Below, piece by piece: positions 1-64,000 of a stretch of 64,000 nt of DNA; the stretch's first letter is position 1, and the number at the start of each line of letters is the position of its first letter. Location: assembly GCA_022510405.1 (NCBI GenBank), contig JAFLTP010000001.1:1-64000 (forward strand). The letters run 5' to 3'. This DNA comes from Muribaculaceae bacterium (GTDB lineage Bacteria > Bacteroidota > Bacteroidia > Bacteroidales > Muribaculaceae). Below the pieces are notes generated by a model. It saw nothing but the letters and a program-made list of their open reading frames with translations. It was not told the DNA's origin and did no database searches. A program made the translations under genes and the position numbers.

Positions 1-52
1 CAAGCGTGGCGACACGTTGAGCCGAGCGGTACTAATTGCCCGAGATGTTCCG
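1..52 (+). rRNA. rrl: 23S ribosomal RNA, 3' end (partial)
   Basis: The first ~50 bases match the conserved 3' end of bacterial 23S rRNA: the GAGCCGAGCGGTACTAAT segment corresponds to the E. coli GAGCTAACCGGTACTAAT block that precedes the terminal helix. The rest of the gene lies to the left of the window. The exact 3' end is an estimate. About 175 bp of spacer follows before the 5S gene; it contains a short run of AGTTTAA-type heptamers (about 67-103) and no tRNA. Confidence 0.85.
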
Positions 53-228
53 GAAGAAGGAATTATAAAGTTTAGAGTTTAAAGTTGAAAGTTTAAAGAT
101 GAGAGATGGAATAAGAAATTCTTACATCGGGAAACTTTAGGCTCTGGAGATTCGACTCAATCGAGGCTTGTTTGCCTCTCCGAAGTTTCTTGTTCTTGCG
201 GCTTCCATTGTGTGCCTTTCCAACCTTA

Positions 229-342
<114 letters not shown>

Positions 343-373
343 CAAAGCCTGAGAGAAATCTTAGGCTTTTTTG
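343..373 (+). terminator. Intrinsic terminator of the rRNA operon
   Basis: AAGCCTGAGA and TCTTAGGCTT form an inverted repeat with a short loop, followed directly by a run of T (to about 373). It sits just after the 5S gene on the plus strand, as expected for the end of an rrn operon. Confidence 0.85.
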
Positions 374-376
374 TTT

Positions 377-439
377 ACAGAGAAGTTAAACCTTGCAACG
401 CCGATGAAGGGGTTGAAGTTAAACCTTGCAACGCCGATG
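377..439 (+). repeat. Two partial duplicate copies of the 5S rRNA core
   Basis: Bases 377-406 repeat 5S positions 273-302 exactly (30 bp, from ACAGAGAAG to CGCCGATG). Bases 415-439 repeat positions 278-302 exactly (25 bp). They lie after the 5S terminator and are separated by 8 bp. They carry none of the flanking 5S helices, so they cannot be functional 5S genes. They appear to be duplication remnants at the end of the rRNA operon. An ORF through them merely reads the repeats as protein. Confidence 0.9.
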
Positions 440-454
440 ACCGTGTTGATGTTT

Positions 455-1201
455 TTATAATCTTCCTCTTCGGATTGCTCTAAAAACAAATCCAAAGTGT
501 TTGATCAAAGTTTTTGGTAAACCATAATGCCTTGACATGACCTTGAATCTCTCCCGCAAGGACTTCCATTTGTTATTATCCGTGAGTCCATCACTTAAAT
601 AATCTATAGTGACTGCTTTAAGATTCATGCAATTATCAGTATTCGATTTTTCTATACATTTAACACACCAATCATAATCGGCAGAAAATCGATATCGTAA
701 GTCATAGTGCCCAGTCAATACTTTTTTAACCATGAATGCCTGATGACAAATCAGCATACCATCAGCAAAGGACTCAAAGGTCAGTTTCTCAGGCACAAAC
801 AAGTGCCTATCCGATATTTTATTCCTCCCATTATCAACAATTATGGTGTCACCGTAAATAATGTCTTTATCCTGAAACGCCCCTTCGGCATATTTCCTTA
901 ATGTATCCTTATTATGGAAAGCATCGCCGGCATTCAAAAAAATCACATATTTGCCTTTTGCCAAGTTCAGACCTTTGTTCATGGCATCATACAGACCTTT
1001 ATCAGGCTCGCTAATGACCCTTGATTGAGGCAAGGAATAAGATTTTATCACTTGCAAGGTGTTATCTTTCGAGCATCCGTCAATCACAAGATGTTCGAAA
1101 TCCTCATAGGTCTGCTCTTTAAGCGAACTTAATGTCTTTCCGATAACTCCTTCGGCATTATAAGTCACCGTTATTACCGATATCAAAGGCTCCTTTTCCA
1201 T
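455..1201 (-). CDS. Glycosyltransferase family 2
   Basis: A 248-residue GT-A fold glycosyltransferase. The N-terminus has the typical SVITVTYNA beta strand (about residues 8-16), then QTYEDFEHLVIDGCSKD with the nucleotide-binding Asp, EPDKGLYDAMNKGL, and GKYVIFLNAGDAF, where the usual DxD motif is replaced by NAGD as in WcaA-like colanic-acid/LPS transferases. No membrane segment is seen, so it is likely cytosolic or peripheral. The acceptor sugar cannot be told. It stands alone between the rRNA operon and the efflux operon terminator. A TAAATTTG -7 type box ends only 4 bp before the ATG, so the transcript may have almost no leader. Confidence 0.85.
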   Translation of the reverse strand: MEKEPLISVITVTYNAEGVIGKTLSSLKEQTYEDFEHLVIDGCSKDNTLQVIKSYSLPQSRVISEPDKGLYDAMNKGLNLAKGKYVIFLNAGDAFHNKDTLRKYAEGAFQDKDIIYGDTIIVDNGRNKISDRHLFVPEKLTFESFADGMLICHQAFMVKKVLTGHYDLRYRFSADYDWCVKCIEKSNTDNCMNLKAVTIDYLSDGLTDNNKWKSLRERFKVMSRHYGLPKTLIKHFGFVFRAIRRGRL

Positions 1202-1277
1202 ATTGCAAATTTAATGATAAAATAGTAGGGATCTTATTTCAGTAACTCGAAAAGGAAGACCGTAACATTTTGTTTAT

Positions 1278-1308
1278 AAAAAAACGGGAGAACAAGAATG
1301 TCCTCCCG
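1278..1308 (-). terminator. Terminator of the efflux operon
   Basis: On the minus strand CGGGAG and CTCCCG form a hairpin followed by seven T. It lies about 20 bp after the stop of the TolC-like gene, the last gene of the operon. Confidence 0.85.
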
Positions 1309-1329
1309 CCTAACCAAATGAGAAAACTG

Positions 1330-2634
1330 TTAGTTTTGTGAATAGTAGAATTCCAAAATTCTTCTTCGTAAAATAGATTCGTATTTCGCCTGAATCTTGT
1401 CGCTAACGGCCCGGATATATTCAGTTTTAGCCTGTTCGAATTCCGTGGCGTTGGCTTTTCCATAATTATATTTTTCCCGCATTGCATCAAGAGCGAGTCC
1501 TGTGGTCTTCTCAGCTATCAAAGAAGATTCCAATCTTTTCTCTGCAGCCGTAGCCTGTGCATGAGCCTGCTGGATGGTTTTATATAATTGCAGCTCCACA
1601 TCCTTGAGTTGAATTTCGGCAGACAATTGTTGCACTTTGGCTCTCCGGATAGAATTCCTTGTGGAAAAAGAATCAAATATGGGTATATTCAAAGAGAAAC
1701 CTAAAGACTCACTTAAATTATGACGCATCTGATTACCGAAATTTTCATTCATATACCCCGAGGTCTTATAATAAGAACTTCCTAATCCGGCTGAGAAAGA
1801 AAGAGTGGGCAGGTAGCCGCTCTTGGCAAGCTGAAGATATTTCCCGGCCACCTCCACGTTTAATTTTGAAGCCATAACGCCATTATTTGAGGAAAGAGCC
1901 GTCTCATATATTGTTTCCGTAGACGGCAAGGGTAAATTCATAACATTATCCTCCAAAGGCAAAATGGAAAAATTTTCAGAGGATTCAAGTTCCAGTTGCT
2001 GTGCGAGATCCAGCAGGGCCAGATTCCAATCATTCAGAGATGTCACAGCAGTCAGTTCATCTTTAGCCACCTGTGCTTCGGCTTGAAGCATGTCAAGTTC
2101 AGGAATCTTACCCACATTCAACAGTTCCTGCCTTCTTTCCAATTCCACTTTTGAGAGACGCACCTGTTCCAATGCTACCTTATAGATTTCTTCATAATAG
2201 AGCACCTGAAGATACTGGGCTATCACAGAAAGAGTGATATCATCTTTTGCCGATTCAAGTTGCGCCACAAGCTGTCTAAAATTTGCCTTTGCATAATCCA
2301 GGTTCCTGACATTTCTTAGACCTTGGAATAAAGGCACAGACATTTGGACGCTCCATCCGAATTGTGAGGTATTGCGGTTTGCATACATATTGTCGGCTGT
2401 AAGACCTCTACCGAAAGAGAAAGACTGTTGGGCACCAGCACTCACATTCGGCAAGAACTGATCTTTGGCCTCTGTGACACCCAATTCAGCCGACATCACA
2501 TTCACTTCATGGCTCTTCACAGAGAGATTATGACTGACCGCATAGGAAATACAACTGTCGAGACTCCAGCTTTCAGCTGAAAGCATATTGGCTTCCACTG
2601 TAAAGAGAAGAATAAATATCAGAGATTTTTTCAT
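1330..2634 (-). CDS. TolC-family outer membrane efflux protein
   Basis: A 434-residue outer membrane channel. It begins with a signal peptide (MKKSLIFILLFTVEANMLSA), followed by two OEP repeats rich in long amphipathic helices (for example LVAQLESAKDDITLSVIAQYLQVLYYEE and the equivalent C-terminal helix). The ending AKYESILRRRILEFYYSQ is typical of the family. Length is normal. It is the last gene of the operon, 9 bp after the periplasmic adaptor gene, and completes a MacAB-TolC-like tripartite pump with the upstream permeases. Substrate is unknown; such pumps export peptides, macrolides or lipids. Confidence 0.9.
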   Translation of the reverse strand: MKKSLIFILLFTVEANMLSAESWSLDSCISYAVSHNLSVKSHEVNVMSAELGVTEAKDQFLPNVSAGAQQSFSFGRGLTADNMYANRNTSQFGWSVQMSVPLFQGLRNVRNLDYAKANFRQLVAQLESAKDDITLSVIAQYLQVLYYEEIYKVALEQVRLSKVELERRQELLNVGKIPELDMLQAEAQVAKDELTAVTSLNDWNLALLDLAQQLELESSENFSILPLEDNVMNLPLPSTETIYETALSSNNGVMASKLNVEVAGKYLQLAKSGYLPTLSFSAGLGSSYYKTSGYMNENFGNQMRHNLSESLGFSLNIPIFDSFSTRNSIRRAKVQQLSAEIQLKDVELQLYKTIQQAHAQATAAEKRLESSLIAEKTTGLALDAMREKYNYGKANATEFEQAKTEYIRAVSDKIQAKYESILRRRILEFYYSQN

Positions 2635-2643
2635 GTTGCAAGC

Positions 2644-3747
2644 TTATTTATTCCGGATTATGTCTCCTCTAAGTTTTGAAAGAGTGTCAAGTCCTTCGAT
2701 AACCTGAATATTAATTCCATCCGAAATACCTGTCTGAATGGAATGTTTTTCAAATTCTTGTTTTTCATCTGTAGCAGCCTTTAAAAGGTAGACAAAGGTG
2801 CTGTCGCCTTCGAAAGTCACAACTCCTTCCGGTATTATGAGTACATTCTTGGCATGAGACAACGAAACTGAAGCGTTGGCACTGTAACCCGATCTCAATT
2901 GAGTCAGCGAATCCACGGCAAGAGCTGCCTTAATCTCAAAGGTGTTGGCTCCGTTTTCTTCAGTTCCTTTCGGAGCTATATATTCCAATTTTGCGGTGGT
3001 TTTTACATCCGGAAGAGCTCCGATAGTTATGTCCATAGGCAAACCGACAGAGAGTAATCCTACTTCGGTTTCATCTACTTTACCTTTAAAGATCAATTTG
3101 TTCATATCAGCTATGGTTGCTACGGTTGTGCCGTCATTAAAAGTATTGGCCTGGATGACGGAACTTCCCACTTTTACCGGTACGTCCAATATGAGTCCGT
3201 CAATTGTAGCTCTCACCAAAGTGTTGCTTTCCGATTCATTATATTTAGACACCCCTTCCTTCACGATCAGATAAGCATCCTGAGCTGCGTCCAATTCACG
3301 TTTTGCTTGTTCCCAGGTGGTTTCGGAAGTTTCAAATTCCTCACGTGAGATTACTTTTTTCTCATAAAGCAATTTGTTGCGTTCATATTTGGAAGTAGCG
3401 TCATTCAGGGATATTTCAGCAGTCTCCACACGAGATTGTGCTGAAGAGAGGGCAGAGGCTTCCGGAATGACCTTTATCTTTGCAATAATGTCTCCTTCCT
3501 TCACCATATCGCCGGGTTCCACGTTGATTTCTGAAATAATACCCGAGATCTGGGGTTTGATATCGATTTCATCTCGAGGCTCAATTTTACCGGTGAGAAC
3601 AGTGGATTTATCTATATTCCCGTATGTTGGGGATACAATTTCATATTCAGTCTTTTCCGGTTGGGAATTCAAATATAGAAATACGAAGGTTCCAATAACA
3701 ATGCAACCCACCATCACCCAAAGAATAATTTTAAAAATCCTTTTCAT
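2644..3747 (-). CDS. Periplasmic adaptor (HlyD/MacA-type membrane fusion protein)
   Basis: A 367-residue adaptor linking the inner-membrane ABC permeases to the TolC channel. An N-terminal membrane anchor (about residues 5-27) is followed by a lipoyl-like half motif (IDIKPQISGIISEINVEPG), an alpha-hairpin with coiled-coil character (about 85-150), the second lipoyl half (DGLILDVPVKVGSSV), and a beta-barrel with a membrane-proximal domain at the C-terminus. It lies upstream of and adjacent to the TolC-like gene, and downstream of the two permeases after a 161-bp gap that holds GTTTAAA heptamers. Confidence 0.9.
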   Translation of the reverse strand: MKRIFKIILWVMVGCIVIGTFVFLYLNSQPEKTEYEIVSPTYGNIDKSTVLTGKIEPRDEIDIKPQISGIISEINVEPGDMVKEGDIIAKIKVIPEASALSSAQSRVETAEISLNDATSKYERNKLLYEKKVISREEFETSETTWEQAKRELDAAQDAYLIVKEGVSKYNESESNTLVRATIDGLILDVPVKVGSSVIQANTFNDGTTVATIADMNKLIFKGKVDETEVGLLSVGLPMDITIGALPDVKTTAKLEYIAPKGTEENGANTFEIKAALAVDSLTQLRSGYSANASVSLSHAKNVLIIPEGVVTFEGDSTFVYLLKAATDEKQEFEKHSIQTGISDGINIQVIEGLDTLSKLRGDIIRNK

Positions 3748-3750
3748 TAT

Positions 3751-3780
3751 AAAGTTTAAAGTTTAAAGATTAAAGTTTAA
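3751..3780. repeat. GTTTAAA heptamer repeats
   Basis: About four consecutive copies of AAAGTTT/AAAGATT heptamers lie in the gap between the adaptor gene and the upstream permease gene. The same heptamer family occurs in at least seven other gaps of the window. Confidence 0.75.
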
Positions 3781-3908
3781 TGAAAGTTAGTGTTATCTAT
3801 TTAAGTGCTTTCCAAATTTAATTTCATATCCAAATTCCTTTTACTTTAATATATTTCATATATTATATCATTCGTTGTACCTTAATCCTGTATATCTCAT
3901 CATATATT

Positions 3909-5162
3909 TCATCCCTTATCCCTCATTGCCTCTATGGGTTTAATATTCATCGCCTTCAAGGAAGGAATCAACCCCGCAGCTGTACCCAACACAAGAAAAA
4001 TAAACATTATCCCTATGGCATGTTCAAATCTCAACATAAAATGTGCTGACCCGGTCAAGGGATCATATGTTGCATGCTCTACTATAAAAAGCACAAAGGT
4101 TGCAAAAACGATTCCTGCCATACCTGCCACAGCGGTAAGAACGATCCCTTCCGAAAGAACCTGAATAATTATGTCTTTCGGTTTGGCTCCGATAGCTCTT
4201 CTGATACCTATCTCCTGTGTTCTTTCTTTAACAATAATCCACATTATATTTCCGACACCGATTATTCCGGCAATGAGAGTTCCAACACCTACAAACAATG
4301 CAAGAAGTGATACCCCTAAGAAAACATTATCCGCCATCCTGAATTGTTCGGCCACATTCATGAACCATATTGCGTTCTCATCTTGGGGATGAATGGGATG
4401 ATTAGACCGCAAAACTCTCATAAGATCGGGTTTGACATCATTGGGGTCATAACCCTTTTCAGCGGTAAACATCACAAAATCTATGGCATTGTCCAGACCA
4501 AAGGCGTCCCTCATCACATTCTGTGGAATTGTGACCGAATCATCCATCTTTTCACCTATAGTGAATTCACCAGTTTGTCCGAGCACTCCTATTATTTGGA
4601 AATATATTCCGTTTATACTTAAATATTTCCCTATAGGATCTTCGTTTCCAAAGAGTTCATTGGCAATATTTTTACCTATCTCAACAACCTTTCTACGTTC
4701 CTTGACATCTGCATCGTTAAACAACCGGCCTTTGTAGATTATAGGTAATTGTATCTCGAAAAATTCCGGTTCCACACCTCTACAGAATACACTTGCTTTA
4801 CTCTTGGTGTTATAGGCTAAATTGGCGGTCTGCATTTTGATGCCTGAAGAGGCGTCGATATGCGGAACACGGTTGCGAATACCGTCGAGGTCAGACTGGT
4901 TTATCTTTATTTTCATTCCTTTATTGAAACCCTTGTAAGACACTGTGGTGCGTTCTCCGTCAAATACAGCCATGTTTGTTGCCAGTCCATCGAAGTTTCT
5001 CATAAGCATGCCTTTCAGACCAGCTGCTCCACCCCAAAGCATGGCGAGCATGGCTGTGCCCCAGAATATTCCGAATGCCGTAAGGAATGTCCGGGTTTTA
5101 TTTCTTGAAAGGGTCGCCCCGATTTCCCGCCAATTGTCAATATCGAATATCGGATTTTTCAT
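3909..5162 (-). CDS. ABC transporter permease, MacB/FtsX type (second copy)
   Basis: A 417-residue permease: one N-terminal TM (TRTFLTAFGIFWGTAML, about 23-40), a large periplasmic MacB_PCD domain (about 50-270), then three TM helices in the FtsX domain. The cytoplasmic coupling helix KERTQEIGIRRAIGAKP and the ending PIEAMRDKG are diagnostic. It is related to the neighbouring upstream permease, so the pump probably uses a heterodimer rather than a MacB homodimer. There is no ATPase domain here; the ATPase is a separate gene two positions upstream. Confidence 0.92.
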   Translation of the reverse strand: MKNPIFDIDNWREIGATLSRNKTRTFLTAFGIFWGTAMLAMLWGGAAGLKGMLMRNFDGLATNMAVFDGERTTVSYKGFNKGMKIKINQSDLDGIRNRVPHIDASSGIKMQTANLAYNTKSKASVFCRGVEPEFFEIQLPIIYKGRLFNDADVKERRKVVEIGKNIANELFGNEDPIGKYLSINGIYFQIIGVLGQTGEFTIGEKMDDSVTIPQNVMRDAFGLDNAIDFVMFTAEKGYDPNDVKPDLMRVLRSNHPIHPQDENAIWFMNVAEQFRMADNVFLGVSLLALFVGVGTLIAGIIGVGNIMWIIVKERTQEIGIRRAIGAKPKDIIIQVLSEGIVLTAVAGMAGIVFATFVLFIVEHATYDPLTGSAHFMLRFEHAIGIMFIFLVLGTAAGLIPSLKAMNIKPIEAMRDKG

Positions 5163-5193
5163 ATGTTTCCAATTTGCCTTTCTTCCGCATTTT

Positions 5194-6414
5194 TCATTCG
5201 TCCCTAAGTGCTTCCACGGGTTTCACTTTGGTAGCTTTCAAAGCCGGGAAAAGTCCGGCCAGCGCACCGGCTATTATAAGTACTGCGGTAACTTCCAACG
5301 CTATTTGGAGAGACACTGTGGGATTTAAAAGAAAATCACTTCCTTCAGTAGCCATAGCTATCATTTGGGTGACAATCATTCCAAAAACAACTCCTATATA
5401 TCCGAACAAAGTTGTTATGGCAACACTTTCAGTAATGATTTGCAATAGAATATTTCCCGGCTTAGCGCCGATAGCCCTCCTGATTCCTATTTCGTGGGTA
5501 CGTTCCTTAACGGAGACAAACATTATATTGCTTACTCCAATAATACCGGATAGAAGTGTGAAGAGACCAATTATCCAAACGCTCATGCTCAGAATGTCTA
5601 AGGCAGTCTTGTTTCTTAAATAATTTGTAAATTGATTGGAGAAATAAAGACCGCTTTGATCTTCCGGGGAGAAATTATGTTTTCTGGCGAGATCTCCTCT
5701 CAAAGTCTGTTCTGCATTTTCTCCATCTTCGATAGTCTTTACATTTTTTATCTCGACTTGAAGATTGCTGACATATTTATCATTTCCGGTAAGAACTTTT
5801 GCGGTGGTAAAAGGTACGTACACATTGTTTCTCCAGTCGTGGCGGTACACCCCCACCACAAGCCATGATAGGCCCAATCCATTAATATACTTTCCCACCG
5901 CTGAAGAAGCGTCGCCAAACAATACCTTGGCATTGTTCTCTTCAATAACAATACTTTTTCTATTGTATTTCAGATCCGCATCATTGATAAATCTGCCGGC
6001 GATTAAGTTAAGATTGTCGGTTTTCTGTGCGTAAGGATATACCCCTTGAGGGCTTATGGTGATATAATCTTTTGGAGTGGAGAATACAGAAGATCCCATA
6101 TAAACATTAGACGTGACATCGGAAACATATTTAGGATTGCTTTCTTTCAATAACTCCATGTCCTCCAGTTCCGGCTTTATCTGACGACCCTCCTTATATC
6201 CTCTGTAAACTTGGGAGGTGGCGCCCTGATATATGTTTATCCTGTTGGAAGTTTGGGCCCAGCTTGCGTTCTCAAAAGAATTCACAACTCCTCTTGCCAT
6301 TCCCAATAAAACAATGAGCATAAAAATACCCCATGCCACAGCTATTCCTGTAAGAAATGTGCGTAGACGATTGTTTTTTATTGTCTGTGATATTTCTCGG
6401 AAAAGATCAAACAT
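5194..6414 (-). CDS. ABC transporter permease, MacB/FtsX type (first copy)
   Basis: A permease of about 406 residues with the MacB topology: N-terminal TM (RTFLTGIAVAWGIFMLIVLLG), a periplasmic domain, and three C-terminal TMs with the KERTHEIGIRRAIGAKP coupling helix and the ending PVEALRDE. An in-frame ATG lies 24 bp further upstream, but I chose the ATG at 6414 because it overlaps the stop of the ATPase gene by 8 bp (ATGTTTGA), the usual translational coupling, and gives the family N-terminus FDLFREISQTIKNNRLRTF. It pairs with the second permease 31 bp downstream. Confidence 0.9.
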   Translation of the reverse strand: MFDLFREISQTIKNNRLRTFLTGIAVAWGIFMLIVLLGMARGVVNSFENASWAQTSNRINIYQGATSQVYRGYKEGRQIKPELEDMELLKESNPKYVSDVTSNVYMGSSVFSTPKDYITISPQGVYPYAQKTDNLNLIAGRFINDADLKYNRKSIVIEENNAKVLFGDASSAVGKYINGLGLSWLVVGVYRHDWRNNVYVPFTTAKVLTGNDKYVSNLQVEIKNVKTIEDGENAEQTLRGDLARKHNFSPEDQSGLYFSNQFTNYLRNKTALDILSMSVWIIGLFTLLSGIIGVSNIMFVSVKERTHEIGIRRAIGAKPGNILLQIITESVAITTLFGYIGVVFGMIVTQMIAMATEGSDFLLNPTVSLQIALEVTAVLIIAGALAGLFPALKATKVKPVEALRDE

Positions 6415-7090
6415 ACAATTCTGGTTTTTCGGGTACAATTATCCCGTCTTCTATTTTAATCATCCTGTCGGTAGCTTTCGCCACAGCGGGATCGTGGGTG
6501 ACTATTACGATTGTCATACCCTCCTTATTGAGGTCGCGAAAAACTTGCATCACCTCTTTTGAAGTCTTGGAATCCAAAGCTCCGGTGGGTTCATCGGCTA
6601 GGATAAGTTTCGGATTTGTGATAAGTGCTCTGGCTATGGCCACCCTTTGTTTCTGACCTCCGGAAAGCTCTCCGGGGAGATGGTGCGCACGATCTGCCAA
6701 TCCCATTCTTTCCAACTGTTGCATCGCCAGCTGATTACGTTTCTTTCTCGACACTCCTTGATAAAAAAGAGGTAGAGCGACATTCTCAAGGGCATTCTTA
6801 TAGCTGATAAGATTGAAAGATTGGAAAACAAAACCTATCATTTTGTTACGGAGTTCCGCAGCATGATTCTCCGAAAGATCTTTTATCAAAACATTGTCAA
6901 GTCTGTATTCACCGGTATCATAATTGTCAAGGATTCCGAGAATATTCAAAAGAGTTGACTTACCGGACCCGGAGGCCCCCATAATCGATACAAGTTCTCC
7001 TTGTTCAATCCCGAGGTTGATGCCTTTAAGCACATGTAACGGTACTGCCCCCGGATATGTCTTGTTTACATCTTTTAGATCAATAATCAT
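6407..7090 (-). CDS. ABC transporter ATP-binding protein (MacB/LolD type)
   Basis: A 227-residue ATPase subunit that drives the MacB-type pump. Walker A GASGSGKST at about residues 38-46, Q-loop in GFVFQSFNL, ABC signature LSGGQKQR, Walker B LILADEPTGALDS, and the switch His in IVIVTHDP. Length is normal for a stand-alone LolD/MacB ATPase. It is followed by the two permeases with an 8-bp gene overlap, and preceded by the PspC-like gene 6 bp upstream. Confidence 0.95.
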   Translation of the reverse strand: MIIDLKDVNKTYPGAVPLHVLKGINLGIEQGELVSIMGASGSGKSTLLNILGILDNYDTGEYRLDNVLIKDLSENHAAELRNKMIGFVFQSFNLISYKNALENVALPLFYQGVSRKKRNQLAMQQLERMGLADRAHHLPGELSGGQKQRVAIARALITNPKLILADEPTGALDSKTSKEVMQVFRDLNKEGMTIVIVTHDPAVAKATDRMIKIEDGIIVPEKPELYV

Positions 7091-7096
7091 AAATCT

Positions 7097-8446
7097 TTAA
7101 TTTATTGAATCCTTTTTTACCTCTATAATTTCACTTCTATTGTCAACTACAACGATAGAATCAGCTGTTAGATTCTCATTATCTTTTTGACCGGAAGATG
7201 GATTTTTCACATCGACTTCAACGTCCACGATTCCTTTATTGATTCTATATTTGGTTCCTTCTTCAGTTTTTACTATGATTTCTCCATTGTTGATTTTAAT
7301 TTCCTCAATCTCTTCACTGTCTAAATCATTTAACATTTGAAGGTTCTCTATATTGATATCCCATTTCCCACGTTCTAAGGATCTGCCTTTCTTCACGGCT
7401 TTAACAGAGAACACGGCGGAAAGTGCAATTCCAATCAACCAGATTATAAGAATGGACCTGCGGTTATTAGGATTTATATTTTTATTGTCTTTTTTGAAGG
7501 CCATCCTTATAAGGAGCCATAAAGGAATTCCAAGCGTTATGGCACCACCTATAACGGCCAACAGAATATACAGTACCATTAAACCTTCATTTACGGAATC
7601 AAACATCCCTCCACCTACAATTCCTATGGAAATCACAAATATGGCAATTATACATCCTAATATTGCCGCGCCTACTGCAATTAAAAGGGGTAGACCAATC
7701 AAAAGTCCTATAAAGATCAGACATTTTACAAATATAGATAATGCTGATGAAAGAAATTTTTGAAATCCTCTTTGAGAATCATTTCCTTCTTGTCTGTTAT
7801 CATCCTGGCGATGGTTTTCCGTGACATTCCTCCCGATATTTTCCATTGTGGGTTCCTGTCCCATCATCTGCATTTTTTGCAGAGGAGTCACGGCTTCGGG
7901 CACAACTATCCATAAAACAATATAAGCTATACCAACGGTAGTTGCAGAAAGAAAGAACAATATGACAGTCAACAACCTTATTATTGTCACGTCAATATTC
8001 AGATAATACGACAAACCGGAGCATACTCCTCCAAGCATTGAATTCTGTGGGTCACGGTAAAGTTTCTTTCTAAAAATTCCGTTAAAATTCCTGTTAGGTT
8101 CATAAGGGGGAGGGGTAAGTCTTTCCTCTTCCACTTTAACATCCTCTGTGGATTTGTCTTCTTTATTATTTATTGTTTCTTCAATTTCTATGAAATCAGA
8201 AGGTTTGCCGATTCTTTCAATCACTTTGGATATTTCCTCTATTGTGACGATCTTGGTTTTGCCCCCTTCTTTTTCAATAAGAATTTCTGCAATACGGCTT
8301 TCAATATCTGCGGCAAGGTCTTCTGTATCCTCCTGGGTATCGAAAGCGTAACGAATAGTGTCAAGATAATCTTTTAACATTCGATAGGCGTCATCGTCGA
8401 TAGTGAAAGGATATCCGGCCAGGTTTATGTTTATAGTGGGTTTCAT
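7097..8446 (-). CDS. PspC-domain membrane protein
   Basis: A 449-residue protein. Residues 1-80 form a soluble domain (NLAGYPFTIDDDAYRML, then ADIESRIAEIL) common in Bacteroidetes PspC proteins. Residues ~125-190 are the PspC domain (KLYRDPQNSMLGGVCSGLS followed by a TM pair). More TM helices follow to about residue 350, and the C-terminal ~90 residues are hydrophilic and acidic. The gene overlaps the padR stop by 4 bp (ATGA), so the pair is coupled. Its place in a PadR-controlled efflux operon suggests a role in envelope-stress sensing, but that is inference. Confidence 0.85.
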   Translation of the reverse strand: MKPTININLAGYPFTIDDDAYRMLKDYLDTIRYAFDTQEDTEDLAADIESRIAEILIEKEGGKTKIVTIEEISKVIERIGKPSDFIEIEETINNKEDKSTEDVKVEEERLTPPPYEPNRNFNGIFRKKLYRDPQNSMLGGVCSGLSYYLNIDVTIIRLLTVILFFLSATTVGIAYIVLWIVVPEAVTPLQKMQMMGQEPTMENIGRNVTENHRQDDNRQEGNDSQRGFQKFLSSALSIFVKCLIFIGLLIGLPLLIAVGAAILGCIIAIFVISIGIVGGGMFDSVNEGLMVLYILLAVIGGAITLGIPLWLLIRMAFKKDNKNINPNNRRSILIIWLIGIALSAVFSVKAVKKGRSLERGKWDINIENLQMLNDLDSEEIEEIKINNGEIIVKTEEGTKYRINKGIVDVEVDVKNPSSGQKDNENLTADSIVVVDNRSEIIEVKKDSIN

Positions 8447-8790
8447 TTTTCAGAAGTATTTGTTAGATTTCGAAAGTGGTTTACATTATCTACTATCTCA
8501 TCCCAGGCCTTAGACATCTCTATAAGAGTCTTTTCGCCGATGGGAGTTATGAAATAGTATTTACGGGGCGGTCCCATAGTGCTTTCCTGCCACTCATAAT
8601 TTAGTTTTCCTTCTTTCCTTAGCCGATTCAGCAAAGTATATAGGGTTCCTTCCACCACAATCAAAGAGGCTTCGCTCAAACGATTGATAATGTCGGAAGG
8701 ATAAGCTTTTTCGCGGTTTAAAAGTAAAAGCACACAGTATTCGAGTATACCTTTACGCATTTGGGATTTTATATTGGTGTCTTCGGTCAT
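8443..8790 (-). CDS. PadR-family transcriptional regulator
   Basis: A 115-residue winged-helix regulator: MRKGILEYCVLLLL, YPSDIINRL, VVEGTLYTLLNRLRKEGKL (recognition helix and wing) and GPPRKYYFITPIGEKTL are classic PadR. The open frame extends 98 codons further upstream, but that part reads through intergenic heptamer repeats and across the predicted promoter, so I set the start at 8790. It heads the efflux operon and overlaps the next gene by 4 bp. A perfect 8-bp-arm palindrome over its own promoter suggests autorepression relieved by a pump substrate. Confidence 0.9.
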   Translation of the reverse strand: MTEDTNIKSQMRKGILEYCVLLLLNREKAYPSDIINRLSEASLIVVEGTLYTLLNRLRKEGKLNYEWQESTMGPPRKYYFITPIGEKTLIEMSKAWDEIVDNVNHFRNLTNTSEK

Positions 8791-8876
8791 GTAGAAGTTG
8801 TAAGTTGTGAGTTTTGAGTTGTAAGTTTTGAGTTTTAAGTTGTGAGTTTTGAGTTGTAGGTTTTGAGTTGTGAGTG
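8791..8876. repeat. Heptamer tandem repeats in the padR leader
   Basis: About eleven consecutive 7-bp units of the form KTRAGTT (GTAAGTT, GTGAGTT, TTGAGTT, TTAAGTT and so on) fill the whole 5' untranslated region between the predicted padR transcription start and its ATG. No other signal is seen in it. Confidence 0.85.
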
Positions 8877-8917
8877 CAAAGGTATAAATAAATTTAGTAC
8901 TATGCAATACATAGTAC
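8877..8917 (-). promoter_or_regulatory. padR operon promoter with palindromic operator
   Basis: On the minus strand a TACCTTTG box (8877-8884) fits the Bacteroidetes -7 consensus TAnnTTTG, with a TTG about 20 bp upstream. The upstream half is covered by a perfect palindrome: GTACTATG (8897-8904), five bases, CATAGTAC (8910-8917). PadR proteins bind such sites with ATG/CAT-containing arms, so this is a likely PadR autoregulatory operator. Confidence 0.75.
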
Positions 8918-8959
8918 CTAAAAATTTTTAGTATTATTTTCACACGAAATCTAAAAATG

Positions 8960-9110
8960 TTTGGATTGGTGTAAAATCCGAGGTATAAAAAGTTTGGGAT
9001 TGGTGTAATTTTTGTATTATAAAAATGTTTGGATTGGTGTAAATTTACTATTGCAAAAATCCTTGGATTGGTGTAAATTTGCATATATGAAAATGTTTGG
9101 ATTGGTGTAA
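8960..9110 (+). repeat. Five spaced copies of TTTGGATTGGTGTAA
   Basis: Copies of the 15-bp core start at about 8960, 8993 (one extra G), 9028, 9062 (first base C) and 9096, which is a 33-35 bp period. The intervening ~19 bp differ in sequence but are AT-rich. The array fills the gap between padR and the ATPase gene, and a sixth copy lies just after the ATPase stop (10501). It is too short in both repeat and spacer to be a standard CRISPR array, and no cas genes are near. Confidence 0.9.
9051..9081 (+). promoter_or_regulatory. Predicted promoter of the ATPase gene inside the repeat array
   Basis: A perfect -7 box TAAATTTG (9074-9081) overlaps the end of the fourth repeat copy, and a TTGC lies 19 bp upstream (9051-9054). 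The predicted start is near 9088, about 55 bp before the ATG, leaving the fifth repeat copy in the leader. Similar TAAA/TAAT tracts follow other copies, so each repeat may carry part of a promoter-like signal. Confidence 0.5.
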
Positions 9111-9141
9111 ATATATTGTATTATATTGTAATTCAGTTTAT

Positions 9142-10494
9142 ATGAAAAGAAAGATTTATAAAGAATTATTGGAATGGAAAACTAAGCGTTCGGGAGAGGA
9201 GGCATTATTGATAGATGGAGCCCGTAGGGTTGGCAAAAGTTGGATTGTCGAAGAATTTGGTAAAAAGGAATATAAAAGTTTTATAAAAATTGATTTCAGT
9301 CAGGATGTCGACGGTATTAAACAAATATGCGATAATTATATATCGAATCCCGACCAATTTTTCAAAAGATTGGAACTATGGTCAGGAAAGTCTTTATACG
9401 ATAGAAATTCATTGATAATATTTGATGAGGTGCAGGATTATCCCCGTGCCAGGGAAGCGATAAAATGGTTGGTGGCCGATGGGCGCTATGATTTTATTGA
9501 GACGGGTTCTTTGATGAGTATCCGTAAAAACACCCAGGATATCAATATACCGAGCGAAGAATACCATATAAACATGTATCCTATGGATTTCGAAGAGTTT
9601 ATGTGGGCAGTGGGTGAAGATATGTTGATGGATTTCATTAAGGAATGTTATGACAACTTAAAACCGTTGGAGGCTTCTTTCCATAGAAAGGCTATGGATT
9701 TGTTGCGTACTTATCTTGTGGTGGGTGGTATGCCTCAGTCTGTTTTAAAGTATATCTCCACAGAGAATTTTGAACAGGTGGACCATGAAAAACGAAGAAT
9801 ACTTCAACTTTATCGTGATGACATTTATAAATATGCTGGTGCTCATGTTGACAAGGTGATTCAGATTTGGGATTCAATCCCATCGCAATTGCAAAAACAT
9901 GAAAATAGATTTCATATCGGTGATGTGAAGAAAGGAGCCAGGACGCGTGAATATAAGTCAGCATTCGTTTGGCTGGAAGAGGCTATGACCATAAATGTCT
10001 GTTATGGAGCCACCGAACCCAGTGTGGGTCTTAAACTCTCTCGTGATGATGCCAAGTATAAATTATATTTAGGTGATACCGGGTTATTGATTTCCCACAC
10101 TTTTGATGCTGCTACTATTAAAAAAGAAGAACTATACAGAAAATTGATTCTGAATAAACTGGAGATTAATGCAGGTATGCTGGTAGAGAATCTGGTTGCT
10201 CAATTATTGCGTAGTGCGGGTCATGAATTATACTTTTTTTTCTCTTATTCGAAAACGGATTCCCAAGATACAATGGAGGTGGATTTTCTTATACGTAAAC
10301 CGATTATAACGAGCAGGCATAATATATGTCCCATAGAAGTTAAATCCTCTAAAAATGACGCCTATTCTTCCCTGATGAAATTTAAAGATAAATTTGCAAA
10401 TAATATCGACCGGAGTATAGTGCTTTCTGCTTCCGATGTCAAAAAGGATAACGGAATCTGGTTTTTGCCCTTATATATGGCCGGTTTGCTTTAA
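9142..10494 (+). CDS. AAA ATPase with DUF4143-type C-terminal domain
   Basis: About 450 residues of the AAA_14/DUF4143 family, common in several copies in Bacteroidales genomes. N-terminal P-loop GARRVGKSW (about 26-34), Walker B SLIIFDEVQDYPRA, sensor region FIETGSLMSI. Residues ~185-340 form a helical middle region, and the C-terminal part carries a nuclease-like signature (LVENLVAQLLRSAGHEL, then MEVDFLIRK and CPIEVKSS, resembling a PD-(D/E)xK core D-x(n)-E-x-K). I chose the ATG at 9142 over an earlier one because the earlier 15 codons read through the last repeat copy. Function of this family is not established; a link to mobile or selfish behaviour is suspected from its patchy copy number. 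Confidence 0.85.
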   Translation: MKRKIYKELLEWKTKRSGEEALLIDGARRVGKSWIVEEFGKKEYKSFIKIDFSQDVDGIKQICDNYISNPDQFFKRLELWSGKSLYDRNSLIIFDEVQDYPRAREAIKWLVADGRYDFIETGSLMSIRKNTQDINIPSEEYHINMYPMDFEEFMWAVGEDMLMDFIKECYDNLKPLEASFHRKAMDLLRTYLVVGGMPQSVLKYISTENFEQVDHEKRRILQLYRDDIYKYAGAHVDKVIQIWDSIPSQLQKHENRFHIGDVKKGARTREYKSAFVWLEEAMTINVCYGATEPSVGLKLSRDDAKYKLYLGDTGLLISHTFDAATIKKEELYRKLILNKLEINAGMLVENLVAQLLRSAGHELYFFFSYSKTDSQDTMEVDFLIRKPIITSRHNICPIEVKSSKNDAYSSLMKFKDKFANNIDRSIVLSASDVKKDNGIWFLPLYMAGLL

Positions 10495-10500
10495 AAAAAA

Positions 10501-10514
10501 TTGGATTGGTGTAA
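10501..10514 (+). repeat. Sixth copy of the ATPase-associated repeat
   Basis: TTGGATTGGTGTAA lies 6 bp after the TAA of the ATPase gene, in the 41-bp gap to the convergent small secreted protein gene. With the upstream array, the ATPase gene is bracketed by the same repeat in the same orientation. Confidence 0.85.
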
Positions 10515-10535
10515 TCTGTTTATATGACCATTAGA

Positions 10536-10826
10536 TTATTTTAAATATTGAATCTGAACCGAGCCACCGGTTGATGTGAATTGTAAATTTGTGCCTGAAT
10601 AATTTTTCGGAAAAGCCACACAGATATCTCCTGTTCCTTCCCAGATTTCAGTATTACCATTTGTCCCTTTACAAGTAAGGCTACCATTAAACCAAACCTG
10701 TACGGAACCTATGGATCGTGAATTAGACGGACAATTCCCTCTAAATGAAGCTGACCCATAAGTCCAGTCAGCAAATGCCATAAAACTGATTGTTACGGTA
10801 AATAAAAAAGCTGCAAATTTCTTCAT
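10536..10826 (-). CDS. Small secreted protein, unknown function
   Basis: 96 residues: a clear Sec signal peptide (MKKFAAFLFTVTISFMAFA, cleavage before DWTYG) and a mature part of ~77 residues that is Gly/Ser/Thr-rich with two cysteines (RGNC, LTCKG) and a third in GDICVAF. It looks like a small beta-rich extracytoplasmic domain. I do not recognise the family. It is the last gene of the minus-strand island, 20 bp after a putative lipoprotein gene. Confidence 0.65.
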   Translation of the reverse strand: MKKFAAFLFTVTISFMAFADWTYGSASFRGNCPSNSRSIGSVQVWFNGSLTCKGTNGNTEIWEGTGDICVAFPKNYSGTNLQFTSTGGSVQIQYLK

Positions 10827-10846
10827 AAATACTTTTGTTTACAATG

Positions 10847-11323
10847 CTATTGTTTATAATATAATGTACCCGGGTCTCTAACATCAAAAATATAAATTGA
10901 TCGATAGGTTTGAGTTATGATCCAAGTTGTTTCACCATAAGGAGTATTGAAAGAAAATACTGCATACGGGAAACCGTCAGAATTCTTCCCAAATTCTTCC
11001 ACGCTTATCGCTCCACCAATACCAGTTCCATTTACAGAAACATTAGAAGCTGAACTGCCAAATGAAATAGAATTACCGGAATCATCCCTAAAAGTTTGGT
11101 GAGACAATTCCACTTTTACATCAGAAGGTGAATTAAATCTTAATAATGAATCATTTTTACTATTTGTCTTTTCTTTTTCAATTATAAGATCACTATTATT
11201 ATCAATATTATGATAATTATCTGATTTACCACAAGAATTGAAATTTACAATACATCCTATCCAAACAAATATTTGAATACAGATGTTTAAAATAACATTA
11301 TCATGAAAAAACTTTTTAAACAT
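10847..11323 (-). CDS. Putative lipoprotein, unknown function
   Basis: 158 residues. The N-terminus has a hydrophobic stretch and an FNSC lipobox-like site at about residue 31, followed by a polar region rich in Asn and Asp. The C-terminal ~80 residues contain FGSSASNVSVNGTGIG and GFPYAVFSFNTPYGETTWIITQ, suggesting a beta-rich domain. No known family recognised. It lies between the zinc-ribbon protein gene (101-bp AT-rich gap) and the small secreted protein gene. The N-terminus is unusually long for a lipoprotein signal, so the start or export mode is uncertain. Confidence 0.6.
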   Translation of the reverse strand: MFKKFFHDNVILNICIQIFVWIGCIVNFNSCGKSDNYHNIDNNSDLIIEKEKTNSKNDSLLRFNSPSDVKVELSHQTFRDDSGNSISFGSSASNVSVNGTGIGGAISVEEFGKNSDGFPYAVFSFNTPYGETTWIITQTYRSIYIFDVRDPGTLYYKQ

Positions 11324-11424
11324 ATAAAACTATTTATTATAATAATTATTGAATTATATTTTTTCAAATGGTAAAAATCAATTGAAATTTTTCAGTATAA
11401 ATTAATTCATTTATTAAATATTTT

Positions 11425-12750
11425 TTAATAATATTCAATAACTCTTATTATTTCTCCATTTTTATCAGGATGCAAAAGAGAATTAGAACTAAATTTCCAT
11501 GTACAATATATCCAATTTTCTTTTTCATCAAACTTAAAATTATAATATTGAATATCATTTGAATAATCTATTATTTCACCATTATAATATTCTAATTCGT
11601 TAAAAATAAAACTGGAAATAACATTATTATTGTATGAAAAATGACCAGATATAATTCCAACTCCATTAACTTTAGATAATTGATTTCTATTCCATTCATA
11701 TTCTATAATATCACCTTCGTCATTTTCAGTATATTGTCTTTCTATTTTAATAATTTGATTAAGATGGTTTCTACTTATAGAAATAATTGGAATTCCATTA
11801 ACATTAACAGATGTATAATTATCCCAATAACCATTCTTATTAAATTGTATAACTCCATTTAAAAGATAATCACCTCCAACTCCCACATTACAACTATATT
11901 TCTTTACTTTCCCATGGAGATTGAAGAAATCAAGATCTGGACTTGTAAATGATTTTTTCAATTCTTCTTCCTTAAGTGCATTAATTTTGTTAAATATTTC
12001 TTTATCTGTTAGGTTATTATAATCTATTCCTGATTTTCTTAATAAATTTAAGCCTTCTTCTGGGAAGTTGAATAAACCTTTTGAGTATGCAACGATATAA
12101 TTATCATCCTTTTCTTGAGTGAATATTAACTTCACTGTTGGAGATAGTCTAACCTCATATACACCATCTGTAATTGTGATCACGTCTATTTGTTTTGAAT
12201 CAAATGGCATTGTTATCAATAAAGAATCTCCATAAAAATCAGGATAATAATTTTTAATTGAATTGTTATTGCCATAAGAAAGTAAATCAACGAAATTCTT
12301 TGCAAAATTTTTAGCTTCAATTTCGGGTTTAGATTTTAGATAGGGAGAAATAAAAGGTACCGACTCAATATAATAATGATAACTAACTATTCCTCCTGCA
12401 ATAATAATTACAGCTGCAATAATACCTAATATTATTCCTAATTTACTTTTCTTTGGCTCATCATAGACAGGAAGAATCAAATTCCCATCCTCGTCATATT
12501 GATTCAGTGGAGTTCCAGGTTCTTCCTCAAGGTTGGGTATCCTTGTAGAAGGACTATTCTCTTGAATCGAATCTTGGAAACTTAAAGATTCGGATTTTGT
12601 TTCAGTCGGTTTTTCAATCTTTACTTCATCTTTTTTAGTTTCTGTAACACCAGCTTCTTCAACAATTACCGGTTGCTTTAGAGGATTCCCACACCGGCTA
12701 CAAAATTTATAATTATCAGGGTTCTTTTGACCACACTTCGTACAAAACAT
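11425..12750 (-). CDS. Zinc-ribbon membrane protein with extracytoplasmic domain
   Basis: 441 residues. The N-terminus is a double-CxxC zinc ribbon (C3, C6, C17, C20), followed by an acidic, low-complexity linker (about 28-100) with Glu/Lys/Thr, one TM helix (LGIILGIIAAVIIIAGGIVSYHYY, about 103-126), then ~310 residues outside. The outer part includes an NTF2/DUF-like region (FAKNFVDLLSYGNNNS) and a C-terminal YD-like repeat area (IQFNKNGYWDNYTSV, EYEWNRNQLSKV). The gene starts 14 bp after a strong hairpin. No function known; zinc ribbon plus TM is a recurring architecture in this island. Confidence 0.75.
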   Translation of the reverse strand: MFCTKCGQKNPDNYKFCSRCGNPLKQPVIVEEAGVTETKKDEVKIEKPTETKSESLSFQDSIQENSPSTRIPNLEEEPGTPLNQYDEDGNLILPVYDEPKKSKLGIILGIIAAVIIIAGGIVSYHYYIESVPFISPYLKSKPEIEAKNFAKNFVDLLSYGNNNSIKNYYPDFYGDSLLITMPFDSKQIDVITITDGVYEVRLSPTVKLIFTQEKDDNYIVAYSKGLFNFPEEGLNLLRKSGIDYNNLTDKEIFNKINALKEEELKKSFTSPDLDFFNLHGKVKKYSCNVGVGGDYLLNGVIQFNKNGYWDNYTSVNVNGIPIISISRNHLNQIIKIERQYTENDEGDIIEYEWNRNQLSKVNGVGIISGHFSYNNNVISSFIFNELEYYNGEIIDYSNDIQYYNFKFDEKENWIYCTWKFSSNSLLHPDKNGEIIRVIEYY

Positions 12751-12763
12751 AATTGTAAATTTT

Positions 12764-12812
12764 AAAAATAGAGCCCTTTCTGTATAGTTATATGATAACT
12801 TAAAAGGGCTCT
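12764..12812 (-). terminator. Terminator or attenuator hairpin between two zinc-ribbon genes
   Basis: On the minus strand AGAGCCCTTT and AAAGGGCTCT (10-bp perfect arms) enclose a loop that itself contains AGTTAT/ATAACT arms, and TTTTT follows. It lies after the stop of the 12844-13332 gene but only about 14 bp before the ATG of the next gene, so it could act as an attenuator for that gene as well as a terminator. Confidence 0.75.
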
Positions 12813-12843
12813 AAACGAAATTTTATTTACCTTTCTATATGAC

Positions 12844-13332
12844 TTAATCTTCTTTTTTATCATCAGGAATTAAAAGGCTTACAATAATTGTAATAAGATA
12901 AAAAGCAACATATCCTAAAACACATATTGCCGCTCCCCAAAAAAAGAAGTTATATATGCCTGACTGATTTTCTGCTTTATATACCACATCTGAGAATAGA
13001 CTAAATATCCAATTTGGTATAATAAATAACCCGTGCCAAATTGCGTCTAAAAAACCATACTCCTCATATGGGTCAATATCACAAAGGAACCTAGGTGATA
13101 ATATGATATATACAAAAATTCCGGCACATATAATCCAGAAAAATGAATTTGAAGACTTTGTGGTACTTATAGGGGATGGTGACTCATTGTCATCTTGACT
13201 ATCTTTATCGGTATTATCCATATTGCTTAATTTTGAAGACTCAGTTATCGAAGACTCAACCTTGGTGCCACATTCTTTACAAAACTTGGCACTATCATTA
13301 AGCTTGTTACCACACTTTGGACAAAACTTCAT
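12844..13332 (-). CDS. Zinc-ribbon membrane protein
   Basis: 162 residues: an N-terminal zinc ribbon (C4, C7, C18, C21), a Ser/Asp/Asn-rich linker (about 25-60), then hydrophobic segments at about 64-82 (FFWIICAGIFVYIIL), 95-115 and 130-155, giving two or three TM helices. It ends in the hydrophilic tail PDDKKED. No enzyme motif. It sits 12 bp after the truncated zinc-ribbon ORF and is followed by a terminator-like hairpin. A role as a membrane component of the island's system is inferred from context only. Confidence 0.7.
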   Translation of the reverse strand: MKFCPKCGNKLNDSAKFCKECGTKVESSITESSKLSNMDNTDKDSQDDNESPSPISTTKSSNSFFWIICAGIFVYIILSPRFLCDIDPYEEYGFLDAIWHGLFIIPNWIFSLFSDVVYKAENQSGIYNFFFWGAAICVLGYVAFYLITIIVSLLIPDDKKED

Positions 13333-13344
13333 TTTTAAGATTTC

Positions 13345-13680
13345 CTAAAATATTATACCCAATAAGAAGCTTACACCGAAACCAATCAATCCCCATGTAA
13401 GACAACTTTTAGCATATACAGGTTCTTTGTCCTTTTTGACAAAGTAAAAAATAATACCTACAATCGGAACTATGAAACAAAGGATTTTCATCCAAACTTC
13501 AGCGTCCTGATAGGATGCTTCTTGTTGGAAATTTTGTTGGAAAGCAGGATCTACATATCCAGTCTGACCATATGGTTGTTGCTGATACTGTCCATATCCT
13601 TGAGGATTGGAATAAGATTGTTGGGATGGTCCCATACTCAATTGGTTGGAACCACAATTTGGGCAGAATTGAGCACCGTT
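13345..13680 (-). pseudogene. 5'-truncated zinc-ribbon membrane protein
   Basis: The open frame begins directly after the TAG stop of the upstream gene, in the same frame, with NGAQFCPNCGSNQ. That is only the second half of a zinc ribbon (one CxxC instead of two). A Gln/Tyr/Pro/Gly-rich linker follows (SQQSYSNPQGYGQ, YQQQPYGQTGY), then two TM helices (AEVWMKILCFIVPIVGIIFYF and a C-terminal one ending LLGIIF). There is no ATG before the CxxC; a TTG at 13641 or ATG at 13635 could give a ~98-residue protein without a complete ribbon. Either it is a deletion remnant fused to the neighbour's stop, or it is translated by reinitiation or stop readthrough. Confidence 0.6.
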
Positions 13681-14379
13681 CTATTGTTGTTTTACAAGAT
13701 AGTTTGAATTCTTATAGAATAATTTTACACTTTGTTTTATTCTATACCAAAACCATAAATATGTTAATTCACAAAAAATAGTCCTTGTAATAGTTAAATC
13801 GCGGTAAAAAGTCAGAATAAACAGACAAAAGGATATTATCATTAAAACTTTTCCATCCCAGTTAAATTCTACTTTATTAAGACACAAATAACCAATTATA
13901 CCAATTGAAATATATGAAAATTGGAAGATAATTTTAACAATTAAATCAGGTTCATAAAAATCACCATATGAGAGTGTGCCAATCAACTCAATGAACAAAC
14001 CTAAACTCCAAATTAAGGGTGTAATATATAATAGTGCAGAATTGAAACCGCTTTTATATAAAACCCTAATAAAATGCATAAATAAAAAAAGGAAAGATGC
14101 ATCAATTAAAATTGCTAAAAAGGGTAAAGAGATTAAATCTCTCAATTCTAAAGTAATATTCATAAGAACACCATTAAAATTAAAAATATCACCCCAATAA
14201 AAGAAATAAACCAGTAATAATACAAAGCATAAAATAATAGAAAATCTAAAGGTATTAATTCCGCAATATCGTTCACAGAATCTAATAACATTTTGTTTTA
14301 TTGGATTTAATACTTTTCTTGAACTATAGTTATCCGGCTGATTCGAGTATGGATTATTAGAGTCAATCATAATTAACAT
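13681..14379 (-). CDS. Polytopic membrane protein, unknown function
   Basis: 232 residues with a polar N-terminus (DSNNPYSNQPDNYSS) and about six hydrophobic segments (for example FSIILCFVLLLVYFFYW, FLAILIDASFLFLFMHFI, LIWSLGLFIELIGTL, FQFSYISIGIIGYLCL and MIISFCLFILTFY). No recognised motif. Its TAG stop abuts the truncated zinc-ribbon frame. The C-terminal end FYKNSNYLVKQQ could once have been the first knuckle of the adjoining zinc ribbon (positions of missing Cys), but this is speculative. Confidence 0.6.
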   Translation of the reverse strand: MLIMIDSNNPYSNQPDNYSSRKVLNPIKQNVIRFCERYCGINTFRFSIILCFVLLLVYFFYWGDIFNFNGVLMNITLELRDLISLPFLAILIDASFLFLFMHFIRVLYKSGFNSALLYITPLIWSLGLFIELIGTLSYGDFYEPDLIVKIIFQFSYISIGIIGYLCLNKVEFNWDGKVLMIISFCLFILTFYRDLTITRTIFCELTYLWFWYRIKQSVKLFYKNSNYLVKQQ

Positions 14380-14684
14380 TTTAATTAGAGTGTAATTAAT
14401 AAATTTTGCTATCTTAGTTATATTATCTTAGATTTAAATATTTTTCTATATTAATTAAGTTTCTCAAGTTGATTAAACTATTATTATTCAAACTCTTCTG
14501 TGTTGTGAAAGAAGGTTCCATTTACCATTTATCCCCAGCGGTGAACATCATCGATGTTTCTTGAAAGGGGTTTTCTTTTTTAAGTTTCTCCGAAACTTTA
14601 TTTTTATAATAACTCAACATGCGAAACATCAAACCATATTATTAATTCTTAAATATATAATTAATTTCAGAATAAAATTTCTGT
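14380..14684. other. 305-bp intergenic region with two small hairpins
   Basis: AT-rich gap with no convincing ORF. It contains AACATC/GATGTT (14544-14558) and AAGTTTC/GAAACTT with a 3-base loop (14582-14598). The second is T-rich on both sides when read on the plus strand and A-rich on the minus strand, so it would work as a plus-strand terminator, although no plus-strand gene is near. No TAnnTTTG promoter box was found for the 13681-14379 gene. Confidence 0.5.
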
Positions 14685-15176
14685 TTATCTAAGAGCATCC
14701 ATCATATCACCAATTACATGATTAACAATATCAGAATAAAGTTTAAACATTTCCCCGGCTAACTTCATTTGTTTTTTATGTTGAGAGTAATTTAATTCCC
14801 CTTCACTATCAGCCTCATCAAGACTTCTTTTAACTGGATCATATTTCTTTTTTATTGCATCAGCTAATTCACGTGCTTCCTTATCTTTTAATTTTCCTGC
14901 AAAATATCTATTTTTTAATTGTTTCAGTTCTTTTATCCCTTGATCTAAACATTTCAACATTGCATCATAATCATCACTTTGTGCTATTTCAGTGATGCGT
15001 TCATCTCTTATTTCAATACTAATCGAGTGATCTTCATCCCGATTAGATTTAGAATTTCTGTATTCACTTCTATGACTTTCCTTAGCTCTTGCATGAGAAG
15101 ATCTGTGCCTGCAACTTGTGCAGACACAGATTATAACTATGGAAAGACAAATGAGAAGCCTATAGTATCTTTTCAA
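14685..15176 (-). CDS. Lipoprotein, unknown function
   Basis: 163 residues: a type II signal sequence with lipobox CTSC (lipidated Cys at residue 22), a basic/polar stretch rich in His, Arg and Ser (RHRSSHARAKESHRSEYRN), and then an all-helical region (about 60-160: DDYDAMLKCLDQGIKELKQL, GKLKDKEARELADAIKKKYD, YSQHKKQMKLAGEMFKLYSD). Likely anchored in the outer or inner membrane facing the periplasm. It lies 24 bp after the TM2-domain gene in the island operon. The Ser/Arg/His-rich start is similar in style to that of the vWA lipoprotein. Confidence 0.7.
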   Translation of the reverse strand: MKRYYRLLICLSIVIICVCTSCRHRSSHARAKESHRSEYRNSKSNRDEDHSISIEIRDERITEIAQSDDYDAMLKCLDQGIKELKQLKNRYFAGKLKDKEARELADAIKKKYDPVKRSLDEADSEGELNYSQHKKQMKLAGEMFKLYSDIVNHVIGDMMDALR

Positions 15177-15200
15177 GTCTTTTAGTTTTTCAATAAATTA

Positions 15201-15773
15201 TTAGGCGACATGATCACGATGGAAATCCGCATCGGATTTAGTCAAATAAATTATACCTTCTATCAAACCTAAAATTCCCGGAATATACGTCCAACAAAAC
15301 ACCAAGTATAAAACCCCCATGCCTGTTTTACCAAGATAGAACTTATGGGCACCTAAAGCTCCTAAAAAGATCGCTAACAATCCAGCAGTTGTTTTACTTT
15401 TAGGATAATATGCAGGTTCATTTCCATTTGTATAATAATGCTGATGAACAGTCTGTTGAACAGGTTGATTTTTCTGATGCTGCATTTCTTTTTCACGAAT
15501 TTCAAGCTCTTTCGCTTTCAAAGCTAATTCAGCCTTTTTTAATTCATGATCCATATTTGGAGATGAATGGGTTACTTCCTGAGGTTGGGCATATTGCACA
15601 TTAGAGGAAGTTGGGTTTCTTTTAATTGTTAAATCATCTTGCCCTCCATGTTCAATTGTGGCTGTGACCGTTGCACCACAGCGTGGACAAAAAGATTGAC
15701 CTATCTCTCCTGTTTTATACTGGGACTCATCTATCGAAACAATAGAGTTACAATCAGGACATTTTACATTCAT
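15201..15773 (-). CDS. Zinc-ribbon TM2-domain protein
   Basis: 190 residues. The N-terminal zinc ribbon (C5, C8, C29, C32) resembles MJ0042/zinc_ribbon_5 types. A coiled-coil linker follows (HELKKAELALKAKELEIREKEMQHQ, about 75-105), then a C-terminal TM2 domain (about 125-185): KTTAGLLAIFLGALGAHKFYLG, the Gly-rich loop, YIPGILGLIEGIIYL. TM2 proteins are small two-helix membrane proteins found near many envelope systems. The gene lies 8 bp before the coiled-coil membrane protein's stop and is in the same operon as the actin/tubulin-like pair. Confidence 0.8.
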   Translation of the reverse strand: MNVKCPDCNSIVSIDESQYKTGEIGQSFCPRCGATVTATIEHGGQDDLTIKRNPTSSNVQYAQPQEVTHSSPNMDHELKKAELALKAKELEIREKEMQHQKNQPVQQTVHQHYYTNGNEPAYYPKSKTTAGLLAIFLGALGAHKFYLGKTGMGVLYLVFCWTYIPGILGLIEGIIYLTKSDADFHRDHVA

Positions 15774-15781
15774 AACTTTCT

Positions 15782-16564
15782 TTATATTAAATTTATTTGT
15801 ACTTTATTTTCAATAATCCAATCGTTACCTTCTCTTTTTACTATTCCTGGTTTTATAGTCACTGCTTTCGTGGGGCTAGAACTGGGATTCCCGACGATTA
15901 TACAAGCACTTTCAATATAATCTGTTACAGAACGCAATGCAACCGACAAAGCCTCTTTTCTATCAGAAAAAGAAAATTCCACCGCTCCTTTTCCATTATC
16001 ATTTATTGAGTAAATAGATTGACCTGGTGTAAAGGAAGATCTTCCTCCTGAAAATTTGTTACCTCTTGGTGGACCGAAATATATCACTCGGTTGATTCCA
16101 GACTCTTTTTTTGTTTCAGTGTCTACTTCTTTAGATTCAACCGGCTGCTTTTTGTTCTCAGAAATAGAAGAATAAGTATTTTCTATGATAGGCGAAATTT
16201 TATTAATATTTGAAGATAATTTGGTTTTAAGTTCATCTATAGTAGTTTGCAATTCTGAAATTTTTAATTCTAATTTTTTAAATTCAGAATTATTTTTATT
16301 CAGCGTAGCTTCATTTGACTTTTTTAAGTCATTTTTAAATGAATTCTTTAAAACTGATAATTCTTTCTTTAAATTTTCAGTTTTAATAATCACAAAGACT
16401 GCTACTATACATGCAACAGCAGCGAGAGCGATGCCTATAATAGGCCCCGCAGTCCAAAAGCCATTGTCACTTGAAACTTGTTCCACTTCTTTTATGGGAG
16501 CAGTCTCCTGAGCAATGATAGCTATTGGAAATAATAGAAAAAAGATACTAGATATTGTTTTCAT
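15782..16564 (-). CDS. Coiled-coil membrane protein, unknown function
   Basis: 260 residues: signal peptide (MKTISSIFFLLFPIAIIAQ), a TM helix (TAGPIIGIALAAVACIVAVFVIIK, about 38-61), a long coiled coil (about 63-125, with KKELSVLKNSF and KKLELKISELQTTIDELKTKL), then a C-terminal domain of ~110 residues containing VIYFGPPRGNKF, FTPGQSIYSI and NDWIIENKVQINL. The signal peptide plus TM places the N-terminus outside and the coiled coil inside. That would put the coiled coil in the cytoplasm, where it could contact the actin/tubulin-like proteins encoded next to it. The gene is 9 bp downstream of the actin-like gene. Confidence 0.7.
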   Translation of the reverse strand: MKTISSIFFLLFPIAIIAQETAPIKEVEQVSSDNGFWTAGPIIGIALAAVACIVAVFVIIKTENLKKELSVLKNSFKNDLKKSNEATLNKNNSEFKKLELKISELQTTIDELKTKLSSNINKISPIIENTYSSISENKKQPVESKEVDTETKKESGINRVIYFGPPRGNKFSGGRSSFTPGQSIYSINDNGKGAVEFSFSDRKEALSVALRSVTDYIESACIIVGNPSSSPTKAVTIKPGIVKREGNDWIIENKVQINLI

Positions 16565-16573
16565 AATAAAATA

Positions 16574-19500
16574 TTAATCAGGGGCCACTACATCTCTTAT
16601 AATATTCTTGATGGCTGCAAAAAAGGGCACATCGGCATATTTACCTTTTTCTTTTTCTTTTTCTGAAGATTCATCATAGATGTCCCCTAAAGCTGTCCGA
16701 ACATATTTTTTTATCTTTTGTTCTTTTAAGCTCAGGAAATCATCGTCCATTTTTTCTGCATCTATGTTGAATTCTTCTCCTTCTAGTTCAACAAACTTAG
16801 CAAAAGAATTATGAAAATCAACAACAGTCTTTGTTACTGCCTCAATAAGTTCTGAATCCTCTAAATCTGCTATGGCAATATCATCTTTATTTTCATAAGA
16901 ATCAAGAAGTTTAAAGCGACTGCAGTAATTTTTTTCAACATCACTTGAATTTTTGGATTCTGCTAATTCATTTCTGAACTCAATGGCTTTGTTAGAAGGA
17001 AGAGCTCCTTTTGCAGTGATTTCTTTTGACATGTCTCCTGCCTTCTTAATGGTGATGTCAAAATCATCTTCATCAAAATCGTCTTCAGCAAAATGATTAT
17101 ATAGCGCGGTAGTTAATGATTCCAATGGCACTGCTTTTGAATCTATTATATCCAGCATTTTCGATCCCGAACCACTAAAATAAAATCTTGTTGGCCTCAT
17201 ATCCTCAGTACATCCTTCATTTTCACAAAGTTTGGTTAAGAAATATAAAATTGCCGCATAATAATATTGAAAAATATTATGATAGAAGGGTTTCTCCTGA
17301 AGCCAACGGTTGTATGATACCTGATTTACAATATCTTTAACAATTTCATTTCTCTGCAAATTAAATAGAGTGCCTGTTGCTTCTGCAGCTTTTTTATTTT
17401 CATCAAGCAAATCTTGAAGATCGTTAGCCAATTTCAAATATTTAACTTTTTTATCTCCTTTTGCTTCAGCCGCTTGCAGTCTGCTCTTAATTTCTTTTAT
17501 GGCATTTTCAATCATTTTGATATTCCTGGCTCTCTCATCTATACCAAAAATAACGTCTGCGCCGAACCCTATTGAAGATAATTTGGATTTCTTGATTTTT
17601 CCATCTGGCACTACTACTATATCACAAGTGCCTCCTCCTATATCTATTGACAAAGCAGTGTCTCGTTTAGCCATTCCTTGATCTAAATGATACAACATAG
17701 GAGCAATTGATTCTGAAATCTTTTTTACTTCCTCTCCCTCTTCATCATTTGCAAAATATTTTTCATAAGCCTCTTCCCAATGTTTTTGGAAACTCCTGAT
17801 ATGAGTGGCGCTCATACTCAATGGATAGGTCCATATAATAGAGCATTTAGATAAATTCACATCTTTAGTAACAGCAAAAGCTTGGGCGAGGAGCATAATT
17901 TCATTGATAAATGCAAATGTCATCTGGCTACTCACCTTTTGGTTTGAAAGACCCCATTTCAAACCTGTAATCACTTCATTAAAATTACGGCCATAATCCT
18001 CATAGCCATATAAAAATGGTATATAAGATGCAAAGAGTGGTATTTCTGTGTCATCTACTGAAACTTTTGCATCCTGTTTCTTTGGAGTTGCAATTACAGA
18101 GGCAAGAGGGAACGGTAGTTGTTTGACCCATTTTGGGAACATTTCTTGTTTTGAATATAACTCAAAAGATTGAACCGTGAGGTCAGTTGATAAATTTGTA
18201 GTTGAATTGCTAATAGTGCTTACCAATAAATCTACCGGCAATTTAAAATCTATAAATTCATCATCATTTTCCTTCACTGCCACATAGGTATTGGATGTTC
18301 CAAAATCAAAGCTGAATTGAAGGAATTTATGATTATTTCCCTCATAATAAGAATTGAAATCAGGAATTAAGATGGCGGTTAATACATTATTGTCTTCATC
18401 TTCCTTAGCATTTATAGATATTTCGATAAGACTGAATGTTGTATCTTGAATTGAATAATTAACAATAGTGTCAATTTTTGATTCAGAACGACGTCTATAT
18501 TTTTTTACATCAATATCTTCATATTCATTTCCAGATTCTTCCTTTTTGTAAAATTTCAAATTTATGTTATAATCGGAAAGACTGAATTGATCACGCATTA
18601 ATTGCACCGTATAATGATTCTGTTCCTTTCTCTTAAATCTTACAAATGGAAATATAGAAAGTGCTATAGAGGATTCTAATATATTTCCTGTGGCTGCGAT
18701 TGGAGAGGACTCAATATGATTTAGTTCAATATTTTCTTGATCCATACTCATATAAGTCTTACGGAAAGTGACAAAACCTCCTTTAACAGGAACTTTCAGA
18801 ACAACTTGAACTTGATTTACAGTGTTTAAATCAGAATTAAATCTGTCTTTAGTGGTATTTACTAATATTTTGATATTCTTTTTGAGATCATCAATTGTGA
18901 AATATTCGAAATATTTCATCTTAATTGGAGGAATAAATCCACAATCATCCGGACAACCTTCTATATTCCCATCAAAAAAGCCCTTTTCATCGGTGTTTAA
19001 TTTATAAGGCAACTTGAAAATACAGTCGGCCAAGAAATCGTGATCATAAATAAAGCCATGGGAATACGGAGTGCCATTTGGAAGCTCGCGGGATTCTATG
19101 GGTTGATTTTTCAAATTTAAATCATCATAGGTGAAACCTGGCTTATTGGAATCCCATTTAACATTTTCAGAAGTATAAATTGCATTAGACATCTGAGTGG
19201 CTACAGAGAGCACCAATGGCTTTGCCTTAGGATTAATCTTTGATTGCAAAACTAAATCGCTGGCAGACTCGATAAAGTTATTTACGGCACCTCCGGCTTG
19301 TTTACAGAAAGCTAAACCAAATATTTGAATCTCGGTGCCATTAAAATCTACCGGTACATAATTCTTTTCTAAATTCGTTTCTGCGACTTCAGGTTTTGAA
19401 ACTTCCTCTATTGCCTGATAGAGGTCAAAATTAATTTGACTTATCTTAGTTTTTTGATGTTCCAGATATGTTCCAAACTCAATTAATGGGTCGGGAGTTT

Positions 19501-20161
19501 TCCCATTATTTCTACTTTTAAGAGCATTAAACCAAGTATATAAATATTTTACAAAAGTAAAATCTCGTTGATATAATTCTTTTACTTCTGAAAAAATAGG
19601 TTTATCACCATTAATTGTAATTTGTGCTTGCCAGTATTTATAGTTAGGTGAAGGTAAAACCAAAGAGGTGGGACAGGTCATAGCCAATGCATTCTCGCCC
19701 TTGCGTAATATATATATATTACCTATATCAAGAATGCCATTTGTTTCATTATTCGCATAACTTTCTAACGCACCTCCCAATAAACCAATACCTTGTTTCC
19801 TTACACTTTGTCCAACATTTTTAAGATGTTCAAAAAGTTTGGGAAGATTGATCACTTCCAGGGTTATACCTTGTCTTACAGGATTCTCGTAGATTAATTC
19901 AAGAATATCAAATGTGTGAGAAACAAGAAGTCGATCTCTCTTCTCAGCTTTTTCAAACCCATTAGAACAAATCTTGAACGCATCCCTCATTAATTGAATA
20001 CGTGCAAACGGAGAAGGAATTGAAACCCTTGGATTTTCTCTTGATATGTAACGGTCCTCAATTTTATCTTCTACTTCATCAGCACTGAAAGCCTTAGTTT
20101 TTGATGACCAACCAGGGGCTGATGAAGATCCATAATTAAATAGTTTATTACCTTCTGCCAT
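16574..20161 (-). CDS. Large actin/Hsp70-fold ATPase
   Basis: 1195 residues. The C-terminal half carries actin/Hsp70 superfamily motifs in order: phosphate-1 FDFGTSNTYVAV at about 617-628, phosphate-2 DIGGGTCDIVVVPDG at about 837-851, and an adenosine-type motif FYFSGSGSKMLDI near 990-1002. The N-terminal ~600 residues have no recognised motif and are rich in beta segments; they may be a partner- or substrate-binding module. It has neither signal peptide nor TM, so it is cytoplasmic. Its ATG overlaps the stop of the tubulin-like gene by one base (TAATG), so the two are translationally coupled and probably act together. It recalls very divergent Hsp70-like proteins of the SrfB type, but I cannot show that relationship by eye. 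Confidence 0.8.
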   Translation of the reverse strand: MAEGNKLFNYGSSSAPGWSSKTKAFSADEVEDKIEDRYISRENPRVSIPSPFARIQLMRDAFKICSNGFEKAEKRDRLLVSHTFDILELIYENPVRQGITLEVINLPKLFEHLKNVGQSVRKQGIGLLGGALESYANNETNGILDIGNIYILRKGENALAMTCPTSLVLPSPNYKYWQAQITINGDKPIFSEVKELYQRDFTFVKYLYTWFNALKSRNNGKTPDPLIEFGTYLEHQKTKISQINFDLYQAIEEVSKPEVAETNLEKNYVPVDFNGTEIQIFGLAFCKQAGGAVNNFIESASDLVLQSKINPKAKPLVLSVATQMSNAIYTSENVKWDSNKPGFTYDDLNLKNQPIESRELPNGTPYSHGFIYDHDFLADCIFKLPYKLNTDEKGFFDGNIEGCPDDCGFIPPIKMKYFEYFTIDDLKKNIKILVNTTKDRFNSDLNTVNQVQVVLKVPVKGGFVTFRKTYMSMDQENIELNHIESSPIAATGNILESSIALSIFPFVRFKRKEQNHYTVQLMRDQFSLSDYNINLKFYKKEESGNEYEDIDVKKYRRRSESKIDTIVNYSIQDTTFSLIEISINAKEDEDNNVLTAILIPDFNSYYEGNNHKFLQFSFDFGTSNTYVAVKENDDEFIDFKLPVDLLVSTISNSTTNLSTDLTVQSFELYSKQEMFPKWVKQLPFPLASVIATPKKQDAKVSVDDTEIPLFASYIPFLYGYEDYGRNFNEVITGLKWGLSNQKVSSQMTFAFINEIMLLAQAFAVTKDVNLSKCSIIWTYPLSMSATHIRSFQKHWEEAYEKYFANDEEGEEVKKISESIAPMLYHLDQGMAKRDTALSIDIGGGTCDIVVVPDGKIKKSKLSSIGFGADVIFGIDERARNIKMIENAIKEIKSRLQAAEAKGDKKVKYLKLANDLQDLLDENKKAAEATGTLFNLQRNEIVKDIVNQVSYNRWLQEKPFYHNIFQYYYAAILYFLTKLCENEGCTEDMRPTRFYFSGSGSKMLDIIDSKAVPLESLTTALYNHFAEDDFDEDDFDITIKKAGDMSKEITAKGALPSNKAIEFRNELAESKNSSDVEKNYCSRFKLLDSYENKDDIAIADLEDSELIEAVTKTVVDFHNSFAKFVELEGEEFNIDAEKMDDDFLSLKEQKIKKYVRTALGDIYDESSEKEKEKGKYADVPFFAAIKNIIRDVVAPD

Positions 20162-21720
20162 TATTTATTCTTTAAAGATGATAATTCAAATTTGGAATCT
20201 AAGATTTTATCTAAGGCTTCAAACCCCATTCCTAATAACTTAGAAATCATTGATGTATCCTTTTGATTTCTATAGTCATTCCTTTTTCCATTAAGACTTT
20301 GGATTATATCATCTTTATCAATTTTAGCATAACCCAAAGTTCCTTTCTTCATATTGACATCATTAATTATCCCAGAATAATCTTTACTTAGATTTACAAT
20401 TCTTGTAAAAGGAATAAAATTGTGTGCTTGATCACCATGTTGTGACATTTCATATAGCCAGGCACGATATTCATCTATAAATTTATCTAATTCAATGCTC
20501 ACAGCGGCATTTGAAAGGCCTGTTTCTTTTGCATAGGCATCTGTAAGAGAGCCATTAAAATGACCATCCTTAATAAAGCTTGTGAAGATATGATACTTTA
20601 TCATAGGTACACTTATCATATCATTAGTGTCCTTACTTAGATGAATAAAAGAAATTTCATTTGAAGGAGTTGATAAAGAAAATTCCCAACACTTGCGGTT
20701 AATTTCTTTGACTATCCTTCTTCTATTTTCTATCTCAGTGACATCTGTATCATCAACAGGCTTTTGTGCGAACTCTAATACTGCCATAGCACCGATAAGT
20801 TCCACTATATGGGCAGCATTTTTACCTTGACCTCCTTTCCCCGGATCATTTTCAAAGGGTAGAGGTTTCTGAGTATCAGCTAAATAATAGATATCATTTA
20901 AATAAGGATTCAAGTCTTTTTCATAATATTTTAAGGCGGACTTGGTCTTGATAATAAAATCCGCTTCTTGAATTTCCGAATATTCGTTTTTTGCTATTGA
21001 GAAATATGGCATGACAATTATAGCGGCCATCTGTGCCAAAGGAAAATCTTTATAATCTCCTCTAAGATTTCTAAATGAAGAAGCGAGCATTGGTAAGCCA
21101 GCAGCCCCTGTTCCACCGAAAATAGATCCTATGAATATAATCCTGTCGTTCTCGTTGAAATTTTGTAACAAAGCACTAAAAGAATCGCTTTTTTGGAAGA
21201 CATTCAGAGCCACGGTACCAATATTTGGAGAACCATAAAAACCCTCACTCATCTTGGTATTTAACTCTTCTTCAGAGAAAATCATTTTAGAAAAAAGTTT
21301 GGCTTCTCTCTCCACATCAGGATCATTTAAACCGATAAAATTTTTAAATTCCGTGGCGGCTATTTCCGGCATATCGAAGAAGAATCCTTCGGGCAATTTA
21401 TATGTGACGGAAGTATCGGATTTATTACTTGTACAGATATCTTTTAATGTGGCGACCTTAACAGCATAGAAACCCTTTGTGGCAGTGCTTTCACCATATA
21501 TGTCATTATGGATATTTCTATATTTCAACAACAAATCATTGGCCCTTTGTAAGGAAGCGTTGTCGGTGTGAGGATCGATTATGAGAGGAACCAAAGTAAA
21601 ATTTTCCAATGGTTTTTTTGTAATAGGGTCAACCGGCACAACACCGGCTGCCAACTGCATCACAAGAGATCTTAGCACTCTTGATCCAGTTCCTCCAATT
21701 GCAAAAACAAAAAGACGCAT
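20161..21720 (-). CDS. Tubulin/FtsZ-like GTPase, divergent
   Basis: 519 residues. The N-terminus FAIGGTGSRVLRSL (about 6-19) is the glycine-rich nucleotide-binding start seen in FtsZ/tubulin-like families. Residues ~190-210 hold FIGSIFGGTGAAGLP, which matches the tubulin/FtsZ signature (G-G-T-G-[SA]-G). The middle and C-terminal parts are family-specific. It is not FtsZ itself: it lacks the FtsZ C-terminal peptide and the sequence around the signature differs. Divergent FtsZ/tubulin families encoded next to membrane, zinc-ribbon and vWA proteins have been predicted to act in membrane remodelling. The coupling to an actin-fold ATPase gene is striking. Confidence 0.8.
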   Translation of the reverse strand: MRLFVFAIGGTGSRVLRSLVMQLAAGVVPVDPITKKPLENFTLVPLIIDPHTDNASLQRANDLLLKYRNIHNDIYGESTATKGFYAVKVATLKDICTSNKSDTSVTYKLPEGFFFDMPEIAATEFKNFIGLNDPDVEREAKLFSKMIFSEEELNTKMSEGFYGSPNIGTVALNVFQKSDSFSALLQNFNENDRIIFIGSIFGGTGAAGLPMLASSFRNLRGDYKDFPLAQMAAIIVMPYFSIAKNEYSEIQEADFIIKTKSALKYYEKDLNPYLNDIYYLADTQKPLPFENDPGKGGQGKNAAHIVELIGAMAVLEFAQKPVDDTDVTEIENRRRIVKEINRKCWEFSLSTPSNEISFIHLSKDTNDMISVPMIKYHIFTSFIKDGHFNGSLTDAYAKETGLSNAAVSIELDKFIDEYRAWLYEMSQHGDQAHNFIPFTRIVNLSKDYSGIINDVNMKKGTLGYAKIDKDDIIQSLNGKRNDYRNQKDTSMISKLLGMGFEALDKILDSKFELSSLKNK

Positions 21721-21739
21721 ATAATATTATTTACATTAT

Positions 21740-22207
21740 TTAAAAAGGACGAGTGCTACAATTCGTACTAAAACTTTTTATGCAGAAACTTATTAGGAAA
21801 TAATATACCAAAGTAAATGGCAGGGATATTATAGCTAAATTTATAAGATCAATTTCAAAGTTCCAGTTTTCTTCTAAAAATACTCCTAATGGATAATAAA
21901 AGAATATAAAAGGAACTATTGCAGCAGTAAAAATTCCAAAAAGCATCCACCAAACAAATGAGGACAGTTTAATTTGGTCAATGACCCAATAATATAAAAC
22001 TGCAAATATCCAAACCACTATTGACATTAGCGACGCTAATACGAAATACATATCGTAGTCATACATCGCATCTGCAAATGTGTCTGTTCCAATATAAAAA
22101 GTTGTTATAAGGGGTTCTGCAAAAACAAGATATAAAACTGTAATGGCTATTCCTACCATAAGAAGAATCCATGATACGGGTCCTTTTGCATTGTTTACGT
22201 TAAACAT
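21740..22207 (-). CDS. Four-TM membrane protein, unknown function
   Basis: 155 residues with four clear TM helices: WILLMVGIAITVLYLVFA (about 12-30), YFVLASLMSIVVWIFAVLYYW (about 54-74), FVWWMLFGIFTAAIVPFIFFYY (about 83-105) and LAIISLPFTLVYYFLISFCI (about 125-145). No catalytic motif. It lies 8 bp after the vWA lipoprotein gene and 19 bp before the tubulin-like gene, so it is a likely membrane partner in the same operon. Confidence 0.7.
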   Translation of the reverse strand: MFNVNNAKGPVSWILLMVGIAITVLYLVFAEPLITTFYIGTDTFADAMYDYDMYFVLASLMSIVVWIFAVLYYWVIDQIKLSSFVWWMLFGIFTAAIVPFIFFYYPLGVFLEENWNFEIDLINLAIISLPFTLVYYFLISFCIKSFSTNCSTRPF

Positions 22208-22215
22208 GATTTATT

Positions 22216-23586
22216 CTATTTAGTATTAATATTTATAGGTAGAGAAAAAAGTAATAGACTTGGGTTGTTAGCTGTATAGGCGTTATAGATACCTTGCATC
22301 ATAGATTCAAATGCAAAAGTAGTCCTGTTGAAATTAGCCTCATTAATATCGGAATCATCATTTGTGGAAGACTGTGTTATCCATCTTGGAAATTTATATT
22401 TCAAGTTGATATATATCGTTTCATTCTTAATATCTTCATCTGTATTTAGAAGTATTATATGAGTAGCTCCAGGACAGGATTCGTAAACGGTTTTATCCTC
22501 AGTGTCTTTCAAGCTTTCAATTTTAACAATCTCAAATCCTGATTGAGAAATTATCTCGTAATTCGAAAGATCTTTTTTATAAGCTTCCGACATTGGTACA
22601 GAGGAAAGGTTTACAGCCACGGGAATACTTAATTCATCCCTTGTCATATGAACATTTTGTAATGAATGAATCGCGCCTTTCTCTCCTTTTTCTTTTCTGA
22701 ATTCTCCTTTTTTCCCAAAACCTCTCTGAATTACTGAATATTCGGGTTTAAATTTTTCAGATGTAAAAAAGAACATATCTTGATATCCCGGTAAAGTTGA
22801 GAAATGATAGAAATTAGCATATTTAGGATCATTGCATAAAGTTTCCACACCAATTTTGGAAGTAAAAATCATAGCATAATATGGTCGATCTCCCATGTAT
22901 TCAATTCCTCGAGAAGGTGAATTATAAGGATAGTATTTCCCGCCATAATCAGCTATAAATTTTATAACCCAAACGCCTCCAGAGGAATGATTCTTAAAAA
23001 TGTTTCCCGTCAACGCTTTTGCCTCGTTCATTAATTTCTGTGGATTGACTTCCTCTTGACCCTTAACAGAATAAATTAAATCGGAAATTAAAACACTGAC
23101 AGAATACTGTTCTTCATTTGCCATAATCATTTCAAATATTTTATAAAAATCGGTAAATGAAGGGTCTCCTATATCTTTAGTGGCGGCAAATAAATCTCTT
23201 TCTGAAATAAAATTTCTAATAGTCCCTTCGAAGGGATAGACATTATTATTAACTATGAACAAAGCATTTGAGTCATTTTCTTCTTTGATTGGGAATCTGT
23301 TCAATAAATCTGCGACTGTTTCTTTAAATTCCCCTTTTGAAGAATTGGCATCAAAACCAATCATCGAACCGCTTCTTTCCAAATAGAATTTAAGGTCGAG
23401 AGGATGATAGGAAGTCCTGGTGTTTCTAACATCAGATAATTCTTCTTCATTGTCAGTCCCAACCACTTCTGTAGTTTTTTCCCCTCCAGATGAACGTGAA
23501 GAAGAACGACGTCCATGTGAACAAGAAAAAAACAATAAAGAAAAAGATAATGCAACAGCAACAAACCTTAGGGTTCTTAAATTCAT
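22216..23586 (-). CDS. Divergent vWA-domain lipoprotein
   Basis: 456 residues from the ATG at 23586, chosen over an ATG 45 bp upstream because it gives a proper lipoprotein signal (NLRTLRFVAVALSFSLLFFSC, Cys 22). A Ser/Arg/Gly-rich linker is followed by LKFYLERSGSM at about 65-75, which aligns with the vWA MIDAS DxSxS, with Glu 70 replacing the first Asp. YSVSVLISDLIYS further on fits the second metal-site Asp strand. The C-terminal ~150 residues are of unknown fold. As a lipoprotein it would sit on the periplasmic or outer face. A structured leader RNA with a terminator precedes it. Confidence 0.75.
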   Translation of the reverse strand: MNLRTLRFVAVALSFSLLFFSCSHGRRSSSRSSGGEKTTEVVGTDNEEELSDVRNTRTSYHPLDLKFYLERSGSMIGFDANSSKGEFKETVADLLNRFPIKEENDSNALFIVNNNVYPFEGTIRNFISERDLFAATKDIGDPSFTDFYKIFEMIMANEEQYSVSVLISDLIYSVKGQEEVNPQKLMNEAKALTGNIFKNHSSGGVWVIKFIADYGGKYYPYNSPSRGIEYMGDRPYYAMIFTSKIGVETLCNDPKYANFYHFSTLPGYQDMFFFTSEKFKPEYSVIQRGFGKKGEFRKEKGEKGAIHSLQNVHMTRDELSIPVAVNLSSVPMSEAYKKDLSNYEIISQSGFEIVKIESLKDTEDKTVYESCPGATHIILLNTDEDIKNETIYINLKYKFPRWITQSSTNDDSDINEANFNRTTFAFESMMQGIYNAYTANNPSLLLFSLPININTK

Positions 23587-23632
23587 TTCAAATATATGTT
23601 TCTCCTTCAAGACCCGAAAGGAATTTTTCAAT

Positions 23633-23876
23633 AAAAAAAGCGTGAGCCCTGTTCGACCTTACCAATTAGGCATCAATCGTAACAGCTCACACCTACACCA
23701 ATAATCTTACCAATATTATACTGTTTTGGCAAGGTATAATATCGAGATAATACTATTGTTGGAGCAATTTGTCACTTCCTGTTGCCAATGAATTGTGCAG
23801 ATTCACTATGAGAAAGTTCGAAACGCTTCTCTAAAATGTCTTTTTAACCCCCAAAAGGATTAATAATGCAAATTTA
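23633..23876 (-). ncRNA. Leader RNA copy A with terminator, upstream of the vWA lipoprotein gene
   Basis: Read on the minus strand: -7 box TAAATTTG (23869-23876), a variable ~28 bp, a 60-nt core (23781-23840) nearly identical to copy B, a hairpin with 9-bp arms ATATTATAC/GTATAATAT (23713-23742), and a terminal hairpin GTGTGAGCTGTT/AACAGGGCTCACGC followed by seven T (23633-23692). The core can form two small hairpins, GAGAA/TTCTC and TGAAT/ATTCA. The ATG of the lipoprotein gene is 47 bp after the T-run. CTTGCCAA can pair with either of two TTGGTAAG segments, one of which lies in the terminator loop. A leader attenuator is likely; an independent small RNA is possible. I saw nothing else in the 387-bp gap 23587-23973. 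Confidence 0.7.
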
Positions 23877-23973
23877 ATCTAATTTTTTTTAATTCGCTAT
23901 TTTCTAATTAGAGAAATTGACTTCTCGAATTTTTAATTTTTTCTCAATGAAAAAATATAATGATATAAGCAAA

Positions 23974-24477
23974 TCAATCAAAGAACCAGAGGTATAAATC
24001 ATGCAAACAACTAGACCCTAAGAAAAGCAATGCTAAAGCACCTACCACATAGGATATTTTAGATAAAACATTCTTTCCATTTAGCTCAGTCCAATTCATA
24101 GTGGCTCCCATGAAAGCAAGAATAGCAAAACCGGCTATAACATATAAGATATAGGCGAAGATTTGATCCACTTTTAAATCCAACAACTGAGCCACTATAC
24201 TAAATATTATAAGAGTCGCTATGGTAGACAAGATTGACACCAATGGGCTCATAGACCATTCTTTATCTTCGGTCTCATTCTCGACTAATGCAGTTTCAAT
24301 CTGGGATTCTTCTAATTGAATCTCATTAGAGGCTGTCATAATTTCAGCATCCAAGTCAGATGTTATTACTTGATCATTAACACTTGTTATTTCTTCATGA
24401 CCTTGTTTAGTGCCACATGAGCTGCAGAAGGAGGCATCATCGGAAAGTTGATTTCCACATTTAATACAGAATTTCAT
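23974..24477 (-). CDS. Zinc-ribbon membrane protein
   Basis: 167 residues: N-terminal zinc ribbon (C4, C7, C18, C21), an acidic linker (about 28-78, rich in Glu, Asp and Thr), and three TM helices (LVSILSTIATLIIFSIVAQLL, IFAYILYVIAGFAILAFMG and the C-terminal VVGALALLFLGSSCLHDLYLW). It has the same design as the 12844-13332 protein. It stands alone between two leader RNAs, 48 bp downstream of the terminator of copy B, so its expression is probably controlled by that leader. Confidence 0.7.
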   Translation of the reverse strand: MKFCIKCGNQLSDDASFCSSCGTKQGHEEITSVNDQVITSDLDAEIMTASNEIQLEESQIETALVENETEDKEWSMSPLVSILSTIATLIIFSIVAQLLDLKVDQIFAYILYVIAGFAILAFMGATMNWTELNGKNVLSKISYVVGALALLFLGSSCLHDLYLWFFD

Positions 24478-24524
24478 ATTAGTTAGTTTTTATTAGGATC
24501 AATAAGTATTTTATAGGAAATAAT

Positions 24525-24818
24525 AAGAAAAGTGTGAGCCTTGTTCGGACCATTCATAGTAAGCTCTGCACTGCCTCAGCAACAATGGTCAAGAACAACT
24601 CACACCTGAGGCAGTTTATGATTTAAGAAAGACATACGTGGTTGTGCGTATGTACATGCATAATACATGCCCAAGGGAGAGCGTCTTCTTCCTTTCCGTT
24701 GCTAATGAATTGTGCAGATTCACTATGAGAAAGTACGAAACGCTTCTCTTAATATGTCCGCCAGACGGGTTTCTCCACCTGACATTGCAAATTTATAAAA
24801 AATTTGTTTATATACAAA
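24525..24818 (-). ncRNA. Leader RNA copy B with strong promoter and terminator, upstream of a zinc-ribbon gene
   Basis: On the minus strand: TTTG (24815-24818), exactly 19 bp, TAAATTTG (24788-24795), a textbook Bacteroidetes promoter. Then comes a ~30-bp spacer, the 61-nt core (24698-24758), a hairpin ACATACG/CGTATGT (24632-24653), and a terminal hairpin in which GTGTGAG, TTGTTC and GACCATT pair with their partners (24532-24605), followed by TTTTCTT. The sequence ACTGCCTCAG just before the terminator can pair perfectly with CTGAGGCAGT in its loop, an alternative fold that would trap the terminator's 5' arm. The zinc-ribbon ATG lies 48 bp downstream. The rest of the 442-bp gap (24819-24919) shows no gene. 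Confidence 0.75.
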
Positions 24819-24919
24819 CAGGTGTAAGTTGTCTTTGACCTTTGGTTGCCAATAAATAGCTGGTACAAAATTAAAAAAGAAAGATCAAAGACTGTATATA
24901 CAAATTGTCCAAATTCATT

Positions 24920-26212
24920 TTAGTTACTTTCGCATTGAGGCGTTTCACCAATTTCTGATTCCTCAGATGTTGTTTCCTCCATCCTAGGATAAAGTTTCTC
25001 ACGCATTTTCCCTGTTCTTGTTTCAAATGTTATTCGGACTCGTTCATCAATGAACTCTCCTCGACTAGGATATTGCTTTTTCAATCCTTCACCATATAAT
25101 TCCAACTGATCATATGCCTCAAGACATTTGTTAACAAATTCCGGGTCAGTTCCTAATGTGTATTTATATTCTTCATCAGCCATCATTTTATTATACATCG
25201 GAATTACTTTAAGGGAATAAAGCTCATCAAGTTTCTGAGAAATCATTTTAGTCAATTTCCTTTCGATTTCTTCTTCTGATGGTTGGATGTGTACTTTGGG
25301 CTCAATTGGTTTAAAAGTTTCTTCTCTATTGACTTCTTCAATTGTGGAATCTTGCGGTATAGGATATTGGGTAAGTAATTCCTGATTTATCTGTTCTTTC
25401 AAATTATCCTTTTGAGGTGGTTTAGCAATCAAACTAATTATTCCTCCCAAAATCATAAGTAGGAGAAGATTGGTAAACCATTTATTTGTAATTTTATAAT
25501 TTTTGGGGACAGCCTTGAGTGCCTCAGATGCAGATTTAAAACGATTATCGGTATGATTGGCTGTAGCTTTCCCCACAAATTTTCCCCAATATTTGGAAAG
25601 TTTCGTTGCCGAGGAAAGTTCATCCATTATTTTCCCAACCAGAAAAATGTCAGTACTGACATTCACATTTCCGGTCAACTGTTCGGGCGCCTCATAACCT
25701 TCCGTGTATCCCGGTGTGGAATCATTGGAAGCGCTTTGGGCACAACTAAAATCAATTATCTTTACTTGACCTCCAATATTGGTGACCATCAGATTTTCAG
25801 GTTTCAAATCAAGGTGCACGATTTCCTTGGAATGAATATAATCCAAAGCCAACAATATTTGGGAACAAATGTTAATTAAAAATTTCTTGTCTAATAATCT
25901 TGGATCCTTTGTATCGAGCAGTTGTCTTAAAGTTTTTCCCTCAATATACTCTTCGTATAGCTTATTGTCTTCAAGTGCATAATATCTTACGATCCCTGGA
26001 TGATTCAACCCGTATCCTATAAGAAATTCTTTTTTGAGAGCTAGGGTGGTAACTAAATCATTTTTATATTTTTCGGTGGGCTCCTTAACGAAATGGAGTA
26101 CACCATTTCTTCTTACTATATAGTATGAGAAACGAGATGACTCGCCAATCTCAATAGGAAATCCTTCAGGAAAGGAAGAAGACACAGTATCGATATTAAA
26201 TCCGCTTTCCAT
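24920..26212 (-). CDS. Membrane-anchored Ser/Thr protein kinase
   Basis: 430 residues. The N-terminal kinase domain (about 20-225) has the ATP-binding Lys 43 (HFVKEP), the alpha-C Glu near 62, catalytic IVHLDLKPENL (H133-L-D135, K137, N140), metal-binding DFS at 154-156 in place of DFG, and APE at 175-177. The glycine-rich loop is weak. A single TM (about 247-262, TNLLLLMILGGIISLIA) separates it from a ~165-residue extracytoplasmic, Glu-rich helical region. The key Lys and Asp residues are present, so activity is plausible. It is preceded 17 bp upstream by a putative DNA-binding protein gene, and likely signals within the island system. Confidence 0.85.
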   Translation of the reverse strand: MESGFNIDTVSSSFPEGFPIEIGESSRFSYYIVRRNGVLHFVKEPTEKYKNDLVTTLALKKEFLIGYGLNHPGIVRYYALEDNKLYEEYIEGKTLRQLLDTKDPRLLDKKFLINICSQILLALDYIHSKEIVHLDLKPENLMVTNIGGQVKIIDFSCAQSASNDSTPGYTEGYEAPEQLTGNVNVSTDIFLVGKIMDELSSATKLSKYWGKFVGKATANHTDNRFKSASEALKAVPKNYKITNKWFTNLLLLMILGGIISLIAKPPQKDNLKEQINQELLTQYPIPQDSTIEEVNREETFKPIEPKVHIQPSEEEIERKLTKMISQKLDELYSLKVIPMYNKMMADEEYKYTLGTDPEFVNKCLEAYDQLELYGEGLKKQYPSRGEFIDERVRITFETRTGKMREKLYPRMEETTSEESEIGETPQCESN

Positions 26213-26229
26213 GTCAATCCATTTTCATA

Positions 26230-26784
26230 TCAATCTATTATTTCTATATAAGTTATCCCTTCATCGGGCGCTGCCATATAATTACCCAAAGATTTGCGTT
26301 CTCTTACAACTTCTTTAACCATGAAAGGAAAACCGATAGCTATCTGAGAGAGTGTCAAAAAATCTCCAGATTTCAATTTGCTGTTGCAAGCATCCAAAAT
26401 CTGGTAGTTACAATTACCCTTATGCTCGATTATAATTTTTCTGTTTGGCTCCCAACCTATTTTTATTTGTTTCCCAATGGAGATCTTTTCTAAATCGATA
26501 AATCCTTGTGGGCAGTTGAATTCAGAAATTTTTCCATTGGCGATCTGAATCAATATATTCCAATCTTTATAACCTAAGTACCTGGAAATGATGTCAAGAG
26601 TAGTTATTCTTGGAGAAGAATCGTAAGGTAAGATTCCGGTGAGCCTTTTTATTGTGTTGAGAGATAGTCTTTCTCCTATTTTTGATTCTATATCATTGCG
26701 GAGATATTCGGAACCAGATGGTGTTGTTACATCTTTGCCGGTTTTTTCATTGAGCAGTTTTATAATATTTCCATTGAGTTTCAT
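26230..26784 (-). CDS. Putative DNA-binding regulator of the island
   Basis: 184 residues. The N-terminal ~90 residues (LLNEKTGKDVTTPSGSEYLRNDI, LSLNTIKRLTGIL, TTLDIISRYLGYKDWNILI) match a helix-turn-helix-like domain common in small Bacteroidetes proteins that accompany signalling genes. The C-terminal half (about 95-184, KIGWEPNRKIIIEHKGNCNYQILD, LKSGDFLTLSQIAIGFPFMV) is a beta-rich domain of unknown role. It is the first gene of the minus-strand island and lies 17 bp before the kinase gene, so it may be controlled by, or report to, the kinase. DNA binding is inferred from similarity of pattern only. Confidence 0.6.
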   Translation of the reverse strand: MKLNGNIIKLLNEKTGKDVTTPSGSEYLRNDIESKIGERLSLNTIKRLTGILPYDSSPRITTLDIISRYLGYKDWNILIQIANGKISEFNCPQGFIDLEKISIGKQIKIGWEPNRKIIIEHKGNCNYQILDACNSKLKSGDFLTLSQIAIGFPFMVKEVVRERKSLGNYMAAPDEGITYIEIID

Positions 26785-26900
26785 ACTTCAAAAGAAAATA
26801 AAAAAATTGAAACAACAAAATGAGCTGAGAGATGTAAGAGAGCCTTCTTTGTTGACAATCACATATAGTGTTATGTTAATACTTATATCCTAAAATTAGT

Positions 26901-26908
26901 TATCTTTG
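26901..26908 (+). promoter_or_regulatory. -7 box of the lepA promoter
   Basis: TATCTTTG fits TAnnTTTG exactly and lies 18 bp before the lepA ATG. No clear TTTG was found at the -33 position. Confidence 0.6.
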
Positions 26909-26926
26909 CAATAGAAAAGGAATGAA

Positions 26927-28714
26927 ATGAAAAATATAAGAAATTTTTGTATTATAGCCCATATCGACCATGGTAAGTCCACTTTAGCCGACAGATTATT
27001 GGAAAGAACCAATACAGTGACCGGCAAAGATATGGAAGACCAGGTGCTGGATGATATGGAGCTTGAAAAGGAGAGGGGAATCACGATCAAGAGTCATGCA
27101 ATTCAAATGGATTATGAACTTGACGGGGAGAAATATGTGCTGAACCTTATAGACACTCCGGGACATGTGGATTTCTCGTATGAAGTGTCCCGATCGATAG
27201 CGGCCTGTGAAGGTGCCCTTCTTATAGTGGATGCTTCCCAAGGGATACAGGCCCAGACTATTTCCAATCTTTACATGGCCATTGACAATGACCTTGAAAT
27301 CATACCGGTCATTAACAAATGTGATCTCGAGAGTGCAAAACCGGAAGAGGTGGAAGACCAGATAGTGGATCTTCTGGGGTGCGACAGAGATGAAATAATA
27401 CGAGCCAGCGGAAAAACCGGTATGGGAGTTGACGAGATATTAAAGGCTATAGTGGAGAGGATTCCTGCTCCGAAAGGTGACCCGAACGCACCGCTTCAGG
27501 CTTTGGTATTCGATTCAGTTTTCAATCCTTTCCGGGGAATTATCGCTTATTTCAAGATAGAGAACGGAACAATCCATAGCGGGGAATTGGTGAAGTTCTT
27601 TTCAAACGACAAAGAATATCATGCTGATGAGATCGGTATTCTTAAACTGAACATGGAACCGAGAAAAGAACTCTCTGCAGGTAATGTGGGTTACATCATT
27701 TCCGGTATCAAGACCTCCAAGGAGGTTAAAGTGGGGGATACGATCACTTCAGTTGCGAATCCATGCTCCAAGCCGATAGAAGGATTCGAGGAGGTGAAGC
27801 CGATGGTGTTTGCCGGAGTATATCCCATAGATGCAGAAGATTTTGAAAATCTGAGGGCATCGTTGGAAAAATTGCAACTCAACGATGCTTCGCTCACATT
27901 CCAACCGGAATCATCGGCGGCACTTGGATTCGGTTTCCGTTGCGGATTCCTTGGTCTTCTCCATATGGAGATTATTCAGGAGAGGCTTGGACGTGAATTC
28001 GATATGGATGTGATAACCACAGTGCCGAATGTTTCCTATAAGGTGTATGACAAGAAAGGAAATGTGACAGAGGTGCATAATCCTTCGGGTCTTCCTGAAT
28101 TAAACCTCATAGATCATATAGAAGAACCATATATAAGGGCCACCATTATCACGCAGACTGATTATATCGGTCCGATCATGACTCTTTGTCTCAGTAAGAG
28201 AGGAGAACTCGTGAAACAGGAATATATCTCCGGAAATCGTATGGAGATTACCTTTGACATGCCTTTGGGCGAAATAGTGATAGACTTTTATGATAAGTTG
28301 AAGAGTATTTCCAAAGGTTATGCCTCATTCGATTATCATGTGAGTGATTTCCGTGATTCCAAATTGGTGAAACTCGACATACTTCTAAATGGAGAGAGTG
28401 TGGATGCCTTGTCAACCCTCACGCATGCGGATAATGCAGTGAAATTCGGAAGGAGGATGTGTGAGAAACTAAAGGAACTTATCCCTCGCCAACAGTTCGA
28501 TATCGCGATACAGGCTGCCATAGGTGCCAAGATTATTGCACGTGAAACTGTAAGGCAAGTTAGAAAGGATGTGACAGCCAAATGTTATGGAGGTGACATC
28601 ACCCGTAAACGTAAACTTCTCGAAAAGCAGAAAGAGGGTAAGAAGCGTATGAAGCAGATTGGCACGGTAGAGGTGCCCCAGAAGGCTTTCCTGGCAGTGC
28701 TAAAACTCGATTAA
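26927..28714 (+). CDS. lepA: Elongation factor 4 (LepA), ribosome back-translocase
   Basis: 595 residues, full length. A GTPase that binds the ribosome and remobilises stalled or mistranslocated complexes. G1 AHIDHGKST (about 11-19), switch II region [12 protein letters not shown]4 NKCD, then the translation-factor barrel and EF-G-like domains III and V. The LepA-specific C-terminal domain is recognisable by [20 protein letters not shown] and [11 protein letters not shown] near the end. Codon use is less AT-rich than in the island to its left. It marks the boundary between the accessory island and conserved chromosomal genes. Confidence 0.98.
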
Positions 28715-28769
28715 CCATAACCCATCGGGGTAAATACCTCACAACTTAAAACATAAAACTCACAAGACA

Positions 28770-29246
28770 ATGAATATCGGAGACAAATTTCCAAATGTAC
28801 TTGGCCCCAGCATAGACGGCAAAGAAATAAAACTAAGTGATTATCCCGGGATGAAATTTATTATCTATTTCTATCCTAAGGATGCCACTTCAGGATGCAC
28901 AGCAGAGGCCATAAGCCTACGCGACAATTACCAAACATTCCTTAAGATGGGTTATCAAATTATCGGAGTAAACAACGGTAGTGTGGAGAGCCATAAGAAA
29001 TTTGCAGAGAAACAGGAACTGCCTTTCCCGTTGGTCGCAGATACCGATCTTAAGATTTGCGAGTTGGCAGGTGTTTGGCAACTAAAGAAAATGTGTGGTA
29101 AAGAATATATGGGTATAGTTCGTACCACTTTTGTATGCAACCCTGATGGAGAAGTTACCGACGTAATCAAGAAAGTTGAAACCAAGACAGCTGCAGATCA
29201 ACTTTTCAAGCTTCTCGAGGGTAGAGGTTCAATCAATCCCGCATAA
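28770..29246 (+). CDS. bcp: Thiol peroxidase, Bcp/PrxQ type
   Basis: 158-residue peroxiredoxin that reduces hydrogen peroxide and organic hydroperoxides with thioredoxin as electron donor. YFYPKDATSGCTAEA carries the peroxidatic Cys 43 with the preceding Thr/Pro-loop pattern of the PrxQ family. The resolving Cys often found five residues later is absent; other cysteines occur at KICEL and KMCGK. The gap to lepA (55 bp) contains a few heptamer-type repeats (CTTAAAA, CTCACAA). A thioredoxin-like gene lies convergently downstream. Confidence 0.93.
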   Translation: MNIGDKFPNVLGPSIDGKEIKLSDYPGMKFIIYFYPKDATSGCTAEAISLRDNYQTFLKMGYQIIGVNNGSVESHKKFAEKQELPFPLVADTDLKICELAGVWQLKKMCGKEYMGIVRTTFVCNPDGEVTDVIKKVETKTAADQLFKLLEGRGSINPA

Positions 29247-29252
29247 ATATAA

Positions 29253-29282
29253 AAGGATAGGGTGCTGAGGCACCCTATCCTT
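29253..29282. terminator. Bidirectional terminator between bcp and the thioredoxin gene
   Basis: GGATAGGGTGC and GCACCCTATCC form an 11-bp perfect stem with a short loop. On the minus strand it is followed by TTTTAT, on the plus strand by a weak TTG. It sits between two convergent genes and probably serves both. Confidence 0.8.
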
Positions 29283-29377
29283 GAACAGTTGATAAAGATA
29301 TTATTGCATTAAAGTTACGGGTCTTTTTATAATGACTGCTCTTTAATTTCCGGTTTGCGGATATTAGGCAGATATTG

Positions 29378-29671
29378 TTAGAAGAAACGGGCAACTTCCC
29401 TGTAAAGTTCATCACCGGGCATTTCGCCTGCAGACCGCCATACTTCCTGTCCGTCTTTATAAACGATGAAAGTAGGATATGATTCTACGTCATTTTCTTC
29501 GGTGAGAGTCTGATATTTATCAACGTCAAACTGGTAAACAGAAGCCCTGTCTCCAAGTTTTTCCTTAACCTCAGCAACGATAGGCATCATTCTCTGGCAG
29601 TGAGGACACCAGGATGCGAAAAATTCTACCAATACTACTTTGTTGCTGTTGATAATTTCATTGTAATTCAT
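29378..29671 (-). CDS. Thioredoxin-family protein
   Basis: 97 residues, a compact thioredoxin fold without signal peptide. The active site is FFASWCPHCQRM (Cys 22 and Cys 25), CPHC rather than the CGPC of classical thioredoxin, and the cis-Pro loop is SYPTFIVY. The CPHC dipeptide gives a more oxidising redox potential in known DsbA-like proteins, but the length and lack of signal fit a cytoplasmic reductase. It may reduce the Bcp peroxiredoxin encoded next to it. A GC-rich hairpin (CCGGC/GCCGG, about 29700-29716) lies just upstream. Confidence 0.88.
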   Translation of the reverse strand: MNYNEIINSNKVVLVEFFASWCPHCQRMMPIVAEVKEKLGDRASVYQFDVDKYQTLTEENDVESYPTFIVYKDGQEVWRSAGEMPGDELYREVARFF

Positions 29672-29764
29672 AATCTTGTCTGTTTTAATAACCGTCGCCG
29701 GCGTTATTGCCGGTTTCTGTTATTATAACAAACCCATTTACAATTGGTTCAAATTTTTCCAGTC

Positions 29765-30997
29765 CTATTTTTTTAATTTATCTACCGCTTTTTCCAGAGA
29801 CTCTGTCGGTTCGATTATATTGTAGTCTTTCCAGAAATCTTCGTCCCAATAGTTTTCAACGTGGTCGGAGAAAATCTTTCTTTTCCCGAAGGTTTCGTTG
29901 AACTTTATATGTTTATCAGGTGAATCGTCTCTATCAACCATCACCATCTCTGCATTTGAGGTATAGGTAGAGGAGAAGAGACGTTTCTTCCAGTCGCATT
30001 TAAACCTCATTTTGGAAGAGATATAATTGATATAAGATTTCCCGTCTATGGTCTTGTAGGTCACCATCCCTGAAACTTCCAGTGGTTTGAAATTAAGTCC
30101 TGTTGGTTTTTTCTGTAGAATTGAACGGGTCACCTTGTTTTTGTCTTTCATATCAAGTTCGAATTCCACCCTGCTGATCGTAAGATTGTCACCATCGATG
30201 TAAAACACGCCACTGTTAAGAGGATATGATAAAGAAACTTTGGGTTGGAAACTGATAGCGTAATGCATCTGATTGTCGATCATAACACCGGTTTCCATTT
30301 TGAAATCATAGTTGTCAATTTCCTCGATTGTAAACAGATGGTCACCATTCTTAACGGCATCAAGCATTATGGGCATATAGGGACCACCCATAAGTTTTAC
30401 CGCTAAAGTGTCGGATGATTTTGGACTCACAATACTTCTTCCTTTATGAATGCTCACCTTTTCTCCATGTATATCACGATATTTATAAGGTTTCTTCAAA
30501 ACGTCAACCATAGCTTCAGAAATATTGATAAATCTATTTCCTTTCTGAATGGTCTCTCTATAGAATCCTGAGAATAGATTGTCGTGATCGGAATAATTGT
30601 CAGGAATCTTTCTTAAGGCCATTTTTACAATTTCTTTAGGATCACCACCGAGCACCAGGAGTTCTTTCAATACTTTTCCTGAGGGTTCAAGAAATATAGA
30701 TAAGGGGAGAGAATTTTCGTCAAGTGTTACAAATTGAGTTTGGAACCCGATTTGTTCTGCTTTCAAGCCTTTGGTAAAATCTTTTGCAGGAATCTTAAGA
30801 GTAAAATTTCCCTCTGTGTTAGTGACTGTGCCTATATTTGTACCGGGAATCGAAACACTTACATTACCTAAAACCTTTTTATTTTTTGCATTCTTGATGG
30901 TTCCCGAGATTTCGACAACATTATCAGCCGATATCAAGTAATTGGGAAGAACAAGGTATAATAGAAAAATTAGAATTATTTTATAAGATATTTTCAT
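29765..30997 (-). CDS. Outer-membrane-associated CarbopepD_reg protein
   Basis: 410 residues: signal peptide (about 1-24), a carboxypeptidase-regulatory-like domain (about 30-105: EISGTIKNAKNKKVLGNVSVSIPGTNIG and the TNTEGNFTLKIP turn) as found at the start of SusC proteins, then a DUF5686-like or related beta-rich C-terminal region of about 290 residues ending in a helical segment (EDFWKDYNIIEPTESLEKAVDKLKK). There is no TonB-dependent receptor plug or barrel. It stands alone with its own promoter. Function unknown; surface or periplasmic location is inferred. Confidence 0.75.
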   Translation of the reverse strand: MKISYKIILIFLLYLVLPNYLISADNVVEISGTIKNAKNKKVLGNVSVSIPGTNIGTVTNTEGNFTLKIPAKDFTKGLKAEQIGFQTQFVTLDENSLPLSIFLEPSGKVLKELLVLGGDPKEIVKMALRKIPDNYSDHDNLFSGFYRETIQKGNRFINISEAMVDVLKKPYKYRDIHGEKVSIHKGRSIVSPKSSDTLAVKLMGGPYMPIMLDAVKNGDHLFTIEEIDNYDFKMETGVMIDNQMHYAISFQPKVSLSYPLNSGVFYIDGDNLTISRVEFELDMKDKNKVTRSILQKKPTGLNFKPLEVSGMVTYKTIDGKSYINYISSKMRFKCDWKKRLFSSTYTSNAEMVMVDRDDSPDKHIKFNETFGKRKIFSDHVENYWDEDFWKDYNIIEPTESLEKAVDKLKK

Positions 30998-31023
30998 ATA
31001 GATAATTAGCTTTCAATCCACTA

Positions 31024-31055
31024 CAAATGTAAGCAAAAGTTTTCGAAAAATCAAA
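31024..31055 (-). promoter_or_regulatory. Promoter of the CarbopepD_reg gene
   Basis: On the minus strand TTTG (31052-31055), 20 bp, TACATTTG (31024-31031) matches the Bacteroidetes -33/-7 consensus. The predicted start is about 20 bp before the ATG at 30997. Confidence 0.75.
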
Positions 31056-31105
31056 AAGAATTTTCCCGATATTATTCCCGGAATTTTTGCTTAGTATAAA
31101 GAGAT

Positions 31106-31139
31106 AAAAAACCAGGGAAATCCTAATGGAAAGCCCTGG
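31106..31139 (-). terminator. Terminator of the nuo-atp operon
   Basis: On the minus strand CCAGGG and CCCTGG form a hairpin followed by TTTTTTAT. It lies about 100 bp after the nuoN stop and is the first terminator-like structure after the 18-gene run. Confidence 0.8.
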
Positions 31140-31176
31140 CTCTGGTTATATAAAAAGTGGAATCTTCGTTTTGGGT

Positions 31177-31220
31177 GTCTTGTAGTCTTGTAGTCTAGTA
31201 GTCTTGTAGTCTTGTAGTTT
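31177..31220. repeat. Octamer tandem repeat GTCTTGTA
   Basis: Five consecutive 8-bp units (GTCTTGTA, with one GTCTAGTA variant) followed by a partial unit, between the nuoN stop and the operon terminator. It differs from the heptamer family in period but has a similar composition. Confidence 0.9.
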
Positions 31221-31235
31221 AGAAGACCGGTAATT

Positions 31236-32714
31236 TTAATAGGGGAGGATGGATCCAAGGAGTTTTACGGAATTGACAACGGCATCGTAGCAATACTGAT
31301 AGATGTAAGGCACGAGACCGAAGAATACTATACCTGCAACACAAAGCCAAAGTCCGACCTTTTCGCAACGGAATGTCTTGATTGTTCCCACTTTCGGTTC
31401 TTCCGGACTGATCCACATTGCTTTCACAACCAACAGATAGTAATAGAGCGAAATGATAGTGTTGATCAAAGCTACCAAAACGAGCATATACAGTGCCCAT
31501 GAATTGGTTGATGTGACAGAGGTGAAGATAAGGATCTTACTGAAGAAACCGGCAAACGGAGGAATACCTGCAAGAGAGAACATCGCAAGAGTCATCGCGA
31601 ACGACAACCAAGGATTGCTCTTGTGTAAGCCATTGTAGTCATCCATTGTGAGATAACCTGTATTCTCTTCGATTGTGTTGATAACGAGGAAAGCTCCAAG
31701 GTTGCTAACCACATAGACGAATACGTAGAATATCAAAGCTGAAAGACCGAGGGTCTCACCTGCCATAACACCAAGCATAATGTAACCTGCCTGCGAGATG
31801 GATGAGAACGCCATGAAGCGTTTCATATTCTTTTGGCGGATAGCAAAGAGGTTACCGATAGTGATGGTAAGTATGATGACCGCATACATCATCCATTCCC
31901 AAGCGTCGGAATAAACGGCACCAAAGCATTGAGTAAAGATTATGAAGAATGCGAAGGCTGCTGCTCCTTTAGAAACCACGGAAAGGAAACTTGTGACAGC
32001 AGTAGGCGCTCCTTGATAAACATCGGCAGTCCAAAGATGGAAAGGTACCAGAGAGAGTTTGAAACCGATACCTGCGATCATAAATGCAAGAGCTATCAGA
32101 AGGAGTCCACTCATTTCGCCCTGACTAATCGTAATGGCGAGGTCGTTGAAATATAGTGAACCACCTGAGAAGGCATACACAAAGGAAAGACCCACCAAAA
32201 GAACAGCCGAGGAGAACACAGCAGTCATTATATACTTGATGGCTGCTTCGTTGCTTTCATATCTTTTCTTATTGAAAGCCACAAGAGCTGCAAGGGGAAG
32301 AGAGGCTGATTCCAGACCGATAATGAAAATCAAGAAATGACGGGCAGAAACCATAAGGTACATACCGAACACGGTGACAAGAATCAACTCATAAAATTCA
32401 CCTTTTCTGATTACGGCTTCCTCACTGTCGAGCCATTTGGCAGCCTGGAGGAATACGATAAACACACCTATATTCAAGATAGCCTTGATGGCGTTGGTAG
32501 CAGTGTCATTGATATACATACCTCCGAACACGTATTCACCTGATGCCGGGATAACCCAAATGGCGATTGTGCCAAGACCGAACAGGATAGTAGTGAAAGG
32601 AGTAAGAATCTTCTTACCGCTTTCTGAAGAGAATGTGTCGAAAAGAAACACAAGGATGAATATACCGAGAATAATCATCTCGGGAATCATATGTCCAAAT
32701 TGAGAATAAGTCAT
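31236..32714 (-). CDS. nuoN: NADH-quinone oxidoreductase-like subunit N
   Basis: 492 residues, about 14 TM helices; one of three antiporter-like proton-pumping subunits of the complex I membrane arm. Recognisable segments are the discontinuous-helix region GIGFKLSLVPFHLWTADVY with the conserved Lys and Asp, YQGAPTAVTSFLSVVSKGAA, and FSLAGIPPFAGFFSK. Last gene of the operon; the start follows the nuoM stop by 39 bp. Confidence 0.95.
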   Translation of the reverse strand: MTYSQFGHMIPEMIILGIFILVFLFDTFSSESGKKILTPFTTILFGLGTIAIWVIPASGEYVFGGMYINDTATNAIKAILNIGVFIVFLQAAKWLDSEEAVIRKGEFYELILVTVFGMYLMVSARHFLIFIIGLESASLPLAALVAFNKKRYESNEAAIKYIMTAVFSSAVLLVGLSFVYAFSGGSLYFNDLAITISQGEMSGLLLIALAFMIAGIGFKLSLVPFHLWTADVYQGAPTAVTSFLSVVSKGAAAFAFFIIFTQCFGAVYSDAWEWMMYAVIILTITIGNLFAIRQKNMKRFMAFSSISQAGYIMLGVMAGETLGLSALIFYVFVYVVSNLGAFLVINTIEENTGYLTMDDYNGLHKSNPWLSFAMTLAMFSLAGIPPFAGFFSKILIFTSVTSTNSWALYMLVLVALINTIISLYYYLLVVKAMWISPEEPKVGTIKTFRCEKVGLWLCVAGIVFFGLVPYIYQYCYDAVVNSVKLLGSILPY

Positions 32715-32753
32715 CGTTAAATCGCTTGTTTTATCTTGTCAAACATTCATTCA

Positions 32754-34271
32754 TTAAAACACACTTGCCTGGAGGGCATTGATAATGGGGGTGAAACTAT
32801 GGTTGATAGCCTCGTTAATCCAATTAGGGAAGCAACCGATACCTGCGATACAGAGGATCAAAGTCACGGTAGCGAGTCTTTCAAACCATGTAGCATCTGT
32901 GAGAGTAAGATGATGGTCATCCTGAACCGGACCGAGAAGCAATTTGCCCACAACTCGAAGTATGTAAACTGCAGTGATTACGATAGCGGCAGTTGCACAG
33001 ATAACGAAAATTCTGTGGAATACATCGGCATCCTGGAAAGCTCCGAAGAAAATAGTCATTTCCGCTACGAAACCGGAAAGGCCCGGAAGACCCAAAGATG
33101 CGAAACCGGCAATCATATAGCAAACACCCAAATAAGGCATGATTCTCATCAAACCTCCCATTTGACGGATATCACGAGTATGTGTTCTTCCGTAGATCAT
33201 ACCGATCAAGGCGAAGAACAAGGCTGTCATCAAACCGTGAGACAACATCTGCATTATTGCTCCTGTCATTGCAGTTGCATTAAGCATCAAGATAGCGAAA
33301 AGCACCATACCGCAGTGAGACACCGAAGAGTAAGCATTGATGTATTTAAGGTCGGTTTGAACACAAGCGGAGAATGCTCCGTAAACGATACTGATACCTG
33401 TAAGGATTATGAATATCCAAGCAAGCTCGTTGGCAGCCTGAGGCAAAAGGAAGATGGCGATTCGGAAGCAACCGTAACCACCAAGTTTCATAAGTACTCC
33501 GGCATGGAGCATAGAAACTGCAGTAGGAGCACTTGCGTGACCGTCGGGACTCCAGGTATGGAACGGGAACATGGCTCCAAGAACACCGAACCCAACGAAA
33601 GTGAAGCAGAACAACATGTATTGCCAATTCGGGTCGATGGATGCGTTATGAGAAATCTCAAGGATATTCCAAGTGAGTTGGCCACCTTCAGGTGCGCTAT
33701 GCCAGAAAATTCCAAGGAGACCGAGCATAAGGAATGCGGAACCACCCATAAGCATGAGAGTAAGTTTCATGGCTGAATATTCCTTTCTACCGGTACCCCA
33801 TACACCGATAAGAAGGTACATCGGAATCAAAGCCACCTCATAGAACATGAACATCGTGAAGATGTCGATTGAGATGAAGAAACCGAAAACACCGGTGCTC
33901 AACAAAGCATACCAAAGGAAGAAATTCTTTGGAAGCGGGTTAATTTTCCAAGATGCGAAAGTACCGGCGAAAACAATGATTGCTGAAAGGAGAATCATTA
34001 ATACCGATATACCATCAACTCCCACTGCAAGATGAATATTGAGAGGAGCATACCACATCCAACTTCCGGTGAAAAGCATTTCATCGGTAACACCCATTTC
34101 CCTGAGGCGCAAGAAATCGCAACAGAGCCAGATTGCCAGAGCGAGCAAAACAGTGGAACAAACCACCATGACAGCCCGTATAGCCTTCATGCCGCTGTTT
34201 TGGCAAAGGCCCAGTCCCGCCATCATAGCGATGGGGATAACCACAAACCAGATTAATATATTGTCAAACAT
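32754..34271 (-). CDS. nuoM: NADH-quinone oxidoreductase-like subunit M
   Basis: 505 residues, about 14 TM helices, antiporter-like. Diagnostic parts: MFYEVALIPMYLLIGVWG with the conserved Glu, the proton-channel helix FPFHTWSPDGHASAPTAVSM, LMKLGGYGCFR, and LSHGLMTALFFALIGMIYGRT. It lies between nuoL (87-bp gap) and nuoN. A long open frame on the opposite strand (about 32736-33776) is only a shadow of this gene. Confidence 0.96.
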   Translation of the reverse strand: MFDNILIWFVVIPIAMMAGLGLCQNSGMKAIRAVMVVCSTVLLALAIWLCCDFLRLREMGVTDEMLFTGSWMWYAPLNIHLAVGVDGISVLMILLSAIIVFAGTFASWKINPLPKNFFLWYALLSTGVFGFFISIDIFTMFMFYEVALIPMYLLIGVWGTGRKEYSAMKLTLMLMGGSAFLMLGLLGIFWHSAPEGGQLTWNILEISHNASIDPNWQYMLFCFTFVGFGVLGAMFPFHTWSPDGHASAPTAVSMLHAGVLMKLGGYGCFRIAIFLLPQAANELAWIFIILTGISIVYGAFSACVQTDLKYINAYSSVSHCGMVLFAILMLNATAMTGAIMQMLSHGLMTALFFALIGMIYGRTHTRDIRQMGGLMRIMPYLGVCYMIAGFASLGLPGLSGFVAEMTIFFGAFQDADVFHRIFVICATAAIVITAVYILRVVGKLLLGPVQDDHHLTLTDATWFERLATVTLILCIAGIGCFPNWINEAINHSFTPIINALQASVF

Positions 34272-34358
34272 GATGTTGAGTTAGTTGTTTCTTAGTTTTG
34301 AATATTTATCTCGATGAATCTTAATTTATCTCGAAGAATCACGATTTCTATAAAAGTA

Positions 34359-36302
34359 TTATGCGAAACATAGCCATGCTATACCTGCAAGGACAACGGC
34401 TCCGGTGATATACCATCCCACATAACTTTGGACTTCACCGCTCTGCATGCCTCTGATTCTAAATGAAACACTTTGAGTGACCTTTGCAAAACCATCCATT
34501 GTAGCATCGATGACATGGCGGTCGAACCATGCGATACTCTTACAGATGATATTGAAAATGATCTTATGAGTGATAAACATATAGATTTCATCCCAATAGA
34601 AACGACGGTTGGCAGCTTTCCAGAGGGCAGGCCATGCATCCTTGAACTGGGCGGGAAGTTTGTTTGGTTTCATATACATCAAGGCAGCCAGACCTATACC
34701 CACGCAAGCCACTATCAAGCTTGTACAAGCCACCGGAGCCTCGATATGGATATGATAAGGTTCTCCGTTCCAAGTAACAAACTCACCGAACTGAATCCAA
34801 CCTGCACAGATAGATACACCGGCAAGAATGATCAAAGGAAGTGACATCTGCCATGGGCCATCGTGAGGTTTATGTTCTTTATAATGAGGATTTTCTTCGC
34901 CCCAGAATACGAGGAAGTAAAGACGGAACATATAGAAAGCGGTCAGACCGGCCACCATAGTCATCCAAGCTCCCCAGAACCAATGACGGTTGAACATAGC
35001 TGCGAGCATTTCGTCTTTAGAGAAGAAGCCTGCAAAGGGCCATATACCTGCAATGGCGAGACATCCGATAAGGAAAGTCCAATGGGTGATTGGCATATAT
35101 TTTCTGAGTCCACCCATAGCTGTGTATTCGTTGCTGTGAACAGCATGGATAAGAGCACCGGCTCCGAGGAAGAGGAGGGCTTTAAACATAGCGTGAGTGA
35201 AGAGGTGGAACATACCTGCCATATATCCCAAACCTGAGTAATGCACCCCTTCGATCGGTTGGTCGTAAGCGACACCGAGCGACACCATCATGAAAGCGAT
35301 CTGGGAGATAGTGGAGAATGCGAGGATTCTCTTGATATCTGTCTGAGCACATGCCACCATTGCGGCATAGAATGCCGTGATGGCTCCGACGCAGCAGATA
35401 AATGTTAGAGAAGTATCGACCACGCAATAAAGCGGGAACATTCTTGCCACGAGATATACACCGGCCACAACCATAGTAGCGGCATGGATGAGTGCGGACA
35501 CAGGTGTCGGACCTTCCATAGCATCCGGCAACCAAATATGTAAAGGCATCATCGCTGACTTACCCATACCACCTGTGAAGATGAGCACCATAGCTACAGT
35601 GAGTACGGAGGCACCCATATATGTTGCACCGCCGGTGGTTCCCAGAACCAATTCAGGATTTTGGGTGAGTTCGATGAAGTTGAATGTGTCGGTGTAGTAC
35701 GAAAGTAAAAGGATACCGATCAGGAAGCCGAGGTCAGCAAACCTTGTTACAATAAAAGCTTTCTTTGAAGCAGAAACAGCGCTCGGAAGCTTATAGAAGA
35801 ACCCGATAAGCAAATAAGAAGAAACACCCACAAGTTCCCAGAAAATATACATCTGGAAAATATTGGTTGCAACTACGAGACCGAGCATAGAGAAAGTGAA
35901 GAGAGAAAGGAACGCATAGTAACGTTGGAATCCGTGTTCTCCTTCCATATAACCCCAGCTGTAAAGATGCACCATAAAAGAAATAGTGGTGATCACAACG
36001 AGCATCAAGGCGGATATGGGATCCAAAAGGAAACCAAGTTTCACCACGAGTGTTTGAGTGAAAGCGAGCCAAGTGACGTCAAACACCTGGTATTGCTGAC
36101 GTACTCCTTCAAAAATAAAAGCAGGGTCACCGCTGAAATAATAAGTGCAGGCCACTATATAGGCTAATACCGCTGTTGTACCCAACATCGCTATACCGAT
36201 AAATCCTGCCACCTTATGCGACATCTTCATTCCCAACAATCCCAAAAGCAGGAAAGTGAAAAGAGGAAACGCAAGGATTAGAATAGGAATTGTTGCCTCC
36301 AT
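34359..36302 (-). CDS. nuoL: NADH-quinone oxidoreductase-like subunit L
   Basis: 647 residues, about 16 TM helices; the distal antiporter-like subunit with the long lateral helix. FWELVGVSSYLLIGFFY carries the conserved Glu, MMPLHIWLPDAMEGPTPVSALIHAATMV the channel helix, and THAMFKALLFLGAGALIHAVH the conserved His/Lys segment. The start is 3 bp after the nuoK stop. The C-terminal ~100 residues (RRFYWDEIYMFITHKI onward) are the lateral-helix end. Confidence 0.96.
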   Translation of the reverse strand: MEATIPILILAFPLFTFLLLGLLGMKMSHKVAGFIGIAMLGTTAVLAYIVACTYYFSGDPAFIFEGVRQQYQVFDVTWLAFTQTLVVKLGFLLDPISALMLVVITTISFMVHLYSWGYMEGEHGFQRYYAFLSLFTFSMLGLVVATNIFQMYIFWELVGVSSYLLIGFFYKLPSAVSASKKAFIVTRFADLGFLIGILLLSYYTDTFNFIELTQNPELVLGTTGGATYMGASVLTVAMVLIFTGGMGKSAMMPLHIWLPDAMEGPTPVSALIHAATMVVAGVYLVARMFPLYCVVDTSLTFICCVGAITAFYAAMVACAQTDIKRILAFSTISQIAFMMVSLGVAYDQPIEGVHYSGLGYMAGMFHLFTHAMFKALLFLGAGALIHAVHSNEYTAMGGLRKYMPITHWTFLIGCLAIAGIWPFAGFFSKDEMLAAMFNRHWFWGAWMTMVAGLTAFYMFRLYFLVFWGEENPHYKEHKPHDGPWQMSLPLIILAGVSICAGWIQFGEFVTWNGEPYHIHIEAPVACTSLIVACVGIGLAALMYMKPNKLPAQFKDAWPALWKAANRRFYWDEIYMFITHKIIFNIICKSIAWFDRHVIDATMDGFAKVTQSVSFRIRGMQSGEVQSYVGWYITGAVVLAGIAWLCFA

Positions 36303-36305
36303 ATC

Positions 36306-36617
36306 TTAAAATCTCATTTGTTTAACTTCGTTGATGTCGGTGTTTCCAACCGCACGATAGATATTGATGATTATTGCAATCGCGATAGCGGTTTCAGCTG
36401 CAGCAAGAGCTACGGCGAAAAGAGTGAAAATCATACCTTCCATGCTACCCGGGAAAAGGTAACGGTTGAAAATCACAAAATTGAGGTCGGCGCTGTTGAG
36501 CATAAGCTCAAGAGAAATCAATATCGCGATAAGGTTTTTTCTGGTCATAAAACCATAGATGCCGCACACGAACATAATGACGCTCGGCACCAGATACCAT
36601 AACATACTTAAATCCAT
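36306..36617 (-). CDS. nuoK: NADH-quinone oxidoreductase-like subunit K
   Basis: 103 residues, three TM helices, the usual size. Conserved Glu residues in SLELMLNSADLNFVIF (helix 2) and ALAAAETAIAIAIIINIYR (helix 3) are part of the buried polar axis of proton pumping. It lies 6 bp after nuoJ and 3 bp before nuoL. Confidence 0.96.
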   Translation of the reverse strand: MDLSMLWYLVPSVIMFVCGIYGFMTRKNLIAILISLELMLNSADLNFVIFNRYLFPGSMEGMIFTLFAVALAAAETAIAIAIIINIYRAVGNTDINEVKQMRF

Positions 36618-36623
36618 AATTCC

Positions 36624-37154
36624 TTAAACTTCTTTACGAGCGATAGTGACACCGCCGATTATACATGCCAAAAGGAGGACAGAAATAGCCTCAAAAGGAA
36701 GGAGGTATTGGAATCTTTCGCCACCGGTGAAAGCCACACCAATGTCATGCATTGTTATAGTGTTGCTTGCGGCAAGACATTGTTCCAAAGAAAGGCCGTG
36801 GATCAAAGGCATGTAGAAAATTGCGAAAATTAAAAGAACGAGAGCTGCGGCAGAGACCAGGAATCCCCATAGCTTTCGATGGCTTTTCCCGGCAGTAGCT
36901 TGTTCATTAGGCTTGTTGGTAAGCAAAATTGCGAAAACGAACAGCACCATGATACCTCCGGCATACACAGCGATTTGGACAGCACCCAGGAATTGATATC
37001 CCATTTGGAAATAAAATATCGCTGTTCCCAGCAGTACAAACAATAAATATGTGGCTGCCCTAAGTATCTTTTTTGCGGTCACAGCCTTGATTGAAAAAAT
37101 CAGGAGGCAAATTGCCACACAAAAATATAGAACTATATTACCTACAGAATCCAT
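36624..37154 (-). CDS. nuoJ: NADH-quinone oxidoreductase-like subunit J
   Basis: 176 residues, five TM helices, normal length. YQFLGAVQIAVYAGGIMVLFVFAILL is the conserved helix 3 with the pi-bulge region that connects the quinone site to the proton channels. It begins 76 bp after the nuoI stop; the gap carries GTTTGAAA-type heptamers. It ends 6 bp before nuoK. Confidence 0.95.
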   Translation of the reverse strand: MDSVGNIVLYFCVAICLLIFSIKAVTAKKILRAATYLLFVLLGTAIFYFQMGYQFLGAVQIAVYAGGIMVLFVFAILLTNKPNEQATAGKSHRKLWGFLVSAAALVLLIFAIFYMPLIHGLSLEQCLAASNTITMHDIGVAFTGGERFQYLLPFEAISVLLLACIIGGVTIARKEV

Positions 37155-37230
37155 TATGATGTTTGAAAGTTGAAAGTTTAGGTTTTTTAGTGTTAAAGAG
37201 CTTAAGCTTCTTTACCTGAGACAATATTGA

Positions 37231-38028
37231 TTAATTTTCCGGTTTAGGTTCTTCCGATTTGGGTTCCTCAGGTTTAGGGGTTTCGGGCTTTGGAACTTCC
37301 GGTTTGGGTTCCTCAGGTTTTGGAGTTTCCGGTTTAGGTTCTTCCGGTTTAGGAATTTCTGACTTAGTTTCCTCAGGTTTTGGAGCCGATTCTTCAGGTT
37401 TAGGGGCCGGAGTTTCAGGTTTCGGAGCTTCTGATGCCGGGGAAGAAGCTGCTGCCGCAGCGGCGGCTTCCCTTTCGGCTTTTATTTTAGCAGCTTTTGC
37501 CAAAGCTTCAGCCTTTATTTTAGCCAATTTTTCCGGATCCATAGCCGGTTTTGGAGGAGCAGCGGGTTCATCCTTAGGTTCGGGACGATAATTCAACTGT
37601 TTCACCAATGAGTTTCTCGTGAAAGTGGCTTGTTCGAAATCGTTGGAAAACTCAAGTGCATCTTGAGGACAAGTTGTGACACAAAGCATACAGAAGGTAC
37701 AACTTCCGAGGTCGTACATATACTTGTCAAGTTTCCTCTTTTTCTTACCATCCAGCAGGTCGACCATTTTAGTTGTGAGTTGAATTGTACCGTTAGGACA
37801 ATTCATCTGACAAATACCGCAACCGATGCATTTATGTCTACCTTCCTTATCATAAATCAAGGTCAGTTCAGCCCTGAACCTGTCAGCTATCTGTAAAGAG
37901 GCGCGGTTCTCGGGATACTGTTCCGTGATTTTCGGAGTCACGAGTTCTTTTCCGGTCACCACCATACCGTCTACAAGGCTTTTCAGACCTTTGGCGGCTT
38001 CCGTAAAATATTCCTTAATACTACCCAT
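37231..38028 (-). CDS. nuoI: Complex I 2x[4Fe-4S] subunit I with long Pro/Lys/Glu tail
   Basis: 265 residues; the usual NuoI has 160-180. The ferredoxin-like core holds two cluster motifs, CIGCGICQMNCP and CTFCMLCVTTCP (about 80-135). From about residue 165 a charged helix (KLAKIKAEALAKAAKIKAE) and an Ala/Ser stretch lead into a tail with ten PKPE units and one PKSE, in exact 5-residue steps near the end (PKPEEPKPETPKPEE). The tail is probably an extended, negatively balanced spacer facing the cytoplasm. The gene is 93 bp after atpG, not after nuoH as in other bacteria. Confidence 0.93.
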   Translation of the reverse strand: MGSIKEYFTEAAKGLKSLVDGMVVTGKELVTPKITEQYPENRASLQIADRFRAELTLIYDKEGRHKCIGCGICQMNCPNGTIQLTTKMVDLLDGKKKRKLDKYMYDLGSCTFCMLCVTTCPQDALEFSNDFEQATFTRNSLVKQLNYRPEPKDEPAAPPKPAMDPEKLAKIKAEALAKAAKIKAEREAAAAAAASSPASEAPKPETPAPKPEESAPKPEETKSEIPKPEEPKPETPKPEEPKPEVPKPETPKPEEPKSEEPKPEN

Positions 38029-38121
38029 TAATTGGTTTAGTTGTTATTGTTTTTTAATGTTTTTATTATAGTTGCAGCTCTTTAGTTTTAGGAGCTAAAT
38101 AAGCTAATGCAGGTTTTTTAC

Positions 38122-39012
38122 CTATCTTTCAGTTTGACCACCAAGTATATCGAGCAATTCGGTAGTGATGGCTTGCTGACGGAGTTTATTATATTCGAGT
38201 TGCAGTTCTTCAAGGAGTTTCTTTGCGTTGTCGTTTGCACTTTGCATTGCCATAACCCTTGCGGCCTGTTCGGAGGCACGGTTCTCAATAGTTATTTCCT
38301 GCATAGTGGACAGCACAAACATAGGAAGCACTTCATTGAAGATGCTGTCGGGATCCGGTTCAAAAAGATAGAACTTATTGTCATCTTTTTTATCTGAATC
38401 ACCCTCAGACTTCACTTCCGGACTCACCGGGAACAGAGTTTCAGTCTTGGGTCGTTGTTTGCTCATCGAAATGAAACGCATGTACACTGTCTGGACCAGG
38501 TCAAAAGTACCGTTTTGGAATTTTTCCTTAAGTCCGTTGGTAAAATCGTTGACAGTTTCGGCAAGCATTTTTGAATCCACTCCTTCACCGGGATGCACCA
38601 CAGTGACATTGGGGAGGTCAAGTTTTTTTGCAGCGTTTGCAATCTTCTTACCCACCGGGATAACCGTGATATGAGCATTTCCATGCTCTTCACGGATTTG
38701 TCTCAGTTGAATGAGAAGGTATTTGAAAATATTGATATTATATGCACCGCAAAGACCATCGTCACTACCGAAAACTACAATGGCTGCATTTTTCACCTCA
38801 CGCTTTGTGATCAATGGGGAGTCGAACTCAAGACCTGTAGCGAGGAGGTGACCCATTATGGAATCCACTTGAAGCCTGAAGGGCAACAAGCGTTTGAGTT
38901 CCATTTCGTTCTTATGGACCTTTGCGGAAGATATCATCTTCATAGCGCCGGTGATTTTCTCACTCGACGATACGGAACCTATTCTTAATCTTAAGGCTTT
39001 TAATGTAGCCAT
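38122..39012 (-). CDS. atpG: ATP synthase gamma subunit
   Basis: 296 residues, central rotor stalk of F1. N-terminal helix KALRLRIGSVSSSEKITGAMKMISSAK and C-terminal helix MAMQSANDNAKKLLEELQLEYNKLRQQAITTELLDILGG form the coiled coil that turns inside the alpha3beta3 ring. An insertion rich in Asp/Lys (SEGDSDKKDDNKFY) in the middle is a little longer than in E. coli. It is the last gene of the ATP synthase block, 101 bp after atpA, and nuoI follows. Confidence 0.95.
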   Translation of the reverse strand: MATLKALRLRIGSVSSSEKITGAMKMISSAKVHKNEMELKRLLPFRLQVDSIMGHLLATGLEFDSPLITKREVKNAAIVVFGSDDGLCGAYNINIFKYLLIQLRQIREEHGNAHITVIPVGKKIANAAKKLDLPNVTVVHPGEGVDSKMLAETVNDFTNGLKEKFQNGTFDLVQTVYMRFISMSKQRPKTETLFPVSPEVKSEGDSDKKDDNKFYLFEPDPDSIFNEVLPMFVLSTMQEITIENRASEQAARVMAMQSANDNAKKLLEELQLEYNKLRQQAITTELLDILGGQTER

Positions 39013-39013
39013 T

Positions 39014-39110
39014 TGGTGAGTTGTGGGTTGTAGGTTGTGAGTTGTGAGTTGTGAGTTGTTGGTTGTGAGTTGTGAGTTCTTAAAACTTAAAACTTAAAAC
39101 TCAAAACTTA
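39014..39110. repeat. Inverted heptamer repeats between atpA and atpG
   Basis: The whole gap between atpA and atpG is built of 7-bp units: about nine GTGAGTT/GTGGGTT/GTAGGTT units, followed by about four CTTAAAA/CTCAAAA units. The latter are reverse-complement forms of the same family, so the transcript could fold into a long AU-rich hairpin between the two cistrons. Confidence 0.85.
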
Positions 39111-39113
39111 TAT

Positions 39114-40685
39114 TTATTTATATCTTGCAGAGATTTCAGCAGCGCTCTCTTTCAGTTTGTTTTCTACTTCATCATTGAGGATACCTTTTCTTAAAGTATC
39201 GAGAACATCGGGATGTTTAGCCTTAAGGAGCTGGATGAACAAACCTTCGAATTCTTTTACCTTATCCAATGGCACATTTTCAAGGAGACCGTTTACACCG
39301 CAATAAATCACCGCGATTTCATTTTCAACGGGCCATGGTTGATATTGAGGTTGGATGAGAAGCTGTTGGTTTTTACGACCTCTATCTATAACTTTTGCAG
39401 TAACGGGGTCGATATCACCACCGAATTTTGTGAAGGCCTCAAGTTCACGGAACTGAGCTTGCGCGATCTTCAAGGTACCAGCCACTTTCTTCATCGCCTT
39501 GATCTGTGCGTTACCACCTACACGCGATACAGAGATACCTACATTAATTGCAGGACGAATACCTTGGTTGAACAAACTTGTCTCAAGGAAGATCTGTCCA
39601 TCGGTGATAGAAATAACGTTTGTGGGAATGTATGCGGATACGTCACCAGCCTGGGTTTCGATAATCGGAAGAGCCGTAAGTGAACCGCCACCTTTCACGA
39701 TGGGTTTAAGCACTTCCGGAAGGTCGTTCATATTAGATGCCACTTCCTGATTGTCGATAATCTTTGCAGCACGTTCAAGAAGACGAGAATGCAGATAGAA
39801 GATATCGCCGGGGTAAGCCTCACGTCCGGAGGGACGTTTCAAGATAAGTGAAATTTCACGATAGGCCACAGCCTGTTTTGAGAGGTCATCATAAACGATT
39901 AGGGCGTCACGACCGGTGTCGCGGAAATATTCACCGATAGCCACTCCTGCAAACGGGCTGTAGTATCTCATAGATGCGGAGTCGGAAGCACTTGCGGCCA
40001 CAACAACCGTATATTCCATAGCGCCATACTTTTCAAGAGTATGCACCAAAGAAGCGATTGTTGATCCTTTCTGACCGATAGCCACGTAGATACAATAAAC
40101 CGGTTTGCCGTCAAGATAATTTTGACGTTGATTGATTATTGTGTCAATAGCGATAGCTGTTTTACCGATCTGACGGTCGCCGATTATAAGCTCACGCTGT
40201 CCGCGTCCAATTGGAATCATGGCATCGACAGCCTTGATACCGGTTTGAAGCGGCTGGTTCACCGGTTGACGGAAGATAACTCCGGGAGCCTTTCTTTCGA
40301 GCGGCATATTGATAAGTTTACCTTCGATAGGTCCTTTGCCGTCGATAGGTTCGCCAAGGATATTGATAACACGTCCGAGAAGACCTTCGCCAACAGGAAT
40401 TGAAGCGATTTCACCGGTTCTTTTCACCGACATGTTTTCAGTGACATCGTTAACGTTATTGAGCAACACAACGCCCACGTTGCTTTCCTCAAGGTTAAGA
40501 GCCACACCCTTTACGCCGTTTTCAAACTCAACGAGTTCATTTGAACGGACATTTTCGAGACCGTAAACATGGGCAACCCCGTCACCCACCTCGAGTACGG
40601 TGCCCTTTTCCTCGAATTTGGCTTTCGAGGAAACGTTCTCAAGTTGTTTTTTTAATATATCTGATATTTCACTGGGATTTAGCAT
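39114..40685 (-). CDS. atpA: ATP synthase alpha subunit
   Basis: 523 residues, non-catalytic nucleotide-binding subunit of F1. P-loop [11 protein letters not shown] (about 170-180), [15 protein letters not shown], the Arg finger segment [16 protein letters not shown], and [16 protein letters not shown]. Full length with the usual N-terminal delta-binding helix ([15 protein letters not shown]). It lies 8 bp after atpH. Confidence 0.98.
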
Positions 40686-40693
40686 CTCTTATC

Positions 40694-41230
40694 TTAACTT
40701 AAAAGTGTTTGACGTAGTTGTTCAAGTTCATGGCTCAAAGACGCGTCCATTCTAACAGAGTCGACGTCGATAACGAAACCACCGATTAAGGAAGGATCCA
40801 CCGTTTCTGAAAATTCGAGTTGTGAGTCTTTGAAAGCGTCGGTGACCAATTTCCTGAGTTTGTTCATGCGTGCTTCATCAAGCTTTGAAGCGGTTGTGAT
40901 TTTGGCTTGCGAGATATGGTTTTCCTTGCGGTAAATATCCCGATAAGCCAACATCATGGCATATGCGAATTCTACTCTTTTTTGCGCCAGGATCAACTTC
41001 ACGAACTGATCAAAGATCTCATCTTTAGTTCCGGCTGCAGATAGCAACAAATTTTCTTTATCCTCATCACTTATAAAAGGATTGGAAAGAACCTTTTGCA
41101 AATCCGGATTTTCTCTAAAAGAATCGATGACTTGTTTTGAGAGTTCATAGATTTTTTTAGACTCGCCTTTTTCGAGGGCGAATTTATATAGAGCCTTAGC
41201 GTATCTTCGAGGTATTAGTCCGTTATCCAT
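40694..41230 (-). CDS. atpH: ATP synthase delta subunit (OSCP)
   Basis: 178 residues. N-terminal six-helix domain starting RRYAKALYKFALEKGE, and the C-terminal domain with VDPSLIGGFVIDVDSVRMDASLSHELEQL typical of delta/OSCP. It joins the peripheral stalk b subunits to the top of F1. Its ATG overlaps the atpF stop by one base (TGATG), so the two are coupled. Confidence 0.95.
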   Translation of the reverse strand: MDNGLIPRRYAKALYKFALEKGESKKIYELSKQVIDSFRENPDLQKVLSNPFISDEDKENLLLSAAGTKDEIFDQFVKLILAQKRVEFAYAMMLAYRDIYRKENHISQAKITTASKLDEARMNKLRKLVTDAFKDSQLEFSETVDPSLIGGFVIDVDSVRMDASLSHELEQLRQTLLS

Positions 41231-41724
41231 CAGTTGCTCTGTATTTCGTCAAGCATTTTATCCACCAAAGCGTGGTGACTCTTATCATCAGAAAGGTTAC
41301 CTCTGACCATTTTCTCCGCGATGTCGAGAGAGAATTTGCTCACCTCGTTGCGGAACTGTAGCTCAGCTTCCTTTCTCTGTTGTTCGATAGAAACACGAGC
41401 TGCATCCATGACTTTCTTAGCCTCGTCGGAAGCCTCTTTCCTCGCCTCTTCAATAAGCTGAGTTTTCATTCTTGCGGCCTCTCTCAACATTTCAGCCTGT
41501 TGCTGTTGAGCCTCATCCATGTATTTTTGGGCAGCGGCCTTGGCATTGTCAAGCTGTTCTTTTGCCTCACGGGCATATTCCACTCCTTTATCGATTGTGT
41601 CGGCTCGTTGGTCCATATTTTTAAGAATCACGGGCCATCCCCAAATGGCCAAGACCACAAAGAGGATAATAAAGGATATGAACATCCAGAAAATTAGACC
41701 GAAATCAGGAGTGAACAGTTCCAT
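41230..41724 (-). CDS. atpF: ATP synthase b subunit
   Basis: 164 residues: one N-terminal TM (LIFWMFISFIILFVVLAIWG, about 10-29) followed by a continuous, charged helical stalk (GVEYAREAKEQLDNAKAAAQKY onward) to residue ~150. A single b gene is present, so the peripheral stalk is a homodimer. It follows atpE by 90 bp. Confidence 0.95.
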   Translation of the reverse strand: MELFTPDFGLIFWMFISFIILFVVLAIWGWPVILKNMDQRADTIDKGVEYAREAKEQLDNAKAAAQKYMDEAQQQQAEMLREAARMKTQLIEEARKEASDEAKKVMDAARVSIEQQRKEAELQFRNEVSKFSLDIAEKMVRGNLSDDKSHHALVDKMLDEIQSN

Positions 41725-41814
41725 GTGTTTTAGTTTTAAATGTTGAACAGAGTCTTTTAATATAGCTCTTTGGCATTAAAAGCCAAGTAGCTATGAAAGC
41801 AACTAACGGAATGA

Positions 41815-42072
<258 letters not shown>

Positions 42073-42152
42073 TTAGTTGTTATTGTTTTTTTGTTGTTTA
42101 TGTTGTTATTGTTTCGATAACTAATTTAACTGTATCAGCTATTTAAGACAAT

Positions 42153-43481
42153 TTATGTGGTTTCTACTTTTAGATCAGTTGATTCTGTGTTTTGTGTTTC
42201 AGTCTCTTCCTTTTCATCTTCTTTATGGGCATCATGACCATGGCCTTTGTCAGTACTCATCGATATGAAGATTGTGGCCAGAAGGGTAAATACATATGCC
42301 TGTATGAAGCTTACCAAAACATCAAGGCAAAGCATGAATATTGAGAAAAGTACGGAAATGAAAACTGATCCACCTGCTGCAATCGCTCCGAAAGCTGCAA
42401 ATATGAAAATCAAGAGTGTCAAAGTGATCACAATCATATGTCCGCCCATCATATTTGCGAAAAGACGTACACATAATGCTGCGGGTTTAGTGAAGATACC
42501 GAAGATCTCTATAAACTGCATGATTGGAATCGGGAACTTCAAGAAGAGGGGCACATCCGGCCAGAAAATCTCTTTCCAATAATGCTTTGAACCCATTACG
42601 TTGGTGATCACGAACACCATTATAGCTAAAACCAATGTAATGGCGATATTTCCTGTCAGATTCGCACCACCGGGGAAAATGACTATAAGACCCACAAGGT
42701 TCATCACAAGAATGAAGAAGAAACATGTTAGCAAGAATGGCGCATATTTCCTGGCTCTTTCATGAAGTGTGGATTTTATAACTCCGGTGTAGATGAAATC
42801 TATAAGCATTTCCATGAAACCCACGCCTTTTCTCGGTGCTTTCATACCCTTACGGGCATAGAACCAAACCACAGACATCACCATTGCTGTTACAATCACA
42901 GCGGCGATAAGAAGTGCGAGTACATTCTTGGTTATTGAAATATCGTGGGGTTTGTATTCGCGATAGTAAACTTCATTGAAACCGGCGTAACCGCCTATGA
43001 TAGCCTCCGCCTTGTCGACGTCACCTTGAATTTCCGGATTATTTTTAGCCTCGGCTTTTACCCTGGCTTCCTCTTGGGGAGTCAACGGGAAAATCTGGAC
43101 AACTTTGTTTTTGTGTTTGCTTATGTGAGCAAGGATGAATTGGTAGGTTTTACCGTTCTTTTCGATTGTGACAATACGCGGTTCGGCCACAAGTTCCTCT
43201 TCACCTGTTTTCTCATTTGTGATCCTGACATATTCCTGAAGCTTATGTGAAGAGAAGCTGATCCAAGTGCCGTCATCGGCTCTCACAATTACCGGCAACG
43301 GGATACGATAGACATGGCTGAAAGGAACTTCCCATCCATAGCCGTCGCCAAGGTGATGGAAAATAATCTCCTTCACATTGACCTGACCATCCTCGCTTTC
43401 GGAAGAAGCATAACTTTGCATTGGTATCATTGCTGCCACCAATGCCACAATCGCTAATAATTTATATCTCAATAAACGCAT
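42153..43481 (-). CDS. atpB: ATP synthase a subunit with exported N-terminal extension
   Basis: 442 residues, much longer than the ~270 of E. coli. It begins with a signal-peptide-like segment (KLLAIVALVAAMIPMQSYAS) followed by ~165 periplasmic residues. The canonical a subunit starts near residue 185 (NVLALLIAAVIVTAMVMSVVWFY) and includes CVRLFANMMGGHMIVI with the essential Arg of the half channels. The C-terminal tail is His/Asp/Glu-rich (GHGHDAHKEDEKEE). An extended, exported N-terminus is known in Bacteroidetes a subunits. It overlaps atpC by 13 bp. Confidence 0.95.
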   Translation of the reverse strand: MRLLRYKLLAIVALVAAMIPMQSYASSESEDGQVNVKEIIFHHLGDGYGWEVPFSHVYRIPLPVIVRADDGTWISFSSHKLQEYVRITNEKTGEEELVAEPRIVTIEKNGKTYQFILAHISKHKNKVVQIFPLTPQEEARVKAEAKNNPEIQGDVDKAEAIIGGYAGFNEVYYREYKPHDISITKNVLALLIAAVIVTAMVMSVVWFYARKGMKAPRKGVGFMEMLIDFIYTGVIKSTLHERARKYAPFLLTCFFFILVMNLVGLIVIFPGGANLTGNIAITLVLAIMVFVITNVMGSKHYWKEIFWPDVPLFLKFPIPIMQFIEIFGIFTKPAALCVRLFANMMGGHMIVITLTLLIFIFAAFGAIAAGGSVFISVLFSIFMLCLDVLVSFIQAYVFTLLATIFISMSTDKGHGHDAHKEDEKEETETQNTESTDLKVETT

Positions 43482-43702
43482 ACAGAAATCTTGTTCATAT
43501 CGATATCGGCGAGACCGCCCTTGATATCCACTTTGGTTTCGAGTCCTCCGTTGGAGAATTTCACTTCACCGGGCTTGAGTACGGAAATCAAGGAAGCATG
43601 ATTCTTAAGGACGGTGAATTTACCGGCCACTCCCGGAAGGGTTACAGAATCAACCTCTCCGCTATATGTGATCTCGCTCGGTGATATAATTTCAAGTTTC
43701 AT
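43469..43702 (-). CDS. atpC: ATP synthase epsilon subunit, short form
   Basis: 77 residues, only the N-terminal beta-sandwich (LEIISPSEITYSGEVDSVTLPG, KNHASLISVLKPGEVKF). The C-terminal two-helix domain that inhibits ATP hydrolysis in E. coli and Bacillus is absent. The 13-bp overlap with atpB fixes its 3' end, so this is a naturally short form rather than a frameshift. It lies 83 bp after atpD. Confidence 0.93.
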   Translation of the reverse strand: MKLEIISPSEITYSGEVDSVTLPGVAGKFTVLKNHASLISVLKPGEVKFSNGGLETKVDIKGGLADIDMNKISVCVY

Positions 43703-43785
43703 TTATTAAGTCTTTGTTGTTTTTTTTGTTGTTATTGTTTTTGTTGTATCCTTAAAAACTTTAAACATTAAAAACAATAAAAGCA

Positions 43786-45303
<1,518 letters not shown>

Positions 45304-45377
45304 TTATTGTTGTCGTTGTTATTATAGTAATTGTTGTGTGGCTTATTAATGGAAGTGGGTGTTGGTTCTGCCTAACT

Positions 45378-46454
45378 TTAGAAGTGCCAACCCAATGCCA
45401 CAAATATAGCCATTAAAATTAAATTGGCAAGGGAAAGAGGCATCAAATATTTCCACTCGAAAGAGAGCATCTGGTCGATTCTCACACGCGGGAAGGTCCA
45501 TTTGAACCAAATTATGATGTAAGAAACGAAGAAGCTCTTAAGCACGAACCATACTATTGAAGGAATCACATCCATGGCATGGTTAAAACCATCCCAACCG
45601 GGAACGTGGAGAGGCATCCAGCCGCCAAGGAACATCAGAGACGCGATACCGGAAACAATAAAGAGGTTCAGGTATTCCGCGAGGTAGAAGAACCCGAAGT
45701 GGATACCGGAGTATTCAGTGTGATAACCTGCGGTGAGCTCATGTTCAGCTTCCGGGAGGTCGAATGGGCCACGGTTTGTTTCCGCTGTGGCAGCCACGAT
45801 GTAAATCAAAAACGCGATAATAGCGGGGATGTGTCCTCTGAAAAGGAACCATGCTTTGTCCTGTTGCCAAACGAGTTCATTTATATTCATAGTTCCGGCG
45901 AACACGATTATAGTCATGATCGCGAGGCCCAGAGAAATCTCATAGCTAACCATCTGTGCACCGCTTCGCATCGCACCGATAAGTGTGTACTTATTGTTGG
46001 AAGACCAACCGGCGAGAAGGATACCCAACACACCTACTGAGGAGACAGCAAGGATGAAGAATATACCGATATTATAGTCGATAATTTGGAGGCCACGTCC
46101 CCACGGCAGACAAGCCAACATCACCACAGAGGATGTGATGACAAGATAGGGAGCCAGTTTGAAAAGGAAACGGTCGGTGTCTTTAAGGCAAATAAGTTCT
46201 TTCACAAGAATCTTGAACATGTCGGCGAACACCTGGAGGATACCCCATTTACCTACACGCATCGGGCCGAGACGACACTGGAACCATGCGCAAAGTTTCC
46301 TTTCATAGAGGATATAAAACAATGCCAACACCGTATAGGTAAGCAGCACGAGCACCGCGATGATAACACATTCAATAATAACTGCGAGCCAGTCGGGGAG
46401 GAAGCTCACCAGCCAGTTATTGAAGTCTGCGGTCCATATTCCAAAATTATACAT
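45378..46454 (-). CDS. nuoH: NADH-quinone oxidoreductase-like subunit H
   Basis: 358 residues, eight TM helices; forms the quinone channel at the junction of the membrane and peripheral arms. YILYERKLCAWFQCRLGPMRVG is the conserved ERK-type loop, FDLPEAEHELTAGYHTEYSG the acidic loop, and WFKWTFPRVRIDQMLSFEWKYLMPLSLANL the C-terminal signature. It precedes atpD, and nuoI, its usual partner, is ~7.3 kb further along. Confidence 0.97.
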   Translation of the reverse strand: MYNFGIWTADFNNWLVSFLPDWLAVIIECVIIAVLVLLTYTVLALFYILYERKLCAWFQCRLGPMRVGKWGILQVFADMFKILVKELICLKDTDRFLFKLAPYLVITSSVVMLACLPWGRGLQIIDYNIGIFFILAVSSVGVLGILLAGWSSNNKYTLIGAMRSGAQMVSYEISLGLAIMTIIVFAGTMNINELVWQQDKAWFLFRGHIPAIIAFLIYIVAATAETNRGPFDLPEAEHELTAGYHTEYSGIHFGFFYLAEYLNLFIVSGIASLMFLGGWMPLHVPGWDGFNHAMDVIPSIVWFVLKSFFVSYIIIWFKWTFPRVRIDQMLSFEWKYLMPLSLANLILMAIFVALGWHF

Positions 46455-46463
46455 GTCTTTTTT

Positions 46464-46576
46464 AAGGTTTAAATTTTAAAGTTTAAAGTGGAAAGTCAAT
46501 AGTTTTTCAAAGTATTATCAAGATTTAAGGTTTCAAATTTTATTTAAACTTTTAACTTTCAACTCTTCACTTTCCT
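46464..46576. repeat. Inverted heptamer-type repeats between nuoCD and nuoH
   Basis: The gap contains TTTAAAGTTTAAAGTGGAAAG-type units at 46471-46495 and reverse-complement units (AAACTTTTAACTTTCAACTC) near 46546-46565. The two halves can pair in the transcript. No terminator T-run follows on the minus strand. Confidence 0.7.
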
Positions 46577-48211
46577 TTATCTGTCGATATCGGGGATTAC
46601 GAAGTCGAGAGCAGCACCGATAGTGATAAGGTCGGCGATCATGTAACCGGTGCAAGTGAGATTCATAACACCCACGAGATTGAAGCAAGGGCTCTGGAAG
46701 TGTACACGGAAAGGAGTCTTGTCGCCGGTTGATTCGATGTAAACACCGAAAGTGCCACGGCTTGCCTCCACCTGTTGATACCAGTTTCCGGCCGGAAGTT
46801 TTATAATCTTCGGGATTTGAGCGCGGATTTCTCCTTCAGGAATATTGTCGACCAATTGTGCAAGAATCTTGCAACTTTGTTCGATTTCCTTCATTCTCAC
46901 CATGTAACGTGCGTAGGAGTCACAACCGGTTTCGAGCACTTCCTCGAAATCGAGTTCCGCATACACAGCGTATGGGTGTTTCTTACGGCAATCGCAACTC
47001 CAGTTTGACCCTCTTCCACTCGGACCGGTGATTGCATAGTTGATCGCATCTTCCTTGGAAAGATGTCCCACCTTCTTAAGACGGTTCTTGGCGATAAGGT
47101 TGTTGCTGAAAACTTTGTGGTATTCTTTCAACCTGTCGGGCATGATTCGGATAAGTTCCTTGACATCCTTTTGGAAATCGGGATGAAGGTCGGCAATCAC
47201 ACCACCGATGACATTATAGTTCATCGACATACGCGCACCGCAAGTCTTCTCGAAGATATCAAGCACCATCTCGCGTTCACGGAACCCATAGAAAAAGGCT
47301 GTGGTGGCTCCGAGGTCCATTGCCGTACATCCGAAAGAAAGGAGGTGGCTCGAGATACGCATCAGTTCATCCATCATGGTACGGATGATCTGAGCCCTTC
47401 TCGGTACTTCCACTCCCATGGCTTTTTCAATACACATACAGAGACAATGGCGGTTTTGGTGAGCCGACATATAGTCCATTCTGTCTGTGAAATGAAGAAT
47501 CTGGGGATAAGTAAGATTCTCGCTTAATTTTTCGATGCCACGGTGGATATAACCTGAAACCACGTCAACTTTCTTAACGGTTTCACCGTCGACGGAAGCT
47601 CTGAAACGCATCACACCATGGGTGGAAGGATGTTGAGGGCCTATATTGACAACGTATTCATCTTCTTCGAATACCTTTCCCGGCACTTTCTTTACCTTAC
47701 CGTCTTTGTCTTCAACGTAGCTTACGGTATCGTCTTCGTTCTTTTCGTCATCCTTGGGAATGGGATTCAATTCCGGATTGGCGTCATAATCCTTACGGAG
47801 CGGATGTCCTTTCCAGTCATTGCGAAGGAAGAACCTACGCATGTCGGGATGGTTGATGAACTTGATTCCGTAGAAATCATAAACTTCCCTTTCCTGGAAA
47901 TTAGCCACTTTCCAAAGATCGCTGACGCTATGAATCATAGGGTCCTTACGGTCGGTGACAGAAACCTTGACGGAAATCACCTCCCAATTTCGGGAAGTGG
48001 AAGTGAGATAATATATTACGCCAAGACTTTCAACCCAGTCCATGCCGACAACGGCGGTGAGCACGTCGAATTCAAGTCCCGGAGTATCTTTCAAAGCTTT
48101 GGCAAACGGATACCAATCTTTCTCTTGAGCCACAGTCACCATTAGGGTTTCGCCTTCGGTGAACTGTGCTTCCGGATATATCTCAAGTATTTTTTCTTTT
48201 ATATCGCTCAC
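46577..48211 (-). CDS. nuoCD: Fused complex I subunit C/D
   Basis: 544 residues. The N-terminal ~160 residues are NuoC (WEVISVKVSVTDRKDP, FQEREVYDFYGIKFINHPDMRRFF). An acidic Asp/Glu/Lys linker (DDEKNEDDTVSYVEDKDGK) joins it to NuoD, with NIGPQHPSTHGVMRF, GYIHRGIEKLSEN, DRMDYMSAHQNRHCLCM, and a C-terminus ending DFVIPDIDR. NuoD lines the quinone-binding pocket. The start codon is GTG at 48211, because no ATG gives the conserved N-terminus. Fusion of C and D is known in many Bacteroidetes and enterobacteria. Confidence 0.96.
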   Translation of the reverse strand: MSDIKEKILEIYPEAQFTEGETLMVTVAQEKDWYPFAKALKDTPGLEFDVLTAVVGMDWVESLGVIYYLTSTSRNWEVISVKVSVTDRKDPMIHSVSDLWKVANFQEREVYDFYGIKFINHPDMRRFFLRNDWKGHPLRKDYDANPELNPIPKDDEKNEDDTVSYVEDKDGKVKKVPGKVFEEDEYVVNIGPQHPSTHGVMRFRASVDGETVKKVDVVSGYIHRGIEKLSENLTYPQILHFTDRMDYMSAHQNRHCLCMCIEKAMGVEVPRRAQIIRTMMDELMRISSHLLSFGCTAMDLGATTAFFYGFREREMVLDIFEKTCGARMSMNYNVIGGVIADLHPDFQKDVKELIRIMPDRLKEYHKVFSNNLIAKNRLKKVGHLSKEDAINYAITGPSGRGSNWSCDCRKKHPYAVYAELDFEEVLETGCDSYARYMVRMKEIEQSCKILAQLVDNIPEGEIRAQIPKIIKLPAGNWYQQVEASRGTFGVYIESTGDKTPFRVHFQSPCFNLVGVMNLTCTGYMIADLITIGAALDFVIPDIDR

Positions 48212-48220
48212 GTGTATATT

Positions 48221-48266
48221 AAGTTAGTTGTGAGTTATAAGTTTTTGAATTGTTAGATGTGAGTGG
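48221..48266. repeat. Heptamer repeats upstream of nuoCD
   Basis: A run of degenerate AGTTNTG/AAGTTTT units (AGTTAGTTGTGAGTTATAAGT) between the nuoB stop and the nuoCD start. It belongs to the same family as the repeats at 8791 and 39014. Confidence 0.6.
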
Positions 48267-48269
48267 AAT

Positions 48270-48881
48270 TTAACCCATACGTCCTTCGTTTTCAGGATGC
48301 TCTTTGAAGAACTCCTCGATTTTTTCTTTTCTGTTAACTCCACCGAAGAATTTTTGCACCTTGATTTTTCTTTGGAGCTGCATAAGTCCATAGAACATGG
48401 CTTCTGGACGGGGAGGGCAACCGGGGATGAAAACGTCGACAGGAAGAATCTGATCGACACCTGTCACCACGCAGTAAGAATTTTTGAAAGGACCGCCCGA
48501 TACTGCACAACCACCGCAAGCGATGACATATTTTGGTTCGGCAAGTTGTTCATAAAGACGACGAAGCACGGGAGCCATCTTGTGTACGATAGTGCCTTGC
48601 ACCATTATATAGTCGGCTTGACGAGGAGAGTTACGAGCCACCTCGAAACCGAAACGAGCCATATCATACCGAGCGGCTCCAAGACTCATAAATTCGATGG
48701 CGCAGCAGCTTGTGCCGAAACAAAGAGGCCAAAGCGAATTGGAGAGACCCCAGTTGATCAACTGGTCGAATTTTCCCACCATCACGCTTGCACCGGTAGC
48801 ATTCAACTCCTCGACAAGTTTATCGATATACTCATTGTCTTTGAAGTCTTCATGCTTCATGCCTTTAATTTTCACGTCCAT
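48270..48881 (-). CDS. nuoB: Complex I [4Fe-4S] subunit B (cluster N2)
   Basis: About 203 residues from the ATG at 48881. The frame is open further upstream, but that part overlaps nuoA and reads as a non-homologous leader. The chosen ATG follows an AAAGGAG ribosome binding site and overlaps the nuoA end by 10 bp. Cluster ligands: SLWPLCFGTSCCAIEF (tandem Cys), ACGGCAVSGGPF and PGCPPRPEA. This cluster hands electrons to quinone. A start at the later Met (KHEDFKDNEY) cannot be ruled out. Confidence 0.93.
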   Translation of the reverse strand: MDVKIKGMKHEDFKDNEYIDKLVEELNATGASVMVGKFDQLINWGLSNSLWPLCFGTSCCAIEFMSLGAARYDMARFGFEVARNSPRQADYIMVQGTIVHKMAPVLRRLYEQLAEPKYVIACGGCAVSGGPFKNSYCVVTGVDQILPVDVFIPGCPPRPEAMFYGLMQLQRKIKVQKFFGGVNRKEKIEEFFKEHPENEGRMG

Positions 48882-49243
48882 TTCAACGCTCCTTTCCGCC
48901 AAGCGTAAGCGAGGCCTAAAATAAGGATAAACATAAATATACCGATACAGAGAAGACCCTGTGGGCCGAGGCCTTTCATAACAACCGACCAAGGATACAG
49001 GAACACTGTTTCAACATCGAAAATAAGGAAAAGAATGGCGAAAATATAATACCCGGCTTTGAATTGAATCATTGATTCGCCTCGGGTAGGTACACCGCAT
49101 TCATAAGGTTCGGATTTCCAAACAGAGAAGGAACGTGGAGAGATAAGTCTCGCGATTAAGAGGGCCGCAAATACCAATCCCAATCCGGTGAGAATCGCCG
49201 TAATTGATAAAGGACCATTGCCAATCTCTAGCAATAGATTCAT
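48872..49243 (-). CDS. nuoA: NADH-quinone oxidoreductase-like subunit A
   Basis: 123 residues, three TM helices. The loop SVWKSEPYECGVPTRGESMIQFKAGYY with the conserved Glu-Cys-Gly near the quinone channel, and FLIFDVETVFLYPWS, are diagnostic. It is the first gene of the 18-gene run and its stop overlaps the nuoB start region by 10 bp. Confidence 0.96.
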   Translation of the reverse strand: MNLLLEIGNGPLSITAILTGLGLVFAALLIARLISPRSFSVWKSEPYECGVPTRGESMIQFKAGYYIFAILFLIFDVETVFLYPWSVVMKGLGPQGLLCIGIFMFILILGLAYAWRKGALKWT

Positions 49244-49315
49244 AAATATCTAAAAGTTAGTTAGTTAGTCTTATGGTTTCATGGTAGATGCCTATTTATA
49301 GGCAACATTTCCTTG

Positions 49316-49323
49316 CAAAGTTA
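49316..49323 (-). promoter_or_regulatory. -7 box of the nuo-atp operon promoter
   Basis: TAACTTTG on the minus strand fits TAnnTTTG. Nineteen bases upstream only a TTTT is found. The leader of about 70 nt holds a small palindrome GCCTAT/ATAGGC (49291-49304). This is the only promoter-like site I found upstream of the whole run. Confidence 0.6.
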
Positions 49324-49405
49324 ACTTTTTTTTTCAAAAGATAAAATTAATAATGAAATTATTATTGTTTGCGTTGTAGAGGTTTAAAAATTTTTATTGT
49401 TTTTG

Positions 49406-49435
49406 AAACAAAAGGGAGCGGTGAAAACCGCTCCC
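49406..49435 (-). terminator. Terminator of the fructan operon
   Basis: GGGAGCGGT (49414-49422) and ACCGCTCCC (49427-49435) form a perfect 9-bp stem with a four-base loop; on the minus strand TTTTGTTT follows. It lies about 45 bp after the GH32 stop. Confidence 0.9.
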
Positions 49436-49480
49436 CTGAGGTGTTGATGAAGATTATTTTTAATTCAATTAACCTTATTT

Positions 49481-50998
49481 TTACCAAATTGAGGAGAGGG
49501 GACGATATGACACTTCATCAACACCGGAAATTCTATCGTAGACTTCAGTGGGGAATACAAGACAAGTAATAGCTGTTTTACCATCGGCACTCAACAATTC
49601 CACCGAAGAGTTATCAACATAAAAATGTAATTCAAGTTTTTCTGCATTTATATCATAGGGGGCTGAAATACCGGGTAATGAGAAGGAACCATTGAAGGAT
49701 GTGGCACCCGATGTGGAATTCCTGCTGATTATGATATTTTCAGCTCCGGGATTTACATTGACTGTTATGAATTCACCTTTGCTATTGCCGACTGTGAAAG
49801 AGGATTTTTCAGAAGGTTGAAGATTAACCATCATCTCATAGGCATCTCCGCCTTCACATATTCCGTTGACAGCTTGGGTCCATTCACCGGCTATTCCGTC
49901 AATTTCCTTTACAACTGAAGAAGATAAAACCGGCGAGCCGTTCATGTCGACGAGTTCAAGTTTGCGTGGCAAAGTCATAGCGGAACGCCAAGGATTGCAT
50001 GGCACATTGCCGGCATAATTCCAGTTGTTCATCCAACCGATATAGATGCTTCTTCCATCGGGGGTATTGCTCCAAGTGACACCGGCATAATTATCGGAAC
50101 CTGAATCAAGCCAAAGCGGATATTCGAGATTATCGGCAACGAAATTTGTACCATCAAAATCACCAACGAAATAGGCTGTTCCGGAACCTCCTACGGGTCC
50201 ACCGGGGTTAAGACTGACTATCAAGACCCATTTTTCACCTCCATTGTATGGCACTTTGATAAGGTCGGGACATTCCCATTGCCCTTTGTTCATTCTGCCG
50301 TTTTCGGTACGGAATTCGGAAAGTTTTGTCCAATTTTTAAGATTGGATGATGCCCAGAAATCTATCGAGCAATCCCAACCTTTGGCAAGGGCCATGATAT
50401 ATTTTCCGGATTCAGTATGGTAGAAAACTTTCGGGTCACGAAAATCCGGCATATCTGAATTGGGAATGATAGGATTTCCTTCAAACTGAGTGTAAGTTAC
50501 TCCACCATCAAGGCTATAAGCGAGGCATTGCTGCTGATGTTCTCCACTTGCAGTGTAGAAAGCTAATATTGCGCCATTGCCAAATCCGGCCACATTGTCT
50601 TTGTCATAGATCGCGCTGCCTGAAAAGATATCGCCATATTGATTCGGAGTCATAGCCACCGGTTTCTCCTGCCAATGGATAAGGTCGGAAGAAACAGCAT
50701 GTCCCCAACTCATATTGCCCCAATCGTTTCCGCGGGGATTGTATTGGTAATACAAGTGCCAGACACCGTCGGCATATACCATTCCGTTTGGATCGTTCAT
50801 CCAGTTTGCAGCCGGTGTGAAATGTATCTGAGGGCGATATTGTTCGTCACGCGCACCCGTGAGAGTCGGGTCGTCTTCATTGTTTTCATTTTCCTCGGTG
50901 TTGTCGGGCAACGGTATTACATCCGAGAATTTGTCATCGCTACAAGAGGCGGCCAAAATCAAAGCGCCGGCAAAGAAAAGGGGTTTGATAAGTTTCAT
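49481..50998 (-). CDS. GH32 fructan hydrolase, lipoprotein
   Basis: 505 residues. Signal with lipobox LAASC (Cys 19) and an acidic linker (about 28-48), so it is probably anchored to the outer membrane. GH32 five-blade propeller with the catalytic triad motifs WMNDPNG (66-72, nucleophile Asp), FRDPKVF near 183-188 (transition-state stabiliser) and WECPDL near 240 (acid/base Glu), plus a C-terminal beta-sandwich with WT/ELHFYVDNSSVELL. It cleaves beta-fructosides (levan, inulin or sucrose-type); linkage cannot be told. It is the last gene of the PUL operon and is separated from the binding protein by a hairpin. Confidence 0.93.
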   Translation of the reverse strand: MKLIKPLFFAGALILAASCSDDKFSDVIPLPDNTEENENNEDDPTLTGARDEQYRPQIHFTPAANWMNDPNGMVYADGVWHLYYQYNPRGNDWGNMSWGHAVSSDLIHWQEKPVAMTPNQYGDIFSGSAIYDKDNVAGFGNGAILAFYTASGEHQQQCLAYSLDGGVTYTQFEGNPIIPNSDMPDFRDPKVFYHTESGKYIMALAKGWDCSIDFWASSNLKNWTKLSEFRTENGRMNKGQWECPDLIKVPYNGGEKWVLIVSLNPGGPVGGSGTAYFVGDFDGTNFVADNLEYPLWLDSGSDNYAGVTWSNTPDGRSIYIGWMNNWNYAGNVPCNPWRSAMTLPRKLELVDMNGSPVLSSSVVKEIDGIAGEWTQAVNGICEGGDAYEMMVNLQPSEKSSFTVGNSKGEFITVNVNPGAENIIISRNSTSGATSFNGSFSLPGISAPYDINAEKLELHFYVDNSSVELLSADGKTAITCLVFPTEVYDRISGVDEVSYRPLSSIW

Positions 50999-51021
50999 AA
51001 TTACAATTATTTAAATTTGGG

Positions 51022-51051
51022 ATTCCGCCGAAATTCACATCCCGGCGGAAT
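51022..51051 (-). promoter_or_regulatory. Intercistronic hairpin between the binding protein and GH32 genes
   Basis: ATTCCGCCG (51022-51030) and CGGCGGAAT (51043-51051) form a perfect 9-bp stem in the 66-bp gap. No T-run follows, so it is more likely an mRNA processing or stability element than a terminator, possibly setting a lower GH32 level. Confidence 0.6.
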
Positions 51052-51064
51052 GGAAAGATTATTT

Positions 51065-52567
51065 TTACCTTGTTTTGAGATATTCGAGAGAATTTTTAGC
51101 CAAAGTCAAGACATTAGCCTGGTAGAGATTGTTCTTAGGATAAGCGGAGATATCTTTCGAACCATCTTCATTCTTCATTGAGAACTCGCAACCGCCGTTG
51201 CCAATGCAAAGGATAGTGCCCTTGAACTCAGTGTTGCCTTGTTGAGCTTCCCAAACATTGAGCTGTGAAACCCAATCAATCTGTGAATCCCAAGTACCCA
51301 ATGGAATTATACCGTATGTGTTCACGATTTCATTATAGCAGGCTTCCTCTTGGTTCCCGATTCCTGTGAGCACAGAAGGAAGATTAAAGAAGAGACAGTT
51401 GTGGTCTTCAGTCCAACCCGGACCTTTGAATTTGATGAGTTTAGTACGGTCGGTTGTTTCATATTCAAGACCTCTGAAGATAGGATGCGAAGAGGCATCT
51501 TTCTTGAAGTTGCTGCCCGGGTGGAGCTCTACTGCCATTGCCCAAGTGTCACCATTCCAACCACCTATTCCGGCACCTATGTTTCTGTCATTGTTTTTCA
51601 GCAATTCCATATCCAGGCGGCCGATAGCGCCAACATAAACTGTTGCGTGGCTCCAAAGCAAGAGACTACCACCGTTAGTGTACCATTCCTTGATTGACGG
51701 AGTGGCAGTTTCCACAACTTCAGGCATAGTAAATACCACATCTTCACCTACATCCTCGAGGTCTCTTAACCAGAACAATACTCTGTAAGGATCCAGGTCG
51801 GCTGCAGATTCTATATTGCCGAAATAGATGTATTTAGCCGAAGGATATTCAGATTGAAGCCATAGCCATGCGCAAGCCTCGTCATCATCACCGTTTGCAA
51901 TGAGTTCTTCAGGAGTTGGATATACGCTGAGGAAACCGATAGCGGTCTTACCAATCAAGAGGGATGTTGTTGACGGCAATGAAGTGCCACTGGCATTTTT
52001 AGCTGTCAAAATAACATTCCATTCTTCGCCGTCCTTCACATTGGAAATTCTATATTCTGCTGTTGTTGCTGCCAAAGTTTCCGTAACCTTTCTTTCCCCT
52101 GATGTTGCGGTGAGCAGGATGTTGTCTGCGTCTGAAGCGGGATTCCAAGAAACGACAGCGTCGTATGAACCGTCAGGATTGTCCACCTGTGCCATAGTAA
52201 CACCTGAAATTCTGGAAGCTCCGGGTCGAGTATAGTAAAGCACCACACCCTTTGAATAGTTTTGCCCGTCGGTCACTTTGAAGATATAGGTGTATGGGAT
52301 ATTGGTTTCAATCTGGGAATGGGTGTAACTTGTGCCATTCACGACTTCGGTAGAAACCAAGACGTTATCGTTTTTTACCTGTACCTGCATGCTCTTTTCG
52401 CCGAGTTGCGGCCAAGTCCACACGTAATCGTCGCCAATTAATTGGCCGGTGATACTTGTAGCTTCTACGGGAGATAGAATAGGATCTACCACCTCTATAT
52501 TTTTGTCCTGGCAGGCTGTGAAAAGCAAAGCCGCCAATGGATAAAGTATATATTTTGAAGTTTTCAT
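51065..52567 (-). CDS. Surface glycan-binding lipoprotein, DUF4960-like
   Basis: 500 residues: lipobox LLFTAC (Cys 19), two fibronectin/Ig-like domains (about 30-110 and 120-205), and a C-terminal domain of ~290 residues with LWLQSEYPSAKYIYFGNIE, DPYRVLFWLRDLED and WYTNGGSLLLWSHATVYVGAIG, which resembles DUF4960. A protein of this kind sits at the same place in the Bacteroides thetaiotaomicron levan locus, between SusD and GH32. It is a predicted surface polysaccharide-binding protein of the fructan system. Confidence 0.8.
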   Translation of the reverse strand: MKTSKYILYPLAALLFTACQDKNIEVVDPILSPVEATSITGQLIGDDYVWTWPQLGEKSMQVQVKNDNVLVSTEVVNGTSYTHSQIETNIPYTYIFKVTDGQNYSKGVVLYYTRPGASRISGVTMAQVDNPDGSYDAVVSWNPASDADNILLTATSGERKVTETLAATTAEYRISNVKDGEEWNVILTAKNASGTSLPSTTSLLIGKTAIGFLSVYPTPEELIANGDDDEACAWLWLQSEYPSAKYIYFGNIESAADLDPYRVLFWLRDLEDVGEDVVFTMPEVVETATPSIKEWYTNGGSLLLWSHATVYVGAIGRLDMELLKNNDRNIGAGIGGWNGDTWAMAVELHPGSNFKKDASSHPIFRGLEYETTDRTKLIKFKGPGWTEDHNCLFFNLPSVLTGIGNQEEACYNEIVNTYGIIPLGTWDSQIDWVSQLNVWEAQQGNTEFKGTILCIGNGGCEFSMKNEDGSKDISAYPKNNLYQANVLTLAKNSLEYLKTR

Positions 52568-52591
52568 ATTTCTATGGTATTATGCTTGTAA

Positions 52592-54328
52592 TTAATTGTA
52601 ACCTTCGTTTTGGGTGTAAAGACCCGGCACATAATAAAGCTGGTTGTAAGGCACGGGGTAGAACTCGTTCTTACCGGCTGTGAAGTGAGCGTCTCTCAGA
52701 TACTCGGCATAACTTTGACCTTCGTAAGAAACCGTCTGCTCTTTCTCGAAATAACCGTTCAAAGTTTGTGATGCGATTCCCCATCTACGGAGAGAGAAGA
52801 AACGGTCGTTTTCCATAGCCATTTCGAGTCTGCGTTCCCATTGAACACATTGTCTACCGATTTCCTTACTTGTGAAGTAGCCTATAGGATATTGAGCTAT
52901 TTCGCAATAATCCTTTGCATAACCGATATGCTTGTCGATAGAATTCTGGGCACGTTTTCTGATATCGTTCACAATGTTAAGAGCTTCTGAAAGCTGACCT
53001 GTCTCAACAAGGGCTTCAGCACGCATCAGCATAACATCAGTGTAGCGGATCACATAATCATTCATTGCAAAAGCCTGCCAACTGCCATCGTAAGTTTCGC
53101 CTTGTGAACGTTGAGGCACATCCTTAAGGGAAGTGTAGTAACCATAAGTGTTGGGTGTGCGGGAATTATCCTTTGTCATGGTGAATTCCTCTTCGTATTT
53201 GTAAGGCCATGAAGGCATACCAACTGTATGGAACAAACGTGGGTCATATTTCTGAGCGGAAGCCACACCTTTAACCGGATAAGATATATTGTCATTATAA
53301 TGGTCAAACATCGGAAGTCCACCTTCGGTCTTGAATGCGTTTACAAGATTCTGGGATGGCTTATGGAAGTCCCAACCACAACTCCACATACCCCAACATC
53401 CGTTAAGCATATTGCTCCAGTTTGCACGGCCGAACTGTGTGTTATCTTCGCTTCTGTCTGAAGTCTGAACAGCAAATATTGACTCTTTGGAATTTTTGTA
53501 TTCAGGAAGGAAAATATCACCGAAATCTTCAAGATAACCATATTGTGAGTTCATGACGTCGGAAGTGTATTCAATCACTTTCTGCATGTAAGCCTGATTG
53601 ATATGGTTCACACCGTTGGTTGCTTCATAACCGTCGCCCCAGGCGAGAGTGAGGTAACATTTTGCAAGGTAAGCAGCAGCCGCGATCTTGTTGGTTCTTC
53701 CTCCACCGTCAACACTTGTGTTTTGTAGACCATTGTAGGCGATCAGGAATTCATTTATCACTTTGTTGAAAAGTTCTTCATAGGTAAACTCATCGTTTCT
53801 TGTTGACTCTTCGAGCTGGTTTGCGAAAATTTCTTCATCTACCCATGGAATTTTACGGAACATAGTGAGAAGTTTGTAATAGAAGTGGCCTCTAAGGAAA
53901 TGTACCTCGGCTTTTCTTCTTTCAGCAGTTTCAGCGCCGAGTACGCTTTCACCATATTGGTCGAGAGATACCAGTGCACGGTTGCAACGGGAGATCGCGC
54001 AGTACAGACGATACCAGAGTTCATCGAGTTCACCCGGTGTGGATGTCAAAGTGCTCCAGATTTCCATTGGATGATAACCTGTATCGGTAGTGCCGGAACC
54101 ACCTTTGTAGCAGTCGTCGGAAGAGAAATCTCCGTAAGGCATGAGGTTGAAGGGATATGTATACCAGCAGTCACCCAACATAGCGTAAGCCGCTGTAACC
54201 ATTTCTTCGGGTTGAGAGTAAACATAGTCTCCGTCGATTACCCCTGTTGGGGTCATGTCGATAAAATCGTTGCATGAAGTGGCGAGAATCGCCATCATTG
54301 ATAAACCGAGTATATTCTTGAGTTTCAT
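52592..54328 (-). CDS. SusD-like outer membrane glycan-binding lipoprotein
   Basis: 578 residues: lipobox ILATSC (Cys 19) then NDFIDMTPTGVI, the usual SusD start. SusD_RagB helical TPR scaffold; ERRKAEVHFLRGHFYYKLLTMF is the conserved motif and YTDVMLMRAEALVETGQLSEAL the second. It caps the SusC pore and binds glycan at the surface. It lies 33 bp after susC and 24 bp before the binding protein gene. Confidence 0.95.
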   Translation of the reverse strand: MKLKNILGLSMMAILATSCNDFIDMTPTGVIDGDYVYSQPEEMVTAAYAMLGDCWYTYPFNLMPYGDFSSDDCYKGGSGTTDTGYHPMEIWSTLTSTPGELDELWYRLYCAISRCNRALVSLDQYGESVLGAETAERRKAEVHFLRGHFYYKLLTMFRKIPWVDEEIFANQLEESTRNDEFTYEELFNKVINEFLIAYNGLQNTSVDGGGRTNKIAAAAYLAKCYLTLAWGDGYEATNGVNHINQAYMQKVIEYTSDVMNSQYGYLEDFGDIFLPEYKNSKESIFAVQTSDRSEDNTQFGRANWSNMLNGCWGMWSCGWDFHKPSQNLVNAFKTEGGLPMFDHYNDNISYPVKGVASAQKYDPRLFHTVGMPSWPYKYEEEFTMTKDNSRTPNTYGYYTSLKDVPQRSQGETYDGSWQAFAMNDYVIRYTDVMLMRAEALVETGQLSEALNIVNDIRKRAQNSIDKHIGYAKDYCEIAQYPIGYFTSKEIGRQCVQWERRLEMAMENDRFFSLRRWGIASQTLNGYFEKEQTVSYEGQSYAEYLRDAHFTAGKNEFYPVPYNQLYYVPGLYTQNEGYN

Positions 54329-54361
54329 TTTTCTGTGTATTTAGATTGTTAGCTGAATTTA

Positions 54362-57300
54362 TTAGAAACCGAGCTGGACACCGAAGGAAACTGATGTTGA
54401 CAAAGGATAAGCCCAGTTGGGGTTTTCAGGATCGGAGCAAGTGAGAGATTTACTCTTTATAGTGCAGATATTGTTGCCTGAAACGTAGAATCTAACATTG
54501 GAGATGGCGGTGTTCTTCAAAATCTTCTCCGGCAGATTGTAGCCTAACTGAAGGGTACGGAGTTTTGCATAAGAACCGTTTTCCACGTAATAGGTTGAAG
54601 CCCTGCCTTCATCGGCGGTGTTGTTGGTGGTTAGAGCCGGGATTGTTGAGCTTGAATTGGCTTGTGTCCACGCATTGAGCATACGGTCACCCTTGTTAGA
54701 GCCGGCATCGGTAATGCTCCAGAAGTCAGTCTGGAATTTCTGGTTGTTGTAGACATCCTGACCGAATACGCCTTGCCAGAACATTTGGAAATCAAAGTTG
54801 TTCCATGAAAGATTAACGTTAAGACCCATGCTGAAATCGGGCACCGGATTGAATATCCAAGTCTGGTCGTCAGCATTGATTCTTCCGTCGCCATTTAAGT
54901 CGACATATTTAAGACCACCCACACGTGCATTGTCTTGACCGGAAGCGAGAACTTCCTCTTTGTTTTGGAAAAGACCATCTACAACATATCCTACAATTGA
55001 ACCATATGGTTTACGTGCCTCAACCAGGTTTTGAGAAGTGGTGTGTACGTAAGAACCGGTAGTGGAGGAAGGAAGATAGGTGACACGGTTGCGGAAGAAG
55101 TCTCCGTTCCATTGAATGCTATAGGAGAGACCGCAAGATTCAACATAGTCTTTCCAACCTACGAGGAATTCCATACCCCAGTTTCTCAAAGAGGGACCAT
55201 TTGCCCAAGCTGCACCACCTTCACCCATAGCGGCAAGATAAGCCGGGTTGATAAGCATGTCTTTCACATCCTTGATATAAGCGTCGATAGAACCTGTGAG
55301 ACGGTTGTTTAGGAAACCATAGTCAACACCGAAGTTCCATTGGATTGTGGATTCCCATTTCAAATTCGGGTTTTCAGATTGGATCGCACGATAACCTGAA
55401 GGGAAGATACCTGATTGCTGCAAGAAAATATCATAGGCTGTTGAGGTAACTCTGTCAGCACCGTAGTCAGCCACATAGAGTGCCTGGTAAGCATTGTTTG
55501 CAATGGCCTGATTACCTGTCTTACCCCATGATGCACGTAACTTGAGGTCGTTGAGCCAAGGTTTCTCGATGTTTTCGCTAAGACGATAACCGAGAGTCGC
55601 AGCGGGGAAAGTACCATATTTGTAATTACGTCCGAATCTTGAAGAACCATCCCTACGGATTGTGAAAGAAGCGAGGATAAGATTTCTCCAACTATAGTCG
55701 ATCTTTCCGAAGAAAGAGAGAAGAGAATATTTGGATTCGTTACCTGTAGAATATTCAAGACCGGTTGAAGCATCGGGCCACATGTATTCCGGAGTTTCGA
55801 TATCGAAACCTTGGTTTACGCCGGAGAATCCAACGTAGGTCTGACGGAAGAATTCTATACCCGCGAGAACATGGAACTCATTTTGTTCTTTGATATTGAA
55901 ATCATAGTTGATGGTGTTTGTCCAAGTCCATTTAGTATCGTTTGATTGAGAAAGAGTGGTAGAATTTGTGTCGTTGTTTACGATATCGCTATGGAATGTA
56001 TAGTTGTAGCTGTGAATGAATCCGGCTTCATAGTCAAGACCGAAATTTGAACGGAATGTGAAACCCTTGAAAGGTTTGATATCGATATAGCCGTTACCGA
56101 ATATACGCCAAATCTTGAGACGGTTGTCTTTATTGAATGCTATTTCACGCATAGGATTCTGACGGTCGCTCATACCACCAACGGGACCACCGAAAGTTAC
56201 ACCGTCTTCTTCATATACGGGAACTGTAGGAGACATCTTGAGGGCATTTTCCATTGGAGCGCAGTCCACCTGGTTTGAATAAGTCACTGTAGCGTTTTCA
56301 CCAACTGTAAGCCATTTGAAAATATCATATGCGTTGTTCATACGGACTGCCAGGCTTTGGAAATCGGTATCCTTGATAATACCGGCATTTTTCTTGTATC
56401 CCACAGAAAATAGAGAACGGCTGTTTTCACTTGCTCTTGACAAGGAGAGGTCGTAGTTCTGAAGAAAACCTGTGCGTGTGATTTCATCGAGCCAGTCAGT
56501 ATTGCTGCAACGCATAGTCTTGCGTGAGTTAATATAGCCGTCATAAAGACCATTGACAGTATATCCGACATATTGACCTGTTAAAGGATTGTATACAGAA
56601 ATAGGAATACCTGCGGTTGCATTAAGGTTCAAACCATAGTTGGCAGCGTAAGCAACAGGATCCATACCGTCGTTTAAGGCAGCCTGGGCCATAGCGGTGG
56701 CATATCCCGGAGTGTCAAGAAGACTCATTTTTTGTGACTTTGTATAGAACTGAGCTGTCCAGCTTGCAGAGAAGTCAACTTTAATTTTGCTGTCGCCTCC
56801 TTTTTTACCTTGTTTGGTAGTGATGATGATCACACCGTTGGCAGCACGTGAACCGTAGATTGAAGCTGATGCGGCGTCCTTCAATACCTGCATACTCTCG
56901 ATATCGTTCATATTAAGAGTGTTGAGGTTAGTGGTCGTGGGCACACCGTCGATTACGAAAAGCGGACTTTGATCTGCATTGAAAGAACCGATACCACGGA
57001 TTCTGACTGTTCCGGCAGACACAGGTGAACCACCATTGTTTGGAGTAATTGTCATACCGGGCACTTTACCTTGCAGAGCCTGCATTGGGTCGGTAGTAGA
57101 AGCTGTCTCGAAGTCTTTTGTGTTAACAACTGATACCGAACCGGTGAGGTCGGCTTTCCTTTGAGTTGAGTAACCCACTACGACAACTTCGTCGAGCACT
57201 TCTGAGTTTTCATGAAGAGTGATTTCCATATGAGGGGCAACCACTCCTTCGAAATCTTTGTATCCAATATAAGATACTTTGATTTTACTGTTTGCAGGAA

Positions 57301-57490
57301 CCTGAAGCTGGAAATTGCCATCTATATCGGTGGCGGTTCCTTTCTTTGTTTCGAGCGACAAGATTGTCGCTCCGATAAGAGGTTCGCCATCTTCAGCCGA
57401 AACAACGGTGCCTTCGACAAGGATGTCTTCAGCCCTCATTGTCAAGGTTGCCATAAGGAGAACCAACAAGCTAAAAATTGATTTTTTCAT
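54362..57490 (-). CDS. SusC-like TonB-dependent receptor
   Basis: 1042 residues: signal peptide, CarbopepD_reg domain (about 25-95, VEGTVVSAEDGEPLIGATI), TonB box-like DEVVVVGYST (about 100-110), plug (AASASIYGSRAANGVIIITT, about 205-225) and a 22-strand barrel ending in STSVSFGVQLGF. It imports oligosaccharides across the outer membrane together with SusD and the TonB system. First gene of the minus-strand fructan operon, with a -7 box 34 bp before the ATG. Confidence 0.96.
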   Translation of the reverse strand: MKKSIFSLLVLLMATLTMRAEDILVEGTVVSAEDGEPLIGATILSLETKKGTATDIDGNFQLQVPANSKIKVSYIGYKDFEGVVAPHMEITLHENSEVLDEVVVVGYSTQRKADLTGSVSVVNTKDFETASTTDPMQALQGKVPGMTITPNNGGSPVSAGTVRIRGIGSFNADQSPLFVIDGVPTTTNLNTLNMNDIESMQVLKDAASASIYGSRAANGVIIITTKQGKKGGDSKIKVDFSASWTAQFYTKSQKMSLLDTPGYATAMAQAALNDGMDPVAYAANYGLNLNATAGIPISVYNPLTGQYVGYTVNGLYDGYINSRKTMRCSNTDWLDEITRTGFLQNYDLSLSRASENSRSLFSVGYKKNAGIIKDTDFQSLAVRMNNAYDIFKWLTVGENATVTYSNQVDCAPMENALKMSPTVPVYEEDGVTFGGPVGGMSDRQNPMREIAFNKDNRLKIWRIFGNGYIDIKPFKGFTFRSNFGLDYEAGFIHSYNYTFHSDIVNNDTNSTTLSQSNDTKWTWTNTINYDFNIKEQNEFHVLAGIEFFRQTYVGFSGVNQGFDIETPEYMWPDASTGLEYSTGNESKYSLLSFFGKIDYSWRNLILASFTIRRDGSSRFGRNYKYGTFPAATLGYRLSENIEKPWLNDLKLRASWGKTGNQAIANNAYQALYVADYGADRVTSTAYDIFLQQSGIFPSGYRAIQSENPNLKWESTIQWNFGVDYGFLNNRLTGSIDAYIKDVKDMLINPAYLAAMGEGGAAWANGPSLRNWGMEFLVGWKDYVESCGLSYSIQWNGDFFRNRVTYLPSSTTGSYVHTTSQNLVEARKPYGSIVGYVVDGLFQNKEEVLASGQDNARVGGLKYVDLNGDGRINADDQTWIFNPVPDFSMGLNVNLSWNNFDFQMFWQGVFGQDVYNNQKFQTDFWSITDAGSNKGDRMLNAWTQANSSSTIPALTTNNTADEGRASTYYVENGSYAKLRTLQLGYNLPEKILKNTAISNVRFYVSGNNICTIKSKSLTCSDPENPNWAYPLSTSVSFGVQLGF

Positions 57491-57523
57491 GTGTATGGTT
57501 TTATGTTGAAAATTTTATGGTGC

Positions 57524-57531
57524 AAAATTAT
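57524..57531 (-). promoter_or_regulatory. -7 box of the susC operon promoter
   Basis: TAATTTTG on the minus strand, followed by CACCATA; the same TAATTTTGCACCATA occurs before the regulator gene (59217-59231). No good TTTG at -33. An inverted repeat TTCAACAAT/ATTGTTGAA (57532-57540 and 57560-57568) overlaps the region just upstream and may be a regulator site. Confidence 0.65.
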
Positions 57532-57596
57532 TCAACAATATGAGCCATACCTATAATAATTGTTGAAAGGACTATAAAAAATGCGACATGCAACAG

Positions 57597-57628
57597 ATAT
57601 AATAAACGTTGCAACATTTGTTATATCA
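57597..57628. promoter_or_regulatory. 32-bp palindrome upstream of susC, candidate regulator operator
   Basis: The arms GATATAATAAA and TTTGTTATATC match except for one pair, and enclose a central GTTGCAAC, itself a perfect palindrome. Altogether 28 of 32 positions are symmetric. It lies about 70 bp upstream of the -7 box of the susC operon and just after the stop of the PBP-AraC regulator gene. It is the strongest candidate for the regulator's binding site in the window. Confidence 0.7.
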
Positions 57629-57691
57629 AAAAATAATTATAGCCGTAAAATCGGAAATTTTATAATGAAAGTTTTGAATTTAATGACTTAA

Positions 57692-59203
57692 TCAGGAGTT
57701 TCGGAGGTCGGTTGGAGTCATACCGAAGTGTTCCCGGAAACATTTGGTGAGATAGGCCGGTGATGAGAATCCTACTTCTGTTGTGATTTCATTAATAGTC
57801 TTGTCGGAGGAGAGCAACAGTTGTCTCGCTTGTTCCAGTCTGTAGTTCCTTAAAATTTCAACGGGAGTGAAATGAGTGAGTGATTTGATTTTTCTTGTGA
57901 GCTGTGCCGGTCCTAAGTTAAGTTGTTGTGCTATAGAATCGGTCGACATGGAAGTATCGGCAAATTGGGTCTTTATTATATTAATGAAACGATTGTAGAA
58001 ATCATCCTCTTTCACCAGAACTTCATCAAGGTGTTGATAAAGTTTTTGTTGCCTGTCTCGTTCTTCTATCAAGGTTTTATTTTGTAGCTCAAGTTCCCTT
58101 TGAAGTTTCCTGTTTCGTATCAGAAGGAGAATAAAGAGGAAAAGAATCAGGGCCAAGACGATAGCCAAGACTAAAATAGTGTTGGAAAATCTTGTAAGAT
58201 TTTTATAACGAGTTTCCTGCTGATCGTTGATTTCATCGAGAAGAAGCACCTTATTGGTTTCCTCTTTCAAAAGATCGTTCTGTCGCAAAAGAATTTCAGC
58301 ATTTGACTTGTCAACGGAAGATAATGAAGGTATATGTACCACTTTTTCAAAAGGTTCACCCTCCAGAATTGCGAAGGCAGTCTTTATTATTCTATGTCCT
58401 TCCGTAGGGTATATGAAAGTGGCATCAATTATTCCATCTCTCACAGCCTCCATGCCTTGTCCGGGGGAAGCGTCGGTGCCTAAAATAGTGATGTCTTCCC
58501 TACCTTTTTCCTTTAGAAGTTCTGATACTCCTATAGCCATATTGTCGGAGTGGGCATAAATCAATTTGGTGTCAGGATAGAGTGATAACAATGAATCTGC
58601 CAGAAAGGAAGCTTTTCCGCGGTCCCATTCCCCATCGACACTTGCCACCAGTTTCAGTGAAGGAAAAGAGTCGAGACCTTCCATGAATCCACGATGTCTT
58701 TCCTGAGCCGGAGTGGAACCCGACAATCCGGTTATTTCAAAAATTTTAGTTTGCGAGTTGTGGGGAAACAGAGAACTGGCATATTGAGCTGCAGAGTAGC
58801 CGATGCCTTTATTGTCGAGGTCTATATAAGAAGTGTAGTAGTCTTCAGAAATCCTGCGGTCGAAAATAATCACGGGAATTCCGGCTTCGTATGCTTTTTT
58901 TACTATAGGTGTGAGGGCTTCAGCCTCATTGGGAGCAACAATTATAAGGTCGAATTTTCTGTCAATGAAACTTTGAATGTCGGCAATCTGTTTTTCATTG
59001 TTGTCGTCGGCTGACACTATTTCTATCAATGAATCGTCGTGGAACAACATTTCCCGAATCATTTCCTGATTCATTTTCTCACGCCATTCATCAGAACTGC
59101 ATTGCGACACGCCAATACGGAATTTGGGCTCATTTTTCTCTTTGCATCCCGCAAATAATAAGAGAGCGAATATAACAAATGTGACAGAAAACAATCTTTT
59201 CAT
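57692..59203 (-). CDS. Transmembrane one-component regulator: sugar-binding domain, TM, AraC HTH
   Basis: About 503 residues from the ATG at 59203, chosen over an upstream one because it gives a signal peptide with an LFAGC site (Cys 20). Residues ~28-315 form a periplasmic binding protein-like type I domain (FRIGVSQCSSDEWREKMNQ, DLIIVAPNEAEALTPI, VIIFDRRI, GLSGSTPAQERHRGF, IYAHSDNMAIGVSELL). A TM lies at ~340-364, a coiled coil follows, and a C-terminal AraC-type domain (~400-503) ends in EITTEVGFSSPAYLTKCFREHFGMTP. There is no histidine kinase or receiver. It is predicted to sense a fructose-type sugar in the periplasm and activate one or both flanking SusC operons. Whether Cys 20 is lipidated is unclear. 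Confidence 0.85.
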   Translation of the reverse strand: MKRLFSVTFVIFALLLFAGCKEKNEPKFRIGVSQCSSDEWREKMNQEMIREMLFHDDSLIEIVSADDNNEKQIADIQSFIDRKFDLIIVAPNEAEALTPIVKKAYEAGIPVIIFDRRISEDYYTSYIDLDNKGIGYSAAQYASSLFPHNSQTKIFEITGLSGSTPAQERHRGFMEGLDSFPSLKLVASVDGEWDRGKASFLADSLLSLYPDTKLIYAHSDNMAIGVSELLKEKGREDITILGTDASPGQGMEAVRDGIIDATFIYPTEGHRIIKTAFAILEGEPFEKVVHIPSLSSVDKSNAEILLRQNDLLKEETNKVLLLDEINDQQETRYKNLTRFSNTILVLAIVLALILFLFILLLIRNRKLQRELELQNKTLIEERDRQQKLYQHLDEVLVKEDDFYNRFINIIKTQFADTSMSTDSIAQQLNLGPAQLTRKIKSLTHFTPVEILRNYRLEQARQLLLSSDKTINEITTEVGFSSPAYLTKCFREHFGMTPTDLRNS

Positions 59204-59387
59204 ACAACAAAAATTATATGGTGCAAAATTACTGATAACAATGGATTGACAATAAAAATTCCGACAAAAAACATAAAAAATCATACATGCACATTTCTTA
59301 TATTCTTACCAACATAATTTATATGCCTTATAAAATAAGGATTTTAATTTTGCGGCACAGAACATTTCTAACCAAACACATTATAAC
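59204..59387. promoter_or_regulatory. Divergent promoter region between the regulator and second susC
   Basis: Minus strand: TAATTTTG (59224-59231) for the regulator. Plus strand: TAATTTTG (59345-59352) for the second susC, 36 bp before its ATG. Neither has a clear TTTG at -33, which fits promoters that need an activator. The middle part is very AT-rich with no strong palindrome. Confidence 0.65.
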
Positions 59388-62300
59388 ATGAAAAAGTCGA
59401 TCCTAAGCGCAATGATGGCAGTCTTGTTAGGGCTGTCGGCGCAAGCTCAGGAAATCGCCGTGCATGGTACGGTGGTGTCAAGAGCCGATGATGAGCCCCT
59501 GATCGGGGCAACCGTCATGTGTGAGGAAACCCATAAGGGTACAGCCACTGACATTGACGGTATGTTTACACTCATGGTGCCGGAAGGCGCTACTCTTTCA
59601 ATATCATATATCGGGTTCCGTAATCAGGTGGTTAAAGCTCAACCTGAAATGATGATCTACATGGACGAAGATTCAGAACTTCTTGATGAAGTTGTGGTAA
59701 TCGGTTATCAAACTATCCGTAAAGCTGACCTTACCGGTGCCGTTTCAGTGATGGACATGAAAGAACCTATGAGCCAAAATACCGGTAACGTGCTCAATTC
59801 AATGGCAGGCAAACTCCCCGGCGTAAACATTGTGCCGGATACAAAGCCCGGTGGTGGTGGATCAATCCGTGTGCGTGGTATGTCAACTGCCAACTCCAGC
59901 AACGATCCGCTATACATCATCGACGGTGTGCCTACTTCAGAAGGACTTAACGGTATCAACCCGAGTGATATTGAAACTCTTCAGGTGTTGAAGGATGCCG
60001 CTTCCGCTTCTATCTACGGTTCCCGTGCCGCCAATGGTGTCGTAATCATCACTACCAAACATGGAAAGGGAGACCGTCTTAACGTTTCAGTCAATTATTC
60101 AGTGTCTGCCCAGACAATCGCCAGAAAGTATAATCTTTTGGATACAGAAGGTTGGGGCCAAGCATGGTGGCTTGCACAAAGCAATTCAGGCCTCACTCCT
60201 CCGGGCAACGACCGTCTCGGCAGCATTTACGGCTATGGTACAACACCGCAATTGCAACAATATGTGAACGGTGACCCTAACTTCCCGGTTGCAAACACCA
60301 ACTGGCAGGATGAGATTTACAGGACCGCCTGGACCAACAACCTCACGGCCACAGTTACAAACAACACTGAAAAAAGCTCAGTGCTTTTCTCAATGAACCT
60401 TATCGACCAGCAAGGTAACGTTAAAAACACCGATTATAAAAGATATTCAGCACGTGTGAACTCACGTTTTGATTTCAACAAATACATCACAATCGGTGAA
60501 AACCTTATGGTGTCTTACTGGAAAGACCGCGTTCCCGGTATGGGTGGCGACAGAGGCGCAGGTGTTCTCGCCCTTGAAATGCTTCCGGCTCTTCCTGTCA
60601 AAGGTGTTGACGGAAGTTGGGCAAACCCGATGACTCTTATCGGTGTCGACTACCAGAACCCTTTGTGGATGCTCGACAATGACCGTGACGACAACAGCAC
60701 TTCATGGCGTATTTTCGGCAATGCATTTTTGGAGGTTCATCCGGTTGAAGGTCTCACATTGAAGACCAATCTCGGTATAGAACATGTTCAGTTCTTTAGC
60801 CGTGACCTAACCCGCACCATGAACGAAAATGACCAGACCTATGCTTCCAATGCATATGGACAAGGAGATACCTGGACATGGTCAAATACCGCCAACTATA
60901 ACAAGACATTCAAAGACGTGCATCATCTCACCGCCCTTGTAGGTACTGAATTCATCCAATACACCAATAAGACTATGGATGCTACCCGTCAGGGTTACAT
61001 TTCACAGGATGAACAATTCATGCAGGTGGGAGCAGGCACAACAGTTTGGGGAGCTGGCGGAGGCAAGAGCGCCTGGAGCGTATTCTCAGTTTTCGGTAAA
61101 GTAGATTATAACTTCGACGACCGTTATCTTGCGTCTTTCACAATCCGTCATGATGAAAACTCACGTTTCGCCAAAGGACATAAGGGCGGTACTTTCCCCG
61201 CGTTCTCTTTAGCATGGCGTCCGAGTGCTGAACCTTGGTTCCCCGAAAATGAGGTTCTTGCTGATTTTAAAGTGAGATATTCTTGGGGACAGAACGGTAA
61301 CGCCAACATCCCTGATCTCTATCCGGCATTCACTACTTATAATTATGGGACAGCCAACGGCTCTTACGATATGGCGGGTTCCGGCAACGGTTCTACAGCC
61401 GGTATCACCAAAGCTTATACAGGTAATCCGAACCTCACTTGGGAAACAACAACTCAGAACAATATCGGTGTTGACCTTTCATTCCTTGGTGGCTCAATCA
61501 ACCTTTCGGGTGACTTCTTTATCAAGAAAACACGCGACATGCTTACTACACCTCCGGTGCTTAACGTGGCTGGTGAAAGCGCAACTATGTGGATGAACAC
61601 CGGTTCTATGAGAAACATCGGTTGGGAAGTGACATTCGGATACACTTCTCCGATCTACAACGATTTCTCATGGACAGCCAATATCAACCTTTCTCAATAC
61701 AAGAACAAACTTCTCTACCTGAACAAGTCTGACAATTTCCTCGGTGGTGACATACGTTTGATACCGGGACAACCGATGGGTGTTTATTGGGGATATGTAT
61801 GCGACGGTATATTCCAGAATGAACAGGAAGTTGCCAACCATGCAACTCAACCGGGTGCAGGAGTAGGTCTCCTCAAATTCCGTGACCTCGATGGCAATGG
61901 TGTGATCAATGATGACGACCGTTGTATCATCGGCGACCCGAATCCCGACCTTTCATTGGGTCTTAACCTCGCTTTCCGTTACAAAGGTTTTACACTTGAC
62001 ATGTTCTTCGCCGGTGACTTGGGTCAGGACATCTATAATGACATGAAGAGAATCCTTTATCTAATGAGCACAAACAACGGTTTGAGCAACAGAGCCTCCG
62101 ATCTTCTTGACAAAGCCTGGACACCGGATAACACCAACACAGATATACCGGCCCTCAGAACCGTTGACAACAACAACCAGACAAGATTCTCATCTTGGGC
62201 TGTAGAAAACGGCAGCTATTTCAAAATGAAATACCTCAAACTCTCCTACGCTTTGCCTAACAAGTGTCTGGAAAAATGGGCCCAGAGCATGAATGTGTTC

Positions 62301-62444
62301 TTCCAAGTTGAAAACGTATTCACTGCAACCAAATATAAAGGCCTTGATCCTGAATTATTGCCGGGCAACTGGGGTCAGATTTTCGACAGCGGTTCATATC
62401 CACGTCCGCGTTCCTTCACACTTGGTCTTAACGTGACATTCTAA
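59388..62444 (+). CDS. SusC-like TonB-dependent receptor (second)
   Basis: 1018 residues: signal peptide MKKSILSAMMAVLLGLSAQAQ, CarbopepD_reg domain (VHGTVVSRADDEPLIGATV), TonB box-like LDEVVVIGYQ (about 97-106), plug with AASASIYGSRAANGVVIITT, and a barrel ending in SFTLGLNVTF. It is similar in layout to the first SusC but clearly a different protein. Divergent from the regulator gene; a SusD-like gene follows 29 bp downstream. Confidence 0.96.
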   Translation: MKKSILSAMMAVLLGLSAQAQEIAVHGTVVSRADDEPLIGATVMCEETHKGTATDIDGMFTLMVPEGATLSISYIGFRNQVVKAQPEMMIYMDEDSELLDEVVVIGYQTIRKADLTGAVSVMDMKEPMSQNTGNVLNSMAGKLPGVNIVPDTKPGGGGSIRVRGMSTANSSNDPLYIIDGVPTSEGLNGINPSDIETLQVLKDAASASIYGSRAANGVVIITTKHGKGDRLNVSVNYSVSAQTIARKYNLLDTEGWGQAWWLAQSNSGLTPPGNDRLGSIYGYGTTPQLQQYVNGDPNFPVANTNWQDEIYRTAWTNNLTATVTNNTEKSSVLFSMNLIDQQGNVKNTDYKRYSARVNSRFDFNKYITIGENLMVSYWKDRVPGMGGDRGAGVLALEMLPALPVKGVDGSWANPMTLIGVDYQNPLWMLDNDRDDNSTSWRIFGNAFLEVHPVEGLTLKTNLGIEHVQFFSRDLTRTMNENDQTYASNAYGQGDTWTWSNTANYNKTFKDVHHLTALVGTEFIQYTNKTMDATRQGYISQDEQFMQVGAGTTVWGAGGGKSAWSVFSVFGKVDYNFDDRYLASFTIRHDENSRFAKGHKGGTFPAFSLAWRPSAEPWFPENEVLADFKVRYSWGQNGNANIPDLYPAFTTYNYGTANGSYDMAGSGNGSTAGITKAYTGNPNLTWETTTQNNIGVDLSFLGGSINLSGDFFIKKTRDMLTTPPVLNVAGESATMWMNTGSMRNIGWEVTFGYTSPIYNDFSWTANINLSQYKNKLLYLNKSDNFLGGDIRLIPGQPMGVYWGYVCDGIFQNEQEVANHATQPGAGVGLLKFRDLDGNGVINDDDRCIIGDPNPDLSLGLNLAFRYKGFTLDMFFAGDLGQDIYNDMKRILYLMSTNNGLSNRASDLLDKAWTPDNTNTDIPALRTVDNNNQTRFSSWAVENGSYFKMKYLKLSYALPNKCLEKWAQSMNVFFQVENVFTATKYKGLDPELLPGNWGQIFDSGSYPRPRSFTLGLNVTF

Positions 62445-62473
62445 TAAAAAACTCATTATAATATAGAATAAAT

Positions 62474-64000
62474 ATGAAACCTAAATATAATATCATAACC
62501 AAGAGTTTCGGCGTAATCGCCATCGCCCTCACGGGATTTGGTGCCGTATCTTGTGGTGACATGCTCGACCTGAAACCTCAGGGTGTGCTTTTCGCCGACC
62601 AAATTGGAGAAGAACAGGCAGTGGATCTCATGACATCGGCATATGCTACCTTGATGAACCATTATTTCGGCAACAATGAATCATTTGCAGGCCCTATCAA
62701 CAACTGGGTGATCGACCTTCGTTCTGACGATGCACTCAAAGGTGGTGGCGATGTGAATATGGAAGGCTATATGCACCAGCTTGAAATCGGTAACGTGCAA
62801 AGCGACAATGCCGTGATCAACTTTAAATGGCTCAACAACTATTTCTCTATCAGCCGTTGCAACACTGCAATCCAAACAATCGAATCTGCGGGTCAAATTG
62901 ATGAAGCCACTAAGGCGAGTTACATTGCTGAGATGAAGACTCTGAGAGCCTATTATTATTTCGATATGCTCCGTCTCTTCAAGAAATTCCCATATATCGA
63001 CGAAACAATGAATGCCTCTGAAATACCCGCCGGTAACAAGAGCCGTCAGGAAGTGGCAGCCCTTATCCGTCAGGATCTTCGGAACGCTTATGACGTGCTT
63101 CCGGAAACTCAACCTCAGGTGGGACGTTTCAACAAATACGTGGCAGCCGGTATATTGGCAAGAGTGGATCTTTTCACAGCCACTTCTGAATTCACCGACA
63201 ATGTGCAGGAAGTGTGGGCAGAAGCCGAGAAATATTGCGACTTTGTGATTAACAGTGGCAAATATGGTCTTTTCGACAGATTCCAGCAAATCTCCGACCC
63301 TCAAATGAATGATGGTGTGGAATCAGTGATGGCAGTGCATTTTTCATCAGCCAATTCTCCCAACATGTTTAACTTCAACAACTGTCTTAACTGTACATGG
63401 AGTGAAGGTAATCTTTATGGCAACGGTGATGACTTCTATCTCGGATCCCAAGACCTTGCCAATGCTTTCATGACAGATGCCGACGGACTTCCTTACCTCA
63501 ATGGTTACACCGGGAATGAGGTGATCGGTCGTCTTGACGGTGCGGAGGAAACTTTCCCGATCTATAAAGGCAATACCGACCCACGTTTTGACCTTACCTT
63601 CGGACGTATCGGCATGTACTGGCGCTCATATATGTATAATGAAAACTGGTGTAGAGCATATGATATTTACGGCCAGTTCTCAGGCAAGAAACCTTATCCT
63701 TCACCCGATAACCCTGCTGTGACTGTAGGTATCGTGCCTTGGGGTGCCAATACACTCAATTATATGATTATCCGTTATTCTGATATCCTTCTTATGAAGG
63801 CGGAAGCCATGGTGGAACAGAACAAAGACCTCAACAGTGCCATCACTTTGGTTAATCAGGTGCGTCAGAGAGCTTCCAATTCCATCGACCCAAGTTATGC
63901 TCCAATCGACCTCAATCCGTCGATAGTAGATTACAAGGTGGCTCAATACCCTATGACAGGATGGAATCAGCAAAATGCCCGCCAAGCCGTACGTTATGAA
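62474..64000 (+). CDS. SusD-like outer membrane lipoprotein (second), runs off the window
   Basis: Open from the ATG at 62474 to the last base (509 codons, no stop), so it is incomplete at the 3' end. Lipobox AVSC (Cys 27), then GDMLDLKPQGVLFADQ typical of SusD. EMKTLRAYYYFDMLRLFKKFP and YSDILLMKAEAMVEQNKDLNSAI are the conserved SusD motifs. It partners the second SusC in front of it. Its C-terminal end and any further enzymes lie beyond the window. Confidence 0.93.
   Translation, partial: MKPKYNIITKSFGVIAIALTGFGAVSCGDMLDLKPQGVLFADQIGEEQAVDLMTSAYATLMNHYFGNNESFAGPINNWVIDLRSDDALKGGGDVNMEGYMHQLEIGNVQSDNAVINFKWLNNYFSISRCNTAIQTIESAGQIDEATKASYIAEMKTLRAYYYFDMLRLFKKFPYIDETMNASEIPAGNKSRQEVAALIRQDLRNAYDVLPETQPQVGRFNKYVAAGILARVDLFTATSEFTDNVQEVWAEAEKYCDFVINSGKYGLFDRFQQISDPQMNDGVESVMAVHFSSANSPNMFNFNNCLNCTWSEGNLYGNGDDFYLGSQDLANAFMTDADGLPYLNGYTGNEVIGRLDGAEETFPIYKGNTDPRFDLTFGRIGMYWRSYMYNENWCRAYDIYGQFSGKKPYPSPDNPAVTVGIVPWGANTLNYMIIRYSDILLMKAEAMVEQNKDLNSAITLVNQVRQRASNSIDPSYAPIDLNPSIVDYKVAQYPMTGWNQQNARQAVRYE

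Follow-up and report, generated by a model that had tools for sequence, protein, structure and literature searches.

A five-gene core with adjacent genes for predicted tubulin-fold and MreB/Hsp70-fold proteins recurs across Bacteroidota beside variable partner modules

Our analysis concerns a run of minus-strand genes in a Muribaculaceae bacterium (GCA_022510405.1, contig JAFLTP010000001.1, positions 1 to 64,000); we refer to this whole 64,000-nucleotide stretch as the window. An earlier note had described the run as an AT-rich accessory island encoding one envelope-associated, kinase-regulated system that combines a tubulin-like protein with an actin/Hsp70-fold ATPase. The positions given there for the reading frames are correct, base 20161 is indeed common to the stop codon of the tubulin gene and the start codon of the ATPase gene, and the composition is as AT-rich as claimed (GC 0.29-0.36 at 10-26 kb, 0.36-0.42 at 1-10 kb and 0.39-0.48 past 26 kb). 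The reading as a single co-directional, membrane-associated system also stands, but it has to be narrowed, as the conserved system consists of five genes only, at 15782-23631 (Table 1). In a Pfam scan the kinase and TM2 labels were borne out (Pkinase 4e-25, TM2 1.4e-19); the DNA-binding label of the 184-residue protein was not confirmed, its sole match being to FliL at 0.004, under the cut-off.

Table 1. Genes and features of the cluster, with positions in the window.
Feature	Position	Strand	Remark
Conserved core gene 1, vWA-like lipoprotein (predicted), 471 aa	22216..23631	-	TTG start; MIDAS motif with Glu in place of the first Asp
Core gene 2, small 155-aa membrane protein with ~four predicted TM segments	21740..22207	-	
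Core gene 3, tubulin/FtsZ-fold protein (predicted), 519 aa	20161..21720	-	
Core gene 4, ATPase, 1195 aa	16574..20161	-	Residues 611-1078 form the predicted MreB/Hsp70 fold; N-terminal part of ~600 residues ahead of it
Core gene 5, signal/TM and coiled-coil protein, 260 aa	15782..16564	-	Conserved C-terminal domain
Zinc-ribbon and TM2 membrane protein, 190 aa	15201..15773	-	
Lipoprotein-like protein, 163 aa	14685..15176	-	Among surveyed loci, common only to the window and L002
Zinc-ribbon membrane protein, 167 aa	23974..24477	-	PF13240 2e-8
Protein kinase, 430 aa, with TM segment	24920..26212	-	Relative adjoins the same core in L002
184-aa protein	26230..26784	-	Kinase neighbour in L002 as well
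Same-strand secreted, lipoprotein and zinc-ribbon/TM genes outside the conserved core	10536..14379	-	Individual genes: 10536-10826, 10847-11323, 11425-12750, 12844-13332, 13345-13641, 13681-14379
AT-rich stretch, in the window but missing from sister genome G400	9106..26890	.	

A neighbourhood survey confirmed the expectation that these genes travel together, with the five-gene core recurring across Bacteroidota loci. The first set of loci comprised the best 80 of 491 relatives from a genome scan with a 39-sequence tubulin alignment; these are Bacteroidales, many of them rumen and near-alike, together with Cryomorpha, Pedobacter, Halomarinibacterium, Mucilaginibacter and Spirosoma. The second set comprised 57 stretches taken from genomes at the levels of genus, order and phylum, of which 39 hold a strong tubulin match and 17 a weak one, and one (L227) ends before the tubulin gene. 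The core keeps a fixed order on one strand: vWA-like, 4-TM, tubulin, ATPase and coiled-coil. Clustering of the neighbours in the best 80 of 491 loci and the window placed the tubulin in 79 loci, the vWA-like protein and the ATPase in 76 each, and the 4-TM and coiled-coil proteins in 67 each, with the core neighbours on the tubulin strand in every case. By profile, the best 80 of 491 gave counts of 78 for the tubulin (the gene picker missed the frame in two loci), 77 for the ATPase, 75 for the vWA-like protein and 66 each for the 4-TM and coiled-coil proteins; the corresponding counts in the 39 strong loci of the second set were 39, 38, 36, 32 and 27. The ATPase was found in 12 of the 17 weak-tubulin loci, or 14 when six-frame pieces are counted.

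The tubulin and ATPase genes lie on the same strand in 113 pairs, with a median gap of 27 bases and 101 gaps of at most 100 bases. Across the order, 13 of the 393 genomes surveyed contain strong tubulin places, 15 in all, and the ATPase adjoins 14 of these places. The exceptions to pairing comprise a contig that stops 1.1 kb past the tubulin (L018), two loci with different genes at the ATPase place (L071 and L077), an interrupted tubulin in an assembly with 13% contamination (L200), and one tubulin standing alone (G239, contig 206). Across 46 dereplicated loci the tubulin and ATPase distances correlate with rho 0.81; the corresponding values were 0.62 for the vWA-like protein, 0.59 for the 4-TM protein, 0.29 for the coiled-coil protein and 0.53 for the ZorB-like protein described below, and none of 300 shuffles reached as high in any comparison. 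As linkage alone can yield such a correlation, it is no proof of contact between the two proteins.

The 519-residue protein carries the tubulin signature reported earlier (GGTGS near the N terminus, plus FGGTGAAG), in which F201, G202-G203-T204-G205-A206 and G208 are unchanged in 39 of 39 aligned homologues. Its predicted model matched tubulin/FtsZ in a structure search with an aligner whose failure to list a match rules nothing out; the protein thus combines the predicted GTPase fold and the GGGTG-type T4 loop that define the tubulin/FtsZ superfamily. The nucleotide loop is kept in 113 of 118 tubulins, and a simple pattern search recovered the T7-type motif NxDxxD/E in 3 of the 118, which suggests that GTP turnover may be under the control of a partner, perhaps the ATPase. 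The Tubulin_2 profile PF13809, proposed as a check in the earlier note, scored the window protein at 14.2 bits, short of the curated cut-off of 27; it matches 22 of 39 family members at E <=0.1 (best 1.3e-5), and a few homologues bear a precomputed PF13809 annotation.

All three motifs noted previously in the 1195-residue ATPase are present (DFGTSN, DIGGGT and SGSGSK), and D619, G621, D840, G842, G843, D847 and G997 are unchanged in 48 of 48 homologues. The predicted model of the ATPase part matches MreB/Hsp70, so that the predicted ATPase fold occurs together with the phosphate-1, phosphate-2 and adenosine motifs of the actin/MreB/Hsp70 superfamily; the phosphate-2 motif is kept in 110 of 115 ATPases. 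Residues 1079-1195, after the ATPase domain, are predicted to be helical. Membership of the SrfB family (PF07520) was considered and rejected: the likeness lies in a large protein containing an actin/Hsp70-type ATPase part, but the window ATPase has no match at E 1 and 2 of 30 homologues match weakly (best 0.0015).

The product of the first core gene likely carries a vWA domain, judging by profile comparison. A Met codon 15 residues past the TTG may be its true start, and 85 of 99 vWA-like proteins contain a loose lipobox pattern. The family reads [LF]xExSxSM at the MIDAS place, with Glu in 92 of the 99 and the pattern unmatched in seven. Profile-profile comparison with hhalign scored the whole protein at P 5.3e-4 (31% probability) and the domain alone at P 5.9e-5 (65% probability), and six unrelated families compared in the same way gave P 0.18-0.63. 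All three MIDAS loops (DxSxS, Thr and Asp) aligned, with the first Asp replaced by Glu; the match at DxSxS is favoured, since the 38 vWA segments from relatives that make up the reference profile were chosen by this motif. The vWA label of the earlier note therefore keeps a moderate profile-profile match, with no Pfam or PDB profile match beside it; a solved-structure search gave galectin noise only, above E 2. No solved-structure profile matched the coiled-coil protein at 0.01, and neither PHROGs (phage families) nor PADLOC held a match to the tubulin, ATPase or vWA-like protein.

The core is patchily distributed: it was matched in 27 of the 101 genomes surveyed for the genus, in 23 of 393 for the order and in 13 of 395 for the phylum. 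The sister genome G400, whose LepA is 99% identical to that of the window, has an empty site in which padR/pspC-like genes adjoin lepA, and window positions 9105 and 26891 align 41 bases apart on its stretch L142. None of 17 stretches upstream of lepA (16 from the same genus, several short) contains an island gene. In G409 and G410, two genomes of the genus with both proteins measured, LepA is 88-89% and the tubulin 28-36% identical to the window proteins. The empty site and this contrast in identity therefore indicate that the block was gained or lost, and that very different versions exist within the genus. The transfer proposed earlier holds to the extent that the block was gained or lost as a unit; the direction may be either.

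The 17.8-kb difference between the two genomes also takes in a plus-strand gene for an AAA-type ATPase (9097-10494), which lies outside the conserved core and may be a separate insertion. Ahead of it, at 8952-9115, are five copies of a repeat of 34-base period with the core TTTGGATTGGTGTAA; one further copy lies just past the gene at 10492-10523, and the sister genome carries part of the array too. Tandem repeats of 7, 21 and 35 bases occupy 8795-8875, within a 5' extension of the padR-like frame.

The relatives revealed partner genes that are invisible from the window alone, namely those for a ZorAB-like motor, a protease and double-GTPase/GAP1 proteins. ZorA-like and ZorB-like genes each occur in 21 of the 39 strong second-set loci and a trypsin-like protease gene in 13; the figures are 5, 5 and 3 in the best 80 of 491 loci and 1, 2 and 3 in the 17 weak loci. 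The ZorB-like protein matches PADLOC ZorB1 at 5.9e-14 and, among solved chains, the MotB-related 8vvn (4e-14) and ZorB 8qyd (2.5e-8); its TM Asp is unchanged in 20 of 20 sequences, and the Pfam matches to OmpA (4.8e-5) and MotB_plug (0.0089) are both under the cut-off. The ZorA-like protein matches PADLOC ZorA2 at 6.6e-7, tied with the coiled-coil LmuB at 8e-7, and ZorA in the PDB at 1.6e-4, where coiled-coil proteins score higher; no Pfam MotA/ExbB match was found at 0.05, and MotA-type positions are conserved across 23 aligned sequences. We accept its identity on the basis of the motif PLYLGLMGT...G and its adjacency to ZorB. The protease is a clear Trypsin_2 member (1e-24).

Loci L233 and L236 belong to a distant tubulin branch in Bacteroidota, with ATPases of 1360-1380 aa. 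Their gene order is tubulin, ATPase, one gene of no assigned family, double-GTPase and GAP1-like; the double-GTPase match in L233 (5.9e-10) is above the cut-off, and the GAP1-like matches (0.0027 and 0.01) are under theirs. The window cluster has neither ZorA nor ZorB, and none of its ten scanned proteins is a double-GTPase or GAP1 protein, nor does the window hold relatives of the L233 genes. A profile search of the window genome (assembly 91.8% complete) found no ZorB-like gene, which means that the link to a motor does not extend directly to this genome. Applied to the 393 genomes of the order, this profile gave 17 strong places, eight of them on a contig that also bears the core; of five other places inspected, four lack a tubulin and one is cut off.

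Other arrangements were seen around these loci. ZorAB-like genes without a tubulin lie at 7646-14636 of L264, with neighbours whose motifs resemble those of a vWA protein, a protein kinase and a PP2C phosphatase. Two large genes (~1100 and ~800 aa) stand ahead of the core in L193, L194, L195 and L196; the product of the first, in L193, gives a weak HSP70 match (0.035) and matches PADLOC PDC-M61B at 9e-8. A short lipoprotein-like family 3' of the core (L003 17496-18122 and eight other loci among the best 80 of 491 and the window) presumably comprises retropepsin-type aspartyl proteases, judging by motif. A Pfam scan of 92 of 117 chosen flanking genes, run without a control gene set, identified Asp_protease in 3 and phage integrase in 4 of the 92, the others being of scattered types, and showed no clear crowding of defence genes.

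The kinase was rejected as a core component. A relative occurs in 4 of 138 loci, a total that includes the best 80 of 491 (the window, L002, L077 and L210), and this rarity marks it as a local feature; the "kinase-regulated" label thus does not extend to the family (2 of the best 80 of 491, none of 39 further loci). The zinc-ribbon/TM2 gene was found in 7 of the 138 loci by iterated profile search and in 46 of 81 (best 80 of 491 plus the window) by looser single-linkage clustering. In the window and L002 the kinase, the 184-residue protein and the zinc-ribbon/TM2 genes stand in place of the motor, protease and GTPase modules.

These observations suggest a model, for and against which we find the balance about even, in which the cluster is one envelope-spanning signalling machine and the predicted tubulin-fold GTPase and MreB/Hsp70-fold ATPase are its joint cytoplasmic, nucleotide-driven switch. 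The vWA-like lipoprotein would detect an event in the envelope through its metal site, and the signal would cross the inner membrane through the 4-TM and coiled-coil proteins. The GTPase/ATPase pair may then assemble or switch state at the cytoplasmic face, and the assembled state would free an output that differs by lineage: the ZorAB-like motor and/or protease in many relatives, the GTPase/GAP1 partners in the distant branch, and, in the window, TM2/zinc-ribbon membrane proteins controlled by the kinase. The company that the module keeps points to conflict or envelope stress (for example against phage) as its most likely role, over housekeeping. A bolder version, which we advance tentatively, is that the two proteins form an obligate, co-assembling hybrid cytomotive switch that gates interchangeable outputs (a Zorya-type rotary ion motor and a protease among them) and is the control core of a class of Bacteroidota envelope immune machines.

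The same proteins could instead form polymers at the inner membrane that bend it or make vesicles, as proposed for FtsZl1 and its associated vWA, kinase, GTPase and OmpA-family genes (PMC2875224). Filament formers include both folds predicted here; the T7-type motif, recovered in so few of the tubulins by simple pattern, makes standard polymer-coupled GTP hydrolysis doubtful, and the exchange of motor, protease and GTPase modules suits a switch more than a fixed remodelling device, so that we regard remodelling as rather unlikely. A surface-assembly or secretion apparatus, in which a PilM/FtsA/MreB-like ATPase scaffold and a lipoprotein build or secrete a surface structure, is improbable: nothing in the core could be recognised as an outer-membrane channel, a pilin or a secretion ATPase, and the recurrent partners are a motor pair and proteases. 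We give slightly less credence still to the view that the cluster is what remains of an ordinary Zorya or double-GTPase defence system after the loss of some components, for although relatives bear ZorAB-like and double-GTPase/GAP1-like genes, the window has neither, and it is the five-gene core that is constant while those modules vary.

Tubulin-type and actin-type proteins have mostly been studied as separate cytoskeletons. An adjacent pair of the two predicted folds with an envelope lipoprotein, and with Zorya-like motor genes in relatives, makes it testable whether they work in one assembly and whether they control a motor or protease. One module would then link three literatures, on FtsZl1 membrane remodelling, GTPase-centric conflict systems and Zorya. 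Many relatives bear adjacent ZorA-like and ZorB-like genes 3' of the core, but the window cluster has no ZorAB-like gene, and to our knowledge Zorya does not include the tubulin/ATPase/vWA core. No publication linking a pair of tubulin-fold and actin-fold proteins with a ZorAB-like motor was found in mostly open literature and main texts, which leaves its absence unproven. The MotA/TolQ-linked vWA force transducers (PMC12204202) resemble the present loci in that vWA proteins adjoin motor genes; their vWA domains are described as tethered by a TM helix, whereas the vWA-like protein here is a predicted lipoprotein, and the text of that paper names neither tubulin nor FtsZ.

The FtsZl1 (Tubulin_2, PF13809) systems described in the main text of Makarova and Koonin, 2010 (PMC2875224) share with the present family a divergent tubulin-superfamily protein with an FGGTG loop and linked vWA, kinase and membrane proteins, and OmpA-family proteins in several genomes are a further likeness. 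The present tubulins, in contrast, are of ~500 aa and lack the long coiled coil of FtsZl1, and the window cluster has no P-loop GTPase. Their obligate neighbour is an MreB/Hsp70-fold ATPase, of which that main text makes no mention; MotA, MotB and Hsp70 do not appear there, and actin does so in the background only (apart from words such as 'actinobacteria'). The double-GTPase/GAP1 systems come close in composition, as passages of Kaur et al., 2020 (PMC7159879) assign genes for tubulin, Hsp70, vWA, kinase and GTPase/GAP1 proteins to predicted conflict systems, where trypsin and membrane components also occur, and the two distant relatives L233 and L236 carry double-GTPase and GAP1-like genes. 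The window has neither GTPase nor GAP1, and the GAP1-N2 systems are listed there mainly from phyla other than Bacteroidota. One passage treats tubulin and Hsp70 as themes that do not overlap within GAP1-N2 systems, and another describes systems that combine GTPases, tubulin homologues and an Hsp70 protein; in the family reported here, by contrast with such separate themes, the tubulin and the Hsp70-fold protein form one adjacent pair.
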